Shown here: piece by piece, positions 1 through 64,000 of the stretch
How the letters are laid out: the number at the start of each line of letters is the position of its first letter
How positions within the stretch are numbered: position 1 is the first letter of the stretch
Origin: Asterochloris sp. CNOR1
Lineage: Eukaryota; Chlorophyta; Trebouxiophyceae; Trebouxiales; Trebouxiaceae
Reading direction: 5' to 3'
DNA length: 64,000 nt
Assembly: GCA_963969365.1 (NCBI GenBank)
Contig: OZ017750.1
Location: 1,798,001 to 1,862,000, forward strand
Translations under genes and position numbers: made by a program
The notes under the pieces: generated by a model
The model's input: the letters and a program-made list of their open reading frames with translations, nothing else
The model's database searches: none
Told to the model about the DNA's origin: nothing

Positions 1-59
1 GTGCCAGCCCACCTCTCTGCAACAGCAAGGAGGTCCATGCCCTGCCTGGGGCCCTGCAG

Positions 60-3000
60 GTCGCAGAGATCCTGCTGATGATGCGCCCTGAGCGTGAGCC
101 CCCCTCAGAATTCCAGGAGTACACTTTAGTGGCCATTGTGGCAGTGGCCTCTCAGCTGGCGGGAACCATGCCAGGGCGCCAGCAGGTGCACTCCCTGGCA
201 GTCAAGTTCCAGCAGGACGTGCAGGCGCTGACACAGGTGGGTGGCACTGTGCACAACCCCTTTCCTCCCAGCTTATGACATGCTGCAATCCCATCATTCT
301 GTCCTAGCAGCCAAGCTGTGACTGCAGCCCAGACCAGAGCTTCAGGGTCTCCAAGCGCAGGCTTCTGGCCTCCGCGCTATTGCCCTTGTTGCGACATGGG
401 CATGGGCTCTGCAATGTCTTGCACTGGCCCAGAGTCTGCAAAGGTGTCCCTTCCAAAATCTCGAGGTGATAGGACACTCCAAGACTGACAGTTACTGGAG
501 GGGCAGCTGTGGTGGCAGGGGATCCTCCTCCCACTGCCTGCTAGCCCTTCATGACGAAGGCAGACAAAGTGTCTGGTTTGACTGCAGGTTTTTGAGTACA
601 TCATGACCAGTCTGAACCGCTACCGGGATGTGCATGCACGCATACAGGCCTGCATCGGGGAGGATGGGCAGCTCATGCTCAATGGGGCTCTCAACCATTC
701 AGCCCATGCACAGGTCAGCCCCAGCTCAGACTGCTCTGCTGGCCCCTCGACAGCCTTGCATGTTTTGTCCATACGCTTCAGGATATGTTGCTGCCTGCAT
801 CAACCTACATGGCAGGTTGTCTCCTGCTATGTGTGCACCCAGCGCTATGAAGTATGCTTCGGTGGAACCAGCAGGTGTTTGAGCCTGTTGCACAAATCAC
901 TGGAAGCAGGTCAAAGCAAACTTCACTGCTCAGCCACAACTGCTCATGTCCTTCAGAGCCAATGCGACTTGGTTGTCAGAATCCAGCACATTTCCCATTT
1001 CTTGCTTGACATACACAAGCACAGGCTGTACCTTCTGGCCCTTGCTGGCTAAAGCTGCGCCCTCAGGCATTCTGTTGTTCTGCTGCATGCAAATTGTTTC
1101 TCCAGCAGCCAGAGCAAAGTTGTTCGCTCAGCTGCAATTACCTGTGTGCTGCAGAGCCAGCATAACCTGCCCATAGTTGCCCAGCACCAGCCTCAGCAGC
1201 ACGTGGTGCTCAACTCAGACATGGATGCCTTTGCCCATCGCCTCAACAGCATTGTTGCCCGGGACTACATGAGTGAAGCCCTAGCCCTGGGCCCAGTTGA
1301 GGCCACACCAGGTGGGACCAGGCTGTCACAAGGACAACACCACCATGCACAGTACTGTGTGAAGAGCTGCTCCTGGCTGACTAGAACCAAAGCCGACAAG
1401 CACTGTTTTGCTGAGCTGTCGCTCTTGACAACAGCTGCATGATGGCAATCCACCCCCCATGCTGAGCTGCTGGTCCATACCTCAGCTCCACCATGTGTAT
1501 GGCCATGTGCAGCTGGCTCATGGCTCTGAACGTCATGATGTGTCCTGCCAGGTGCCCTAAAGTTAAGCGAGGCCTACCTGAGCAACACCGCGCCCCCGCA
1601 GCTGAGGGAGCAGATGCGGGAGAAGGTCAACCAGTTTAAGTCGCAGCAGGAGCAGGTGAGCCTGCCTCGCTGACTATTGCCCTGCAGCTCCTTGTGCTTG
1701 GGCCGCCTGCATGCTGATCTCGGGTGACAGTGTTCCAGAGACCAGGTTGCAGGAGCTGCTCATATGGCAATTGCCTGCTCCCAAGAGACACTGAATGGTC
1801 ATCTGCCCTGTCGACTTCGGCTCAGCTGCAGCTGGACCTTGCCCTGCCTGCATGGCTGTCCTTCCCAGTCCTCCAGCCAAGGGCCTGGGCCCAGCCTGGC
1901 CAAGACAAAGTCCAGGCAGCCGCTCTTGCCTGCATGTGCATTCCTGAGTGGATGCACAATCTGCAGCCCCAAAGTAGCTCTGGTCCTGCATATTGCATGC
2001 ATATTGGCGCCCTGGCCGCAGAGCAATTAGCAGCATGAAGCAGCGTAGATCTCCTCTTGTCCTCTGCGGGTGCTCGTCTGGGACCACAGTCCCACCCCGC
2101 GCATGAAGGATGCTCCTTGCCTTGCACGGTGTGTAGCAGCTCAGAACAATTGAGGGCTGCAGGTGGTCATCTTCGACCGCATCCACAACCTGCGGGTCAA
2201 GGATATCCAGGACGAGTACCAAAAGTACATGGAGCGCGTGCGCAGCAAGGCCCAGGGCGCGATCGACCAGGCCAACGCGACCTACCAGGGGTCGCGTGGC
2301 CTGCTGACAGCCCGTGTGGAGCAGCTCGCCCTCTCTGTGCATGGGCTGCACCGCCAGGTGAGGGGCTTCTTGAAGGCTACTTGGGCTGGTGGAGAATGGA
2401 CTGGCAGCATCCTGTACTCCCCTCTGCACATCTCTGGGCCCTGCGGGGTGCACGCACTGGATGAGGTTCTGAGGACTAAGGTGCTGGCCAGGCTGCAGCA
2501 TGCAGGCAGAGTAGCCGCCCTGCACAGGGCCTGCTTCAGGCTTGAGCCTGAATGGTGGGCACGTGTGCACCCCCAAACTTTGCAGCGCCCTCACAATCTG
2601 CTCTGCTCCCCGCAGCTGGAGGACTTTGCTCAGCAGCCGCAGCAGCATGCCCAGCAGAACCTGGTGGCCATGGCCTCGGGGCCCCAGGCCTCGGACCCCA
2701 ATGTCACAGCTGCCGCCCAGGCTGCTGCAGCCGCAGCGGCAGCTGCGGCCGCCAGCTCTCAGCACCTGGGAGACCTGGCCGCCTTCGTGGCATCCCGCCT
2801 GACCCCAGAGCAGCAGCGTCAACTGCTGGGGGACGGGCGCCATAACGCTGCCGCTGCGCTGGCGGCTGCGGCGGCTGCCAGCGTGGAGGGCGGGGGCGCC
2901 GCCGGCAGCAGCGGGCAGCAGCTGCAGCTCCCGGGGGGCATGACGCTGCAGCCACCCAGCCTGCCGGTCCAGCGCCAGAGCTCGTCGCAGGCCATGGAGG

Positions 3001-5833
3001 CCGATGGCGTGAGCCAGCAGACGGCGGCTTCTAAGCCCCCACTACCACCGCAGAAGGTTAGCCAGTCGGCATGCTGCATGCACACGTTTTGCCAGGCTGC
3101 TTTTGTAGCTCCTTCTGATGGTGACTGAATGGTCTCTTGGAGGGAAGACCTGAGAGACCAGAGGCGCAATCGCTTGCTCGCAGCAGAGTGTTTTGACAAG
3201 ATGCACTCCTGTGAGCAGCCTGCTGGCCATTGCCACCAACATGCAGCCTTGAAGCTGAAGTCATGGCCACAGTTCCTTCTCACAGCATCCCCCTGCTGCA
3301 GGGTGCCCAGAGCTACTTTGGGCAGGGGCACTGGCCATACGCCATGCAGCAGGTGCGACACACACTGCCCGCTGTACATGCTCTGACATTGCTTAAGGGT
3401 GGGCCAGCCCTGTTTGTGTGCATGGGCCTCTCCTTTGTTGCCACAGTCAAGGCCCCCAATGAACACTCACCTGGCTGTGCAGGCTGCTTCTGACGCATCT
3501 GGGCAGCAGCAGAGGGCGCTGCTGGCATTCGCCCAGCAGCAGGGCTCCTACCTGCAGTCGCGGGAGCAGCAGCAGATGCTGCTAGAGAGGCAGCTGGCAC
3601 AGCCCGGCCACCTGCCGCTCAAGGGCCTGACCCAGCAGCAGCACCAGCAGGTCATGGCAGAGATGGCACAGCGCGGGCAGCACCCGCAGGGCGCTCTGGT
3701 GAGCCCAAGCTTCTGCTGACCATGGCCTGCAGACATTGCTGTGGACCCATTACTCCCCTCACACAACCCTGCCATGCTTCAGCAAGCTGCTGGTGCCTAA
3801 GACAAGAATGCATCTCTACACGAGCCATGCTGCCTGGATGCAGCGTTGTCATGTCTGGCGGTGTGAGAGGCCCTGACATGTTCTGTTGTGCTTGCAGCAG
3901 AGGTCAGGACCAGTGCAGGGCAGGGATGGCCCTGCTGCAGTGTTCCAGCAGGTGGGCTTGGGATGTCGCCTGTTGGTCTCAGAACGCTTACTGTGCCAGT
4001 GGCATTGCTGCAACCCTTTACAACGGCAAGGCTATGCAAGCAATTCATTGACACTACAGCACTGGCCAGTCTGCAGACCTCTGCCCTCTTGCTGCTGTGC
4101 ACGCCAGCTTGCAGAACCCTGCTCTCTCTTGGTTGCAGACGGCCGCTCAGCTCAGCAGCCGGCCCCCTCTGCCCAAGGCGCAGGAGGGCTCCTCGCTGGC
4201 CAGCCTGGTTCACAACAATGGGCACCAGGCTGGCGCCCCTCAAAGCGCTGCCCCTGGCGGGGCAGCCCACCTGCAGGGTGACTTGCAGGAGGCGCAGCAG
4301 CCTGACAGCACACAGCAGGGAGCTGCTGGCCTGCAGGGCGGCGCAGTGCAGGGCGGCGCTGAGCCCCAGCGGCAAGGCAGCGAGGACAGCTTGGGGGAAT
4401 CGACGCCGTCCCGTTCCCCCTCTCCAGGCAGGGGCCAGGCGGCTGTGCACAGCACAGCAGCGCCTGGCAGCAGCACGCCTGCGTTGCAGCAGCCCCAGGG
4501 CATAGCCCAGCACCCTGCTGCAGCTGCGTGCCAGCAGCAGCAGGGGCAGGTGCCGCTCTTGCCGCCCCTGCAGGCCCCCCAGCAGCCTGCACTGGCTGCG
4601 AGGCAGGCCGCAGTGCAGCTGACCATGCCTGTGGGGCAGCCCAGTGCTGTGCCGCCAAGGATGGTGCGGGGAGGGCCCGTGCCTGGCGCATATGTGGATG
4701 GCAGGTGGGCGCCACAGCCTGGGCAGCATGTGGTGCAGAGGCCCGGCTGCAGTCCTAGCGAGCTGCTCGCTGGTGCATGCATGGAGCTGCAGGGCTGCTG
4801 TGAGAGGGTCTCAAGGGTTGCTGTGCAGATCTTCATCCACAGCAAGTCCAGAAATATATTTTGCAGGGCAGGCTGGTGCTGTCATCACAGCTTCAGCTGT
4901 CTGTGTTGCACCTGCAGGCAAGTGACGACTGGCTCCGGCGAGCTGCCTGCCCACATCAGTTACAGCATTCTGCCTGAACGGCCGAGCACCACCAAGCGCA
5001 AGGCAGATGCGCAGCGGGGGCCAGGATTTAAGCGGCAAGCTGACACAGGGAGTCCGCTCCAGGTCTGCGCCCAGCCCTTCGCTCCTCACTTCCATTTATT
5101 GCCAAGCTGTGTCTGCATGAGCCAGCGCTGTTCATTATGGTGGTCTGCTTGTTGTGTCGCCATAAGGATATTTCTGCTGCCCATGTTGTTGAGCATGGCC
5201 ATAAGTGCATGGCATCGAGCAGGCTGCTCATCCTATCAGCCTGAGGTGCTCAGGTGTGTTGCTCCTGATCTGCTGCAGGCAGCTGGGCGGCAGGTGGTGA
5301 CCAGCGGCGGCCTGGCTCCTGCCCACACACGAGCCTCCGCTGCGCCCCCGCAGCAGCAGTCCTTCACAGCCCTCATGACTGCTGGCAGCCGTGAGCTGCC
5401 CGAGCAGCCCCAGCAGCCGGCACATTCAGCAGCAGGGGCACCCATTGGTGGCATTGACCCTGCTGCTCCTGCTGTGAACCCCCAGGCTGCTGCCTCACAA
5501 GGCCATGTCCCGCAGTCGCCATTTGCCACGCTTGGCATGGCAGGGGCTGGACATCAGCAGCAGATGCAGGCAGCCCCAGCCAACGGCCTCCAGCCGCAAG
5601 TGGGGCCTGTGCCCGTGCTGCGCCCTGATGTGGCCAGTCAGCAGAGAGGCTCACCTGCGCGCCACACTAACTCGCCAGCGCGAGTGAATAGCCTGAGCAA
5701 TTGGGTGGGCCCCTGGCAGCGGCAGCAGGGGCATCAACAGCAAGGGCAGACGCCCCAAATCACCCAGCAGCCCCACCAACTGGGTTCAGCTCGCACCAGC
5801 TTCAACTTCGGCCCCCCTGCTTCAAACGCTTGA
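60..5833 (+). CDS. Unrecognised Q/A-rich protein, 5' end outside window
   Basis: Exons (phases close throughout): 60-236, 588-713, 1155-1311, 1552-1655, 2163-2357, 2616-3056, 3483-3698, 3898-3951, 4139-4704, 4918-5062, 5279-5833 with stop TGA. About 910 residues are visible; bases 1-59 are the end of an intron. The first five exons encode a folded, mainly helical part containing FDRIHNLRVKDIQDEYQKY. From about residue 255 the protein becomes low-complexity: an 11-Ala run near 2721-2755, then Gln-rich, Pro/Ser-rich stretches. A basic patch TTKRKADAQRGPGFKRQ near 4990-5040 could be a nuclear localisation signal. The composition suggests a nuclear scaffold or transcription-associated protein, but I recognise no catalytic motif or named family. 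The true start lies to the left of the window. The exon structure is well supported; the function is unknown. Confidence 0.75.
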
Positions 5834-6097
5834 TCTTGTGCACCCATTGGCACACCAAGCAGACCCCCATCTGAGTGTCCTTTGTCTTGCATGCTGAACA
5901 TCCGGTTAGGACACCAGAAATGCTAGTGGACAGTGATAAGTCTGACAAGGTCATGAAGCAGTTACTGCATTGAAGTCCCCTCTGGAGTAGGTCAACACCT
6001 TGGACCTCAGCATGCCATCATTTTGCCGGTAACGGTTTTATGACATAGACACAGCACCCCCAACAAATCGTCTTGGATGGTCTAGTATTGAGGACCG

Positions 6098-9000
6098 ATG
6101 GCAACCATTAGCAAGTTGGACACACTCCAGCAGGATGCAGCACAGAAGGCAGCCAAAGCTTCTGCCTTGGAAGATGTTGCCGGGGTTGGTGGAGATGAAA
6201 GGTACCTGGCCCAGATCTGCAATGTTGCACTCAGAAACTATGCTCTGCTTTGTGTTGAGACTGCACCAGACTTGGTGATGCATTGGCTGTCAGCCTTCTT
6301 CTCCGTAGGGGAAAGCAAGCAGTGTGGCCCACAACAGGGCCGCTGCTGCTCGCTTTCTGGTGGGCCAGCTCTGGGCTACACACCTACCAGCTGCAGTTGG
6401 TAGTGCAGCTGCTTGCAGCATGATCAAGGCTCTGGCCATGCAGGTGTCTACAGATGACCTGGCTGTCTGCCTGCAGTGTGACCGAGGCGCTTGCCAAACA
6501 GGTCTTCTCAGACTACAGGAGCTCTGTCACGCGGGGCCAACCTCACCCTGCGGCCATCTCTGAAGCTGCCAGCCTTTCGTGAGCCTGTTTGATGCATCAG
6601 CACCTGCAAGACCACTCCAAGAATGCCTGACAGCTGTGGGCCCACTCAATTTCCCTGCTTGCAGCACAAATGTTGTATATCTGCTGCAGTGCCATTGCTC
6701 TGCCTAAGACAGACTACCCACTCTGGGACACACTGCCGGACGCACTGGTGGACAGTGGCAAACTCAGTCAGCTGCAGCTGGAGGGTGTGCTGTACGCTTG
6801 TACCAAGCACCAGCAATTCCTGCCCAGCGGCGAACGTGAGCCCTATCCCAGTCAACAGAGGGTGTTCAAGCAATTCCGTGTCCATCAGGGCTCTGGAATT
6901 CCCATGTTGTCATGCTTTGCAGTCAATAATGCCTGAGCCTGTGTACAGCATCCTAGCATACTGAAAGTGCAGGATGGCTACTCCAAGCCGTCCGCTGTTT
7001 GAATCCTGCGTCACTGCAGGTGCGGGCTTCTTCATTGGCGATGGAGCTGGTGTGGGCAAAGGTCGTCAGATCAGTGGCATCATTTTAGACAACTATGCTA
7101 GGGGCCGCAGGTGACAGCCTGCATCCTGAACAATGCAGCTTGCCTGCATGGCATTGGCGAGGACAGGGAGAGCCATGTGCAGCCTGCTGCGTACCTGGAG
7201 AGGACCAGCTTCTCCAAGCCCAGCCTGCTGCAAGGGCCCTCCTTGCATGCATGACTGGCTATCCCTTTGCTCCAGCACATTGCGGCCCAGCATGCTGCCC
7301 TGCGTGCACAGGGAGAACATCTGGCTGTCCCTGTGCTCCACCTCATCTGCGCCCAGCATCCTGCCTTGCATGCAGGAAGCATGTGTGGCTCTCCACATCC
7401 TCGGACCTCCACCTGGACGCAGAACGCGACCTCAGGGGTCTGGGATGCATGTCCATCAGCGTCATCAACAACCTGCAGACCCTTGACAAAGTGACCACCA
7501 CTCCACAGGAGGGCGTGATGTTCATGTAGGTTGCTGCATGCGTCGCAGAACATCACACCCTGCTTGGCGCCCTCTGCATCCGCCTGCACCTGTTGAGAGT
7601 GCTCTGTTGAGTGCCTGCTTGGCCTCTGACTGCTGATCTGCACTGCCTCCCTCCCCCTCTCGTGAGAGCTCCCTCAGCATCCACTCCCTCGCCACCACTA
7701 CAGCCCAGCGGCTGCATTGCATGCTCCTGGGTGACCCAGATCCCCTGCACACTGCTGCCTGTGCGCTGTGGCACCCTGCCCAACCACAGCAATTGAATTG
7801 TCGCCTTGCTGCCAGTCTGGGGACACTGCGACCTGCCTGCTGCAGGACTTACAGCACCCTCACCATTGCTCGCCAGAACAAGCAGTCGCGCAGGGACCAG
7901 GTTGTGCAGTGGTGTGGTGGGTTCAAGTTTGATGGCTGCCTCATCTTTGACGAGTGAGTACTGTGCTGCCCAGCCACTGATATTGCAAGGTACCTCACTG
8001 CAGCGGGGGCTGAAGTGCTGCACTGCCATGCTGGCCCCAATCTGCACGACAACCCTGTGGCAGCCCCTCCTCACTGTGACAGGCCAAATCAACTGGCCCA
8101 TGAAGCAGTGCTTGTGATCAGCCCTGCTGCCAGGCAGTGCACCAGCTGCCCACCACTTTGCTCTCTCAGGCATGCTGGCCTGCAGATGCCACAAGGCCAA
8201 GAATTCAGGGACGGGCAAGCAGGAAGGCACCAAGGTGGCACATGAGGTGCAGGAGATCCAGAAGGCCATGCCCCGTGCCAGGGTGGTCTACTGCTCAGCC
8301 ACAGGCAAGATGCTGCCAGCATGCACCTGCTCTCCAGCCCCAGGCTGGGCGGCTTGGCTGTTTGTGTCGACTGCTGCATGACTGCTGACTGCGCGGGATG
8401 CTGTGCTAGGCTGCTGCAGCCAGCAGCTGCTTGCACACATCTGCTTCCAGGTCCGCAGGACAGCGCAGAGCTGTCCATGAACTGCCTCTGTGTGCTGAAT
8501 GACTATGTGCTGCTCAGGTGCTGGTTTGCTGTTTCAGAGGTATCAGGGTGCCAAGGTGTGGTGTGATGCTGCAGGGGTCAGCGAGGTGGGCAATATGGCC
8601 TACATGACTCGCCTCGGGCTGTGGGGACCCGGCTCAGCGTTTCCAAGGTGTGCCTGCCTGCCGCATCGGGAGGGCGCAGTCATTGCCCTGGGACGTAAGA
8701 CTGCATTGCTTCTGGCAATAGCAGTCCTGCACAGCCATGATCGCCTGTGTGGGGAACGCCTCCCAGGACTTGGGCAGTGCAGAGCAGAGCAACAGCAGTT
8801 GGCAGGCACATGCCTGAAGCTTGCCTCGCAAATGTGAGCAACTGCCTGAACGTGTACTGTCACTGCAGTTTTGACGAGTTCCTGGACCAGATGAAGAGAA
8901 GAGGCAAGCCTGGATGACAGACACTGCCTGCCATTCACGGCTGCCTGCCGGGGACACTCAACCCCTTGAAGTGTGGAAGACGGGTGACCTGCTGCGGGCC

Positions 9001-12000
9001 TGCAGGTGTCAGCTTCCTTGAGATGATGGCCATGGAGCTGAAAGCTGAGGGCTACTATGTGGCACGCGGGCTCAGCTTCAGGTTGGTCCCCCTGCCTTGG
9101 GTCTGCCGACCTAAAAACTTTGCTAAGCTGACTCTGTGTGCTGCACGATGACCATGGGTGCACCTCTGCTGCCAGAGCTTGAAGAGGGGCCATTGCCCCT
9201 GAGCCAGCAGGCCGCCTGTGTCAGTTGCCCAGTCAGCTGACAGGCAGGGCCCCTGTGCTGCAGGGACGCAGAATTTACAGAGCTGTCCTGCAACCTGACT
9301 GATGCCCAGATTGAGCTCTATGATGGCGCAGTGGAGATGTGGTGGACCATTCGCAGCGAGATGGTGCAGGCCCTGCACATCTGCAGCATCAAACGAAAGG
9401 ACCTCTGGAAGACCTTCTGGTCTGCACAGCAGCGCTTCTTCAAGCTGCTGTGTGTGTGTCTGAAGGTGAGCTTGGCTTGCATCTGGGGACTCCCTGCTTG
9501 AACAAAAGTCTGGAGACTTGGAAGCTGATGTTCATCTCTGCTTGAAGGTCAGCCACCGTCTTAGTCTGCCAGCACGCATCAGCACCTGAACCGCCAGCAT
9601 GCCTTAGAGCCTTGTTTGGTTTTGACAAGCCTTTGGCTCTTCCTCAAGGCTGTTGGCAAGCTCTGGCTTGCATTTGTAGGAGGCTGGGAAATTTGTCTCT
9701 AGGAGGTTCGTCACATTTCTATGAAGACACTTGCATTGGCCTGCCCAGGACTTGTGGGTTGCTGCGGTGCTGCCACAGGTCTGTTTGTGCTTTGCATTTG
9801 CCATTGCTATGTCGTGCGTATGCCATTGCTCTGACCTGCCTACCCCACCTGCTGTGCTGGCACTGCAGGTTCCCTGTGTGGTGTCAGAGGCCAAGGCCGC
9901 CTTGGAGGAGGGCTTTGCTGTTGTCATTGGGCTGCAGACCACCGGCGAGGCAGCAGCAGACCAGCTCAAGCTTGCACCAGGTGCCTTCTACGGGGAGTTC
10001 ATCAGCCCCACAAAGCAATGTATGCGACTGTTTGTGGAGCAGAACTTCCCTGTGCGCACGCCTGCCAAGAGTCCGCAAAAAGGACAGAAAGGTGAGTGCC
10101 TGCGGCCGCCAGGCACCTGCTGCAGGCTCTCCCTGGTGCTCCTGCAGCACACTGTTGAAGCCATGCTGGGCCCCATCAAGAGCTGTCGCTGGGCTCCAAG
10201 CCACATGCTGCACCTGGAGACCACCATTGCGCAGCAAAGATGTTGCATCGCCAGCACCACTGATCACCAATCTGAAGCCATGGCCCTGCTGCCCACATGC
10301 TCCATGGCTGCAGGGGAGCCAGGGCCTGAGATTGATACATGCGTTCGCATGAGGAATGACTTGCTCGAGCAGATAGACTCCCTGGAGCTGCCTGCCAACT
10401 TCCTGGACGCCCTTATCGACCAGCTGGGGGGCCCAGGTTAGTGTGATCGCAATGGGTTGTCAGTACCAGATGTTTGGATTGTGAGCTGTCATTTCTCATC
10501 GGCATCAGCCAGGAGAGGGTTGAATGTGGGACAGGGATGTCGGGAGTATGTGAGTAAGGCTGCCAACTGAGCATTGCTGCCACCTCCCGGGGATGGTCCA
10601 TGCTGAAAGGCTCAGCACCTGTTGACATCAATCAGCAAGGGGAGCAGGGGGTGGTGGCTGTCAGCTGAGGAGCATTGTTGCGTACATGCAGCACCTGCAT
10701 GTCAAAAGGGCCTTTGCATTTACCGAAGCTGCAGGCTGGGCAGTGCTGCCATGGCCAAGTGACACCTGCATGTCAAAGGAATCAGCCTGTCCACACACGG
10801 CAATCTGCTGGGATGTTCAGGTTAGCGATGCGGCAAGCTGTGCAGCACTGCCACCTCTGCTGCTTGGAAAAGGGCTCGGCCTTCAATGGGTCCTGGTGGA
10901 GATCCACAGATAGTGGCAGGCACCACAGCTCAAGCAAACCCTTAGGCAGTACTTGCTGAGGTTTCGCCAGGCATTCCGTTCCTGCCCCGGACTCACGCTG
11001 CTGGGCACCCTTATCTCGTGACATGCTTGTGTGAGGTCTGTGGTCGAGATGCCAGACTGCAAGCAGCGCATCTTGCCTGTGGGAAAGGTGTTGTGCACTG
11101 CAGGTGCTGTGGCTGAGATGACTGGGCGCAAGGGGCGCTTGGTGCGCAATGGAAAGTCAGTCGTCTACCAGCCGCGCAGCAACACTGGAGACACAGACTC
11201 CCTCAACGTCAAAGAGACGAGTGGGTGTGCTGTGCCATGTGTGCCTTCTGTCTGTGCTTGCCCCAAGTCCCAAATCTCAGCTTGGTGTGGGCTGCCCAAG
11301 TGGCAGGCGGCTCTCTGTCCACCAAACACGATACTCTAAAGACTTGCAGCCAGATGTTTGAATGGCGTCGGCAGGATGACTTGTCAACCCCTGCTTCTGC
11401 CGGGCAGGGCCCAGGGTCACTCCACCTCTGGAGCCTGACTTGGACAGTGTGTAATGCTTACAGGCAGCTTCATGAGGGGCTTGAAAAACATCGCTATCGT
11501 GTCTGACGCTGCCAGCACAGGCATATCCCTGCACGCCTCCCGCGATGCTGTCAACCAGCGCCGCCGTGTGCACCTGACCATTGAGCTGCCCTGGTCGGCC
11601 GACAAGTCCATTCAGCAGCTGGGGCGCTCCCACAGATCCAACCAGGTCAGCTGCAGCGCTGACGCTGTGAAAACATCTGGCACGGCCTTGCCACTGCTGG
11701 CAAAGCCTGACACCAGTCTGACTGTTTGGCTGCTGTGCGTTTGTCATGCTGGGGCGCTCTCACTGCTCCAATCAGGTCAGCTGCACTCGCTGTGGTGTAA
11801 GTTCACAGGCTTGCTGCCGGGTGCATCTGTGCAGGCTTGCCCAGCTGCGCGCGCTGTGGTGTAAGTTCACAGGCTTGCTGCTGGGTGCATCTGTGCAGGC
11901 TTGCCAGGCAGGCACTCACAGCATTGAACAGGACGGCCAGTGCGTGCTGAGTGTTGCACACGACTAGCATGTGCTGCAGCTGCTTGGCGGCACCTGCACG

Positions 12001-15000
12001 TGTGTCTTTGAGGTCCATTTGTAAATGGCTGAGCTTGTGGGCAAAGGGGCCATTCTCTGCTTGAGGCAGGGCCTGTGCAGGACATGGGTCTGTGGCAGTC
12101 GGCATACAAGCACTCACTGCTACGTCCAGCTTCCTCTTGTTGGAATGCGCAGGTCAGTGCCCCCCTCTACAAGCTGGTTGTCACCAACGTGGGCGGCGAG
12201 AAGCGGTTTGCAGCAGCAGTGGCAAGGCGCCTGCAGTCCCTGGGAGCGCTGACACGAGGGGATAGGAGGGCTGCATCTGGCATTGACCTGTCCGACAGCA
12301 ACCTCGACTCCCCCCTGGGCAGGAAGTCCCTGAGGTGAGGCACACTGCACAGGCCGCCATGTGCTGCACACTCTGCTGGCCTGCCACTGCACAGTGAGTG
12401 CACAACAACTTGTCAGTCGGTTGATGCCTTGACCCCTGACTGGCTGCATGCAGCTGGCAGCCGGAGCAGCGGCCTGGCAAGGCCCAGTGCGCTCTAGCGC
12501 ATGGCTGGAACATGTGCTCACCCACCGCATTTGACATCCCTGCAGGAAGATGTATGACTGCATCGTGTCAGGAGGGGGAGTGCTGCCGCAGAACGTCTTC
12601 CTGCCGGACATCCTGGAGGGGGCGCGCATGCAGGACGCCAGCGCCATCCTGGCCGATGTGCCTGAGGGCGGCAGCATCACCGCAGCCCAGCTGACCTCTG
12701 CAGGTGCGATGCTTGCCCTGCGGCTCTGTCTGGGGGAAGCACCCTGCCTGGAGCTTCCTGCTGCAGCTGGGCACTCTGCTGGACAGCATGTCAACCCTGC
12801 AGCCATGGCACCATGCCTTCACACATGTCTGTCCAGGCAGCGCTGACCACCTGCGCCTTGCCGCCTGCAACAGTGCCGTCCGCACAAGCAGGCAACAGCG
12901 CAGTGTCCAAAAGAGTGCCCTCTTGAGCGCCGTGCTCTTCGCTACTGCAGTTCAAAAGCTGCATGACGAGCTGCGCCACTCTGTGGATCTGATGGGCATT
13001 GGCCTGGACAACCCCCGGCAGGACAACATTGCAGAGGAGGGCACAGCTGTCATCAAAGAAACCAACAAGGACATGGGGGATGTCAGGTGAGCCAATGACC
13101 ATGTTTCCCCCACTGAACGCTGTCAAAGGAGACCTACAAGGACATGGGGCACGTCAGGTGAGGAAGGTAGTGCTAGTGGCAGGGCAGGGGCCTGCTGGAT
13201 GTACATGCCTGAGACAGGCATGCAAGCTATGCCGTGGGCACCTCGTCATTGCTGTGCGCCACAATACGCAGATGTGCGTGCCAGCTCCCAAGCATCAAAC
13301 CAGCACCCTTTGCTTGACAGGGGGCACGCTCAGCTGTGTTTCTGGTCAGTCTGCTGCAGCAGGGTGCTGCTGCATAAATGCTTGGCCTTCTTGCTTGTTG
13401 GAGACTGCCTCTGCCTGTGTTCCGTGTCAGCCTGAAGTTCTGCCTCCTCCTGTTGGCAGGCGCTTCCTGAACCGCATTCTGGGGCTGCCGCTGGCTCGCC
13501 AGAACCTGCTTTTCAACTACTTCTTCCTGACTCTGACGTCCCAGATCCAGACAGCCAAGGCAGAGGGAAAGTACAGCGAGGGTGTCAGTGACCTCAGCGG
13601 CGGCAAACTGGTGGAGGTGAAGGAGCCCCAGGTAGGGTCAGAACATCCAGCGCACACACGGTGGGGGAACAGTATTGTTCATCTGCTCCCCTGAGCGGAG
13701 CTTCAAGTAGGGGTCAGCAGCCAGCGTGCACTCTCTGGGTGGGAAGCACTGTCTACCTGTGTTGCGACTGCCAGCTGCTGGCAGCGGATGAAAGGACAGA
13801 ATAGAGCACAGCGGCACCTGCATAGGCATGATTAGCATGCGCTTCCCGCAGTGTAAGTCCACAGTTTGGCAGGCTGAGCAGTCCCCTGCTGCTGCAAACG
13901 CTATGAGTGGACAGTTCTGTGCCCTGAGCAGCCCCTGCTGCTACAAAAGCTGTGAGATCATGTAAGAACACAACCCCAGACGGCTGAGCAGTCCCTGCTG
14001 CTGCAGACGCTGTGGGTGGACAATTTCAGTGGGCTGAGGACACTGCGCAATGAGCTGACCTTGGACAGGGGAATGTCTTACCAGCAAGCATGTCTGCGGC
14101 TGAAGAACGAGCGGGGCCGCCCTGATGACAGGAGCGGCTTCTATCGCAGCAAGAAGCCCATTTTTGGGCAGGTGGGTCAACTTGACAGTGGCACTGTTTG
14201 CCTGAAATGGGCAGCAATGTCGCTTGTGAGCAGAGGGGTGTTCATGTCAGCTTGGCGGGGGCTGTCTGGCCCTTGCTGATTCTTGCGTATGCATTCTGTT
14301 TGCGGAATGTGGTCTGGCCCTTGTGGGTGCCTTGTCCCTGCACAGATGATGTGACTGCCTACCTGAAGTCATCTATCCCATTCTCTCCTGTTTTGAGCAG
14401 CATGGCCCCCACTAGACAGACATCATTCAGGGCCTGCTGCCTACTGATACAGGCGATGACCCTTCTAGCCGTCCAAAGGCCAGGGCGCTCCAACATCTTC
14501 AGCATTTGCCGCCCCAACACGGGGCAGTCCTACTTTGAGATGCCGGTGAGGCCCTGCAGGTGTCTGCCCGAGCAGCCTCCTCAAAGGGCATAATGCCTGG
14601 TGTGCCTGCCTGCCCAGGAACCTTGTGCCTTTGCAGTGCTGTTGCTTCCGCTGCCAAGCAGCATCAGGCAGGCATGGGGCTGGTGTGCATCAACACAGGC
14701 TCAATCTCCATTCACGCCTTTTGTGCCATCAGGGCCAGCTGCGGCGCCCTAGGTTGGAGTGCTATTTCTGATGTTCGCACCGTGTGTTGAGGACCCTGCA
14801 CTGCTCCCTTGAGGTTCCCATATTGCAGCACTTTGCCTGATGATGGTGCCCTGCTTTGACGGCCCTTCACCCATGCACTGCAGGGTGACGATCTGGCCTT
14901 GAAGTATAAACCTGTGGCAGAGGAGGAGGGTGAGCAGGGCTGGGAGGAGGTGTACACCATGTCGCTGCAGCACTGCATGCACGGCCCCGGCTGCACAACA

Positions 15001-17745
15001 ACCAACTGCTCGGTGAGGCTGAAGCTGTGCACTGTCCGTCCTCATCGTGTACACAGCTGTTCCTGCTGCTCCACAAAAGGTATGCACCATGTTCAGATGC
15101 AGTATGGGCACACAAGCCGGAGCCCCTGAAGGGCGCATAAGCATGCAGCCATGCACCCTCCTTGGCGCGCATGTGCTGCATGCCTTGGGGGTACACCAGT
15201 GTACCTACAGCCCTGGCTGCTCTCTGCTGCCATGCCTCCATAAGCAGTCTTGCTGCCCTGCAGGTTGGCACGCGCCTGACCCGTGTGACGATCCTTTCAG
15301 GCAGTGTCGTGCGTGTGTGGGGCACCCTAGAGAAGGTTCTGCAGGTGAGGCCTCCTGCAGCTGCTGCAGCTGGGGTGCAGATGCATGCGCCTGCTTTACT
15401 GGACACATGGCACAGCACGTGCACAATAGCAAGAAGGCCCATCTGCTGAAGGGGCCAACTGTCTTGAATTGTGCAATGTTGCTCTGCTGATGGTGTTAGA
15501 TGCGTGTGCTGTTGTAGTGACCTGCTGACACCCACAATGCCTTGGCTCCTCAGCCCATGACACGACCTGCATTACATGCAAGCACCTTGCTGAATGCTCC
15601 CGCTGCACCTGCCTGCAGAGGAATGAGGGCTCCCTGTCCAAGCAGGACCGCACCATGCGCGTGGTGCGCATCGGCCTGAAAGACAGCAGCAGCCTTGTAG
15701 GTGGGCGCTGCCCTTCAACGGCTTGGTTGCAGCATGTGGGGCTCCCAGTGCCTTTTCTCAGGGATTCCTCATAGCCAGGCACTGCCAGTCAGGCATCAGC
15801 CTGCTGGCCAGGGAAACATGGGCTGCTGAACCACATGGTGTGCCTCATACAGACTGGCATACTTACCTACTTGGGCATGGAGTCCTGAGTTGAGGTGCAT
15901 GCAGGTGTGCGCTACCCTGCGCGTCTGCTGCCCCAGGTGGTGGAGACCCTCAAGTCTCAGCAGGAGGCAGCGGCAAGTGCTGCCCAGGCGGCTGCCCAGG
16001 CGGCTGCCCAGGCGGCTGCCCAGGCGGGGCCGAGCTCCCATGGTCAGGGTGGGTGTCATACACAGCATGTCTGGGCTTCTCAAAGTTGTGCCTGTGCTTG
16101 GGGTCGGCTTTGGTGTGTTGGCAGGGAATCAAGCACATGGTCTGCTGCTTGGCAGCCACCTCCAGCCCTTCAGCCCACAGGCTGCTGCCCTGCAGGTGGT
16201 CCTAGTGTGGCTGACATGGCGCTACAGGGTGCAGCCCTGAAGGCAGCTGCAATGGGGGCAGGCACAGCTGTCAAAGTGGAATCAGTGTCCCCTGTGGACA
16301 AGTCTGCCATGAACAAGGCCTTCAGGTTGGAGCCCTTGCAGCACTTCTGGCGCATGGGCTGCCGCTGCCCTTCACGTCATTGCTGACCATGCTGCCGCCG
16401 CCCCAGCTGCCATGGCTTTGCTGCAGCAAGGGCTGGGAACCCATGTTGTCACCGCAGCTTTGCTGCTGCAGAGCGCCCAAAACCATCCTCGACTTCTTCA
16501 GCAAACCTGCAGCAGGCAAGGGGAAGGCGCCCGCGGCCGCAGCAAACGGCAAGCGCGGCAGAGCAGAGGAGAACAAGATGCCTGAGGCGGCCCCTCAGGC
16601 GGGCGGAAAGCGCCTCAAACAGTCTGCAGCTGCCCCAAAGGAGGCTGACCTGGACCTGACTGAGCAGGTCAGGCCCTAGACACTGCTGGGGATCTTACAA
16701 TGCGCTGCAAGCAAGCCGGTAGCAGACAGACTGCTGCCACCACTACCCCAAAGGAGGCAAACCTAGACCTCACTGAGCTGGACGGACCCGAGATGCCTGT
16801 GGGGACTGCAATGGTGTGTGAGTACACAATCCACCCAGACCTGCATCTGAAGTGAGCAGGTGAGAGGCACAGCCACAGTTGCACAACTGTGGACCAATGC
16901 GGCAAGAAGGGCCTAGCAGTCTGCTGGTGCCATTGCTCTCCCGCTGGGGCAGATGTGGACCTCATCAGGCAGACAAGGCCTGCAGGTGCCTGTGGGAGTT
17001 GTTGCCCTCTTGATTTCTGTTGTCAGTGCTAGAGAGGAGAGGCAGATCTGGACCTGACCGCGCAAGTCTTCCCTGCAGCCACTCGCTACAGGTCTTGTGG
17101 TGCTTTAAGAGGTCCACCTGAGGCTGCGCAGGCTGCACCAGAGGAGGCACACCTGGAGCTGCCAGAGCAGGTCACTGGGCACAGAGGAGCCACTCTCGTC
17201 CTGAAGTGTCCATCAACTGCCATGCCAAGCTTATGCGCTTCAGGCTGAACCGTACTGAAATCAATGACTGCCCAACAGCAGCCCTGGAGCCAGTGGAGTG
17301 TGGTCTCTCGGCCCTTGTGGAGAGCTGGGGCTCCTCCCGGTCTCCTCTATCAGTATATGTCTCAGCAACCCGCAGGGCTTTCATGGTATTCACACAGGTG
17401 CTGCAGGACTCAGACGCGGAGCTGTCAGATATGAAGACCAAAACAGGCCGCAGCCTCAGGTCAGGCGTGTCGGCAGTCACCAGAGATGGGAGCCCAGCAC
17501 AGCAGGAGCCTGACGGTGCAATGCGCAAGACTGGGAGGGGCCTTCTCCTTGGCAGGGAGGATAGCGTTGGCAGCGACAGCAGTTCAGGCCATGTAAAAAG
17601 GCACAAGCATGAAGCGTACCAGCCCAGTGAGCAGCAGATAGCCTGCCTGACTGGTATGGGATTTGAGCACAGCGCTGCCGTTAGGTCCCTAAAAATAAGC
17701 AACGGCAACACAGAGCGCGCAGCCAATCACCTCCTGACTAGCTAA
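6098..17745 (+). CDS. SBNO: Strawberry notch (SBNO/FGT1) helicase-like protein with PIP-like motif and UBA tail
   Basis: Superfamily-2 helicase-like chromatin/transcription coactivator; the Arabidopsis orthologue FGT1 maintains heat-stress gene expression. Thirty exons: 6098-6201, 6477-6578, 6690-6835, 7020-7110, 7376-7525, 7846-7953, 8186-8304, 8575-8647, 8869-8903, 9006-9081, 9264-9465, 9869-10091, 10314-10436, 11104-11220, 11464-11645, 12153-12334, 12546-12703, 12951-13086, 13460-13631, 14007-14171, 14453-14545, 14884-15012, 15264-15344, 15619-15700, 15905-16042, 16196-16325, 16472-16667, 16730-16813, 17033-17170, 17398-17745. They give about 1,360 residues, close to FGT1/SBNO1 length. Visible motifs: [11 protein letters not shown] (Walker A), IFDECHKAKN (DExH box), [17 protein letters not shown] and [10 protein letters not shown] (C-terminal helicase lobe). 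Introns after 8304 and 8903 appear to start with GC. The FGT1 N-terminal PHD region is not seen. Exons 28 and 29 are the least certain. Confidence 0.93.
6690..9081 (+). other. SBNO N-terminal ATPase (AAA-like) lobe
   Basis: Exons 3-10 of the strawberry notch gene. Family landmarks appear in order: the Q-motif-like [13 protein letters not shown], Walker [19 protein letters not shown] in exon 4 (7020-7110), [10 protein letters not shown] in exon 5, FDGCLIFDE joined across an intron to CHKAKN (DECH box, exons 6/7), VVYCSATG (exon 7), and [14 protein letters not shown] (exon 8). All residues expected for nucleotide binding and hydrolysis are intact, so the ATPase lobe looks functional. Confidence 0.92.
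7214..7415 (+). repeat. Degenerate triplicated acceptor/exon start of SBNO exon 5
   Basis: Three tandem copies of about 68 bp: 7214-7275, 7282-7349 and the functional one at about 7350-7415. Each contains an agcccagc-like start, ctgc, a tgca-rich acceptor and a coding start that reads WLS(L/T) in the two better copies. Only the last copy keeps tgcag plus the conserved [10 protein letters not shown]. Confidence 0.75.
9869..12334 (+). other. SBNO C-terminal helicase lobe (Helicase_C_4)
   Basis: Exons 12-16. Key matches to the family are [20 protein letters not shown] (motif IV region), [15 protein letters not shown] followed by the arginine-finger-type LGRSHRSNQ, and [20 protein letters not shown] downstream. 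The SNQ end joins the exon at 12153 directly in phase 0. Confidence 0.9.
11618..11904 (+). repeat. Copy of SBNO exon 15 end plus donor, followed by a near-perfect 64-bp tandem pair
   Basis: The exon end at 11618-11660 (ggggcgctcccacagatcca then accaggtcag) recurs at about 11747-11790 with a few changes. Directly after it a unit starting cgctgtggtgtaagttcaca occurs at 11788-11840 and again at 11852-11904, with one mismatch over 53 bp. Each unit contains GTAAGT followed 38 nt later by TGTGCAG. Confidence 0.85.
13046..13163 (+). repeat. Copy of SBNO exon 18 end plus donor
   Basis: 13046-13092 (coding [10 protein letters not shown], then ag|gtgagc) recurs at 13119-13163, where aaggacatgggg and the following cacgtcaggtgagg are retained. 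The spacing is about 72 bp. The second copy sits in the intron. Confidence 0.8.
13871..14030 (+). repeat. Three copies of the acceptor/start of SBNO exon 20
   Basis: Starts at 13871, 13921 and 13981 share gctgagcagtcc(c)ctgctg, then ctgcaaacgctatgagtgg, ctacaaaagctgtgag or ctgcagacgctgtgggtgg. The third copy is the real splice acceptor; the first two have lost the AG. Confidence 0.8.
15981..16026 (+). repeat. 12-nt tandem repeat coding Ala-Ala-Gln
   Basis: The unit gcggctgcccag is repeated about four times in SBNO exon 25 and encodes an AAQA run at the end of the helicase body. Confidence 0.9.
16472..17745 (+). other. SBNO C-terminal tail: PIP-like motif, repeated acidic exons, UBA domain
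   Basis: Exon 27 opens with [13 protein letters not shown], which fits the PCNA-interaction pattern (hydrophobic, two residues, two aromatics) except that the leading Gln is Pro. It is followed by basic, nucleus-type sequence ([17 protein letters not shown]) and the acidic EADLDLTEQ. Exons 28 and 29 repeat that acidic motif. Exon 30 ends in a clear UBA domain ([11 protein letters not shown] and [13 protein letters not shown]) just before the stop at 17745. The phases 2/2, 0/0, 0/0, 0/0 tie the tail to the helicase body in a single reading frame. Confidence 0.8.
16635..17170 (+). repeat. Four tandem degenerate LDLTEQ-coding units in the SBNO tail
   Basis: Units centred at 16640, 16755, 17045 and 17150 each encode (K/E)EA followed by LDL/LEL and TEQ, TEL, TAQ or PEQ. 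The first ends exon 27. The second lies in a phase 0/0 open segment (16730-16813). The third and fourth lie together in another (17033-17170). Confidence 0.7.
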
Positions 17746-17827
17746 CCAACCTGCCTTGACTTTTGATTGCCAATTCATTTCATCCGCCAATTAATTCATG
17801 TCAATGCATGCCTGAAGCAATGCATCC
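17746..17827. other. 82-bp gap between convergent stop codons
   Basis: The stop codons of SBNO (+) and the LYR protein (-) are only 82 bp apart. Mature 3' UTRs must overlap or be extremely short. I see no clear TGTAA element in the gap. Confidence 0.8.
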
Positions 17828-18355
17828 TCAGAACCTGCCAGGTTTGAAGTTTTTTGGCAGCTTGCGCCCAAAATATTGGCGCTCCATCAGCTGGTGGTGC
17901 TTATGTTTGAAGTCCTCCATGCTTGTTTTACCATCAGCCACCCTGCAACACACCACTGTCCAGTCTGTAAGCCATGTCGCACCCAAAACAGACCTTAGCA
18001 AGCCTTGATACTGGAACACAGGCTGTCCTCCCCAGCACCCAGACTCCTGCCTGGAGGTGCGCTCTGCATCTGCCTGGACCAGCTCTCCCTTGCGCAGAAC
18101 AAATGTGCCTGCCCCTGCATGAGATGGTTCCCCAGCCCTGCGTGGTGTGGTCATCCGTAGGAAGCCAATCTTGGCAACCAGCTCCTTGTGCAGATCAGAG
18201 GCCCTGGCTGCATCCTGCTCTGCGGCATGCTGCCTCATGCTGCTGCGTGCATTTTGCAGAGCTTCAGCCTTTGCTGATGGAGCCAGCCGCTTGATCAGGG
18301 TCAGCAGCTCCCTGTAGCTCCTCAGCACCGCTGCTTTAGCTGGCTGAAGACTCAT
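17828..18355 (-). CDS. LYR-motif (complex 1 LYR family) mitochondrial assembly protein
   Basis: Small protein of about 139 residues in two exons: 18051-18355 and 17828-17942. The N-terminus has the LYR-family signature as RSYRELL, with Ser in place of the usual Leu, followed by a basic helix and the FLRMTTPR segment seen in the plant EMB1793-like branch. After splicing, ERTSRVADGK runs into SMEDFKHKHHQLM and RQYFGRKLP, as expected for that branch. LYR proteins bind acyl-carrier protein and help Fe-S or respiratory-complex assembly in mitochondria; which complex this one serves cannot be told. The 108-nt intron has a GC donor (ccag|gcagga) and is a stop-free multiple of three, so an unspliced 175-residue form is also open. 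It is convergent with SBNO and divergent from the 4E-T-like gene. Confidence 0.82.
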   Translation of the reverse strand: MSLQPAKAAVLRSYRELLTLIKRLAPSAKAEALQNARSSMRQHAAEQDAARASDLHKELVAKIGFLRMTTPRRAGEPSHAGAGTFVLRKGELVQADAERTSRQESGCWGGQPVFQYQGLLRSVLGATWLTDWTVVCCRVADGKTSMEDFKHKHHQLMERQYFGRKLPKNFKPGRF

Positions 18356-18946
18356 GCACTGCCCAGAGGTCCACTTGACAGTGTGGCGTTGCAGCTCTGA
18401 TCACTCATTTGCATCCGGGGTGCTCTCTGCCACAGGGCTAGGGGCGCAGAGCAGACAGATCACAAATATTGTAATATCGAAAGTGTGCCTGAGCTTGAAC
18501 GATACTTGATCCGCTCTCTAAATCTGGTGGCTGAGCTGCTATCCCGTGGGACAGCAGGCAGGCACCTTCAGCAGGGCTGGATCACCTTGCCAGCTCAGGT
18601 TAGAGACCTGCAAGTCCGGCCTGTACATTGAGCCTGCTGCAGGTGGGCGATCATGAAGCATGGTCGTCAACAGGCCTACTCATGAGCCTAAATGTCTGCC
18701 AAGGCAGACCACCATGTCACCACCTAGGATGCCTGCTGTGTCTTCACGTGCTGCTGTATCCTACCATGAGTGGCCTGGCTGCCAGGCTCACAACACACCA
18801 CATCAAAGCTCACCATCCTGATCTGCAGGCTCGTGTCCTTCACCCAACCACGTCACCTTGCCCTCAGCTTTTTTCGGACCCAAGTCACAACTTAGAGTAG
18901 CCCTCACCTTCAGGCCTCGGTTCAGATCTTGCCTCTTCCCCTCAGC
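18356..18946. promoter_or_regulatory. Divergent intergenic region between the LYR gene and the 4E-T-like gene
   Basis: These 591 bp separate the two start codons, so both promoters must lie here or in 5' UTR introns. An AT-rich patch (cacaaatattgtaatatcg) at about 18460-18480 stands out against GC-rich surroundings. The sequence cttcccctcag just before the ATG at 18947 could be a 5' UTR splice acceptor. No coding exon is seen. Confidence 0.5.
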
Positions 18947-21900
18947 ATGTCTTCGTCCTCGGTCAGCCACCTCAGCTCTGAAGGAGTCCCCACGCCCAGC
19001 CAGACCAGCATGGACCCCTGGGTTGCACTCAGCATCATTGAAACAGGAGATGCTGGGGGCTCTGTGTCTGTGCGCCTGAGCCCCAGGGAGCTGGGTGGGC
19101 CGGGGACGCCTGCCGGTCTGTGCAACTCCCGTCAGCCTGTTAGTCCAGATGCAAGCCACCAGCTTGCGCCAGAGCAGCCCCAAACCCAGGGCACTCCCCC
19201 ATCAGATGCACCCCACTCAGATCAGCAACAGCCACCGCCAGGGGTGGCCACCATGGGCATGGCTGCCATGCAGCCAGCGTTGGATCTCCCCAACGGGACC
19301 GGCAACGGGGCAGGGCAGCAGGCGCCTCCCCAGGGGGCAGAAGCTGCTGCAGCCTCCCAGGCTGCCAGTCCCTCTGGTCTTGGCGCCTCTGGCCAGCCCA
19401 GTCAGGCAGAGCTTGTCAGTGGTGCGGCCAGGGTTTCAGGGGCACTGCCACAGGATGGCAGTGCCACAGCACCTACCATGGAGAAAGCAGTGTACACTAG
19501 GTAGGTCGAGCTGCTGTACTGTGCTGGCCCTGCGCTGCCTCATGCTGGCGCAGTGCTGCATGCCAGTCCAGCAGGTGCCTGTGGAGATCAGCCCAGCCTG
19601 AGGGGCACTGCAAGTAGGCCCTGGAGGAGCAGGCCCATGTTGTTCAGACACAGGAAAACTGAGTGTGCAATGACGGCCTGCAGGGCATTTTTGATCAAGT
19701 TCAAGTCACAGTGTCTGAAACCACCAAAGGACTGGGACCCAGAAACACTCAAGTGAGCGACACTGCACCAGCGCATGGTGCCTTCCATAGCGCAAGCTTG
19801 TGTCTGGCATTGTGCCCTCTGCTGCATCAACCAAGTGCATGTGGGCTGTGTCAGATACTCACTTTGCACGATCCTGCCTGCTTATCTGTCCTTGAACAGC
19901 TGCCTGCAAGCCGCTGCTGCACCATGCAGAGGTGCAGGCAGTGCAGGCCAGACCAAGCTGTCTGTCTGCAGTCGTGAGCTTGGTGGTCTGGACCCTCACC
20001 ACGACCACCAGGGGTCGGGGCACATGGCACCCATGAAGCGCGACCCCAGCAGCCTGTATGGCACTTCTCCAGGCACAGGGCGCGATGGATGGCGCAGGGG
20101 GCCACTGCCTGTCAAACCGCCAGGTGGCGCAGCCGCAGTGCTATCTGGCATCTAGGTGGTGCTGCCACGGCGAGGCTCTGAAGCCGCCTGGTGCAGTGCA
20201 GCTGCTGTGCCGTCTTCTGCTGCTGTCTGGCAGGCTTGTGTCTCATTGATCTGGTTTGCACCGTGAGAAAGCCATTCATCAACAGGCTGCTGTAACATCT
20301 GACATGGACCAGCACCCTGCCCACCTGGCTGCACGGCTCATGTCCCTCCACATGTCTCACAGGCCTGACTTGTCGTGACACAGCTGCAGGGCTGCTGGGG
20401 CCGCCGCCAGGGATTGCTCTGCGGGACATCAGGACCGGCAGGCCAGTGGAGGAGCGGCCTCCAAGGTGAGCGTCTGGCTCGTTTGCACTGCTGAGCAACC
20501 TTTAATCACAGCACATGTCTGCATCTCCTGTGTGCTGTACAGGGAAGCTTCCTTTCGTAAAAGTGGCATTTGACACTGGACCTTATTGCACTGCCGGCAT
20601 GAAAAAAGCCCTCTTACCCCTACAAATGACACTCGACCGTCCCACCTCTGCTCTGCAGGCTCAGCAAGGATGATGACTGGCGCGCTGGCAAGCAGGGTGG
20701 CCCTGGGCGGGTGCCTGAGTGGCATGAGAGCACCCCGCCTGGCTTTGCGGCTGCAGGTGGGGTCTTCACCGCCTCCACCTGCCGTGAGCAATGGCCTGCC
20801 TCACAACAGTCCAGCATGCTCTGGAGGCAGCATGCTTTGTTGATGTCAACTTCAGAGCAATATGGCTGTGCCCTCCAACCAGCCCTTGCCTTGTTGTGCC
20901 TGGCATCGTTGTTGTACACTTAGACTGTAATGTTGCTGCCGGCAGGTTCGCGGCGGGGCCCTCTTGCAGAGCCCAGCAGCGCCCGCAGCAACAAGGAGCC
21001 TGCATGGATGGGAGATGACGTTGGATCAGAGGAGTCACCCTCAGCAGCAGTTGGCGGCGTGACGCGCTCCGCCTTTGAGCAGGAGCGGCAGCGCATGAAG
21101 CAGGAGCATATTCTCAAGGAGCAGGCTGCCAAGGCTGCAGCTCAGGTCAGCTTACGGTGTCAACCCTGCCATCAGAGCCACAGTGCGCGCCTGCCTGCTG
21201 TGTTGCTCTTCACTGGCTGTGGGCGCTGGGCCCGTGCTGGTGCCTGTGCCTATGCACCCTGGGCCCCAGACCTTGAAGTGCTGTCAGGGGAGTTCCACAA
21301 GCCAGCTGAGGCTTGTGCTGGTGGTAGGCCTGAACTGTGTCTGACATCCGGCCATTACACCCTGGGCTGCAGGCACCCCAGCCAGAGCTGCTCTCAGAAG
21401 AGCAGATCTCCCAGCTGGCAGCTGACGTGCCTGAAGAGCCTGCCAGGAAGCGCAGCTTGGAGGGTAGGCGCATCCCTCTCGAGGGACTGTTTGCTGACGA
21501 TGATGGCCCAGACGATGAGGTCAAGCCGCCCCCCGGCTTTGAAAATCGGCGTCCATCCAAGGGCAGCACTAGCGCCTCTGCAGCAGTGGAGCGGGCTGTG
21601 CCTTTCGCTATGGAGAGGGCAGTTTCTTCCAAGCCTGCTCCAGGTGGGGCTGCAGAGCTACATGCAGAAACATGGCTCTCCCTGCTGGCAGCAGCCATGT
21701 ATTGCCTCCTACAGCATCAGGCTGCTGGAAACTGCAGCTGCCTGCCATTGCAGCAGCTGGGCTGGGCATGCCAGAGGCTCATGTTTCCGCCTTGTCAGGC
21801 CGTCGACCTGAGCGCCCTGCAGACGCATGCGCTGAGCTATGCCCCTTGAACGCAGGCCCATCCGAGCCTGTGGCAGTCAGCCTGGAGTCGTCCAGCAGCA

Positions 21901-24900
21901 CGCTGTCCGCTGGCACCACTGTGTCAGCAGCAGCCGCCTCCCTGGTGTCAAAGCAGCTGGGCTTGGACCATGAGCAGCCCGGCACCCCAGGCGCCTGGCT
22001 GCGCATGCCTGGCGGCCGCATGGTGCGCCTCATGCCCAGCCGCCCCCCTGGGCTGCTGTCCCCCACACAGGGCGCGCCTGCACCTGGGACCTCCCCAGGC
22101 CACAGCAGTGCGGTGCACGAAACTAGCCAGGAGGATGGCAAGGAGATTGCCCTGGCCGGGGAGCCTGCAGCAGCCAAGGAGGCACCTGCCAAGGAGGCGG
22201 CGGCGCAGACTGCTGCCGCCCAGGAAGCAGTGGGTGCGCACGAGGCTGCTGGTGGCAAGGAGGCAGCAGTAAGCGTCAAGGAGCAGCCAGGGGCCGCGGG
22301 GGCCCTGGGGGGTGTCAGGGATACCCTGGTGAGGGATGCCAGGGAGGACCCCAACAGCCCATCGGCGCGGGCGCTGGCAGAGGCAACGGCGGCCGCCTCG
22401 CGGGCCCTCAGGACGCCATCGCCCTCCAGGAAGCCTAAAAGCGCTACTGCTGCAGGTGAGCTGGGTGGCTTGCCCCTTTACACATGGGGCGTGCTTACAT
22501 TGGGCTTGCTGCTGGGGAGCTGGCGCCCTCCAGGTAGCCCAACACCGCCACTGTGGGCCTGCGAGCTTGGTTGCTCAAGTCTAGGCTGGCAAGCTGGGTC
22601 TCTGTCCATTGCCATGTGCTGAGCCAGCTTTGCTGAGCTTCCGGCGGAGAAGCAAGGACACCCAACGGCGCCACTGCTGCAGTCGTCTGACATTGTGCGT
22701 GTGCTGTTGCTGCAGCTGCAGCTGCCCACATTGCTCAGAGCCCCTTTGCAGCGATGTCTCAGCTGCCCCTGGAGGGCGAGGGGCAAGCTGGCAGAGGCCC
22801 TGCAGGTGCCCAGGCACAGGGAACCCCCCAACTGGGTGGGTTCCCAACCGCCTCGGTGCCCCAGATGCCCCAGCAGCAGCAGCAGCAGCCGCAGCAGCCG
22901 CAGCAGCCGCAGCAGCAATTTTCACAGGGGGGCCTGCAGGACCTGCCTGGGCAGCAGCAGGTGCTGGCTTACGCGCTGCAGCAGGCGCAGCGCCAGCAGC
23001 AGGCAGGGTTCACGGGAGCCCAGGCGCAATCCAATCCCCTGCTGAACCTGGGCCTGGCAGGGCAGCAGAACCTGGCGGCGCTGCTGAACCTGCAGCAGCA
23101 GCAGCAGGGGCGTGGCCCAATGCAGGGGGGGGTCCCCGACAGCGGCGCACCGTTGCAGGGTGTGCCTGACGCTGCAGGCTACCAGCAGGCGGGGCAGGGC
23201 ATGCCAGCCAGCGCCGTCTCGGACCTGCGAGCGCTGCTGGCGCGCAGCATGGCAGGCGGCTCCCAGCAGCAGGGTTTCCCGCAGCAGCAGGGCCTGCAGG
23301 CGCCGCCGCCGCCGCAGAGCCTCTTTGCGTCCTTCTCCCAGCAGCAGGGGATGTATGCCCCGCAGCGGCAGCAGGGCCTGCAGGGGCAGGGCCTCTCCCA
23401 GGCGCCCAACCTGGCCTCGCCGTGGCAGTCGAGCCAAGGGATGGGCCAGAGCATCTCCCAGGCACCCCAGCAGCAGCCAGGGCTGTTTGGGCAGGCCCTA
23501 CAGCAGCAGCAGACTCCGCCGCAACAGCAGGGCCTGTACTTCTCCCATGCCCCCCAGCAGCAGGGCCTGTATGGCCAGGCTCCGCCGCAGCAGGGCCTGT
23601 TCCCGCAGCCCCCTGCCCAGCAGCCTCAGGCGCAACAGCAGGGAGGGCTGGCAGGCCTGCAGGGGGGGCAGCAGGCCAGGCAGCATCACCTCGCATCGAG
23701 CCTATTTGGCCTGCCGCCTGGGCAGGGGCAGCCGCTGCCAACCCAGCATCAGCAAGCCTCCCTGGCGTACGTGCTTCAGGGGGCCCAGCAGGGCCAGCAG
23801 CAGGGTCAGCCCCCTCACCCGGGGCAGGCTCTCCCACAGCAGCCGCAGCCCACGCCGCAGGTGGGCGAGCCAGCGGTGACTGCTCTGAGGCGCATGTGGG
23901 GTGCACGAAACCTGCTGGGTGTGGTACTTTTTGCCAGGTCTCCAGCAAATGTTTCTTCACATAGCTGGTGCTTGCATGTGAGGCCTGACTGCAGGCAATA
24001 CAAGCATGCTGAAGTGTTCAAGTCTGCCCCAGGCGTCGAGGCCGTGCAGTACACCTAGCTGGCCCAGGTGCAATGCACTGCTCGTCACAATCTGTATGCT
24101 CTTGCTTGTATGCAGTTGCCCCAGCCCACGCTGCAGGAGCCTCAACCCATGCTGGCAGCCCAGCCGCAGCTGAGCCTGGGTGCTTGGGGCACTCAGCAGC
24201 AGGCGCAGGGTCAAGGCAGCACTGCTGCTGGCCACCAGGGCCTGTTTGGCTCAGTTGGGCTGTTTGGGCTGTTTGGCCCTTCCAGCCAGCCGCCACGCAC
24301 TGCTCCAATGCCCACCAGCTTCAGCCTTAACGCTGGCCTGTTATCCTCCAGCAGGCACCCCAGTCCTGCCCCCAGTGATGCAGGTGAGCCCAGCTGATGC
24401 GAGCAGCATGTCAATGTCAGCTTCTCTTTAAAGTCTCAAACTCAGGCTATGGCCTGTGCCTGGACACACAAGATGAGCATGCAGCTTACTGCGCCTGGTG
24501 CTCATTTATGTACCCATGGCTTTCATTCACTTTGCAAACTCAATGACTGCTTCAATGCTCACAACATTGCCTCTGGGTAGGAGCTATCAGCGAGCTGCGC
24601 CTTGCAGATGTTACAGACGGGGGTTTTCTAGCCTGCCAGCTGCCTCTGCAGCAGGCGCAGGACAGTGCTCTCCACCATGGTGGCTGTGCACCTTGCAGCC
24701 AGCATTGATGTCCACCCTGCAGGCGGACAACTGCCAGCTGCCTCCACAGTCAGCACAGCACCATTGGTGTCACCTTGTGCTACTTGTGGCGCCAGCAGGA
24801 TCCCACAGCTGTCCATATCACTTGTTGTATTCTGCAGGCAAACCTCCGCCAGCTGCTTCTGCACATGCTTCTGTACCCTTGCAGTTCCCCGCAGCAGTGC

Positions 24901-27900
24901 CCGCAGTTGTCTAAACAACTGACATGTCTTCACTGTGCAGGCGGGGCCTTGCCAGCTTCCTCTGCAGCGAGCGCCGCAGCAGCACCGGCAGGTACGGCCA
25001 GCCCCCGCGCCAGCACAGAGGCCTCCCAAGGGGCCCAAGGCATGGGCAGCGGGGCTGGGCCCGCGGTGGCAGGCCCCCCGCGCAAGCAGCAGGCCCCAAT
25101 AGGGCGTGCCCCGTCCGTGCCCACTGCTGCTGGCAGCACAGCCCCTGACAGCACTGTGGGCAGCCTTGGCACTGCCTCCAGGGGGCCCTCCCCTGCGCCA
25201 GGCTTCAGGGAGACAGGCATGCCAGCGGCGGGTACAGGAGGCGCTTCGTCGGCGCTGCTTGGCCCCACGGCAGCGGGGTTGCAGGATGTGCCAGCGGCCT
25301 CAGTGCCTGTGCCCAGCACCAGCCTGCTGGGTGGGCAGGCCATTGCTGGGCCCACAGCGCTGCGGGGCAAGACGCCTTCTCCAGCGCCAGGTGCGCAGGG
25401 GCTGAGCTCTGTGGTGTCTTCAGAAACGTCTTGCTGCTTGCTGGGGTGGAGATTTCAGACTGGCAGGTGATGAGCCCGACAGGCAAGTGTGCTGCGGGGG
25501 AAGGCGCCGCCTCTGACACCAGGTCGCCCAGGGCTGAGCGAGCTACATCGTGTCGTGGAACACCTCTGCTGGTAGCTGCTTGCTGGGCTGGCTGATCTCT
25601 CTGGGGGATGAGCTTTGTCGAGCCAAGTGCGCTGCACAAGGAGGCGCCATCCCCAGTGCCTGGTCGCCAGTGTCTGTCTCAATCAAACCTCACACCCAGC
25701 ACAACATATCCAGCCCCACCAACCTGTAAGATGGCCTGCATAGTGACTCCCTCAGCGGGGCATGCCAGGCTGAGCAAGCTTGGTGCGTGTGCCACCAGGC
25801 TCCTCCGCCATTCAATGCTGGCTGGACTGGATGGCCATCATGGTTGCTGAGGGATGCAGATGGGCTTGCTTGGATGCAGTACCCCCGCCTGCGAAGGCAG
25901 CTAGCCCAGGTGCAGCTTTGCTGTGTGCTCCCAGCCAAGATACTCACCTGAGCTGAAGCAACCCATCGCCGCATGTAGGGTTCCGCGGGACAAGCCCGGC
26001 ACCTGGTGGCCCCATCAGTGGAGCCAGCCCTGCGCCGACCAGCTCCCTGTTTGGCAGCAGCTGGGGCTCCATGGGGCAAGCCCCTGGCTTCCCGCCCCGC
26101 CTGACAGCCAGCCCTGCCCCCAGCCAGGGGGGCCCCCTGTCGCGGCCCCTGTCCGGCTTTGGCAGCGGCTTGTCCAGTCTGCCCAGTGGCCTGGGCAGCG
26201 CTGTGGGGGGGCCAGCGCCGCCTGCTTCTGGGCTGGGCACGGTGCCTGGCAGCTTTGGCAGTGCACTGCCCACTGCGGCAGGCCCCGTGGCTGGCAGCTA
26301 TGGTCGCCAGGGGCTGGGAGGCCTGCCGGGCAGCGCGGCAGTCAATGCGGCATCAGGAGCGGGAGGGTTGCAGCAGCAGGCTGCCGCGCTGCAGGGCATG
26401 CGCCTGGGTGGGCAGCTGTCGCCTGGCCCCGGGAACCTGGGGGGGCTGGCCTCAAACCAGGCGCCGGCCCCGCAGGCGGCTCTGGGGATGGGGCCAGGCG
26501 CCATCCTGGGGAGCTTTGGCGGGCAGCTGCCCACCTCAATGGCTCCTCGTCAGCATCAGCAGCAGGGCTTTGGGGCCCCTGCAGGGGCAGGAATGGGAGC
26601 AGGGCAGGTAAACTCCGCTGTCCTGAGTTGTCAAGCATTCCAAGTGCTGACCAGCAGGCCTGATGGAGCAACATGCTTCCAGCAGCTGGTTTGGGTCTGG
26701 CTGCAGCTGCCGACCCAGGTCACTCTGTCTGTCTGAATTTGACTGCTTATCTGTCTGCTGGCTGCAGCCCATCACGGAGCAGCAGAAGCTGGTCGCACTG
26801 CTGCAGCAGCTGGCCCAGCACCAGCAGCCTCAAGGTGAGCCGTCTGTTGGCCTCAATGCAACACACCATGCCCTGGCAAGCAAGGTTGAGTCCGCTGACC
26901 TGCTTGTCGATTGATGCCAGCTGCAAAGTGCCGACGAGTGCCCTGGTAGTGGGCTGCTGCAAAAATTTTGCTGCGGCAAATGTTCTGCTGCTCTGCAGGG
27001 CAGCAACAGGCTGGAAACATGTCCCTGAGCAACCTCCAGCAGGCACAGCAGCAGGCGCAGCAGAGGCAGCAGCAGCAGGCCCAGCAGCAGGCGCAGCAGA
27101 GGCAGCAGCAGCAGGCCCAGCAGCAGGCCATGTGGAACCAGCATCCTGCCATGTGAGCCAATGCCTTGGCTGTGGCACCTGGTCTGCAGCACATTGCCTG
27201 GCAATGGAAGTGTCGTGCAGTGTGCTATTTACTGCTGAGTGAAGACCATCGATGAGCTCTGCTGCCTGCTCACGCGCCTGGGGGCATCCCCCTGGTGTCT
27301 GGTTGATCTCCCTGAGATGTGGGTGTCCCAGTCAGAAGCAAACCTTCCAGAGCTGTGTACCTCATTCATGGATGCCCTGCACTGCAGGTCTCAGCAGCTG
27401 GGGCAGCAGCCCCAGCTGGGCGGTGCCCTGGGGTTGAGTACCCAGGCGCTGCGCAGCAGCATGCCCCCGCCCCAGCAGTCGGCCGACATCCTGTCCCACA
27501 TCAGCGCAATGCAGGCGCAGCAGCAGGCGCAGCAGCAGCAGGCGCACATGCAGGAGCAGGCCCGCCAGGCCATGCTGAGTCCCCACCCCAACCTGGGGGT
27601 TCAGCAGCAGCCGCGGCAGATCGGCCGCTTTGGGCAAGCCCCTGGGGGGCAGCATCAGCTCAACCTGATGCCCCCCCAGCTGAACCAGCAGCTGCACCAG
27701 CAACAGCTTGCCCAGCAGCAGCAGCAGCAGCTGCTGGCACAGCGCCAGTTGGCTGGGGGCGGGCAGTTTGGAGGGAGCGGCCTCGGGCAGCAGGCCCACC
27801 AGCAGCCTGCTCTGGGGGGTCAGTATGGGCAAGGGGCGCTGGGAGGTCTGCGCGGCCTAGGGCTGCAGGTGTGCTGCCTTGCCTGCTCATGAGCGTGCCT

Positions 27901-28677
27901 GGCCATGCCACTATGAAATGCAAGTCTGCAGCAGCACGAGCTGCGCCACTTTGGCACAAGGCTAGTTGCAGCCCTGCACACCCCTTGCAGAGCTGGCCGC
28001 AGGCTGAGAGATGCCTTCCAGAGGGGTCAGGAGGCGCCGCCGAGGTGCAGCATGCCCAGGTGGCAACAGATGGCGCAGCTGGGCTGCAAATGCATGTTTC
28101 TGAGCTGTGCCCATGGCCACACTCTTACGTGCAGTCCTGGTCGTGCAATGAAACAGAGATTTGCGCGAGCTTCTTTCATGCACACCTCCATCTGAGCATC
28201 CACCTACATCGCATGCCTTGCTGGATGGCAGGATGCTGGATGACCGTACATTGTGCCCTTGGCCCCTTGCCTCAGCCAGTTTTGCTGTCCTGCAGGACAA
28301 TCTAGCTGGGCTACAGCAGCAGCAGCAGATCAACCTCCTGCAGCAGCAGGTTGGAGCAGACAGGCTGCCCCTGCAGGGTCAGCAGCACCTGGCTGGCAAT
28401 CTTGGTGGCGGCCTTGGCCGTGCAAACTGGCCACCGCCTCAGCAGCAGCAGGTGTACACCAGCCAGCCCAGCTTTGGGGGGCTTGGCCAGCAGGGCAATT
28501 TGCAGCAACCATTCAGCATGCAGCAGGTAAGTCAATTGGACACTGCAACACGAAGCTGCTTGCCTGCTGCGTGCACAGCTTCCATTGCTTGCACATCTGG
28601 GGCCTGAGCTTGCCTCCTGCTGCTTTCAGGGAGCTCACCCAAACATTGACCTGGAGCGTTTCCGGCACCTGGGGTAG
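18947..28677 (+). CDS. Large Q-rich eIF4E-binding protein, 4E-T/CBE1-like
   Basis: Seventeen exons, all phases closing: 18947-19500, 19684-19752, 19972-20123, 20390-20465, 20659-20756, 20946-21145, 21373-21643, 21856-22455, 22716-23860, 24116-24383, 24941-25390, 25979-26607, 26768-26834, 26999-27152, 27388-27868, 28296-28526, 28630-28677. They give about 1,830 residues. Splicing exon 1 to 2 creates YTRAFLIKFK, a canonical eIF4E-binding motif (Tyr, four residues, Leu, hydrophobic), followed by PPKDWDPETL as in 4E-T proteins. Exon 6 has NKEPAWMGDD and a charged helix (FEQERQRMKQEH), also 4E-T-like. There is no MIF4G domain, so it is not eIF4G. The rest is low-complexity Gln/Gly/Pro/Ala, typical of P-body or condensate proteins. 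Expected role: represses translation or stabilises mRNAs bound by eIF4E. The exact orthology (plant CBE1) is inferred. Confidence 0.82.
19486..19752 (+). other. eIF4E-binding motif split by an intron
   Basis: The codons for Tyr-Thr and two bases of the next Arg end exon 1 (donor ag|gtaggt after 19500). Exon 2 from 19684 supplies the rest, giving YTRAFLI and then KFKSQCLKPPKDWD. Intron retention would destroy the motif because the exon 1 frame stops at the intron TAG. Confidence 0.85.
24602..24985 (+). repeat. Four copies of the acceptor/start of exon 11 of the 4E-T-like gene
   Basis: The real acceptor (ctgtgcag|gcggggccttg, then ccagcttcctctgcag) at 24931-24980 has degenerate copies at about 24830-24875, 24715-24760 and 24602-24660. 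Each keeps tgcag plus a ccagctgc(c/t)tctgca core. Periods are about 100-118 bp. Confidence 0.75.
25357..25690 (+). repeat. Three copies of the end/donor of exon 11 of the 4E-T-like gene
   Basis: The real exon end at 25357-25400 (gcaagacgccttctccagcg then ccag|gtgcgcag) recurs at about 25487-25560 and 25627-25690. The intervening tails (tgctgcttgctgggg; gatgagc) are duplicated too, so the true unit is about 135 bp. Confidence 0.75.
27041..27130 (+). repeat. 36-nt perfect tandem duplication in exon 14
   Basis: The unit coding QAQQRQQQQAQQ occurs twice in succession (aggcgcagcagaggcagcag start), so the protein reads the same 12 residues twice. Confidence 0.85.
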
Positions 28678-29288
28678 TCAAAAATACTGCTTGCAAACTC
28701 ACAGTTCACAACACGTGTAACAGGCCCCTTGTAAAACTGTCATTGACAAGTACTTGGACTGTCAAGGGAGGCACACAAGATGACAGGAGGCTCCTTTATT
28801 GCTCCCTAGCACCTATATGTATGGCAGGTCACCACATTCTCACCCACAATTAAGTAAGAATGCAAAGTTGCCACAGGTGGGGCGCACTGCAAGGTCTTCA
28901 ACAACAAGCTGGCAGACGACGCAACCACCTCAACGAATGCAGCTGTAGGAAGAGGAGGTTACACGCAGCTGGTGGGTGGCCAACCTACGTGCTTCTCACA
29001 TGCAGCCGGGATATGTCTTGAATAGATTGCACTTGAGTATTCTTTCATGGAGGGAAGGGATTCAACACAGACACACTCTGAAGGTAGGGTTTATTTGCAC
29101 TGGCTGTGTCAGGGTGCAGCAAAGCATGGATGCCTATGGGCAACGACAGCAACTATTGAAGCATCCCGGCCAGCTCTGCGCCCAGGTTGCTGGGTTGCAT
29201 TGTGGCACTGGCCCCACACAGGGCACTGGGCAGGCAGGGGACAGTGAGACTCCAGCTCTCTGCTGGGCAGGCGGGCAGCCTGGACAGG
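28678..29288. other. Intergenic region between convergent 4E-T-like and NOT3 genes
   Basis: About 611 bp between facing stop codons, less GC-rich than the genes. Apart from the TGTAA pair on the left I see no exon, RNA gene or repeat. Both 3' UTRs are expected here. Confidence 0.7.
28716..28734 (+). terminator. Probable poly(A) signals (TGTAA) of the 4E-T-like gene
   Basis: Two TGTAA elements, at 28716-28720 and 28730-28734, lie 39 and 53 bp after the stop codon. TGTAA is the usual chlorophyte polyadenylation signal. Confidence 0.55.
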
Positions 29289-30644
29289 CTACTGAAGGTC
29301 GTCCTCCAAACTGCAAGGCAGGCAGCAATTGAAAGGGCTTAGCAGTCATGGCAGGCAGGACAGTGTCAATGCGCCACACCTCATGAGCAGCAGCTTCAGC
29401 AGGATGATGGAGGAACTCACCTCTCATAACGGAACGTGAAATCCTGTTTCAAGCGGTAACACCAGCCATCCTGCTGGTCGTCATGCCTGCACATCCAAGT
29501 TCCATGAGCTGCCCTTTGAACAGGAGATAGGCCGGCTGGACTGTTGCATGAGCAGCATGTCAATGTGCCCTCGATCACCCATCAACTGGTGCGGCACGGT
29601 CGAGTGCAGGGGCAGCACCAGGAATGACAGCATTGCTTGGCAATGCAGCTGTGATGCCACAGCCTCAGGCCTTGTCACAAGTCAAGGCAGAGCCCAACCC
29701 CATAGCCCAACTGAATACGCGGTAAGCCCAAGGCGGTCCAGGTGTGGCAAGGCAAGCCTCGGCTGACCTGATGTGGAAGTCAAAGTAGACATATGTTCCC
29801 TGCTCATACTCCTCATTTGCCAACTTGGGCTCCTCATGCCGCTGGACAGTAGATATGGCATGGTCAGCTCACAGAGCACAGGCAGGCGCCAAAGCAGAAG
29901 GTGGCAGACAGGGCAAGATGGCAGACAGGGCAAAAAGCTTGAGCACATTGTGCCGCTACATGCTCCCTCTTGTTGTACAGGCACCCACTTGAAACTGCAT
30001 GCTGCTGCAAGCATGCAGATCTCCCCAGATTTGGCGAGAAGCAAGCCCTTGCAGAGGTCATGTGCAGCTTCATGCTGGCCCCAACTGACATAACTCCACA
30101 GATAGCAGCTGTCCACCTGGAATCATACCCTAGGCTGCTGTGGCACTGCAAGCCAACCCTGCCAAGCCATTACCAGCTCCAAAAGCAGTGCAGAGCCTGC
30201 CACAACAGTGCATATCTGGCCTCCAGCCCATGCTGCTTGTTGCCTGACAGCCCATACTGCCAAGCCCTGAAAGCAGTGTGGGCCCCTTTACAACGTCGCC
30301 CATCTGCAACAACGTCACACAGTGCTTGTGATGTCCCGGCCGTTCTGCCCAGCCTCCCAACTCTAAGTGCAGGGCAGGCCCCTTCACAGATCTCCCACCT
30401 GGAACCAGGCCCCATGCTGCTTGTGGTACCGCCAGGACTGCCTCTTGAGCTCCCGTGCAGCCAGCCACTGCTGGTAAGTCCCTGGCTGGTAGTAGAAGGC
30501 GAAGAACAGCGCTTCTGTGTCAAGCTTCTCAAAGAGAGCAGGGTTGTCCAGGATGGGCATCTTTGTGGAGGGGTAGCTGGTGGGCACGCCGCCGGGGGGC
30601 AGGCGCATGCGCACAGGGTTGGACTGCCATGTAGAGTCAATGGC
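29289..30644 (-). other. NOT3 C-terminal NOT box (NOT2/3/5 domain)
   Basis: The last four exons encode [97 protein letters not shown] and the terminal SLEDDLQ stop. All match the CNOT3/NOT3 end. The final exon is only 22 nt. Confidence 0.93.
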
Positions 30645-33600
30645 CTGCGGGATGGACTTACTGCAGGCACAGGGTATCGGTGACCTTGCTGCACAAATGT
30701 GGCACAAACACGCATTGTGGGAAGAGGCTGCTACCCCAGACGGTGAAATGCCAGCTGAAGTCGATGCCCTGCGACAAAGAGGGCAGGGCAGCCTTTACTG
30801 GACTGCCAGGTGGACTCTGGGCCTGTGCTTGGACTTGCTGCAGGGGCAGGGCCGGGCGGCAGTCAGGTATCAGGCTAGGCAGGCAGCTGAGACAGTTGAG
30901 GGGAGCTGAAGCCTGTGGCTATGGGGTGGACTTGCTGCAGGATAGACTGTCAGTGGTGAGGCCTGATGCGGTGACAGGACCACAAGCAGCACCTGTTGTC
31001 AGCGTGCCGCATCCTGTGTAGCTCAGAACGGCGCAGGGAGCAGACTGACGCTGCAACGGGACTCTATGCCTTTGAAAGATTGAGTTCTGCATGCAAGGTC
31101 ATGGTGCAGCAGGCAGGCAACTGTCGTGGCAGACCTCATTGCCAACAGCTCGGCCCACAGCAGTGTGGCAATCCACACCTTGCGCAGGCCTGCAACAGGT
31201 TCAGGTTGGCGGCTGGGGATACCATGCTGAGCCCCAGCCCTGGACTGGGTGTGCGGCTCTGCCCATCCGCCCGCCCCGCTGCCACAATGTCATTAGTAAC
31301 TGCGCTCAGCTCTGCCATGCTGCTCAGCCCACCCGCCGCCTTGGCATCAAATGCCTCGCTGGCTGTCTTGGACATCTCCTCCGACTGCAGTGCGGTTGGA
31401 CCTTGACAATCAGCATTGGGGGTGCTGGCACATATGGCAAGCGCATGGCTACCAGGATGTGGCAAGCAGCTACACGTCCTCAAGCAGTCAATGAGCTGGA
31501 TGTGCCCAGATCTCACTTGCCAGCCCTCCACAAGCAATGCAGCAGGCGGCTAGCATGTCAGCAGATAGATGGCCAGGCAGGCTTACAGGCACTCCAGCAG
31601 GTCCTCGCTCCAGGCTGGTAGTCTCAGCTAACTGCTTTCTTGACAGCCAAGGGAATGGCAGCATGCCAAGTCTCACCTGGGCAGCTGCGGGGGCAGGGGG
31701 ACCTTCGCCGCTTGTCCCTGGCTGCTGCTGCGCCTGAGCGCCATCTGCAGGGCGCCCCAACATGAAGCCCAAAGCACCTGCAGCAGAGGATGGTTGCTTT
31801 AGATACGCTGCAACACAGGAGCAGCGGTGGCCAGCGTGATGCCTGGATATATGCAGCTAGGACCAAGCACGCTGGGAGGGGCCAACAGCTACAGCCTTGC
31901 AGGTGCCCTGTACCAGACACTGGCCCATACAGGCTGGCCCAGGACCTTGGATCCTGAGGATCCTGCTTTGACAGTTCCAGCCCTTGATGCAACAGGACGG
32001 CAGCATGAGGCCATATACACTCAGCGTCAAGAAGTCACCATGCTGGCCGATGCCTGCCGCAGCCCCGCCAGCCCCAGCCGCAGCCGTGTAGGGCTGCTGC
32101 AGGGCGCTGCTGGCAGGTGGGCCAACTGAGATGGGCGGCAGGCCATTCAGCTGTGGCTGGGGGGGGGCCTGGCTGGTCCCCTGCTGAGGTGCCTGCTCAG
32201 GCTGCTGGGCAGGTGCTGCAGACGGGCCCTTGACAGCTGCAGCACACAAGCAGATAACATGAGGCTCATGACGGCTCAGGGTGTTTCACAGCTGGACTTG
32301 CACAACACCACCTGTGAACAGGGCAGTGGGCTTGGTTGGCAGCACAGGCACATTTCATGCATCATGGCTGCTCAGCTTTGACTCTAGCAACAGCTGGGGC
32401 GTCATGGTATCCTGGTGATTAGAGTGTGCAGGACCTCATCCAAGCCAGGCAGACAGCTCACCCTGGTCGGCCGCAGGCGGCCGCACAGCAGCTGCCAGGC
32501 CCCAATTGCCTGGAGGCCTGAGGGGCGCGGGCGACTGCAGCTGCTGCGTCTCTGAGGGCTCTGCTGCCAGCTGGGAGAAGAGGCGGGCACCTGGGGCTGT
32601 AGGGGCAGACGCCTCCAACACCTGCAGCACAGCCCAGCCGCGTCTGAGACCCCTGGCCTGTGCAGGCAGTCTGTTATGCGAAAGCTTCGCAAGCTGGCAG
32701 TACCTGCATGTCCCAGGCAAGTACCAAGAGCAGTGCCAAGACATGTTACCGAGGTTGCTGCAGATGCAGGACAGCTTAAATGGCTCATTGAGCAGGCTGT
32801 TGGTTGGCCCATTTGCGCTAGAACTCACTTGAAATGTGGAGCAGGTTGCAAGCATGACGCAAGTTCTGCTGGGCAACAGGCTGAGTCAGAGCCAGGGGCA
32901 GGGTGCCCTTAAGTGCAGGCTGTCCAGGACAGCACAGCGCTCTGGCTGGCAGGGGCAGGTCTCCCATCAAATCAATGCTGGGTGAACTGGAGGCACCCTC
33001 AGCTGCTGCTGCAATGCGCAGCCAGGTGAGAGCTCATTGCCTACAAGGGAATGTGTGGCCGCTGTTGCCAGAGCACATCCATGCATACCTGGGACGGCTG
33101 TCTCTGCGTAAGTGGCACTGCAACAGCTGCAGCCAGGGACGGCTGCAGCGCTCCTGGTGCCTCGCTGCTTGCAGCCGGGGACGCCGGCGTGGGCGTGGTG
33201 GCTCCACTCTCCAGCTTAGCCTGCAGAGGGAGCCACCTTCAGTCTTTGGCTCATTCTGGCAGCAATCTTGGTGGGATAAGTCGCAGGCCAGCAGCCTGCA
33301 GAGCTGGCTTAGCGCACAGAGAGGGCTCTGGTGAGCTGGCCCACTGGCCGCAGACCATGATTGCAGCACTTAGGCAGAGGGGGCAGGTACCACCAGAGGG
33401 CTTGTGCTCAGACATGCACATGCGCAGAGCTGCTGTTCTCTGGCTATACATGAAGGCAGAGCACTGCAGACATGCCCCTCAGCGCGACAACACATCTTGA
33501 CCGTGGTGGGGGCAGACTCCCCTGCATGCAGCCCAACACACCCTGGCACAGCATGAGCAAATATGCCACTGCGCCTGCAGTGCTGTCTACTTGAAGTCAG

Positions 33601-36600
33601 CAGTCTTGTGAGAATGCAGGTACTATTGTCTGTGTGAGTGGCGGGAGCCAGCCACCCCACGGCAGCCAGTTTTGCCTCACCAGGGGAGCAGGCACGGCCA
33701 GCACAGCAGGCTTGCTGGGCGTGCCAGCAGCAGCAGCGGCCGTGGTCGCGGTCGCTGCTGCTGCTGGGGCTGCTGCGCTGGCTGCCGGCGCTGGGGCTGA
33801 GGTTGTGGCAGCCATTGGTAGCATGGCCACCTTAGAATCTGTGGACTTGCGTGCCAGGGGACTCTTATCGGCTCCATCGTCCTCGGGCAGAGCACTGTAG
33901 GCAACACCTGGGTGCAGTCTGAAGAATGCTTCAAGCATCGGCTGTCAGTTTATCAGTGCCACCAAGCTGCATGTGCCAGTGCATAGGGGCCTGCCAGTCA
34001 TAGCAGCTTGACTGGAGCTGCCCACCACTGAAATGAAATCCTCAAATGGGAATTTCCAGCAGGCAGACCGTTGCAGGCACCTGGTGTGGGAACTTGCTGC
34101 AGATGCTACTGGAACAGAGACTTGCAGTATGCAGCCACCACCCAGGATGCATTACACAGGCTTGTCTGCCTTGCTGCTAGCTGCTGCCTCATCGCCTGCT
34201 TGTGTGCTGATCTGACCAGAGTGCCTAATGGTTCCACTCAGAGTAAAGCACAGCCAGGCGCCCTGCCAAATGATGGCTGAGCCTCTGCAGGCAGCCAGGC
34301 GCTCTTTGAAGGGTCACATGTACCCACAGGCACTCAAAAGACAAGCACCCTGATGCCCCCAGGGCAGGCACGATGCTGGTACCCACATGCTCAGCAACTT
34401 GGGCCTGCGCCGGCCAGCAGTGCCCACATACTCCTAGCAGGCACAACGCTGCCCGGCATGAGCATATGTTGACAGAGCTCAAAAACCCCCAACAGGGTTG
34501 CCAGGCGAGATGCTGCAAGGTACTGAGAGTCTGCCCTGCGCCGCAATCTTGGCATTGAGTACTGACCAATGGAGTGCCCCCAGCAGGCACAAGGCTGCCA
34601 GGCAAGATGCTACCGGTTACTTACATGCCGCCCCGCGCCGCAACCTGGGCCTTGAGCACCTGCGCCCGCTCGCGTTCCCGGTGGCGCTCCCGTTCCAGCT
34701 GCTTGTCCTTCTCCTTGTCAGCCTCAGCCACCTGGGGAAGGCAAGGCTGGTTGGTGAGATGACCACTTTGATTGTCAGCCTCGACTGCCTCATGTGGGGG
34801 CAGGGAGGAGGTGCCAGTGAAACACCATGTTCTGCTGTCAGGCAGGCAGAGCATGACCTCCTCAGCTCCCTGAGGCAGCCAGTCATCCCTGAGGCAGCCA
34901 GTTAGCCATCATGATGCAGCCTGGGCAGTGTGTTGCACCTTGGGATCCTTGCCCTTGACGTGCAGGGCCGTCGTGAGGGGCTGAGCGTTGGCCACCTCCT
35001 CCAGCTGCTCCAGCAGGTCCCCATACAAGTCATCAGGCGTCTGCAGGCACAGGCAATGCGACTGTGACTGGTGCCCTGAGAGCGTGAGCAGGGGCCTCCA
35101 GCATGCTGCCAGAAGGACGCAGCAAGGCATCCTAGCCTGACAGGCTCAGCCATGTGAGACTGCCTCGCTGCCAAAGACACCAGCCAAACCTTGTGATTGA
35201 GCCAAAGCATGTGAAAGACAGAGACAACAGACAGGTCCCCTCTGTGCTATGACACAGGCAACAAGACTGCCATCTCATTGGCCACCATCATGAACTGCAA
35301 GGTCCAGGCCTTGCCAAGTCCCCACATTGTGCAGGCAGGCTTCCCTGAGTGCATCATGCAGTGACGTCCAGCACCAACTTACGTCAAAGGAGTCAAAGTC
35401 CTCCTGATTGCGGTCCAGATAATCTTCCATCATCTCCTTCACATTGAGCAGCTCAGGGTCGTCTGGCTCCACAGCCTCATTGTCCAGCAGGCGCAGCAGC
35501 TGCTCCAAGCGAGCAATGTGCTGCTTGTGGCGGGCCACGCTCTCCTCCAGGTGGGCCTGTGCACAAGTAAGGCAACTCTGTCAGGGCCGATGAATCACCA
35601 GGGTGTGCACATCACGCAAGACAACGTGCGAGCACCGAGGGCTTCGTGATAGGCCGCCTGCCCCAAGATGTGGGCGTAATGCACATGCAGGGCACACGCT
35701 GTATGTAAGACTGGCCTGGTGCATGAGACACCGGAGGCAGGCACAGCATGCAGCAGTTCGGTGTGCAAGCACATTGCTGCTTGCGTCAGGCCATTGACTA
35801 ATTGACTCCGTGACCTGTGCACATGACACTCCTGTCAGGTGTGTGTGGTGAAGCACATTGCATGCAGGAAGCCGACAGTGCAGCATGCAGCTGCGAGAAA
35901 CAACATCATGCCCTTCTGTGGGTTTGCAGTCGCACTCTCCCATAGAGGAGCAACAAAAGGCAAGAGGCACACTCCTTGGTTGCTTTAATGACGCTTATGG
36001 CTTTAATGTTTGCCACACAGACCATGAAGCAAGCCTTGCAGCCCGCAGCCAGGTGTTGCTCACCAGGCGAGGTGGGGGCTTGGCCTTTCGCTTGGTGTTT
36101 TGCAGGGCCTCAATCTCTGCCTCAAACTCCTCCACCTGCAGACAAGGGGAAAAATGTCAGCCAATCTGCCAGATGGACTAGCAGGCATACAGACAGCTGC
36201 GCAGCATCAAGGCAAGCTTGAAGCCTGTCCATCTGCAGCATCTGCCATGTGGTGTAGCACGTCCCTATTTTACAGACCTCAAGCGGCGCTGGACCAATCA
36301 TTGCACCGATCCACAGCCTCGTTCAGGGTCTTCCTCATAGGCTGGCGCAGTACACAATGCCCCAGGCATCGCGACCAGTACTGATTTGGACACTGGAGGC
36401 ACCACACTGCCTTCCTGAGTGACTTGTGCCTTGCAGGCGTTCCTACTGTTTGCTGGACCACAATGTCGACGGCGCCAGGCACCATGCCCAGTGCTGGTCA
36501 GGCCAGTGACGCCACAGCGACCTTCAGTACTGCCATGCAGTGCGCCCCTCATTGCTCCCAGCTCTGAGCAAGACTGCCTGTCAGTGCTTGCCTGGCAAAT

Positions 36601-37390
36601 CAGGCTCTGTGCGGCATCCCTCAGCCACAGCAGCGCCATCTTTTGCCCTGACACAACCCGGACTGACCTGCCCATTGAGGCTCTCCACTGCATCCTTCAG
36701 CCACTTCTGCATGTCTGTGCGCGCCTTCTCCCGAGGATCCAGCTTAGCTGCCTGGCCCAGCCCCTCCTTGGAGAAGGCCTTTGTCTTCGTTTCCTTCTCG
36801 CAGACTTTGAATCGCTCCATCTGTCGCTCCACCGCTTTGCGTGCCTCTACCAGCGCAGCCTTGTCCTTGATGTCGCTGCCGCTTATCCTGCAGGTCAGTG
36901 GCTGATGACGTTCAGCATTCACGGTACCATGCCACATGCCTGTGCCTTGGGGTGTGCAACTCAGTGCAGCACCTGCCCTAGCAGCATGCCTTGGCCAGCT
37001 TTGGAAGCCTCAGGAGCAGCAGAGCTTTCAGGCTGTACCACAATCGGCGTGTGTGCCATTGTGGCTGAGAGGTCGCACCATGTTTTTATTTGGTCCCGAT
37101 AGCGCTGGAGCTTCTTGATCTCCTTCTTCAGGTCTCCCTCATATTTCTCCTTTTGGTTCATATTGTCTGTATCATAAACCTGCAGCAAGCAGGCAGACAA
37201 GGCGGTGAGACGCCACCTCTGTGCGCGCGCCCAGAAAGCGGCTCCATGAGCCATACTCAAGCCTGCAAATGAAAGCAGCAGCATCAGGGCAGCTCACCTT
37301 GTCCCAGATCTGGTCGAAGATCTCAATGCCCTCATTCACTTTCTTGAGGGTGCGGTCTATTTCAGACTGGAGGCGCCTGTTGGCCCCCAT
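29289..37390 (-). CDS. NOT3: CCR4-NOT transcription complex subunit 3
   Basis: Scaffold subunit of the CCR4-NOT deadenylase that shortens poly(A) tails in the cytoplasm. Exons in transcription order: 37390-37298, 37179-37079, 36887-36668, 36135-36064, 35556-35383, 35040-34939, 34731-34625, 33894-33681, 33220-33089, 32621-32462, 32236-32039, 31777-31677, 31384-31223, 30644-30399, 29841-29768, 29486-29421, 29310-29289. They give about 747 residues, matching the family (human CNOT3 753). The start [18 protein letters not shown] is the conserved NOT3 N-terminus, followed by [28 protein letters not shown] and a coiled coil ending NQEDFDSFD. The middle is Ala/Pro/Ser-rich linker. The C-terminal NOT box is complete (see separate entry). 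Every phase closes; the linker exons from 33894 to 31223 rest on phase and composition rather than homology. Confidence 0.94.
30185..30440 (-). repeat. Three copies of the end/donor of the NOT3 NOT-box exon
   Basis: The real junction at 30376-30435 (plus strand ccccttcacagatctcccac) has degenerate copies at about 30281-30345 (cccctttacaacgtcgccca) and 30185-30246, the latter retaining catgctgcttgt. Spacing is about 95 bp. Confidence 0.7.
30636..30945 (-). repeat. Copies of the acceptor of the NOT3 NOT-box exon
   Basis: The plus-strand core ggacttactgcaggcacagg at about 30652-30672 recurs as ggacttgctgcaggggcagg near 30832 and ggacttgctgcaggat near 30927. A weaker copy of the exon edge is at about 30755. 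Confidence 0.65.
34360..34660 (-). repeat. Copies of the end/donor of NOT3 exon 7
   Basis: The plus-strand segment 34572-34660 (gctgccaggcaagatgctac, ccgcgccgcaacctgg, ccttgag) is repeated at about 34485-34555 (gttgccaggcgagatgctgc, gcgccgcaatcttgg, cattgag). A weaker copy lies near 34360-34425. The real copy carries the splice donor complement cttac. Confidence 0.75.
35383..37390 (-). other. NOT3 N-terminal coiled-coil domain
   Basis: Exons 1-5 encode the Not3 domain. Conserved blocks in order: [103 protein letters not shown] and [15 protein letters not shown]. This is the surface expected to link to other CCR4-NOT subunits and, in yeast and human, to the ribosome. Confidence 0.93.
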
Positions 37391-38339
37391 AGTGGGCTCT
37401 AGTCAGGCCTCCCACCAGTGCAAGAGCTGTGGCCCCGCAACAGACCTCAAGGGGGTGTTAGGCCCTGTTCAAGCACACCGCATGGCAGATCTACAAAACC
37501 CCCCAGAGGCATTGATCTCTCGTGCAGTGAAGCTTCTGTCTGTCAGGACGCATTTTTGCAACAGGTTCGTTCCTGGCCCAACTTCAAAACCTAAACTGTG
37601 CCCAGGGTAACAGTAGTCAATGCCTGTTGAAGACTGCGATCTGCATCTTGATGAGCCTGTCAATGCAGCACACTTAGGCTTAGGCCAGAAGCTGTGAAAT
37701 ACAGCTCCCTGCGGATGCTGCATGCAACAGCTGTAAATGCAGCCTGCCACACACTGGAGGGCAGGTGGACCTGAGCATCCCAGTGTGCAACCTCACGACA
37801 GTGTACTCACATTGGATCTCATGACTGAGCCAAAGCACACGAGCAACAGCTTGCGCAGCAGCCCGGAGCATGGCACATCAGATGGAGACCCCAGGAGCTC
37901 ACAGGGGCTAGGCAGGGCTGAATATGACGATGCCCTGCACAAGCTAGGGACCTTTGCCAGGCGCTCTGGCTCTGTCATGTCCCAGGCGAGGCTGCTTTGG
38001 CAAATCTCATGCAGCAGCTGAGGTTCAGCATGGTGTTGCTCAGCTGTGCTGCGTGCAATGCAGGCTGGGTGGACCAGCAGAGATTCATCTCCTGGCCGCA
38101 GCAGCAGCTTTGCCCCTGTCAGGACTTCACAGACAGGCCATCTGCAGCAGGGCAGCATGATGATGAGCACACTGGACCTGAAAAGGCTGTGGGGAGGTCC
38201 GTCCTGTGCTGCAAGCTTTGTCAGCTGGCTTGGCAGCTTGGCCGCGGAGTGACTGCAGGTCTGCAGCAGATGCGTCCATGTCTCGTGTAAGCAGCTGTCT
38301 GCTCCTGCAGCTGGGCCCCGCACATTCACAAAGGCTCGC
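37391..38339. promoter_or_regulatory. Divergent intergenic region between NOT3 and the Sfi1-like gene
   Basis: About 950 bp separate the two modelled start codons and must hold both promoters. The Sfi1-side start is less certain. An upstream exon could exist, since an open segment runs from tgcag at 38312 into the ATG at 38340. No other gene is evident. Confidence 0.5.
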
Positions 38340-39459
38340 ATGCGGCGGCCTGGGCTGGACACTGGAGATGTGGTGGCTTTCGTGTCCGAGGTCAGTCACG
38401 ACTCCTATCACATCTGTGCCTGCCCACGCAATGGCCCCAGCCTTGCTCAGACAAACAGCAAGCCGTCTCTGCAGCCTGATATATTTGGCAGCAAGGGCAT
38501 CCTCGAGTCTTTGCTTTGCATGTTCGTGTGCAGGGCATGACCTTTGTGGTGGCCCAGGCAGTCGCCTTGGAGGAGGAGCCCGCCCGCACCAACTATGTCT
38601 TCCAGCCTACAGCTGTCAGCAATGAACTGGCTCTGGAGGACAGAGCCACACACCTGGAAGTGGTCCGTCAGGCAAGCACAGCCACCAGCCCTCCGCACTG
38701 GCCACAGACGCTGGGATTGCGCTGCAAGCTGTTCGGGTCCCACACAGCCATCAATCTGTCAGCTTGTGGAACCGCCACCTTGTCTGTGGCTGTTGCACCA
38801 CAGAGGCAGCAGCTCGGCAGCAATCCTGGCCAAACACTGCAGCCTGACCAAGCAGCAACAGGCCATCCAACAGAGTCATGGTCTGATGTAGGGCGCATGG
38901 GTTGGCTTTCGCTCTGCCACGGCAGAGGACCGCTTCCTGCAAGCGCGCCGCAAGTCAGGACAGCGTCTCGCGTTCTTCAACAACAACTTTGGCACCTGGG
39001 AGCAGTGGGAGCTGGTGGCAGGGGAGCCCAAGCAGCCCTGGGACAGGCTGAAGCTTGGATTCCGCAACCGACGCCTGCCGCAGGTGCACTGCAGCCCTGC
39101 ACGCCGGCAGACTTGTCATCAGCCTTGTGCCCAGCTGTTGGCCAATCAAGGCAGATATGCAACAGCCTCACCTCTGATATGTGGTGGAATAACCATGTGG
39201 GAGCTGTGTCTGCTTCTGCTGCTGTACACTTCAAGTGTTCCCCCTGTTGCAAGCTGGTCAGGATGGATTGCTACTGCGTATGCTACCTAGCTACACTTGC
39301 TACTGTGTCCTGCAGTTCATCTTGACTGTGGAGCTGGTACGGGTGGGCACGTACGCAATGCTGCCCAATGCCTCCCTCACGCCACGGTCCCTGATCCCTC
39401 TGGAAGGCGATGTCTCAGAGCGGGAGGAGCTCTCCAAGATCTCAGGCCTCATGATTTAT
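38340..39459 (+). other. Beta-trefoil (fascin-like) N-terminal domain
   Basis: Exons 1-4 read GDVVAFVSE, MTFVVAQAVALEEEPARTNY, GAWVGFRSATAEDRFLQARR, RLAFFNNNFGTWEQWELV and FILTVELVRVGTYAMLPNAS. The pattern of short strands with FRS...RFLQA followed about 20 residues later by GTWEQWEL is typical of beta-trefoil proteins of the fascin/actin-crosslinking type. Fold assignment is by motif only; which ligand it binds is unknown. Confidence 0.65.
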
Positions 39460-42400
39460 GTGTGCCATGCACACCATTCGTGCATGACCTCTCTGCGGCG
39501 AAATGACCTGTGTGCTTCGCCCAGCAGTGCTCTCAAGCTCATGCCTTGGGCTCCAAGCCATAGGACAGGATGAGACGCCTGTATGTGCAGCACTGTCAGC
39601 GTGTGAAGCATGGCGTGGTGGCATTGCTCATCACATGTCAGCCCGTGCAGAGTCGGGTGTGCTGGTGCTGCAGGAGTGGTTCCACTTTGTAGATAAGGAG
39701 CGGCAGGTGCGTGTCAAGATCGATGCCAAGGTTGCTCAGCTGCTGGAAGAGGCTGCAGAGCTCAAGACCTGGACCATCAGCCAGGTCAGGAACCCTGGCC
39801 CTGTCTGCAGCATGCCATACAGCCTGGAAACCTGCTCTCGGCTGGCCATGTCCCTCAGGATGCCTGGAGCGCTGGGTGCCTGCGTGCTGCCTGCACAAAA
39901 CCTGAGCAGCACACTTTCACCAGTTTAGCTTGACCACAATCCCTCTGAGCCTGCACAAACGGAGCTGCAGCCTGACTTGGCAGAGCCTGCTTTGGCTGTT
40001 CAGCTGGAGCCACAGCCGGAGCTGGTGCATGCCAATGGAGCAAGGCTTGGCCGGTGTCTGATGCTGCCTGGTTTTGCATGGAGAGTGAGATTTCAAGGCT
40101 GATGCCTGCTGCATCTGCTTCGCTGCTGCAGGTGGAGTCTGTGCGCGCTGACATGGAGGGCGAGATTGTCGAGCTGGTGGCCATCATCAGGAAGAAGAAC
40201 GAGGACATGCGCGAGCTGGAGGCCAAGTTGGTCAATCGCCTGCGCTGGGGTATCATGGTGCTGCAGGCACGCAATGAGAACGTCATGCGGCGCCAGGTCC
40301 TCATCTGGTGGAGGTGAGCTCCTTCTTGGGGTGGCCTGCCATCAGGAGGAGGCTGCATTTGTGGCTTGCGCCAATCTGGCTTGCAGACAGGGGACTGCCG
40401 CCCAACAAGCTGGGGCATCCACCATGAGCCGGCAGCTCCCTGACGTGTCCAGTGTGCAGACTGCCTCCTTGTGGGACATGAGGCATGTCAGGCCAGGCTG
40501 CAAGTGGATAGTGGAGGCTCCAGATGCTTGCAGCGTGTGCACTGCCAACGGCCGCCCTGACCTGCATCTGCCGCTGTGCCTTGCGCTGTGCAGCTGCTGC
40601 AGGTTGCCTGGCATCTGTGGCCTGCAGGAAGGTGGCTGAGTACCAGCAGAGTTGCGCTGCCAGAGTGTCCAAGCAGCTGCAGCGCTCCCGGGTAGGCCGG
40701 CTGGCCACAGTGCTTCAGGCCTGGGCGGCCGTGGCAGGACACCGCCATGCTGTTCAGCAGCGCTTGCTGCATGTGGTGCTGCGGATCACCCTCTTGAAGG
40801 TGTCAGCAGCCTTCACACAATGGCGGGAGCGAACTGCTGAGTCTGCAGGTCAGCATGCATGGGCTTGGCAGCTGCATCCTCAGTCCTTCACAGAGTCATG
40901 CCTGCAGAAGCTGTACATCGTCCAGGATGCTGTGCACCTCAAAACATCCACCAAGTTCTCAGGCTTTGCTGTTGCTCAGGTTACGCGCCCAGATGACATA
41001 GATGACTGCAGTGCGTGCAGCTGCAAGACTGGAGCGGGCCACCAAAGAGCGTGTCGCTTGCAGCCGGATGCAGCACTGGCAACTGGGGCTCTTCATGCTG
41101 AGCTGGCAGGCTCACGCAAGGAGCTGCAGCGTTGGCCGGCAGCTCCTCGGCCAGATTGCCAGGCGCCAGCAGACAAATCTGTGAGCTTCAACCAGGAGTC
41201 TGGCTTCAGGACCTGAACAATCACAGATCTGCAGGATAGCGCATGGCATCAGGAACATTGCAGCCATGCAGACAGGCCATCCTGTGAACACATGAGAATG
41301 ATATGCCTCTGAACATCTTGCATTGTATTGTGCAGGCTGTCTACAACCTTTCAAGGCTGGCATGCTGCCCATCAGGAGATCTCCCACTTTCAGTGGGCTT
41401 CAGAGCACTTTGCCGCCGGGGCAGAGCGCAGGCGCCTGCAGCTTCTGTTCAAGGGTTGGCGGCACTGGCTTTCCCAGCGCAGGCGGCTGAGGCAGCTGCT
41501 GGCCAGGGGCATCCTGCAGCGCACGCACAGGATGGTCTGGGGGATATTTGCGCATTGGAGCAGCTATGTCGCTGATCTCAGGCAGGCTCTTCGTGCACAG
41601 CCTGAAGGCATGCCTGGCCAGGGTACAGCCCGCACGCATCTCCTGCAGTCACCTTCTGCATTGCGCCTGGTACTCAGGCTTCTGGTTGGCTTGCTGGAAC
41701 TGCAGAGACTTCTCTTTGACCTGCAAGCCAGGGAAGTATGCAATGGTGAGCAATCCATGCATCTAGGCATGCTCTGAGATTTGGAGGCAGAGGCAAACAG
41801 AGTCTTCTGCCCCTTGCAGGTGGCGACGCCACCTGGTGGGGAGTCGCCTGGCCCGTGAGGTGCACAGCCTGCAGCACCGCCTGTTGGTGCACTGGCGCAT
41901 TGTGGTGGCAGAAAGGGCTCGCCTTGGCCATGCCCTGCACCAGGTACTGCAGCGCCGTAGCTTAGGGATGGCGGGCGCAGCCTTTGCAGCTTGGCACACG
42001 GTTGTGACGGCCAAGGCTCGCCACCGGCAGCTGCTCAGCAAGGCGGTCCTGAGGTGAGCTTGCTTGCCTGGCTGCCAGGCAACTGTTTGGCAAGGCTGTG
42101 CTGAGGTGAAAACTCGCCTGCCTGCCTACTTGCATGCGCCTGCACGCCGGCCTGCGCTGCTGCTCTTCTGTCCGTTGAGCCCTGATGTGCATTGCTGTGT
42201 GGCTGAAGGATGACTGAAGGGCGCCTGCTGGGCTCATTCACTGCTTGGCGGGACCATGCTCAGGGTAAGGCTCGCCATCAGCGAGTGGCCCAGCAGCACT
42301 TCCACTTCAGGGAGCGGGGGCAGCTGGCAGCCTGCCTTGTGAACTGGCAGAGGGTGGCTGTGCGCAGGTGCGTCAGTGTCCGCCTGCTGTTGTGCTACTC

Positions 42401-45400
42401 AAGCCTGCAGTTCAAGGATGATTGTCACATCGAGAGGTGTGGGACTGAGGCAAGGCCCTCTCTTGAAGCAGTGTGCCGGGCCACCTGGCTCGACTGGGCT
42501 GCCATGCTTGAGCAGATGTTGCCTGCGTATGGCAGACTTTGCTGTCCTCTGGTGCAGCGGTCGCGTCCGGGAGCAATTGCACAGGGCTCGCACAGCCAGG
42601 AGGAGGCACCTGCTCAGAACAGGGCTGCACGTATTCAGGACGTGCAGGGGGCTCAGGCAGGAGCAGCGCTGCCTGGTGGTTCAGCAGCAACGTCGCTGCC
42701 AGGTGCGTGGGGCCTCACAACACTCTTGACGCGATGTGGGGAAGCTGTTGCGAGCTGTACATCCTTGCATCAGTCTGTGTTGGCTGTCCTGCGGCAGCTG
42801 CGTCTGATCATGTGTGTGCATGATGTGTAGGCACGGCAGCTGACCGTCGCCTTCAAAGCCTGGCTCAGCTGCACAGACAGTCGGCATCAAGCGCAGACGC
42901 TGCACGGCCCTGTGGATTTGCGACGGGCTCAATGCTTCCGACGGTGGCATTATGCGGTGCAGCACACCCACAAGAGGGAGCAGGCAGTTGCATTCTGCAG
43001 ACGGTGAGCGTCCTGCACCCTTCCCTGCCATTGCCAGCAATGCTCTCTTCAGGAGCTGCGCCCTGCTACCTGGCGGCTACGTGCCTCCCTGCTGACCCTA
43101 ATTGATCTGTAATGGCACTTTCCCTGGTGCGCATCAGAGTAACTCACCTCACAGTGCACTGCAGGCGGTCTGCCTGGCGCAGCATGGCAGCTGCATGGAG
43201 CCAGTGGTCGGGGGCCGTCTCACACAGCCGGCACGTGCAGGGGGCGCTGGCTGCTGCCGTGGGGCGCCTGTGCCACCGCACCACTGCCACAGCCTTCCAG
43301 TCATGGCGGCTGTGGGTGACCGCATGCCAGGAGCTGCGCGACAAGGCTGAGACGCTCGCCCTGGCGACCCGGCAGGGCTTGCTGCGAGGCTCTTTCGTGG
43401 GGTGGCGCGCGGTGCTACATGTCCGGCGCTGGCAGAGGGTGAGGTTTTCCGTTGAGGAGGTCAGGCAGAGCTGCATTGCTGAAGCAGCAGACCCCTATCA
43501 AGGCCAAGTTGCGGCCCCTGCTTTGCACTGCCAGTCCGCAGCTCTGCCCACCCCACTGCCCTGCAGGTGGCAGTCATGCACAAGGTGCTGCAGACCGCTC
43601 AGGGCCTGCAGGCTGCAGCCCTCTCAGCCTGGCGCGCTGAGCTGCAGCGCCAGCGCCAGGCCTGCCAGCAGAGCAATGTGCTGCTGATGCGTGCACTGGG
43701 GCACCGCCTAGGCGCCAGCTTTGCAGGCTGGCAGGCCTGGGCTGCCGAGCAGCATGCTGCAAAGGCCAGGATGCAGCGGGCGGTGGGGCGCCTGCAGGCG
43801 CTTCAGAGGGGGGCGGTGCTGCTGCAGTGGCGGGCTGTGACTGCTGAGCGGCGCCTGCTGCGAGGCAAGGCTGGGAAGGCGCTCAGGTCAACTACCTCAT
43901 CTCTGCGCCCACACCACTTCAGCAGAACCAGGGAATGTGCAGACTTGTTTGGGCCAGGCATTGGGGCTGTGCATCGACTGCAACCTATTGCTGAGCACGT
44001 AGCTGTGTATGCAATGTCAGCCTTTCATGCTCCCCCAGCCAGGCTGCTGCACCAGGAAACTGCCACAGTGCAGCCAGCATGAGATGCACTTGGTACAAGT
44101 TTGCACATGACACCTGCAGCTGGAAATCAGGGGGTCTCTTGCAAGCTGGCTGCTCGATTGGGCTCAGAGACATGATGTGCTTCCCATGCTTACTGCTGTA
44201 CCAGAGGATTACCCCACTGTAGGGCGCAAATAAAAAATGCACCCAGAAGAGGCTTGCGTACCTCCCCTCTGACCGCATACCACCTGCACCTTTAAGAGTT
44301 GGGGTCTGTTGCTTCAGGTATTTTGCAGAGCGCTCCCTGGTTGTTGTTTTCACTGCCTGGCACCATCATATGGTCCAACGCAAGCAGCAGGCAGCAGCTG
44401 TGGTCAAGTGCAGCCGACGCAGGAGCACTCGGCAGATGGCCGCCTGCCTGGCAGCCTGGCGGGGCCAGGTGGAGGCTCTGGCAGAGGCCAAGGCTGTGGC
44501 GGTCCACTGCCTGCAGCGCTGCATGCACAACATGCTGGTGAGGCTTTACCCAAACCAAGGCCGTGGGTGTGGCTTCTTATTGCGATTTACGGCCAAGAAG
44601 CTATCTGGGTGCCAGATGCAGTAGTTGAGCTGGTTTTGGGTGCCTGTGCATGGCTTGCTGAAAATCGTGAGAACGAGATGGTCAGCCTGAAGGCCTCAGT
44701 TGGAGAGATCTTGCTGATGTTGATGACTTGAGTTTCAGACAACCCATGCTGATACAGGCTGCTGCCTTTGATGCGTGGATGGAGCATGTGGAGGCTGCTC
44801 AGAAGCGTCGTCAGTTGCTGCTGCGCACCATTGCGCGGCTGAGTCAGCTGCGGCTCAGCCAGGGCTTTGAGGCATGGCGCAGCGCAGTGTCAGACGTACA
44901 GGAGGCATACGGTAGGGCAGCCAAGGTGAGGAGTTCCCCCTGGCTGATGCCAAGTGCTGGGGCCTCCCCTGTGCTGCTGTGCACAGCTGCTGGGTCAGCA
45001 TTACGCCGGCAGGTACTAGGCGGGTAAATTACAGTTTGCAATCCGCACCTGGAATGCATTGCCTCCCATGCCCTGCTGTCGTGCCTGCAGGTGGTGGCCC
45101 GCCTCCAGCACACCACGCTGGCTCAGGCCTTCAGTGCCTGGGTGGACTTTGCAAAACAGCAGTACTCCACAGAGGGGCACGTGCAGCAGATGGCAGTCAC
45201 TGCCTTGGCCAGAATGCGCAGCCTGCTGCTTGCGCGGGCGTTTGAGGCAAGCCAGGCCCCTGTCAAAGGGCTGCATGCCTTGACTGCTGATCTTCCCGCC
45301 AGCGTAGCGTGGAAAGTTTGCATCCTGGGTGTGGCTGCTTGGCCTGCACTTGCTTTGTCAGACTTTTGACTTTTGCTCCATGCTCCACTCTGCCTCTGCC

Positions 45401-48400
45401 TGTAGCATGTGCCTGTGCCAAGGAGGGCCACCTTGCTGATGACGACTTTGCTTCTACCCGCCTGCAGACGTGGCAGGAGGCAGCGTCTGCGCGACAGTTT
45501 GGGCGGGCACAGGCCGAGGTCAAGCTGGCTGTGCTGGCAGGCCAGACCCGCTTCACCGCGGACCACCGCCAGGCTGCCCTGCTGCAGAAGACAGTGACGG
45601 GGGGGCCAACAGGCGCGCTGGCTGCCGCATTCTGCGCGTGGCTGGACTGTGTGCAGGCAAGAGGCTGCCCAGGCCCTGGTCTGTGTCCATTAGCATGCAT
45701 GCTGCCCTGGGGCAAGACTGCTCACATTGCTAGGCAACTGATCAGCATGCACTGCACTGCCCAACCAGTACAATCAGTGGGCATGTGACTGCAACATGCC
45801 CTGCACTTCTTGATTCTGGTGGACAACGGGCCAGTCAGCATTGCTACCCACCTGTACCTGTACTGGCGGCGCCTGGGGCTGCAGCATCATGATCCATTTC
45901 GTGTCTGGCACAGTGACACCTGGCAGCATCATGCATCGTGGACTTGGGGCTGAAAGGTGCCTCATAAACTGCAGGAGCGCTGCCGGCAGCGTGCTATCCT
46001 GCACCGTTGCTTGGACCGGATGGCAGGGCGCCTGCAGCGAGGCAGCCTGCGTGCATGGCACCGCCTTGTGCAGGCACGGCGCCAGCGACGGGTGGCCCTG
46101 CTCAGATTCCTGGCTCGGGCTGCCCACGGCCGGAAGCAGCGCGCCTTTGACTGGTGAGCCCACAAAACCTGGCACAGATCTGTGACCTCCAGGCTGAAGG
46201 CGGCCACCACATCTGGCCAATGTGGGCCTCCTGTGTTAGCCAGTGGGGTACACACTATGTCTAGTTCTGAGGGGTTCATTTGAGGTTCAGGTACACAGCT
46301 CAGCTGCAGCGCTGGGCAGCAGTGACAGCCAACCAGAGAGGTGCAGCATACAGCCTGCCAGGGCCTTCTGACTTTCAGGAATTTCCTTCCAAGTCTTATA
46401 TGTGCCCGAGCTGTGCACGCTGTGCCTAAGTCGCAAAGGGAGGTGGCATGCCGCTGCACTTCATTGCTGAAGAGCTGGACCCTGAGCTGGGGTTCTGCAC
46501 TCTTGTGAGCCCAGCTCAGGGACTGAAGCATGAGTGCCAGGCGGACTTTGACGTGCACAGAGCGGGACGCAGCTGGTATGGACCTCAGGGCTATTGCTTG
46601 GATTGACGCTTGCGGGCTCGGTAACAGGAGGCTAGGACAGGCGCCAAGCATCGGTCCTTGTGAGGTCTGCGTCTAGCTCTTGACAGCCATGGAACTGCCA
46701 CCCCTCATGCAGTTGGTGTGCGGCCTGGCAGGAGCGCTGCGAGGCGCTCAACCGCCTGCGGGCGTGCATCACACGCAAACGCATCTCTTTCCGCCTCTTC
46801 AAGCAGTGGTACTGGGAGAGCTTTGACGAGGATGTGCAGGTCAGTGCTACACTGCACCCTGCGCAGCAACTACCGTGGGCCAAGCATTGTAGATGAGGGC
46901 TGCTGCCATGACAAGACTGTGTGCACAGGCACACAGCCGAGCAGGGATGGACCCTGCTGCCAGCTGCCTGCTGTGCAGCACATGTGCACGCCTGGCAGCA
47001 TCAGCAGATGCAAACCTGCTTCCTCTTGCTGGGCATCTAAGCCTTGATCTGCTCAGGATGCACACACGGATGCCTTGGTTATTGCTGCCACAGGCCCCTA
47101 TGTAGGCCACCCTGCATGAAGGGGGGAACGAAGATCTGGCAGAGAACCAATAACGTCTCCATGCCTGAGTCACAGGCCATCTCAGGCAGTTGAGTGAACT
47201 CAACAGAAGGGGGTGGCTGCTTGTTGTCGGTCTGGCTTTTCCAATGTGAGGCATGCCTTGCCTGCAGGCCACTCTGCACGACATCTTCCACCAGACTGAG
47301 GAAGACATTGCCACGTCAGCTGCCACCGGCCCCAGCCCCATGCAGCAGCGCTCCCCGCCCCGCCTGCTCAGCGATGCGCCAGCCCGTGCTGGCAGCCTCC
47401 TGACGGCTTTCCCTGCGAGCAGGCGCAGCTCCAGGCTGACAGCTGAGGAGCTGGGGGCCCTGCTGGAGTCGCCAGCAGCCCTGCTGGAGGGCCTGCACCC
47501 GCAGCGCCACACGTCCAGTGCGCGGACCAGCGGGCTGTATGGAGGCACAGGTGGGCACTGCACAGCATGCACAGCACGCGATGCAGAGGCATCCACTGTA
47601 GCGCAGCGCCACACCTCCAGAGCGCGACTGGCAGCAGGCTGTGGTTGGGGGCGCAGGTGGGCAGCTGCTGATGCAGTCTCGCATCGAGAAAGATTTTGCA
47701 CATCTGGAAGCCCACAGGCTGGCAGCAGCCACAATGTGAAGCGGTTTGTGCTCACCTTCAGCACACTGCCAGTCCAAGTGCTGCTGCGGCTTCTCTCCTC
47801 TTGCCTTGCCCTGCCTCACAGCCTGCACCACTGTCCCTGTAGCGGCCCTCATGCGGGAGGGCAGTGCAGCCTACATGCACAGCACCGGCCACCATGGCTC
47901 TGAGGGTGCGCCACATGCTGAGCTGGACGGACTGAGGAGGGGTAGCTCCCGCATCCCTGCGCCACCAACAGCCGCCAGGCACCCATCTCCAGGTCAGCAG
48001 CTGCCCTCATGCCCAACATCCTGCACTGAACTGCAGTGCTCAGACACGTCATTACCAGGGAACGTGAGTCAGCTCCTGCTGCTACAGCTGATGGAGCCCA
48101 GCTGTCAAGAGAGCAATGGTTCCCAGCTGACATGAGAGCATGTCCCTGCAGGCCATGGAGAAAGCTTTGCTCAGATGGAGCAGCAGCACCTGGGGAGCCC
48201 CACTGGCGGCTATGTCATGAGCAGCCGATCGGCTCTGCAGCCTGACCTCACATATTACAGCGAGCTGCAGCCCCCTGCAGACACCTATAGCTCCCAGGCT
48301 GGCATCAGCGATGCTGGTGTGGAGCTGTATGTGGAGCAGACTTTGACTGAGGTACTGCAGCGCGCACAGTCCCGAGCTGGCTCCCAGGGGCTGCCTGAGT

Positions 48401-49080
48401 CCATGTGGCACGCAGATGCCAGACAGCAGCAGCAGGCCTGCCTAGCTGAAGCGCAGCAGCCCCAAGGGCACAGGCTGGGCTTTGCGAGGGGCCCTGCCAA
48501 GCGGGGTGCCAGCCGTTTCAGCGTCGGCCACCCTGCCACAACTGGCCCGCAGGCGCTCTATGCCCACAATCAACAGCTCATGTGGGAGGCTGCCAATGCT
48601 GGCCAGCGCGGCAGCTGGCAGTATGATGCAGCCACTGCTGGCCCCCAAGATGGCCCGAGTGGCGGCTGGCAGTATGATGCAGCCACTGCTGCCCCCCAAG
48701 AAGGCTGGCAGAAGCAACAGGGGCCACAGGACAGCATTTCCTTGGTAGTTGGAGCTCAGAGCATCGGCTCAGGCAGTAGTCCAGGCATGCATGCATCAGA
48801 TGTGTACAGGCCATGGGATCCGCCACAGATGCGCCAGCAGGCCAGCCCTGATCAGCACAGCTTCACTGCCAGCACACCAGGCAAGGGGCTTGTGCAGATG
48901 GGGTCCAGCGACAAGCTGGAGCTCATCAGGGCCTTTGGCGAGACTAGTGAGGGGTCACCTCCCCTGCAGGCTTCCCCTGGGCACCCAAGCCCTCCCACGC
49001 ACATCCCACCAACTTCAATAACCAAAACAGACATGGCCAGATCTCAGGCGCAGTACTTCAATCCTTCATTTGATACTTGA
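38340..49080 (+). CDS. Giant Sfi1-type centrin-binding repeat protein with beta-trefoil-like N-terminus
   Basis: Exons: 38340-38390, 38534-38671, 38892-39083, 39316-39459, 39674-39784, 40132-40313, 40628-40848, 41012-41180, 41336-41581, 41820-42053, 42209-42367, 42516-42702, 42831-43003, 43165-43438, 43567-43886, 44318-44537, 44758-44925, 45091-45246, 45468-45656, 45975-46153, 46291-46340, 46732-46839, 47268-47550, 47843-47992, 48152-49080. They give about 1,745 residues: a beta-trefoil-like domain, a coiled coil (about residues 175-270), then roughly 28-30 Sfi1-type repeats, then a disordered tail. Sfi1 proteins form long helices coated by centrin at centrosomes, basal bodies or spindle poles. 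Four introns appear to use GC donors (after 38671, 41581, 45246, 45656). The 46340/46732 join is out of phase; a 23-nt micro-exon at 46379-46401 would fix it. The start codon is provisional. Confidence 0.85.
40628..46839 (+). other. Array of Sfi1-type Trp repeats
   Basis: Exons 7-22 repeat a helical unit with a small-F/L-x-x-W-(R/K/H) core roughly every 23-35 residues. Examples: LQAWAAV, FTQWRER, FKGWRHW, LVHWRIV, FAAWHTV, FTAWRDH, LVNWQRV, FKAWLSC, FRRWHYA, FQSWRLW, FVGWRAV, LSAWRAE, FAGWQAW, LLQWRAV, LAAWRGQ, FDAWMEH, FEAWRSA, FSAWVDF, FETWQEA, FCAWLDC, LRAWHRL, FKQWYWE. Gln, Arg and Ala dominate between cores. This matches the centrin-binding consensus. The repeats persist across exon joins, which supports the model. 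Confidence 0.88.
42026..42125 (+). repeat. Copy of exon end plus donor in the Sfi1-like gene
   Basis: Exon 10 end (gctcagcaaggcggtcctga, then g|gtgagc) recurs 52 bp later at about 42078-42125 as tttggcaaggctgtgctgag|gtgaaa. Confidence 0.75.
47498..47665 (+). repeat. Copy of exon 23 end plus donor in the Sfi1-like gene
   Basis: 47498-47555 (gcagcgccacacgtccagtg ... cacag|gtgggc) recurs at 47599-47665 (gcagcgccacacctccagag ... cgcag|gtgggc), about 101 bp later, inside the intron. Confidence 0.8.
48610..48711 (+). repeat. 51-nt tandem duplication in the last exon of the Sfi1-like gene
   Basis: Two adjacent units encode (S/G)WQYDAATA(G/A)PQ(D/E)G; the reading frame is kept. Confidence 0.9.
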
Positions 49081-49160
49081 AATGGCACAAGACGTCATCC
49101 ATTGGACTGATGAGGCGACAGTATTGCCTTATGACTGTGTGACGCTGGCAACTAACTATT
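49081..49160. other. 80-bp gap between convergent stop codons
   Basis: The Sfi1-like gene (+) stops at 49080 and the USP48/UBP26 gene (-) at 49161. Their 3' UTRs must overlap on opposite strands unless extremely short. Confidence 0.8.
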
Positions 49161-52100
49161 TTAAGTACAAACTTCCTGGAGCTGAGCGTCCATGGGCTGA
49201 TAATCTGAACCTGTCTGCAAGGCAGTGCCCTGAAAGCCACGTTCCCGAATGGCAGTGTGGCCAGTGGGCTTGAAATCGCTGTCAGAGAAAAAGCTTGCAT
49301 AGTCCTCATCATCATGTTCATGGCTGTTGGCAATGGCAAGCTCCTCCCCTGGCAAGATGCTGCAACCTGTAGCACCATGCAAGGTGTGAGCCACAGCCCT
49401 TACGAAGGGAGCCCTTGCTCTGGCACTGTGGCAAAATGACTGCACAGCTGCAGGGGGTGCCTACTTGCAGTCTCCCTGCAGCCAGTCTTGCTGAGGACAC
49501 TGCACATGTACAGCCGTTCCGAGAGCAACCCACCTGCTAAGGTCATTTTGTCTTCTTCAAGCTTTTGCCACTGCCCCTCCTTCAGTTTGTGGATCTGAAC
49601 ATTGCGGGGGTGCATGGTGAAGGTCTGCACAATCTTGAGCCTGAGATCGTGGACCGTGTCGTGGCTGCTGACAGTCATGGGCACGCGGCCCTTGCGAGCG
49701 CGCTTGCTCTTGCGAGCTCCTGCAGGAGGGTGGTGTCTTTCAGTCCCTGGCACGTTGTCCTCTACATTTTTTGCCGCAGCAGCTCAGCTCATGTTGCCAT
49801 GCCACACCCCAGTGCAGCTGCTGAGCACTCCCTGGCGTGACCCTTGAGGACTTTCCTGCCCGCGATCGCTCCATGCCCACTGCAGAGCTCAACACACTGC
49901 CGGCAGCACCTACCTATGACGCTGCTGCCAACTGCAGTGGAGGCGTTCCTAAGATCTTCCTCAGTCACCAGCTCGGCAAACACCTCCACGCCCGTATAGG
50001 TCAGCTTGTGGGCCATCAGGGCGGCCGCCCGTGCAGTCACGGCCTGCTGGCACACGGGTGGCGTGCTCTCCAGAAACCCCTGCTGCGCAGGGCGGGAGGC
50101 GGTGGCTGCTCCCTGCACACAGTGGGTGCGGGCCGCGTTTAGCACAGTCTGCGCTCTGCAGGACACAGATGGCATGCTCTTCAGAAGCCCTGCTGCACAG
50201 GCCGGGAGGCAGTGGCTTCTCCCTGCACACAGAGGTGCGGGCTGCATCAGCTCATCTTCCTGTGCAGGGGAGAGTAAGGCTGTTGTGTCTCTCCTGAAAC
50301 AGCTTGAAAGATTGGGGAGCAGACATGGCAGGTTGCTACTCACTGCACATCAGGTCTGGGTGTGCATGAGCAGGAGCCCCGCCGCCAACCCTTCTACGGT
50401 GTGGAGGCAGAGGCAATGCTGCTGCCCTGTGCCACAGGCAGCAGACCAGACACTGCAGGTGGCTGCAGCCTGCATTTCAATTATGGGCTGCGTCAATGCC
50501 AGGTCCCGGTTTTGCAGCTGTCGCCCATCCCTTGGCACGCCTCAGTCAGAGGAGGTGCTGGGCAGCCTGTCAGACGGCTGGATCAAACCCCCAGCAGCTT
50601 GCTGCACGCTGTCAGTACTGCAGGAGGTCCAGCTGAATGGCAAGCTGCTCCAGTGTGCACATGCCTTGCCTGAAGCTCCGCCTGCGCCAAGGTGGGCATC
50701 AGCATATAACAAGCCAAGGTGCACCTCTCTTGCCAGACATCAAGCAGCGCTGTCAGGCATGAGCCCGCCAGAGGTCATGCGGCCCAGGCCCAAGCCTCCT
50801 GAGCACACGGCAAGCCTCAAGCCGTACCTGAATGGGTTTGAAGGGGTCATCCCCATAGACCCGCTCATCTGCCAGGCTGCCCGCCACCAGCGGCGGCGCG
50901 GCTGCCTGCTCTGCCTGCTCTGCTGAGGGGCCAGACACCTTCAGCCTGGCGGTGGGTGCCCTGCATGCAGCACCCGCAGGTCTGGCAGGCACGGCCGCGC
51001 GGGGAGCAGCGGGATACAGACACAGCCTGCCTCGTGTGTGGATGCCAAAACGGCTGCCGCATCAGAGGAGTCCACAAGCATGTCCATGTGCACCCGTGTG
51101 CAGGCTCAGCAAGATGGGTGCCACAGCAGAGGACAACCAGGCTTGTCTCCGTGCAGGGGTGCAGGCTGAGCCAGCACCAGGGCAGCAGCAGGCTGCCTGA
51201 GGGGCACACCTGCTTTGGAACAGGTCATCCCCCTCAGGCCCATACAGCAGGGCCAGCTGCTCCCAGTCCTGCATGGCCACCAGCTCAAAGGGGTCCTCAC
51301 TGGCGTCCACCTGCATCCACCTCCCGCGCCTGCAAGCCAACCAAGACTCAACAGGCGCGCTGGGCAAGATGAGCAGTAACACACAGGCACGCCACAAGAC
51401 TGCTGCGGGAAACAGCTCTGGAACCCAGCCACCAGGCAGCCAACAAGCCTGCGCACATGCGGCAGCCGCCTGCCAAGCTTGCAGGCATTGTAGCAAGCTT
51501 GAGGTGCCTGTGGCGGTACAGACATCAGGTAGCCGAAGTGAGGATGGGGCACAGTGGGCCAGGACCAGGGGCGCGCATCAGCGATGCAGCCGGGAAGCCC
51601 AGCTCACAGGATGCTCTGCCTTGTCATGTTGCAGGTGCACCCCTGTCAGCCTCATTCTGTTGCTTGAGGCAGGAAGGTGTGGTGTTGCAGGTGGGTCAGC
51701 AGGGTGACCAGCCTGTGGCCGGCCTGGGGGCTCACCTGTGAACCACGGCAGGGACCTCATAGTTGAGCAGCCTCCCGTGACACTCGCACATCACCCCTTG
51801 CAGCGCCTGTGCCAGCTGGGGGGGCGCCTCGGCCACACAGCCCCCTGGAACGCGCTGCTTGCGGCTGCCCTCCTTGATCCAGGCACGCCACACCTGCAGG
51901 CCGGGGGGGGGGACCACCTTGGCAGCAGCGTCTGGGGTGCTTGCACCTCCTAGGCAGGGGCAGCCACAACTCGCAGCTATCCTCCTTGATCATGACATGC
52001 CACATCTGCAGGAGGGGCCAATGGGCAGGGTCAGCTCAGTGCCTCAACAGCTGGTGGGCATCTGTCACACCTGCAGACAGGCCCAGAGGCTGCTTGGCGG

Positions 52101-55100
52101 CATTGCAGGTGGGTGCCTGTGCAGCTTGAGGGGCCCTCCTGACGGCAAATGCAGCTTGGCACCTGTGCAGAAGGCTGCCCTCCCTGCTTGAGGCCCGTAA
52201 AATGTACAGGCAGGGGCAGGCACAGCTGTGGCGCCTAGGCGCAGCTTGCTGCACTGCCACCCCAGACGGATGCGTGAGATGATTGGCCATTGTCTTAGAG
52301 CAGCCCACAAGGGGGCAACCACAAGTGCAACTGCAAGCACAAGCATAGCAGCGACAGGCCCTGGAGCGTATTGCTTAGAGCAGGTGAGCGCATCCCGCCT
52401 GAGGGTACGCTGTGCCCCCCAGCCTGCTGCCAGAGATGCAGCAGGCTGCTCTGCAGCAGCACAGCCTCAGAAATTGCAACAAGGTCTGACAGGGAACACA
52501 GCTGTGCCATTGGCAGGACAACGACACTGACTTAGTTTGAGGCAGGGCTGGTGTTGAATAATACATTCCCTTGGCTGCCAAGGCCATCTGGCAGCACCTG
52601 GAGACTGACCTGGAGCCAGTTCTGTGGCACAAGGGCGTAGATGCTCTCAGGCTCCAGGTGCAGAGCTGTGCCGGCTGCCAGGTGGGGCAAGCTGGACTTG
52701 ACATCCTCCACAGCCTCAGACACCGCCTGCAGCCAGCACACAGCTGGCAGGGTGAGTGAAGCCACATGGTCAAGATTGAGCAGCACACTTCGAATTGAGC
52801 GCATCTCTGCTGACAGCTTGGTGCGAATCCGGCTTGCAAGGAGCAGCAGCAAAACAGAAGGCACCATGGGCACCAGGCAAGCATGGGAGCAGATCTTGAA
52901 GGTGTGGGCTTGTAGAGCCCCCCGCTTGCAGCCTACAGGGGAGGATACAGGCCACAGGCAGCTGACCTGGCCCTGGCGCCGCGAACTGGCAAGGTCCCGT
53001 AGGCACACACGACAGTCCTGGTGCCCGACGTTGAAGGTTGCCAGCTCCCGAGGGGTCACAGCATCTACAGGCAGTATGGAAATTGGGTCAAGAGATGATA
53101 ATAGGATGTGCATTACACCTGCGCTGCACCTGGCAAGCTGCCCACAGCTTGTACCTACCGGCAGCAAGCCCGTTCACAGCAGAGACCTTGCCCACCATCT
53201 TGGCGGAAAACTTGTGCATCTTTGTCAGCGTGCATGCCATTGTACTGGGTCTCCAGAGATCCGGCTGGATCTCTGTTCCCTTCGTCAGACAAGTCGGCGT
53301 GTCTCTGCAAAGGCGATGACCCGCCGCCCATGCATGATGCTATACTTGCCCCCATCCCCAGCTCCGCGCCCTTGCGCTGCCATACACGCCTGGCCATAGC
53401 ATGCCACCAAGCTGCGTGGCATTATGCAAACGCTTCCAGGAGCCCAGGACACCGTTCCCTGGCCCCAGCAGCGCAGGAGGCATATCACACTTGTTGGCCA
53501 GATTCAGCAGCCGGTCAAATTATAGCTTGCGGGCTGTTGTGCTGAGTTTGATGATGGCCCTGCCCCCAAGATACAAGGATGCTGGCAGATCGACAACATT
53601 GTTGCAGATATCTGCAGCACTGCTCCAGGGCCACAGCAGCCATTTGTGCCCACAGTTTGTGAGACATAGGAACCGAACCTTTGTCGGGGGGTGCTGGGCT
53701 GGACGCCGTCGTGCCAGGCCCTGCCAGGGGCGCCCCATCTGCCTCCACCATCACGCAGTCGCTGTCAGCCTGCACAGAATTCCTGCAGGCAGGGGCCATG
53801 CTCGATGTAGCTGGAGGCCTGCTGCCCACAGCACCTACAGGTCCCTCCAGACTGCATGATTGAACCCAGCTTGCAGCAGCTTGGTGGAGCTCTGCTGATT
53901 AATTTTTGGGGATCAGAAAGGCGTAAGCCAGATGCACCCCAAGATCCACAAGGAGCTCCACATGTGCAGTGCAGCCTTGGCAGCAGCAGGGCCCCAGCAC
54001 ATGAGGGCCACAGGCAATGACAGCTGTCCTCACTGCTCCAGGATCCCTACATGCCAGATGCATCTCAGAGGGCCACACCCACCCATTGGATCTGTCAGCT
54101 GGCGCCCCCTCCAGCAGATCAGCCTGCCTGGCAACAGCAGCTGTCTCCGCTGCAGTGGCTGCCTCTGTGGCTGCCTCTGCAGCTTCCTGCGCCCTCTTCA
54201 GCTCTGCTGCCTGCCAGCTGCCCCTGACAAACCCCCAGAGGTCGCGTGGGAGGCTGATGCGCCTGGCGCGTGTCCCAGCAGACTCTGGCAGCAGATCCCC
54301 ATGCGGGCAGGTGATGTTGTCTGTGGGGGAGTCCACCACCTTCGCCTTGCTGCCTGAGGCAACAGTCATCCTGCCTTTGCGAGTCCTCCAGTTCCTGCAC
54401 AGCATGGGCGACACGTCAGCATGAATGGAGTCAGACATGTCTCAGTTACATGGCTTAGCCTGCAGTACTGCTGGCAGGACACATGGCTTGTTGAGTGCGA
54501 GATGGCTGCCAATGGCCAGCAAGGTCTTTGCAGCTATCCCAGTCTTAGTGGAGAGCACTTGACCATCACTAGCGCTGTGCCAGTATGTGTGCAAGCAGGC
54601 CAATTGCTGGGACAATGTGCCAAAGAAGAGCTAAGCTCACTGCTGCTTGCTGTGGGTGTTGGAACAGTCTCACATACAGGGAACAGGCTAGGTGGCGCCT
54701 ACACATGACAGGTGACCTGCGCCTAGGCCAGCACCACAAGTAGGCAGGCCAAGAGTAGTGAGGGCAAGCTCCCCCTTGCCAGGGTAGGCAGCAGCTGGCT
54801 CTGCCATTCCAACAGCACCTGGACAAGGCAGAGCACAGGCAGTCCCGACACACTCACTGGATCCATTGCCGGGAGACATAGAAGTCCTGGCTGCCGCCTC
54901 GCTCATCGGCGGCCTTCAGAGCAGCCACGGCAGCCAGCATGGCGTCCCGCTGCTGCCCCTCTGCATCCTCGTTGTGCATGGCCTCAAGGCGCTGCAGCAG
55001 GCAGGCCGTGCACAGGTCCTCAGGGGCCAGCTGAGGACCCCCCCCGCAGCGCTCCACCAGCTCCGTCCAGGCCTCCACCGTGATGCGCTTGATGGTGTCT

Positions 55101-58100
55101 GCAAGGGCAGGGGCAGCCTTTGGAGACACGTGCTTGACAGTGCCTGTGGCAACAGGCAGGATAGTTGGGGCTGCAGCGCTCTGCCAGCTCCACCCTGGCC
55201 TCCCTTATGATCAAGAGGGCGCCTGCATGAGCAGGTCGGCATCGTGCAGGGTCAGGCTGGAGGTGGTGGCCGCAGGGCGCTGCTTGTGTAAAGGAGATAG
55301 GCTGATGGCGCAAAAGAACAATTTGTCTGAAGGGCAGGCACGAAGAATGGCTGCAGTGCGTGCCACAAGCTAGGCCTGGCCCAGGGCTCCTTCGAGATGT
55401 GCATGCTGGTGTCTGCAAAGGACAGCAGAAGGGAGAGAGCTGCAATAGGGTCCAGCACCACCACATACAGGGCTCAGCACAGTCGAGTCACTCTGCTGTG
55501 CTGATGCAATGGGCTCCTGCATCTTGATGGCCAGGCCCAAGGGAGACGGCTGCAGCAAATGTAATTGGCGATGGGAGCAGAGACAGCTTGGTTCAGCAGA
55601 TAATTGGCGGCACCAGAGGATACTCCTTGCCTTCAGTGCCCAGGCCAGTCTTCAAAAGCTTGCCAATTGGATGAGTCTGACAGACAGCCTGTGCAATGCA
55701 GGTGGCGCATAGCAGCAGGCCTGTGCCAAGGCAAAAGCAGATCTCAGCAGGCATCACCTGGTGGTTTGTCTGGGCTCAGCTTGCCATGGGTGCACAGTGG
55801 CGCCTCATTCTTGATGGGCTTCAGCTCAGGATCTGAGTCCACCCATTGCTGCAGCCACTCCGCCGACACCAGCCTGCTGTCGTCATGCACGCTCCGCACT
55901 GGCGCCTGGGCCACAATCAGCCGCACAGCACTGCGATGCTGATCCACATCCATCTGGACGCTTTCCTGCATGGCCTGCAGCACAATTCACGTCACTCTGA
56001 GAAAGTCGTGCAATTTGAGAGCAAGGTGGTGGTCCACAGCCATCTCAAAGTATCCTGCTGTAGCCTGCAGCAAGCCAGCAGATTATTGAGAGCCTGGTGC
56101 AGACAGCTTCATCTGAAAGCTGCCCCGCATGGCAATACGCACCCCGGCAGGTGCTGGCACACAAAGATGGCCTGCAGCATGCTGCCACACTGCTGAGGGT
56201 ACCATGCATGGCCTGCAGCGCCATGCAGAGCCGCATGTAGAGGACTCAATGAATGCATCACTGCAGCAAGACATGCATCGCATTGATCTCATCTGGGTGA
56301 CAGTCTGTTGCAAGGCACTAATGTGGGCAGCATCAATATTGAATGGCATACAGCTGAGATGCTTGTCTGCAGCCCTCGCATTGCCACGCTATGCGCAAGG
56401 CAACTAGGTGCGTGGCTACGCAGCTGGGACGCATACCTGCAGCCTCAGCAGCGCACCACGCAGCCAGTGGCAACACTCTGGCTGTGGCAGTCTTTCAGCA
56501 TCTCACCTGATGCGAGGTGCATGCGGCTTCAAAGTCTTTGTGCTCCTGCGTGAGTACCTGCTGCAGCCTGCACCAGGGACACTGAAGCACTACGTTAATC
56601 ACATCAAACAGCAGAGAATGAGTGACTGGGAGGCAGCAGCACGAGATGGATGCACCAGGCGCACTCAAACTCAGGTGTTCACAGACAACACTGAGGCAAA
56701 GTGCAGGCACAGGGCCCAAGCAGATTCAGTACCAATGCAAAGCAAAAAGCACTCCCCGTGCATTGACTTACGATTCAGGCAGCTCAAGCGATGCTGGGCA
56801 TGCTGCAGTTGGTGGCTGCCAGCCCCTCTGTTTATACAGCAGCATGTAGGCATTGCATGATGTGATGACGCCCTCGTTCTCCTGAGCTGTGGCAGGGAGG
56901 CCTGTGATGCCTGCAGGTGACCCACTTGTTTCAGGGTCACTTGGTTGCTGAGTGCTTGCTCAAGACGATGCTGTGCTGCCTGCAAGGCGCTCACCTTTCA
57001 ACAGGCCAGCCTCAGCACATCAAGAGCCATCAAGGGTCGCCCAGGCACACATTCTGCCCACTGCTGACCCTCAGATGTGACGGCTATCTGGCACGTGAAC
57101 AATAGGGAGCTTGCCTCCCATAGACGCCTGGCAGCATGCCCAGAACTGCATGTGAACCCGGGTGCTGCATTCCACCGCATCCACTTGCGCATATTGGTCT
57201 CCTGGCCGCAGCTGATGTTCTATGAAAAAGAGGGTGTTGCTTGCTCAAGGCAAGGCCAGCATGCATTCCTGTCCTTCTCTTGCTCAAGGCCCTGCAGCCC
57301 TTGCTGAGCACAGGTTCAGCAGGCAGTGCGGATCTGTCCAATCTCCTGCTCAGGATTGGCAGTTCAGAAGAGTTGCCCCACATCCTGCCAGCACACCTGC
57401 ATCTCTTACAGGTGGCTGCGCATCGCCAGGGAACTCATAGGGATCGTCTGTGCAGTCCACCACGTCCCCGCTGTCACCAGCGGACTTGAACTTGGCTTTC
57501 CGCTTCTTGACCCTGCCAGCGCCGCCTGCACAGGATGAGAATGTCACAGCTGATTGATAGTTTCTGCCTGACCTCAGTGTTGCTTGCCTGTGCAACTTTC
57601 AGGAAAGGGGCAGGGGTCGAGCAGGTGGCGATAGGCACAGTGGCAGGAGCCTGCTTGTGCAGTTCCATTGCTCAGCCAAAGCTGATTCAAACCGCTGCAG
57701 ACCCGCAGAACTGCCAGGCACCCTCAGTGCCTTTCTTTGCAGGCCCGCCGGCGCCATGCATAGCCGCTTACCTGCAACACTTTTCTTTGAGGCAGACACA
57801 GCTGCCGGGGCCACCCCTCCGTGGTCCCCCTTGTCTCCAATGGGACCCTGGGGCATCTCTGTGACCGTCTCATCGTCAAAGCGCCACCACTTTCCAGATG
57901 CCTCATCCCGAACATGCGCCACTGCAGCAGGCAATCAGTTGAACCACGTCAGGCTCATGGTGGCAGGTTCACAGGCACCATCATCTGACAAAAGGCTGCA
58001 TGCGGTCACTGTCCAGGCCATGGCGGAGAGCCCAGAGGGGGGAGACCTCATTTGCTACGTACATCAGGCAGCCTCTGAAGTGTGGCCCTGAAGACTCGGG

Positions 58101-60582
58101 GGATATGGGCACAAACATCTGTTGGCAGACAAGTGGAGCTGCAGGCAGCTGGATGAACTCCTGCGGCCTAAGAGCTGTTATTTAGACAAAGCACAATTCA
58201 TGAGCTGCTGGAAAACGCACCATAGTGGCCCTGGCTGGCGCTGCCGCCCTTGTGCACCAGGATGCCGGCCAGCTCGTATGTCAAGCAGCCCGGGGGCGCT
58301 GTTGCCTCTGGCTGCAGGAAGGGGGACATGTCCACCTCCAAGGGGAAGGCAAACTTGTCTGAAACCTTCACTTTCGCCATTTTCTGCAGCAGTCAAGTGT
58401 ACTGTTTTGAGGGACACAGTAGAGGCACAAGGCTGTCATTACATGGCAGCAGTCAGAGGCAGATTTTGGCAAACTGAGTGATGGATGCTGCGTCACGCAG
58501 GGCACTTTGATAGCTTGGAAGAGTTCAGCACCTGTGAGAAGAGCACCCCGTCACCAGCAGCAACAGATGACTGTGTGGCCTGGGGTTCATTGGCTTGTCC
58601 ATGGAAATCGTTAGCAGCAGCGGTGCTGCCATCTCATGCTGGAAGAGCAGCTGAGACAGCAGCAGCATGAGCTCGTGATGCCCACCTTCATGTCGAAGAC
58701 AAAGCGCTTCAACGAGAAGCAGAGGTAGGGTGGCAGCTCGTGCAGGCACAGCTGGCGCGTGGCATCGAACTTGATGCCGCAGAACTCGCAATAGTACTGA
58801 TTGTCCCCCGTCAGCTGCTCTGCATCCAGCATGTCTGCCTGCAAAGCAACAATGGCTTGAATGCAGGTAGCCTCAGAGTTGCTTTTGCCAAACCAGGCAA
58901 GCTGCTCAGCAGAGGGCTTGTCTCCCTGTGTGGTATCAAGGACAGCCCCTTCTCAGCCAATCTGTGTGCAAAGGCAGCTGGACCAGGCTGGCAAAGCCAG
59001 GCAAAGCAAGAAAGCAAATGCGTCACAGGCACTGCGCTTGGCAAGGGGCTGTGTCTTGCAGGACGGCTCAGGCCCGTCCAGAAGCTCGGGCCTGGTGAGA
59101 CATTCTGTGCAGCAGCCTGGTTGTGGTTTGCAGACAGCCTGAACTCCCCTTCGTATCCCCACAGGCTCACCAAGCTGGACTGCAGTCCATGCGCTCCCTT
59201 CACCATTAGGTCCAGCTCATAGAAGTGCGTGACATTGTTGGAGCTGGCAGAGGGCCTCCCACACCTCTGCAGGCGGCGTCAATGTGTGGCACTGCCAGAG
59301 CCAGCAGCAAGTCTCGCAACATTGTGCAGGCAGCAGTCGAAGTAGGCAGCTCGGCAGCACTGTCAGGCGCCGGCATGGTGCAGTGCTCCAAGGGGCAAGG
59401 GGAGGCTGCTGCGCACCATGCAGGTCGTCTTGAAGGCCTGGCTCCCCCTGAACAGATCCTGCACCAACGTCCTCACATCCTGCAGCTTCACAACTGCTGT
59501 CAAGCCCTAGCTGTCCATGTTGCTGTGCGACGTATGACTCAGCGCAATGCTGAAAAGGGGTCAAAGTGATGTGCTGCCAGGCGCGGCTGGGGTGGCGCAA
59601 AGGGCATGACTTGCAGGGAGGCAGACCTGCTGTGATGAACGTGCCAACTGGGCCTCCAGGAGGCTGAGCAGCAGCTTAAAGAACTCCTGACCATCCTGCA
59701 CAAAGAGATCAGATCTTGTGACGGGTGCAAAGTAACATCATAGGGGGCACTTTGTGATTTGCAGTGGTCGAAGTGGGTGCCAGCATGTCCACTTTGCATA
59801 GTCTCAAATGGCATTAGTGCATGCGCACACCACTGAAGTCGCACCTGTTGAATAGTATGGTCCAATTGCAAGGCCTTTGCAAAGGCTGTGGGGTCAGTGC
59901 TGAACTTGGGGCCTGCCTGCATTTGCGCAAAGAGCTGCCTGCAGCACAGGGCAAGTCACTTTGAAACTGGCTGAGAAGAGCTGAGGCCAGCACGTCCTCG
60001 ACTGTGGGCACATGAGAGGGCAACACAATACCAGCTGCGCTCACCTCAAGTGCCCAACAATTGCTGTGTCAGCAAGTGGGGACTCTATTTGGTAGATGCC
60101 AGCCCGAAAAGCAGGCGTCATGAACAGACACTGCAGCGCACTGTTCACGTAGCAGGTGTTTCCCAAGTTGTTCAGGCCATGCGGCTTATCTGGATCCTGC
60201 AGGACAGCAGCAGGCTTGAGCCAAAGTGATCCTTCAGGCATTTATCATGTTGAGACACGCATACAGGCAATGCTTGCTGCCTTACCTGATGCCTCATGGC
60301 AGCAGGGTCTGCTCCCAGGTCTGCCAGCCTCTTGGGCTGCTTCTGCCAGAGACCCTTTTTCCTGTACCCTCCCTCAGCAGGCACAAGGCCGCAGAGGCAG
60401 TTTGGATTGTCCTTGCGACCCTTGCAGCCATCCTCGCAGGGTGCCTGCTGCGCCTGCAGCACCTGCAAAATGTCTGCCAATACCAGGTCCTCCCCACAAA
60501 CCAGCTTTTCTCTTAGGCGAGCTGCATCTTGCAGATCCAGCATGGACCCCTTGCTGTGCTTTGGTCTGCCACCCCTTGCCAT
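49161..60582 (-). CDS. UBP26: Ubiquitin carboxyl-terminal hydrolase, USP48/UBP26 type
   Basis: Cysteine protease that removes ubiquitin; Arabidopsis UBP26 acts on histone H2B. Exons in order: 60582-60286, 60196-60045, 59938-59845, 59695-59627, 59479-59417, 59266-59171, 58838-58686, 58383-58221, 57921-57772, 57525-57410, 56886-56772, 56567-56507, 55974-55758, 55098-54858, 54394-54083, 53782-53679, 53064-52967, 52726-52610, 51893-51736, 51329-51210, 50945-50828, 50082-49914, 49746-49534, 49366-49161. They give about 1,200 residues (UBP26 about 1,070). Order: N-terminal Cys-rich region ([18 protein letters not shown]), catalytic domain, DUSP-type domains, C-terminal ubiquitin-like domain, and the conserved ERGFQGTAL near the end. 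The 57410/56886 junction does not close in phase, so one small exon is missing. The ATG at 60580-60582 is chosen because homologues begin just before the Cys-rich region. Confidence 0.93.
49534..49746 (-). other. C-terminal ubiquitin-like domain of USP48/UBP26
   Basis: A basic segment ([11 protein letters not shown]) leads into [18 protein letters not shown] and [20 protein letters not shown], a ubiquitin-like fold in the position seen in UBP26. The next exon continues [20 protein letters not shown]. Confidence 0.82.
50050..50280 (-). repeat. Copy of the acceptor/start of a USP48/UBP26 exon
   Basis: Plus-strand 50050-50160 and 50163-50280 are about 85% alike by eye (tggcgtgctctccagaaacc versus tggcatgctcttcagaagcc; then gggaggcggtggctgctccc versus gggaggcagtggcttctccc). 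The first holds the real acceptor of exon 50082-49914. The period is about 115-120 bp. Confidence 0.85.
51864..52090 (-). repeat. Copies of the acceptor/start of the WRAWIKEG exon
   Basis: The plus-strand real junction near 51868-51905 (ctccttgatccaggcacgcc, acac|ctgcagg) recurs near 51980-52020 (ctccttgatcatgacatgcc, acat|ctgcagg). More weakly it recurs near 52060-52085 (gtcacac|ctgcaga). Confidence 0.75.
55030..55420 (-). repeat. Three copies of the acceptor/start of a USP48/UBP26 exon
   Basis: The real exon start (minus strand [13 protein letters not shown], 55030-55105) has an intronic copy at about 55170-55235 reading [13 protein letters not shown] and an upstream copy at about 55365-55420 that keeps cctttgcag|acaccag. 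Coding resemblance survives in the first copy. Confidence 0.78.
57772..60196 (-). other. USP catalytic domain
   Basis: Catalytic Cys in [19 protein letters not shown] (60045-60196). [11 protein letters not shown] spans two exons. The Zn-binding CxxC pairs appear as CMRCG (across exons) and YYCEFCG. The His box [20 protein letters not shown] is made by joining 58221-58383 to 57772-57921, with the usual WWRFDDE following. All catalytic and Zn-binding positions are intact, so the enzyme should be active. Confidence 0.93.
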
Positions 60583-61009
60583 TGTCCCTGGCTGCTTGCC
60601 TGGCTGCCAGCAGGCCCAATGAGCGGGGAGTATTCCCCGTGCAGGAGAGAGGTCTATGGATGCAAGTGCTTCTTGGCAGGATCCTGAACGCTTAGCACTC
60701 AGCAGAGAGCGGCTCCAGGCCGCTTAGCACTCGACCACGAGCTGTGATGTATAGTTCAATCGCAGCATAAAACTCACATGAATGGCAGCAATAATTACAG
60801 TGTCAAGCTCCACATTTCTTTCTTGAGCTTGAGACTGCCTGTGTTCGATAAGAACAGCTCTGTCTGCAAACAGATGAAATGTTGAGCACAGCCTGCCTCA
60901 AGAGCATGGACTTGAGAGCTCCAAGGTATAACCAACACTTGGTACAAAGCTCTGGGCTGCAAGTCATCCACTGTACTGGGTTCATTTTATGATCAGGATG
61001 CTGATTTCT
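60583..61009. promoter_or_regulatory. Region between the USP48/UBP26 start and the AsnRS stop
   Basis: About 427 bp holding the USP48/UBP26 promoter and the AsnRS 3' flank, both transcribed leftward. A perfect 12-bp direct repeat, cgcttagcactc, occurs at 60689-60700 and 60721-60732, about 110-150 bp upstream of the ATG. The left part is AT-richer. No exon is seen. Confidence 0.55.
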
Positions 61010-63929
61010 TCAGAACTCTGCATGGCCTGGCCATCTGGGAAAGGGGATGACTTCACGAATGTTTTCCAGGCCTGTTGAAAAGAGGACCAGGCGCTCAAAG
61101 CCCAGGCCAAAACCAGCGTGGGGCACACTGCCGTACTCTCTGATGTCCAGGTAACCTTGGTAAGATTCCAGAGGCATGCCTAGCTCCTGGATGCGCCGTT
61201 GAAGGTGCTGCACAGGTGCACAGGGCAGTCAGCAGACAGGGCCTGCATGAAGCTTTCAAGCATGCCACAACACAACAAGACTGCTGGGAAAATGGCCAAC
61301 AGGCTGCATTCTGAAGCTTCCATCTGTGGCAAAAGCCTGTCACCCCAGCACTAAAGTTCCCCAGCTAACCTCCAGCCTCTCCTCTCTCTGCGATCCACCA
61401 ATGAGCTCCCCAACACCAGGGACCAGCACATCCATGGCTGCAACAGTCTTGCCATCATCGTTCTCACGCATGTAGAATGCCTGCAAGCATGCACCTGCTG
61501 TCGATACTCCACTCAAGCAAAGAGGAAGGCATGCAGAAGGAGACCTGCCTTTGTGGACCACGATGAGGAACACCAGCACAGGCAGGCCAGATCCGGGGAA
61601 CAGCAGAACATGGGGTGCGGTGCCTGCTGGCCTGTCTGATGCCCCCAACAGGTCAGATGGCAGCTGGTTCAACTGCACGCTGCCTCTGTGTGCTGTCAGG
61701 CTGCTGACCTTGATGGCCTTGGGGTAGTTGTAGACAATCACAGGCCCGCCAAACACCTTCTCTGAGAGGTAACGCTCATGCTCACTGGACATGTCGATGC
61801 CCCAGGTCACCTGCAGGGCAGCAGGCCGGGCTGAACGAATTGCAAAGCATGCAAGCTATGTATGGCCCGCAGTGCCAGCAGCAGGTTGCCTGTCCTGACT
61901 GACCAAACAAAGTCTGACGACTAAGGCATCAAAGACGCCCAATGAGTTCCAGCTCAGCCAGCCAATGTGTGGTGAGGACACACCCTTCGGCTCACTCCAC
62001 CTCAAGCTCACCTCCACATCGGTGTTGGGAAACAGCTTTTCGCCCTTCCTGGAGGGCCTGAAGTCCTGCAGCGCCTTCTGCAGGATCTCAATGGCCTCAG
62101 TGTAGCTGACTCGCCGGAAGCCCGACTCTGCGACGAGCTGCAGCCTCTGCTTCACATCTTTGTCGCTGTGGCCGTCCACGGTCAGGCTGGCAAAGAAATC
62201 CAAGTCCTTTCTGCAGCCAGGGTCACCAATGGCAGTGATCAGTGCACAGCATGCAGGTTTGGCCAACGGGGCCAGGTCTCTGGTGGCATCCTTGACATTA
62301 CTCAAAAATGGCAAACAGGGCCAGATCTTCAGTGACATCCTTCATAAAACAAGAAGTGGTCAACACTGCTGTCCAGCCCAGGGAGTTAATTTGCCCTGAG
62401 CAGGAGAGGATGGCAGTGGGGCAGGCGTGCGAGGGGCTGTGACCCCGCAGTGCTATGCTGCTTCCTGGCAGGCTTGGGGTACAGTAGCAGCTCTGCATGC
62501 AGCTACAGTCCGGGCAACACGGCATATTCAAGGGCTCACTGGTGGTGGTCAAGAAGGTGTTGGCAGCAGAAGCGGACATAGTCCTCTGCGCAATTCATGT
62601 CATCCTCCAGTGTACAAAAGGCCATCTCTGGCTCAATCATCCAGAACTCAGCCAGGTGGCGGCTCGTGTGGCTGTCTGCAGGCACAGCGGCTGGGGTGAG
62701 CTGGCACCAAGTATTGCAGAGCAACTGCCAGCTGTGCATGACATGATTTGAGTGCTGCTTCCACGACAATGGGCGCAGGCAAACCTCATGTGTATGCCGT
62801 GCTTGCTGGCCTTGCGCTGCACGCAGCAGGAAGGACACGTATTTGCACATCAGCTTTTGCTCTGCGTCTTGAGATGATGCATGCCATGCCCTATCAGATC
62901 CGAGTGCTCAAGGGGCACTGCTCAAGAGGCACACTGACGCCCACCTTCTGCCCTGAAGGTTGGCCCAAATGTGTAGACGTTGGAAAGGGCTGTGGCAAAA
63001 AATTCACCCTGCATCTGCCCAGAGACAGTGAGGTATGCCGGCCTCCCAAAGAAGTCCCTGCCGTAGTCCACAGCGCCCTGCACCGTCCTGTAAAGGCCAC
63101 CAGAATGCCGCCCACTGCAGAGCACTTTGCTTGGATCAGTGTGTGTGCGCCCGTCAAAGCACCAGGCCTTGCTGTACACAACTCCCCGCGGCACACAGGC
63201 TTGAAGCTTGCAAGTGGTCCTGATGCCCGCAAATGGTTGGCCTCCAGATCAACAGCTAGCAGGGATTGTGGTGCAGAGCGGCAGGGCTTGCACCTGGCCT
63301 CCACTTTTTCGAGCTCCTCCTGCATTTTCAGCAGGCGGCCACCCTCCTTCTTGAGGGCCTTCTCGGCTTTGGCATCAGACGCCTGCAGCAGCAATCAATA
63401 ATGTTGCGCACAAGGTGGGCTGCGCATGGTGGCTGCTGGCCATTACAAGGCATGACAGAGAGGCAGCGTCCAGGTGAACAACAGCAAGACAGGGTGCTGT
63501 GACACAAGCACAGGAGGCCTAGCATTGCACCTTTTCAGCCTCCAGCTTCCGCACTTTCTCATGCTGCAATTGAATATTCTTCTGAAGCTCCTGCAGCTTT
63601 GCTGGGTCCGCTGGCCTGGACTGCTCAACCTCAGGGATCTGACCCAACAGTGTTGTGACCTGCAGCAGGCAGCAGCCTAGCACCTATGTGCGTTTATTTG
63701 CCCTTCAGCGACATGAGCATGCCCGGGGGTACATCAGTGGCACATGCAGCATAGACAGACGGCAGGCCTGCAGAAGCAGGCCAAAGCATTCCCCAACCCG
63801 CCTGAAATAGCTCGCCAGCGCCCTCTGCGTCGCTGGTTGTGATGAGTGGGGTGTGGACGTAGACAAAGCCTCGCGACTGGAAAAAGGTGTGGGTAGCATG
63901 TGCAAGGGCATTGCGTATCCGCGACACAG
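61010..63929 (-). CDS. Asparaginyl-tRNA synthetase, N-terminus beyond window
   Basis: Class II synthetase that charges tRNA-Asn. Visible exons: 63929-63802, 63659-63531, 63382-63294, 63087-62945, 62675-62540, 62210-62012, 61810-61709, 61480-61370, 61207-61010; the region right of 63929 is intron and the anticodon-binding domain lies outside. About 411 residues are seen. Motif 1 region is [20 protein letters not shown] with EGAGELFQ. The core includes [29 protein letters not shown] (motif 2), [69 protein letters not shown] and motif 3 [12 protein letters not shown]. The end WPGHAEF stop is unusual; P(R)xPG(N/S)xxF is common. The intron after 63802 appears to start with GC. It could be the cytosolic or the organellar isoform; the missing N-terminus would decide. 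Confidence 0.95.
63294..63659 (-). other. WHEP-like insertion in AsnRS
   Basis: Two exons insert about 70 residues between motif 1 and the DFFGRPA block. The segment [20 protein letters not shown] then [20 protein letters not shown] fits the helix-turn-helix WHEP pattern (QgexVRxLKxxKA ... LLxLKxxL). Some plant AsnRS (SYNC2 type) carry a WHEP insert at about this place. Confidence 0.6.
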
Positions 63930-64000
63930 CTGCGCAGCATGGGTCAGACTCTCAGAACGACTAAGATATGTACAGGATGATGCAGCAGGGCGGGACAGGT

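Follow-up and report, generated by a model that had tools for sequence, protein, structure and literature searches.

Intronic copies of exon edges and splice sites in Asterochloris sp. CNOR1 may be remnants of old local tandem duplications

Introduction

Why do introns of several genes in one stretch of algal DNA carry copies of their own splice junctions, and does this mean that duplication aimed at those junctions makes or lengthens introns? In the window (the whole 64-kb stretch of Asterochloris sp. CNOR1 DNA analysed here), the first-pass annotation had reported an exon end with its donor, or an acceptor with its exon start, in tandem copies at no fewer than 13 sites, distributed over five genes. 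It had taken these for the product of a continuing process and a main way in which introns grow or arise. Here we describe the copies in this window and in other parts of the same genome, and weigh the explanations for them.

Materials and methods

The sample comprised the window and, from elsewhere in this genome, 23 pieces of 10 kb each (18 loci in a first set and five held out), with 294 predicted introns amounting to 109 kb, 92 of them inside the window. Among the 18 loci of the first set, L010 (C7) was chosen to cover an earlier match and lies off the regular spacing. Genes were modelled from the sequence only, with a purpose-written self-trained HMM; several of the gene ends are wrong.

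Pairs at close lags that were seen in a diagonal scan were missed by self-BLAST, and a banded local aligner was therefore written. Pairs were counted at a score of at least 20.0, lower-scoring pairs being left out of the counts. The strict table of 44 junction events, in which the second copy lies within the same intron and each junction contributes one event, is hence smaller than the set of 47 junction families, whereas the class of 56 exon-intron pairs includes pairs without an aligned junction. The exon-edge tests left out short exons as well as introns of less than 120 bp, so that 520 of 588 junctions remained (518 in a later run), or 470 for exonic bases 41 to 80 and 343 for bases 81 to 120. 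The register test covered the 263 of 294 introns within the length limits.

Results

Junction copies in the window

At a score of at least 20.0, 11 families in the window span predicted junctions (six donor and five acceptor), and they are spread over five predicted genes on both strands (Table 1). At a score of at least 18.0 there are 18 junction families, of which one or more fall in Q-rich coding sequence of low complexity. With the array over the 7376 acceptor and the pairs at 16679 and 30384 added, the earlier count of 13 or more sites was a fair one. The exon start at 7376, which belongs to the first site of the earlier description (7205 onward), was read from the translation and the motif TGCAG/G; the gene model is truncated there and misses the exon. 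Judging from the donor-like CAG/GT motifs, the predicted stops at 16679 and 30384 may be mis-modelled donors. Counted from exon lengths, the junction at 11645 falls within a Pfam Helicase_C_4 match. Exonization of intronic repeats was rejected on the ground that exon edges such as 11618-11645 are inside this conserved helicase domain.

Two details of the earlier description need correction. A likeness of one mismatch in 53 bp was not recovered, the best exon-intron pair reaching only 0.89 and the closest noncoding pair in a gene of the window being the intronic repeat at 11778-11905. That the copies always cross the junction follows necessarily whenever, after a tandem duplication, a single copy survives as coding sequence.

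Table 1. Tandem copies at and near predicted splice junctions in the window
Positions	Strand	Feature	Copy and remarks
7255..7394	+	Array over acceptor of exon starting 7376	66-bp period; upstream copies intronic; strawberry-notch-like helicase gene
11618..11785	+	Exon end and donor (exon ends 11645)	Copy of 11618-11655 at 11748-11785, lag 130
11778..11905	+	64-bp tandem repeat, purely intronic	3 mismatches in 64
13046..13162	+	Exon end and donor (exon ends 13086)	13119-13162
13872..14038	+	Acceptor and exon start (exon starts 14007)	Upstream copy 13872-13928, lag 110
16630..16805	+	Copy pair at predicted 3' end (stop ends 16679)	CAG/GTCAGG in aligned part
22420..22575	+	Exon end and donor (exon ends 22455)	22524-22575
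24708..24981	+	Acceptor and exon start (exon starts 24968)	24708-24763; weak, score 19.7
25359..25668	+	Tandem duplication of full unit over donor 25390	Lag 132
30250..30442	-	Copy pair at predicted stop 30384, NOT3-like gene	Lag 97; TTCCAG/GTGGGAG present
30620..30851	-	Acceptor and exon start (exon 30384-30660)	30799-30851
34433..34659	-	Exon end and donor (exon 34625-34731)	34492-34562; second pair 34433-34461 / 34579-34607
36591..36704	-	Donor-side pair (exon 36668-36887)	Lag 76; weak, score 19.1
47500..47663	+	Exon end and donor (exon ends 47550)	47602-47663; donor CAGGTGGGC identical in copy
50044..50268	-	Tandem duplication of full unit over acceptor (exon 49914-50112)	Lag about 110
51858..52216	-	Acceptor and exon start (exon 51736-51893)	51970-52017; weak copy 52173-52216
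55046..55421	-	Acceptor and exon start (exon 54858-55098)	55173-55235 and 55381-55421

Junction copies across the sampled genome

Tandem copies that span a junction are not confined to the window but turn up again in the other sampled loci. The window and the 23 loci held 131 local repeat pairs of all classes at lags of 20 to 400 (30 intergenic families included) versus 2, 0, 2, 2, and 0 pairs in five control lag bands of equal width, the longest of which have up to half fewer positions on offer in the 10-kb loci. Two or more head-to-tail copies within one gene were thus found far above chance. In all loci, 47 families lie over a predicted splice junction and 10 are purely intronic; in the five held-out loci the counts are 11 and 1. 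Exonic bases 1 to 40 beside a junction match the adjoining intron in about 10% of cases (controls, 0.2 to 0.6%), and bases 41 to 80 in about 1% (controls, 0.3%). Copies of an exon edge with its splice site occur in about 15% of the predicted introns; these introns are longer than those without a copy (median, 561 versus 274 bp), which is partly an opportunity effect.

Mismatches between exon and copy fell at codon positions 1, 2, and 3 at rates of 0.197, 0.185, and 0.284 in complete gene models, showing that one copy is coding and the other free. This asymmetry, the nearly empty control bands (the longest with fewer positions) and the match of Pfam domains to the spliced models make it scarcely credible that the pattern is an artefact of low complexity, of faulty gene models or of similarity by chance, despite the wrong gene ends that the HMM left.

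Properties of the copies

Lags of the 44 strict events had quartiles of 101 and 150 bp (5 to 95% range, 73 to 264 bp), and 13 exceeded 140 bp; the longer ones may represent two or more units. The median lag was 92 bp for purely intronic pairs versus 126 bp for junction pairs. At least 80% of the unit was aligned in 10 of the 44 events, and full tandem units also occur inside introns. The median ratio of aligned length to lag was 0.86 for intronic and 0.52 for exon-intron pairs, where the remainder may be faded units. None of the 44 strict events extended beyond the far exon end, as duplication of a whole exon with both splice sites would. A separate pair in another locus (L017, 4294-4599) resembles an exon duplication. 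Because aligned copies often end just past the splice site, we also weighed a transposon that leaves a long target-site duplication; it was rejected, a single 14-bp match being found among the spacers.

Could the intronic copies be functional, as alternative or decoy splice sites under selection? In 14 of 50 pairs (some junctions being counted twice), the score of the copied site equals or exceeds that of the used site. However, mean scores of copied sites are far below those of used sites (3.0 versus 7.3 for donors and 3.8 versus 8.0 for acceptors), and lags modulo 3 are even (19, 17, and 14 among 50 pairs). Retention of the dinucleotides fits neutral decay: before the held-out loci were added, the copied GT was kept in 8 of 16 pairs and the copied AG in 14 of 23, about as 79% identity predicts, and with all loci in 14 of 23 and 18 of 27. 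We consider selection on the copies very unlikely.

The distance between used site and copy differs between the two intron ends. The lag minus the exonic part was below 36 bp in 5 of 21 donor events and in 0 of 23 acceptor events (Fisher p, 0.019), and the shortest stretch of intron separating a used site from its exon copy was 10 bp for donors and 37 bp for acceptors.

Age of the copies

Contrary to the proposal of the first-pass annotation, the process is not visibly continuing, because none of the 56 exon-intron pairs exceeds 90% identity. Judged by the exonic part alone, 1 of 44 events does, while constant birth predicts 39% (P, 8e-9). A few young noncoding tandem pairs exist (the 64-bp intronic repeat at 95% and a 68-bp pair in L015 at 97%), and the spread of identity per event is no larger than that of a single simulated age range of 0.2 to 0.3 (standard deviation, 0.064). 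These would suit duplication that continues, or copies born diverged through error-prone copying. The lack of young exon-intron pairs, together with a mutation spectrum that is not unusual, leads us to give little credence to either. Exon and copy differ by 194 transitions and 191 transversions, with C-to-T change at 24% at CpG versus 9% elsewhere; repeat-induced hypermutation was rejected on this spectrum.

Intron birth

Donor and acceptor share CAG/G (donor CAG/GTGAG and acceptor CTGCAG/G), as would be expected if introns were born when an exon segment containing AGGT was duplicated in tandem (the Rogers model). Yet an intron's own donor and acceptor windows were in register at a score of at least 13 in 1 of 263 cases, in a Q-rich gene, versus 0.15% in controls; they are no more alike than windows taken from different introns, and the copies lie near their own junction rather than at the far end of the intron. 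Birth of these introns by AGGT duplication, an option in the earlier annotation, is therefore extremely improbable. No new introns arising from the duplications were found among the predicted introns of this one genome.

All-against-all blastn of the 294 introns revealed no family of near-identical, introner-like introns. The matches were three between the repeat-family loci L009 and L015, one pair in two pieces between L010 and the window, and a further two that were short, at 24 and 37 bp.

Is the junction a preferred target?

Observed junction-spanning families outnumber purely intronic ones by a ratio (J:I) of 4.7 (47:10). Such an excess could arise if duplication were targeted to junctions (through nucleosome edges, R-loops, or replication or repair at splice motifs), with introns growing mainly from their ends. 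Uniform continuous duplication predicts a J:I of only about 0.5 to 1, and the copied exonic parts are restricted to the first bases next to the junction.

Simulations, whose settings were tuned after the data were seen, indicate how far uniform placement can go. The first such simulation gave a J:I of 0.92 to 0.97, below that observed. Ages (t) of at most 0.2 with an indel ratio of 0.1 gave 0.50 to 0.74; ages of 0 to 0.4, 0.25, and 0.2 to 0.35 gave 0.66, 1.4, and 1.7; another set of settings gave 0.55, 0.80, 1.26, 2.22, and 2.23 (P, 0.017 for the last). When uniform tandem duplications were 0.25 to 0.30 substitutions per site old, with a slowly evolving exonic copy and a minimum intronic spacer, J:I rose to 2.8 to 6.5.

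The best setting (t, 0.25; indel ratio, 0.3; intronic minimum, 40 bp at donors and 55 bp at acceptors) gave a J:I of 3.1 and 3.7 (P, 0.14 and 0.31), a simulated exonic identity of 0.79 versus 0.78 observed, and exonic lengths with KS p values of 0.30 and 0.42 for lags up to 140 and of 0.16 and 0.12 for all events. These minima were picked after seeing the data and exceed the smallest observed spacers. Minima of 10 and 37 bp gave an acceptable J:I (2.7, 4.4, and 4.2), with exonic parts that were too long (KS, 0.0009 to 0.007 for lags up to 140 and 1e-6 to 3e-5 for all events). With several settings of old age, the exonic lengths of all events are not reproduced (KS, 0.0006 to 0.05), and the median intronic aligned part is 16 observed versus 24 simulated. 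Units in the best-fitting, old-age, and constant-birth simulations were drawn solely from 43 lags of 55 to 140 bp. The last simulation was run to check whether placements without a junction are mostly exonic rather than intronic.

Targeting is thus not required, because old uniform duplication with one conserved copy yields the ratio. Purely intronic lags are also of a similar order to those at junctions. The excess at splice junctions in predicted introns stands, whereas the view of junctions as a favoured target does not follow from it, and we judge targeting to be unlikely.

Gene ends offer a further, less clean comparison. Edge copies occur at 4 of 38 predicted CDS starts and 4 of 40 stops, and by our own reading of contexts and alignments 6 of these 8 hold splice-like motifs, which would agree with targeting; one further start match is of low complexity. 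In the CDS-end alignments, three of four stop rows were void, since query and target overlapped. At ends without a strong alternative splice site, matches at a score of at least 15 were seen at 3 of 16 starts and 0 of 20 stops (3 and 2 at a score of at least 13), and at ends with such a site at 2 of 21 starts and 3 of 17 stops (5 and 3), both counts being without a control. The use of CDS-end rates as proof that splicing is irrelevant was dropped in view of the splice-like motifs and the wrong gene ends.

Discussion

We favour, with a probability of about 0.6, the reading that the copies are the remains of old local tandem duplications, visible through a coding copy that does not drift, with no special intron-making process. 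Ordinary local tandem duplications, mostly of about 60 to 150 bp, would have occurred genome-wide about 0.25 to 0.3 neutral substitutions per site ago and would since have become rare. Those within exons would have been lost through protein change. Intronic duplications, or those covering a junction with the original donor first or the original acceptor last, would have been tolerated, the surplus DNA being spliced out. Purely intronic pairs would then fade about twice as fast, both copies drifting, and junction-spanning pairs would outlast them because selection holds the exonic copy. Splicing could act as a second filter: an intron stretch would have to separate the used site from the exon copy, which would keep copied exon pieces short. 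We infer this filter, as well as the epoch and the share of intron length involved. Introns would have been lengthened and none newly made.

Tandem duplication has thus probably lengthened introns. Junction-spanning copies do recur, and in long introns; that this was a main way of intron growth depends on a model. Dividing the 47 junction families by the simulated detection rate, adding undetected intronic duplications at the simulated placement ratio and taking a mean unit of 104 bp would, at detection rates of 0.28 and 0.18, put the share at about 58% and 90%, respectively, of the predicted intron total of 109 kb. At the lowest rate (0.11) the estimate exceeds all predicted intron DNA, so that it gives an order of magnitude only. 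Tentatively, and with considerable doubt, a past and largely ended genome-wide episode of 60- to 150-bp tandem duplication could have supplied a large part of the intronic DNA; in a stronger variant, junctions may also have been preferred targets.

Old duplication of this kind would offer a simple, testable path to intron lengthening without transposons, through local duplications whose extra DNA is removed by splicing. A trap is exposed as well: counts of repeats over splice sites overstate junction preference, as purely intronic duplicates fade sooner. Conserved exon edges could serve as a clock, or as fossil references, for dating old duplications, and the roughly one-quarter of copied sites that score at least as high as the used site form a natural test of first-donor and last-acceptor choice by the spliceosome.

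In a literature search of titles and abstract starts, no title among the matches listed describes such a pattern for a green alga, although this does not prove its absence. Intron gain by AGGT tandem duplication is alike in that the duplication takes in splice motifs. In that model, however, a new intron takes its donor from one copy and its acceptor from the other, whereas the introns described here already existed and fail the test for register. Internal gene duplication, reportedly described by Gao and Lynch in 2009, likewise copies part of a gene locally; the copies seen here are mainly short, old, spliced-out exon-edge copies with one-sided decay.

Introners, whose main host lineages are stated to include green algae (PMC9860276), likewise change intron content at a large scale, but no family of similar introns occurs among the 294 examined here. 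In the potato RdRp gene, one duplicated segment extends over an intron-exon boundary, an additional duplication of 83 bp lies within the first intron, and the outcome is a new intron and an added exon (PMC4974935); the boundary-crossing duplication is similar, whereas the original splice pattern is kept in Asterochloris. In Drosophila, tandem duplication and intron sliding explain novel intron positions (PMC2891723). There too, coding sequence with a splice motif is duplicated in tandem and regionally, but in Asterochloris the copies lie inside introns, and intron positions need not change.

Tandem copies at splice junctions

Genes were predicted with our own hidden Markov model, trained on the 64,000-nt window and 18 10-kb stretches from 18 large contigs (one positioned over an earlier match) of a 56.38-Mb genome of 21 contigs, with the window on contig C5. 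Clear splice signals were recovered (donor, CAG/GTGAG; acceptor, CTGCAG/G), and 231 introns were predicted in these 244 kb, or 294 when five held-out loci, added later, are included. Of the first 18 loci, 16 had a GC content of 56 to 59%, and the other two had 52% and 54%. Window genes had Pfam matches to the strawberry-notch helicase C-terminal domain, Not3 plus NOT2_3_5_C, UCH plus DUSP, and part of a class II tRNA synthetase; a putatively SFI1-like gene model had no Pfam match. Predicted gene ends were often wrong, as in the helicase model (see the table).

A banded local aligner (score, ≥20) called 131 repeat pairs at lags (distances between copies) of 20 to 400, compared to 2, 0, 2, 2, and 0 in five control bands of the same width that began at lags of 1000, 2000, 3000, 4000, and 5000, the longest control lags having up to half fewer positions available in the 10-kb loci. 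In 47 families, a copy covered a predicted splice junction (24 acceptor, 22 donor, and 1 both); the others were wholly intronic (10), exon/intron without an aligned junction (3), exonic (6), intergenic (30), or at gene ends (7). The held-out loci contained 11 junction families, along with 1 that was intronic, 3 that were intergenic, and 3 at gene ends. Strictly defined junction events occurred in 43 of the 294 predicted introns and were spread over 23 of 43 multi-exon genes. Thus, the junction-spanning intronic copies described in the first-pass annotation are real and widespread.

Exon edges were also scored against the adjacent intron independently of repeat calling (match, score of ≥13). 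The first 40 exonic bases matched at 10.0% of 260 donors (controls, 0.2%) and 9.6% of 260 acceptors (controls, 0.6%). For bases 41 to 80, the values were 0.9% and 1.3% (controls, 0.3%), and for bases 81 to 120 they were 0% (controls, 0.5%) and 0.6% (controls, 0.3%), respectively. Windows of 50 exonic and 8 intronic bases (score, ≥12) gave an excess of ~13% at donors and ~12% at acceptors. Apparent copies were found at 8 of 78 predicted gene starts and stops; six of these, by our own reading, carry motifs resembling splice sites and could be junctions that the gene models misplaced.

In the 44 strict events, the aligned exonic part was 14 to 81 bp (median, 38), the median lag was 124 bp, and identity was 0.783 in exonic and 0.749 in intronic parts. 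At codon positions 1, 2, and 3, exon and copy mismatched at rates of 0.197, 0.185, and 0.284 (complete gene models), a pattern that fits a single coding copy, the exonic one. Copied splice dinucleotides were lost at about the same rate as other bases, no bias of the lag to multiples of three was found, and in 14 of 50 pairs the copied site equaled or outscored the used one. Spacers (lag minus exonic part) shorter than 36 bp were seen in 5 of 21 events at donors and in 0 of 23 at acceptors (Fisher, 0.019), as would follow if an acceptor depends on a branch-point region of its own.

Probable origin and age of the copies

Old local tandem duplications are the most likely source of the pattern; they would have lengthened introns already present and would now be visible largely where one copy is preserved by a conserved exon edge. 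A purely intronic pair diverges about twice as fast as one with a conserved exonic copy. The observed ratio of junction-spanning to purely intronic families was 4.7, compared to 0.92 to 0.97 in a first null of uniform placement with ages of 0 to 1 (binomial test with a junction share of 0.49; P, 1.8e-7). Targeting of duplications to junctions is a live alternative, but it is unneeded, because older uniform duplications with a conserved exonic copy can reach the observed ratio. At ages of 0.25 to 0.30, simulated ratios rose to 1.3 to 3.3, 1.4 to 5.2, or 2.2 (P, 0.017), varying with indel rate and limits. Units of 55 to 140 bp with intronic minima of 40 (donor) and 55 (acceptor) bases per unit gave 3.1 to 3.3, or 2.8 to 6.5 (P, 0.08 to 0.87) when placements seen only by their intronic part were scored as intronic. 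These minima were picked after the data had been seen, and the observed spacers agree with them in direction. Copied exon lengths were reproduced as well under the best setting, with t at 0.25 and an indel ratio of 0.3 (KS, 0.42 for lags of ≤140 and 0.12 for all); the remaining settings match the ratio, yet not always these lengths, and when the minima were set to 10 and 37, the exonic parts became too long.

Intron origin by AGGT duplication, raised as an option in the first-pass annotation, needs donor and acceptor windows copied in register and was not supported, as 1 of 263 introns scored ≥13 (controls, 0.15%). No introner-like family was found among the 294 predicted introns.

None of 56 exon-intron pairs exceeded 90% identity. 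With even births over 0 to 0.35 substitutions per site, 39% of simulated events exceeded 0.9 by the exonic part, compared to 1 of 44 observed (P, 8e-9), which argues against the continuing process suggested in the first-pass annotation. Noncoding DNA does contain young tandem pairs, arguing against assembly collapse. Since older events would be undetectable, one burst cannot be claimed; we can say that the process slowed.

Other repeats and comparison with Asterochloris glomerata

Coordinates of individual features
Sequence	Position	Strand	Feature
Window	7025-7066 (near) and from 7376		5' exons missing from helicase model
Window	11685-11961		Intron stretch (~250 bp) shared with locus L010
L010 (contig C7)	5104-5313	minus	Counterpart in an intron of a different predicted gene; 73-79% identity, same sense
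Window	17122-17745	+	Open frame unannotated by the gene finder, located beyond the 3' copies of the helicase gene; its end is presumably UBA-like
Window	48593-48705		51-bp in-frame coding repeat (WQYDAATA..PQ), 85% identity, in SFI1-like model
L017 (sampled locus)	4294-4599		Tandem pair, lag 195, each copy extending across a predicted exon boundary; may represent tandem duplication of an exon

In the L010 copy of the shared intron stretch, the 64-bp tandem repeat of the window intron is apparently represented by a single unit; the rest of L010 had no blastn match to the window. Dispersed repeats of 48 to 2175 bp (81 to 100% identity), perhaps transposable elements, are common to sampled loci L004, L009, L015, L016, and L017.

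The word "tandem" is absent from the main text of the A. glomerata genome paper, which reports a 56-Mb genome, 98% of it at a GC content of 56 to 62%, and nine introns per gene (PMC6652019). The sizes of contigs C20 (110,056 bp) and C21 (215,390 bp, by subtraction) in this genome suggest mitochondrial and chloroplast genomes, respectively, being like those reported for Asterochloris: in A. glomerata, the algal mitochondrion is printed as 11,0932 bp, taken as ~110.9 kb, and the chloroplast genome is 217,546 bp (PMC6652019).
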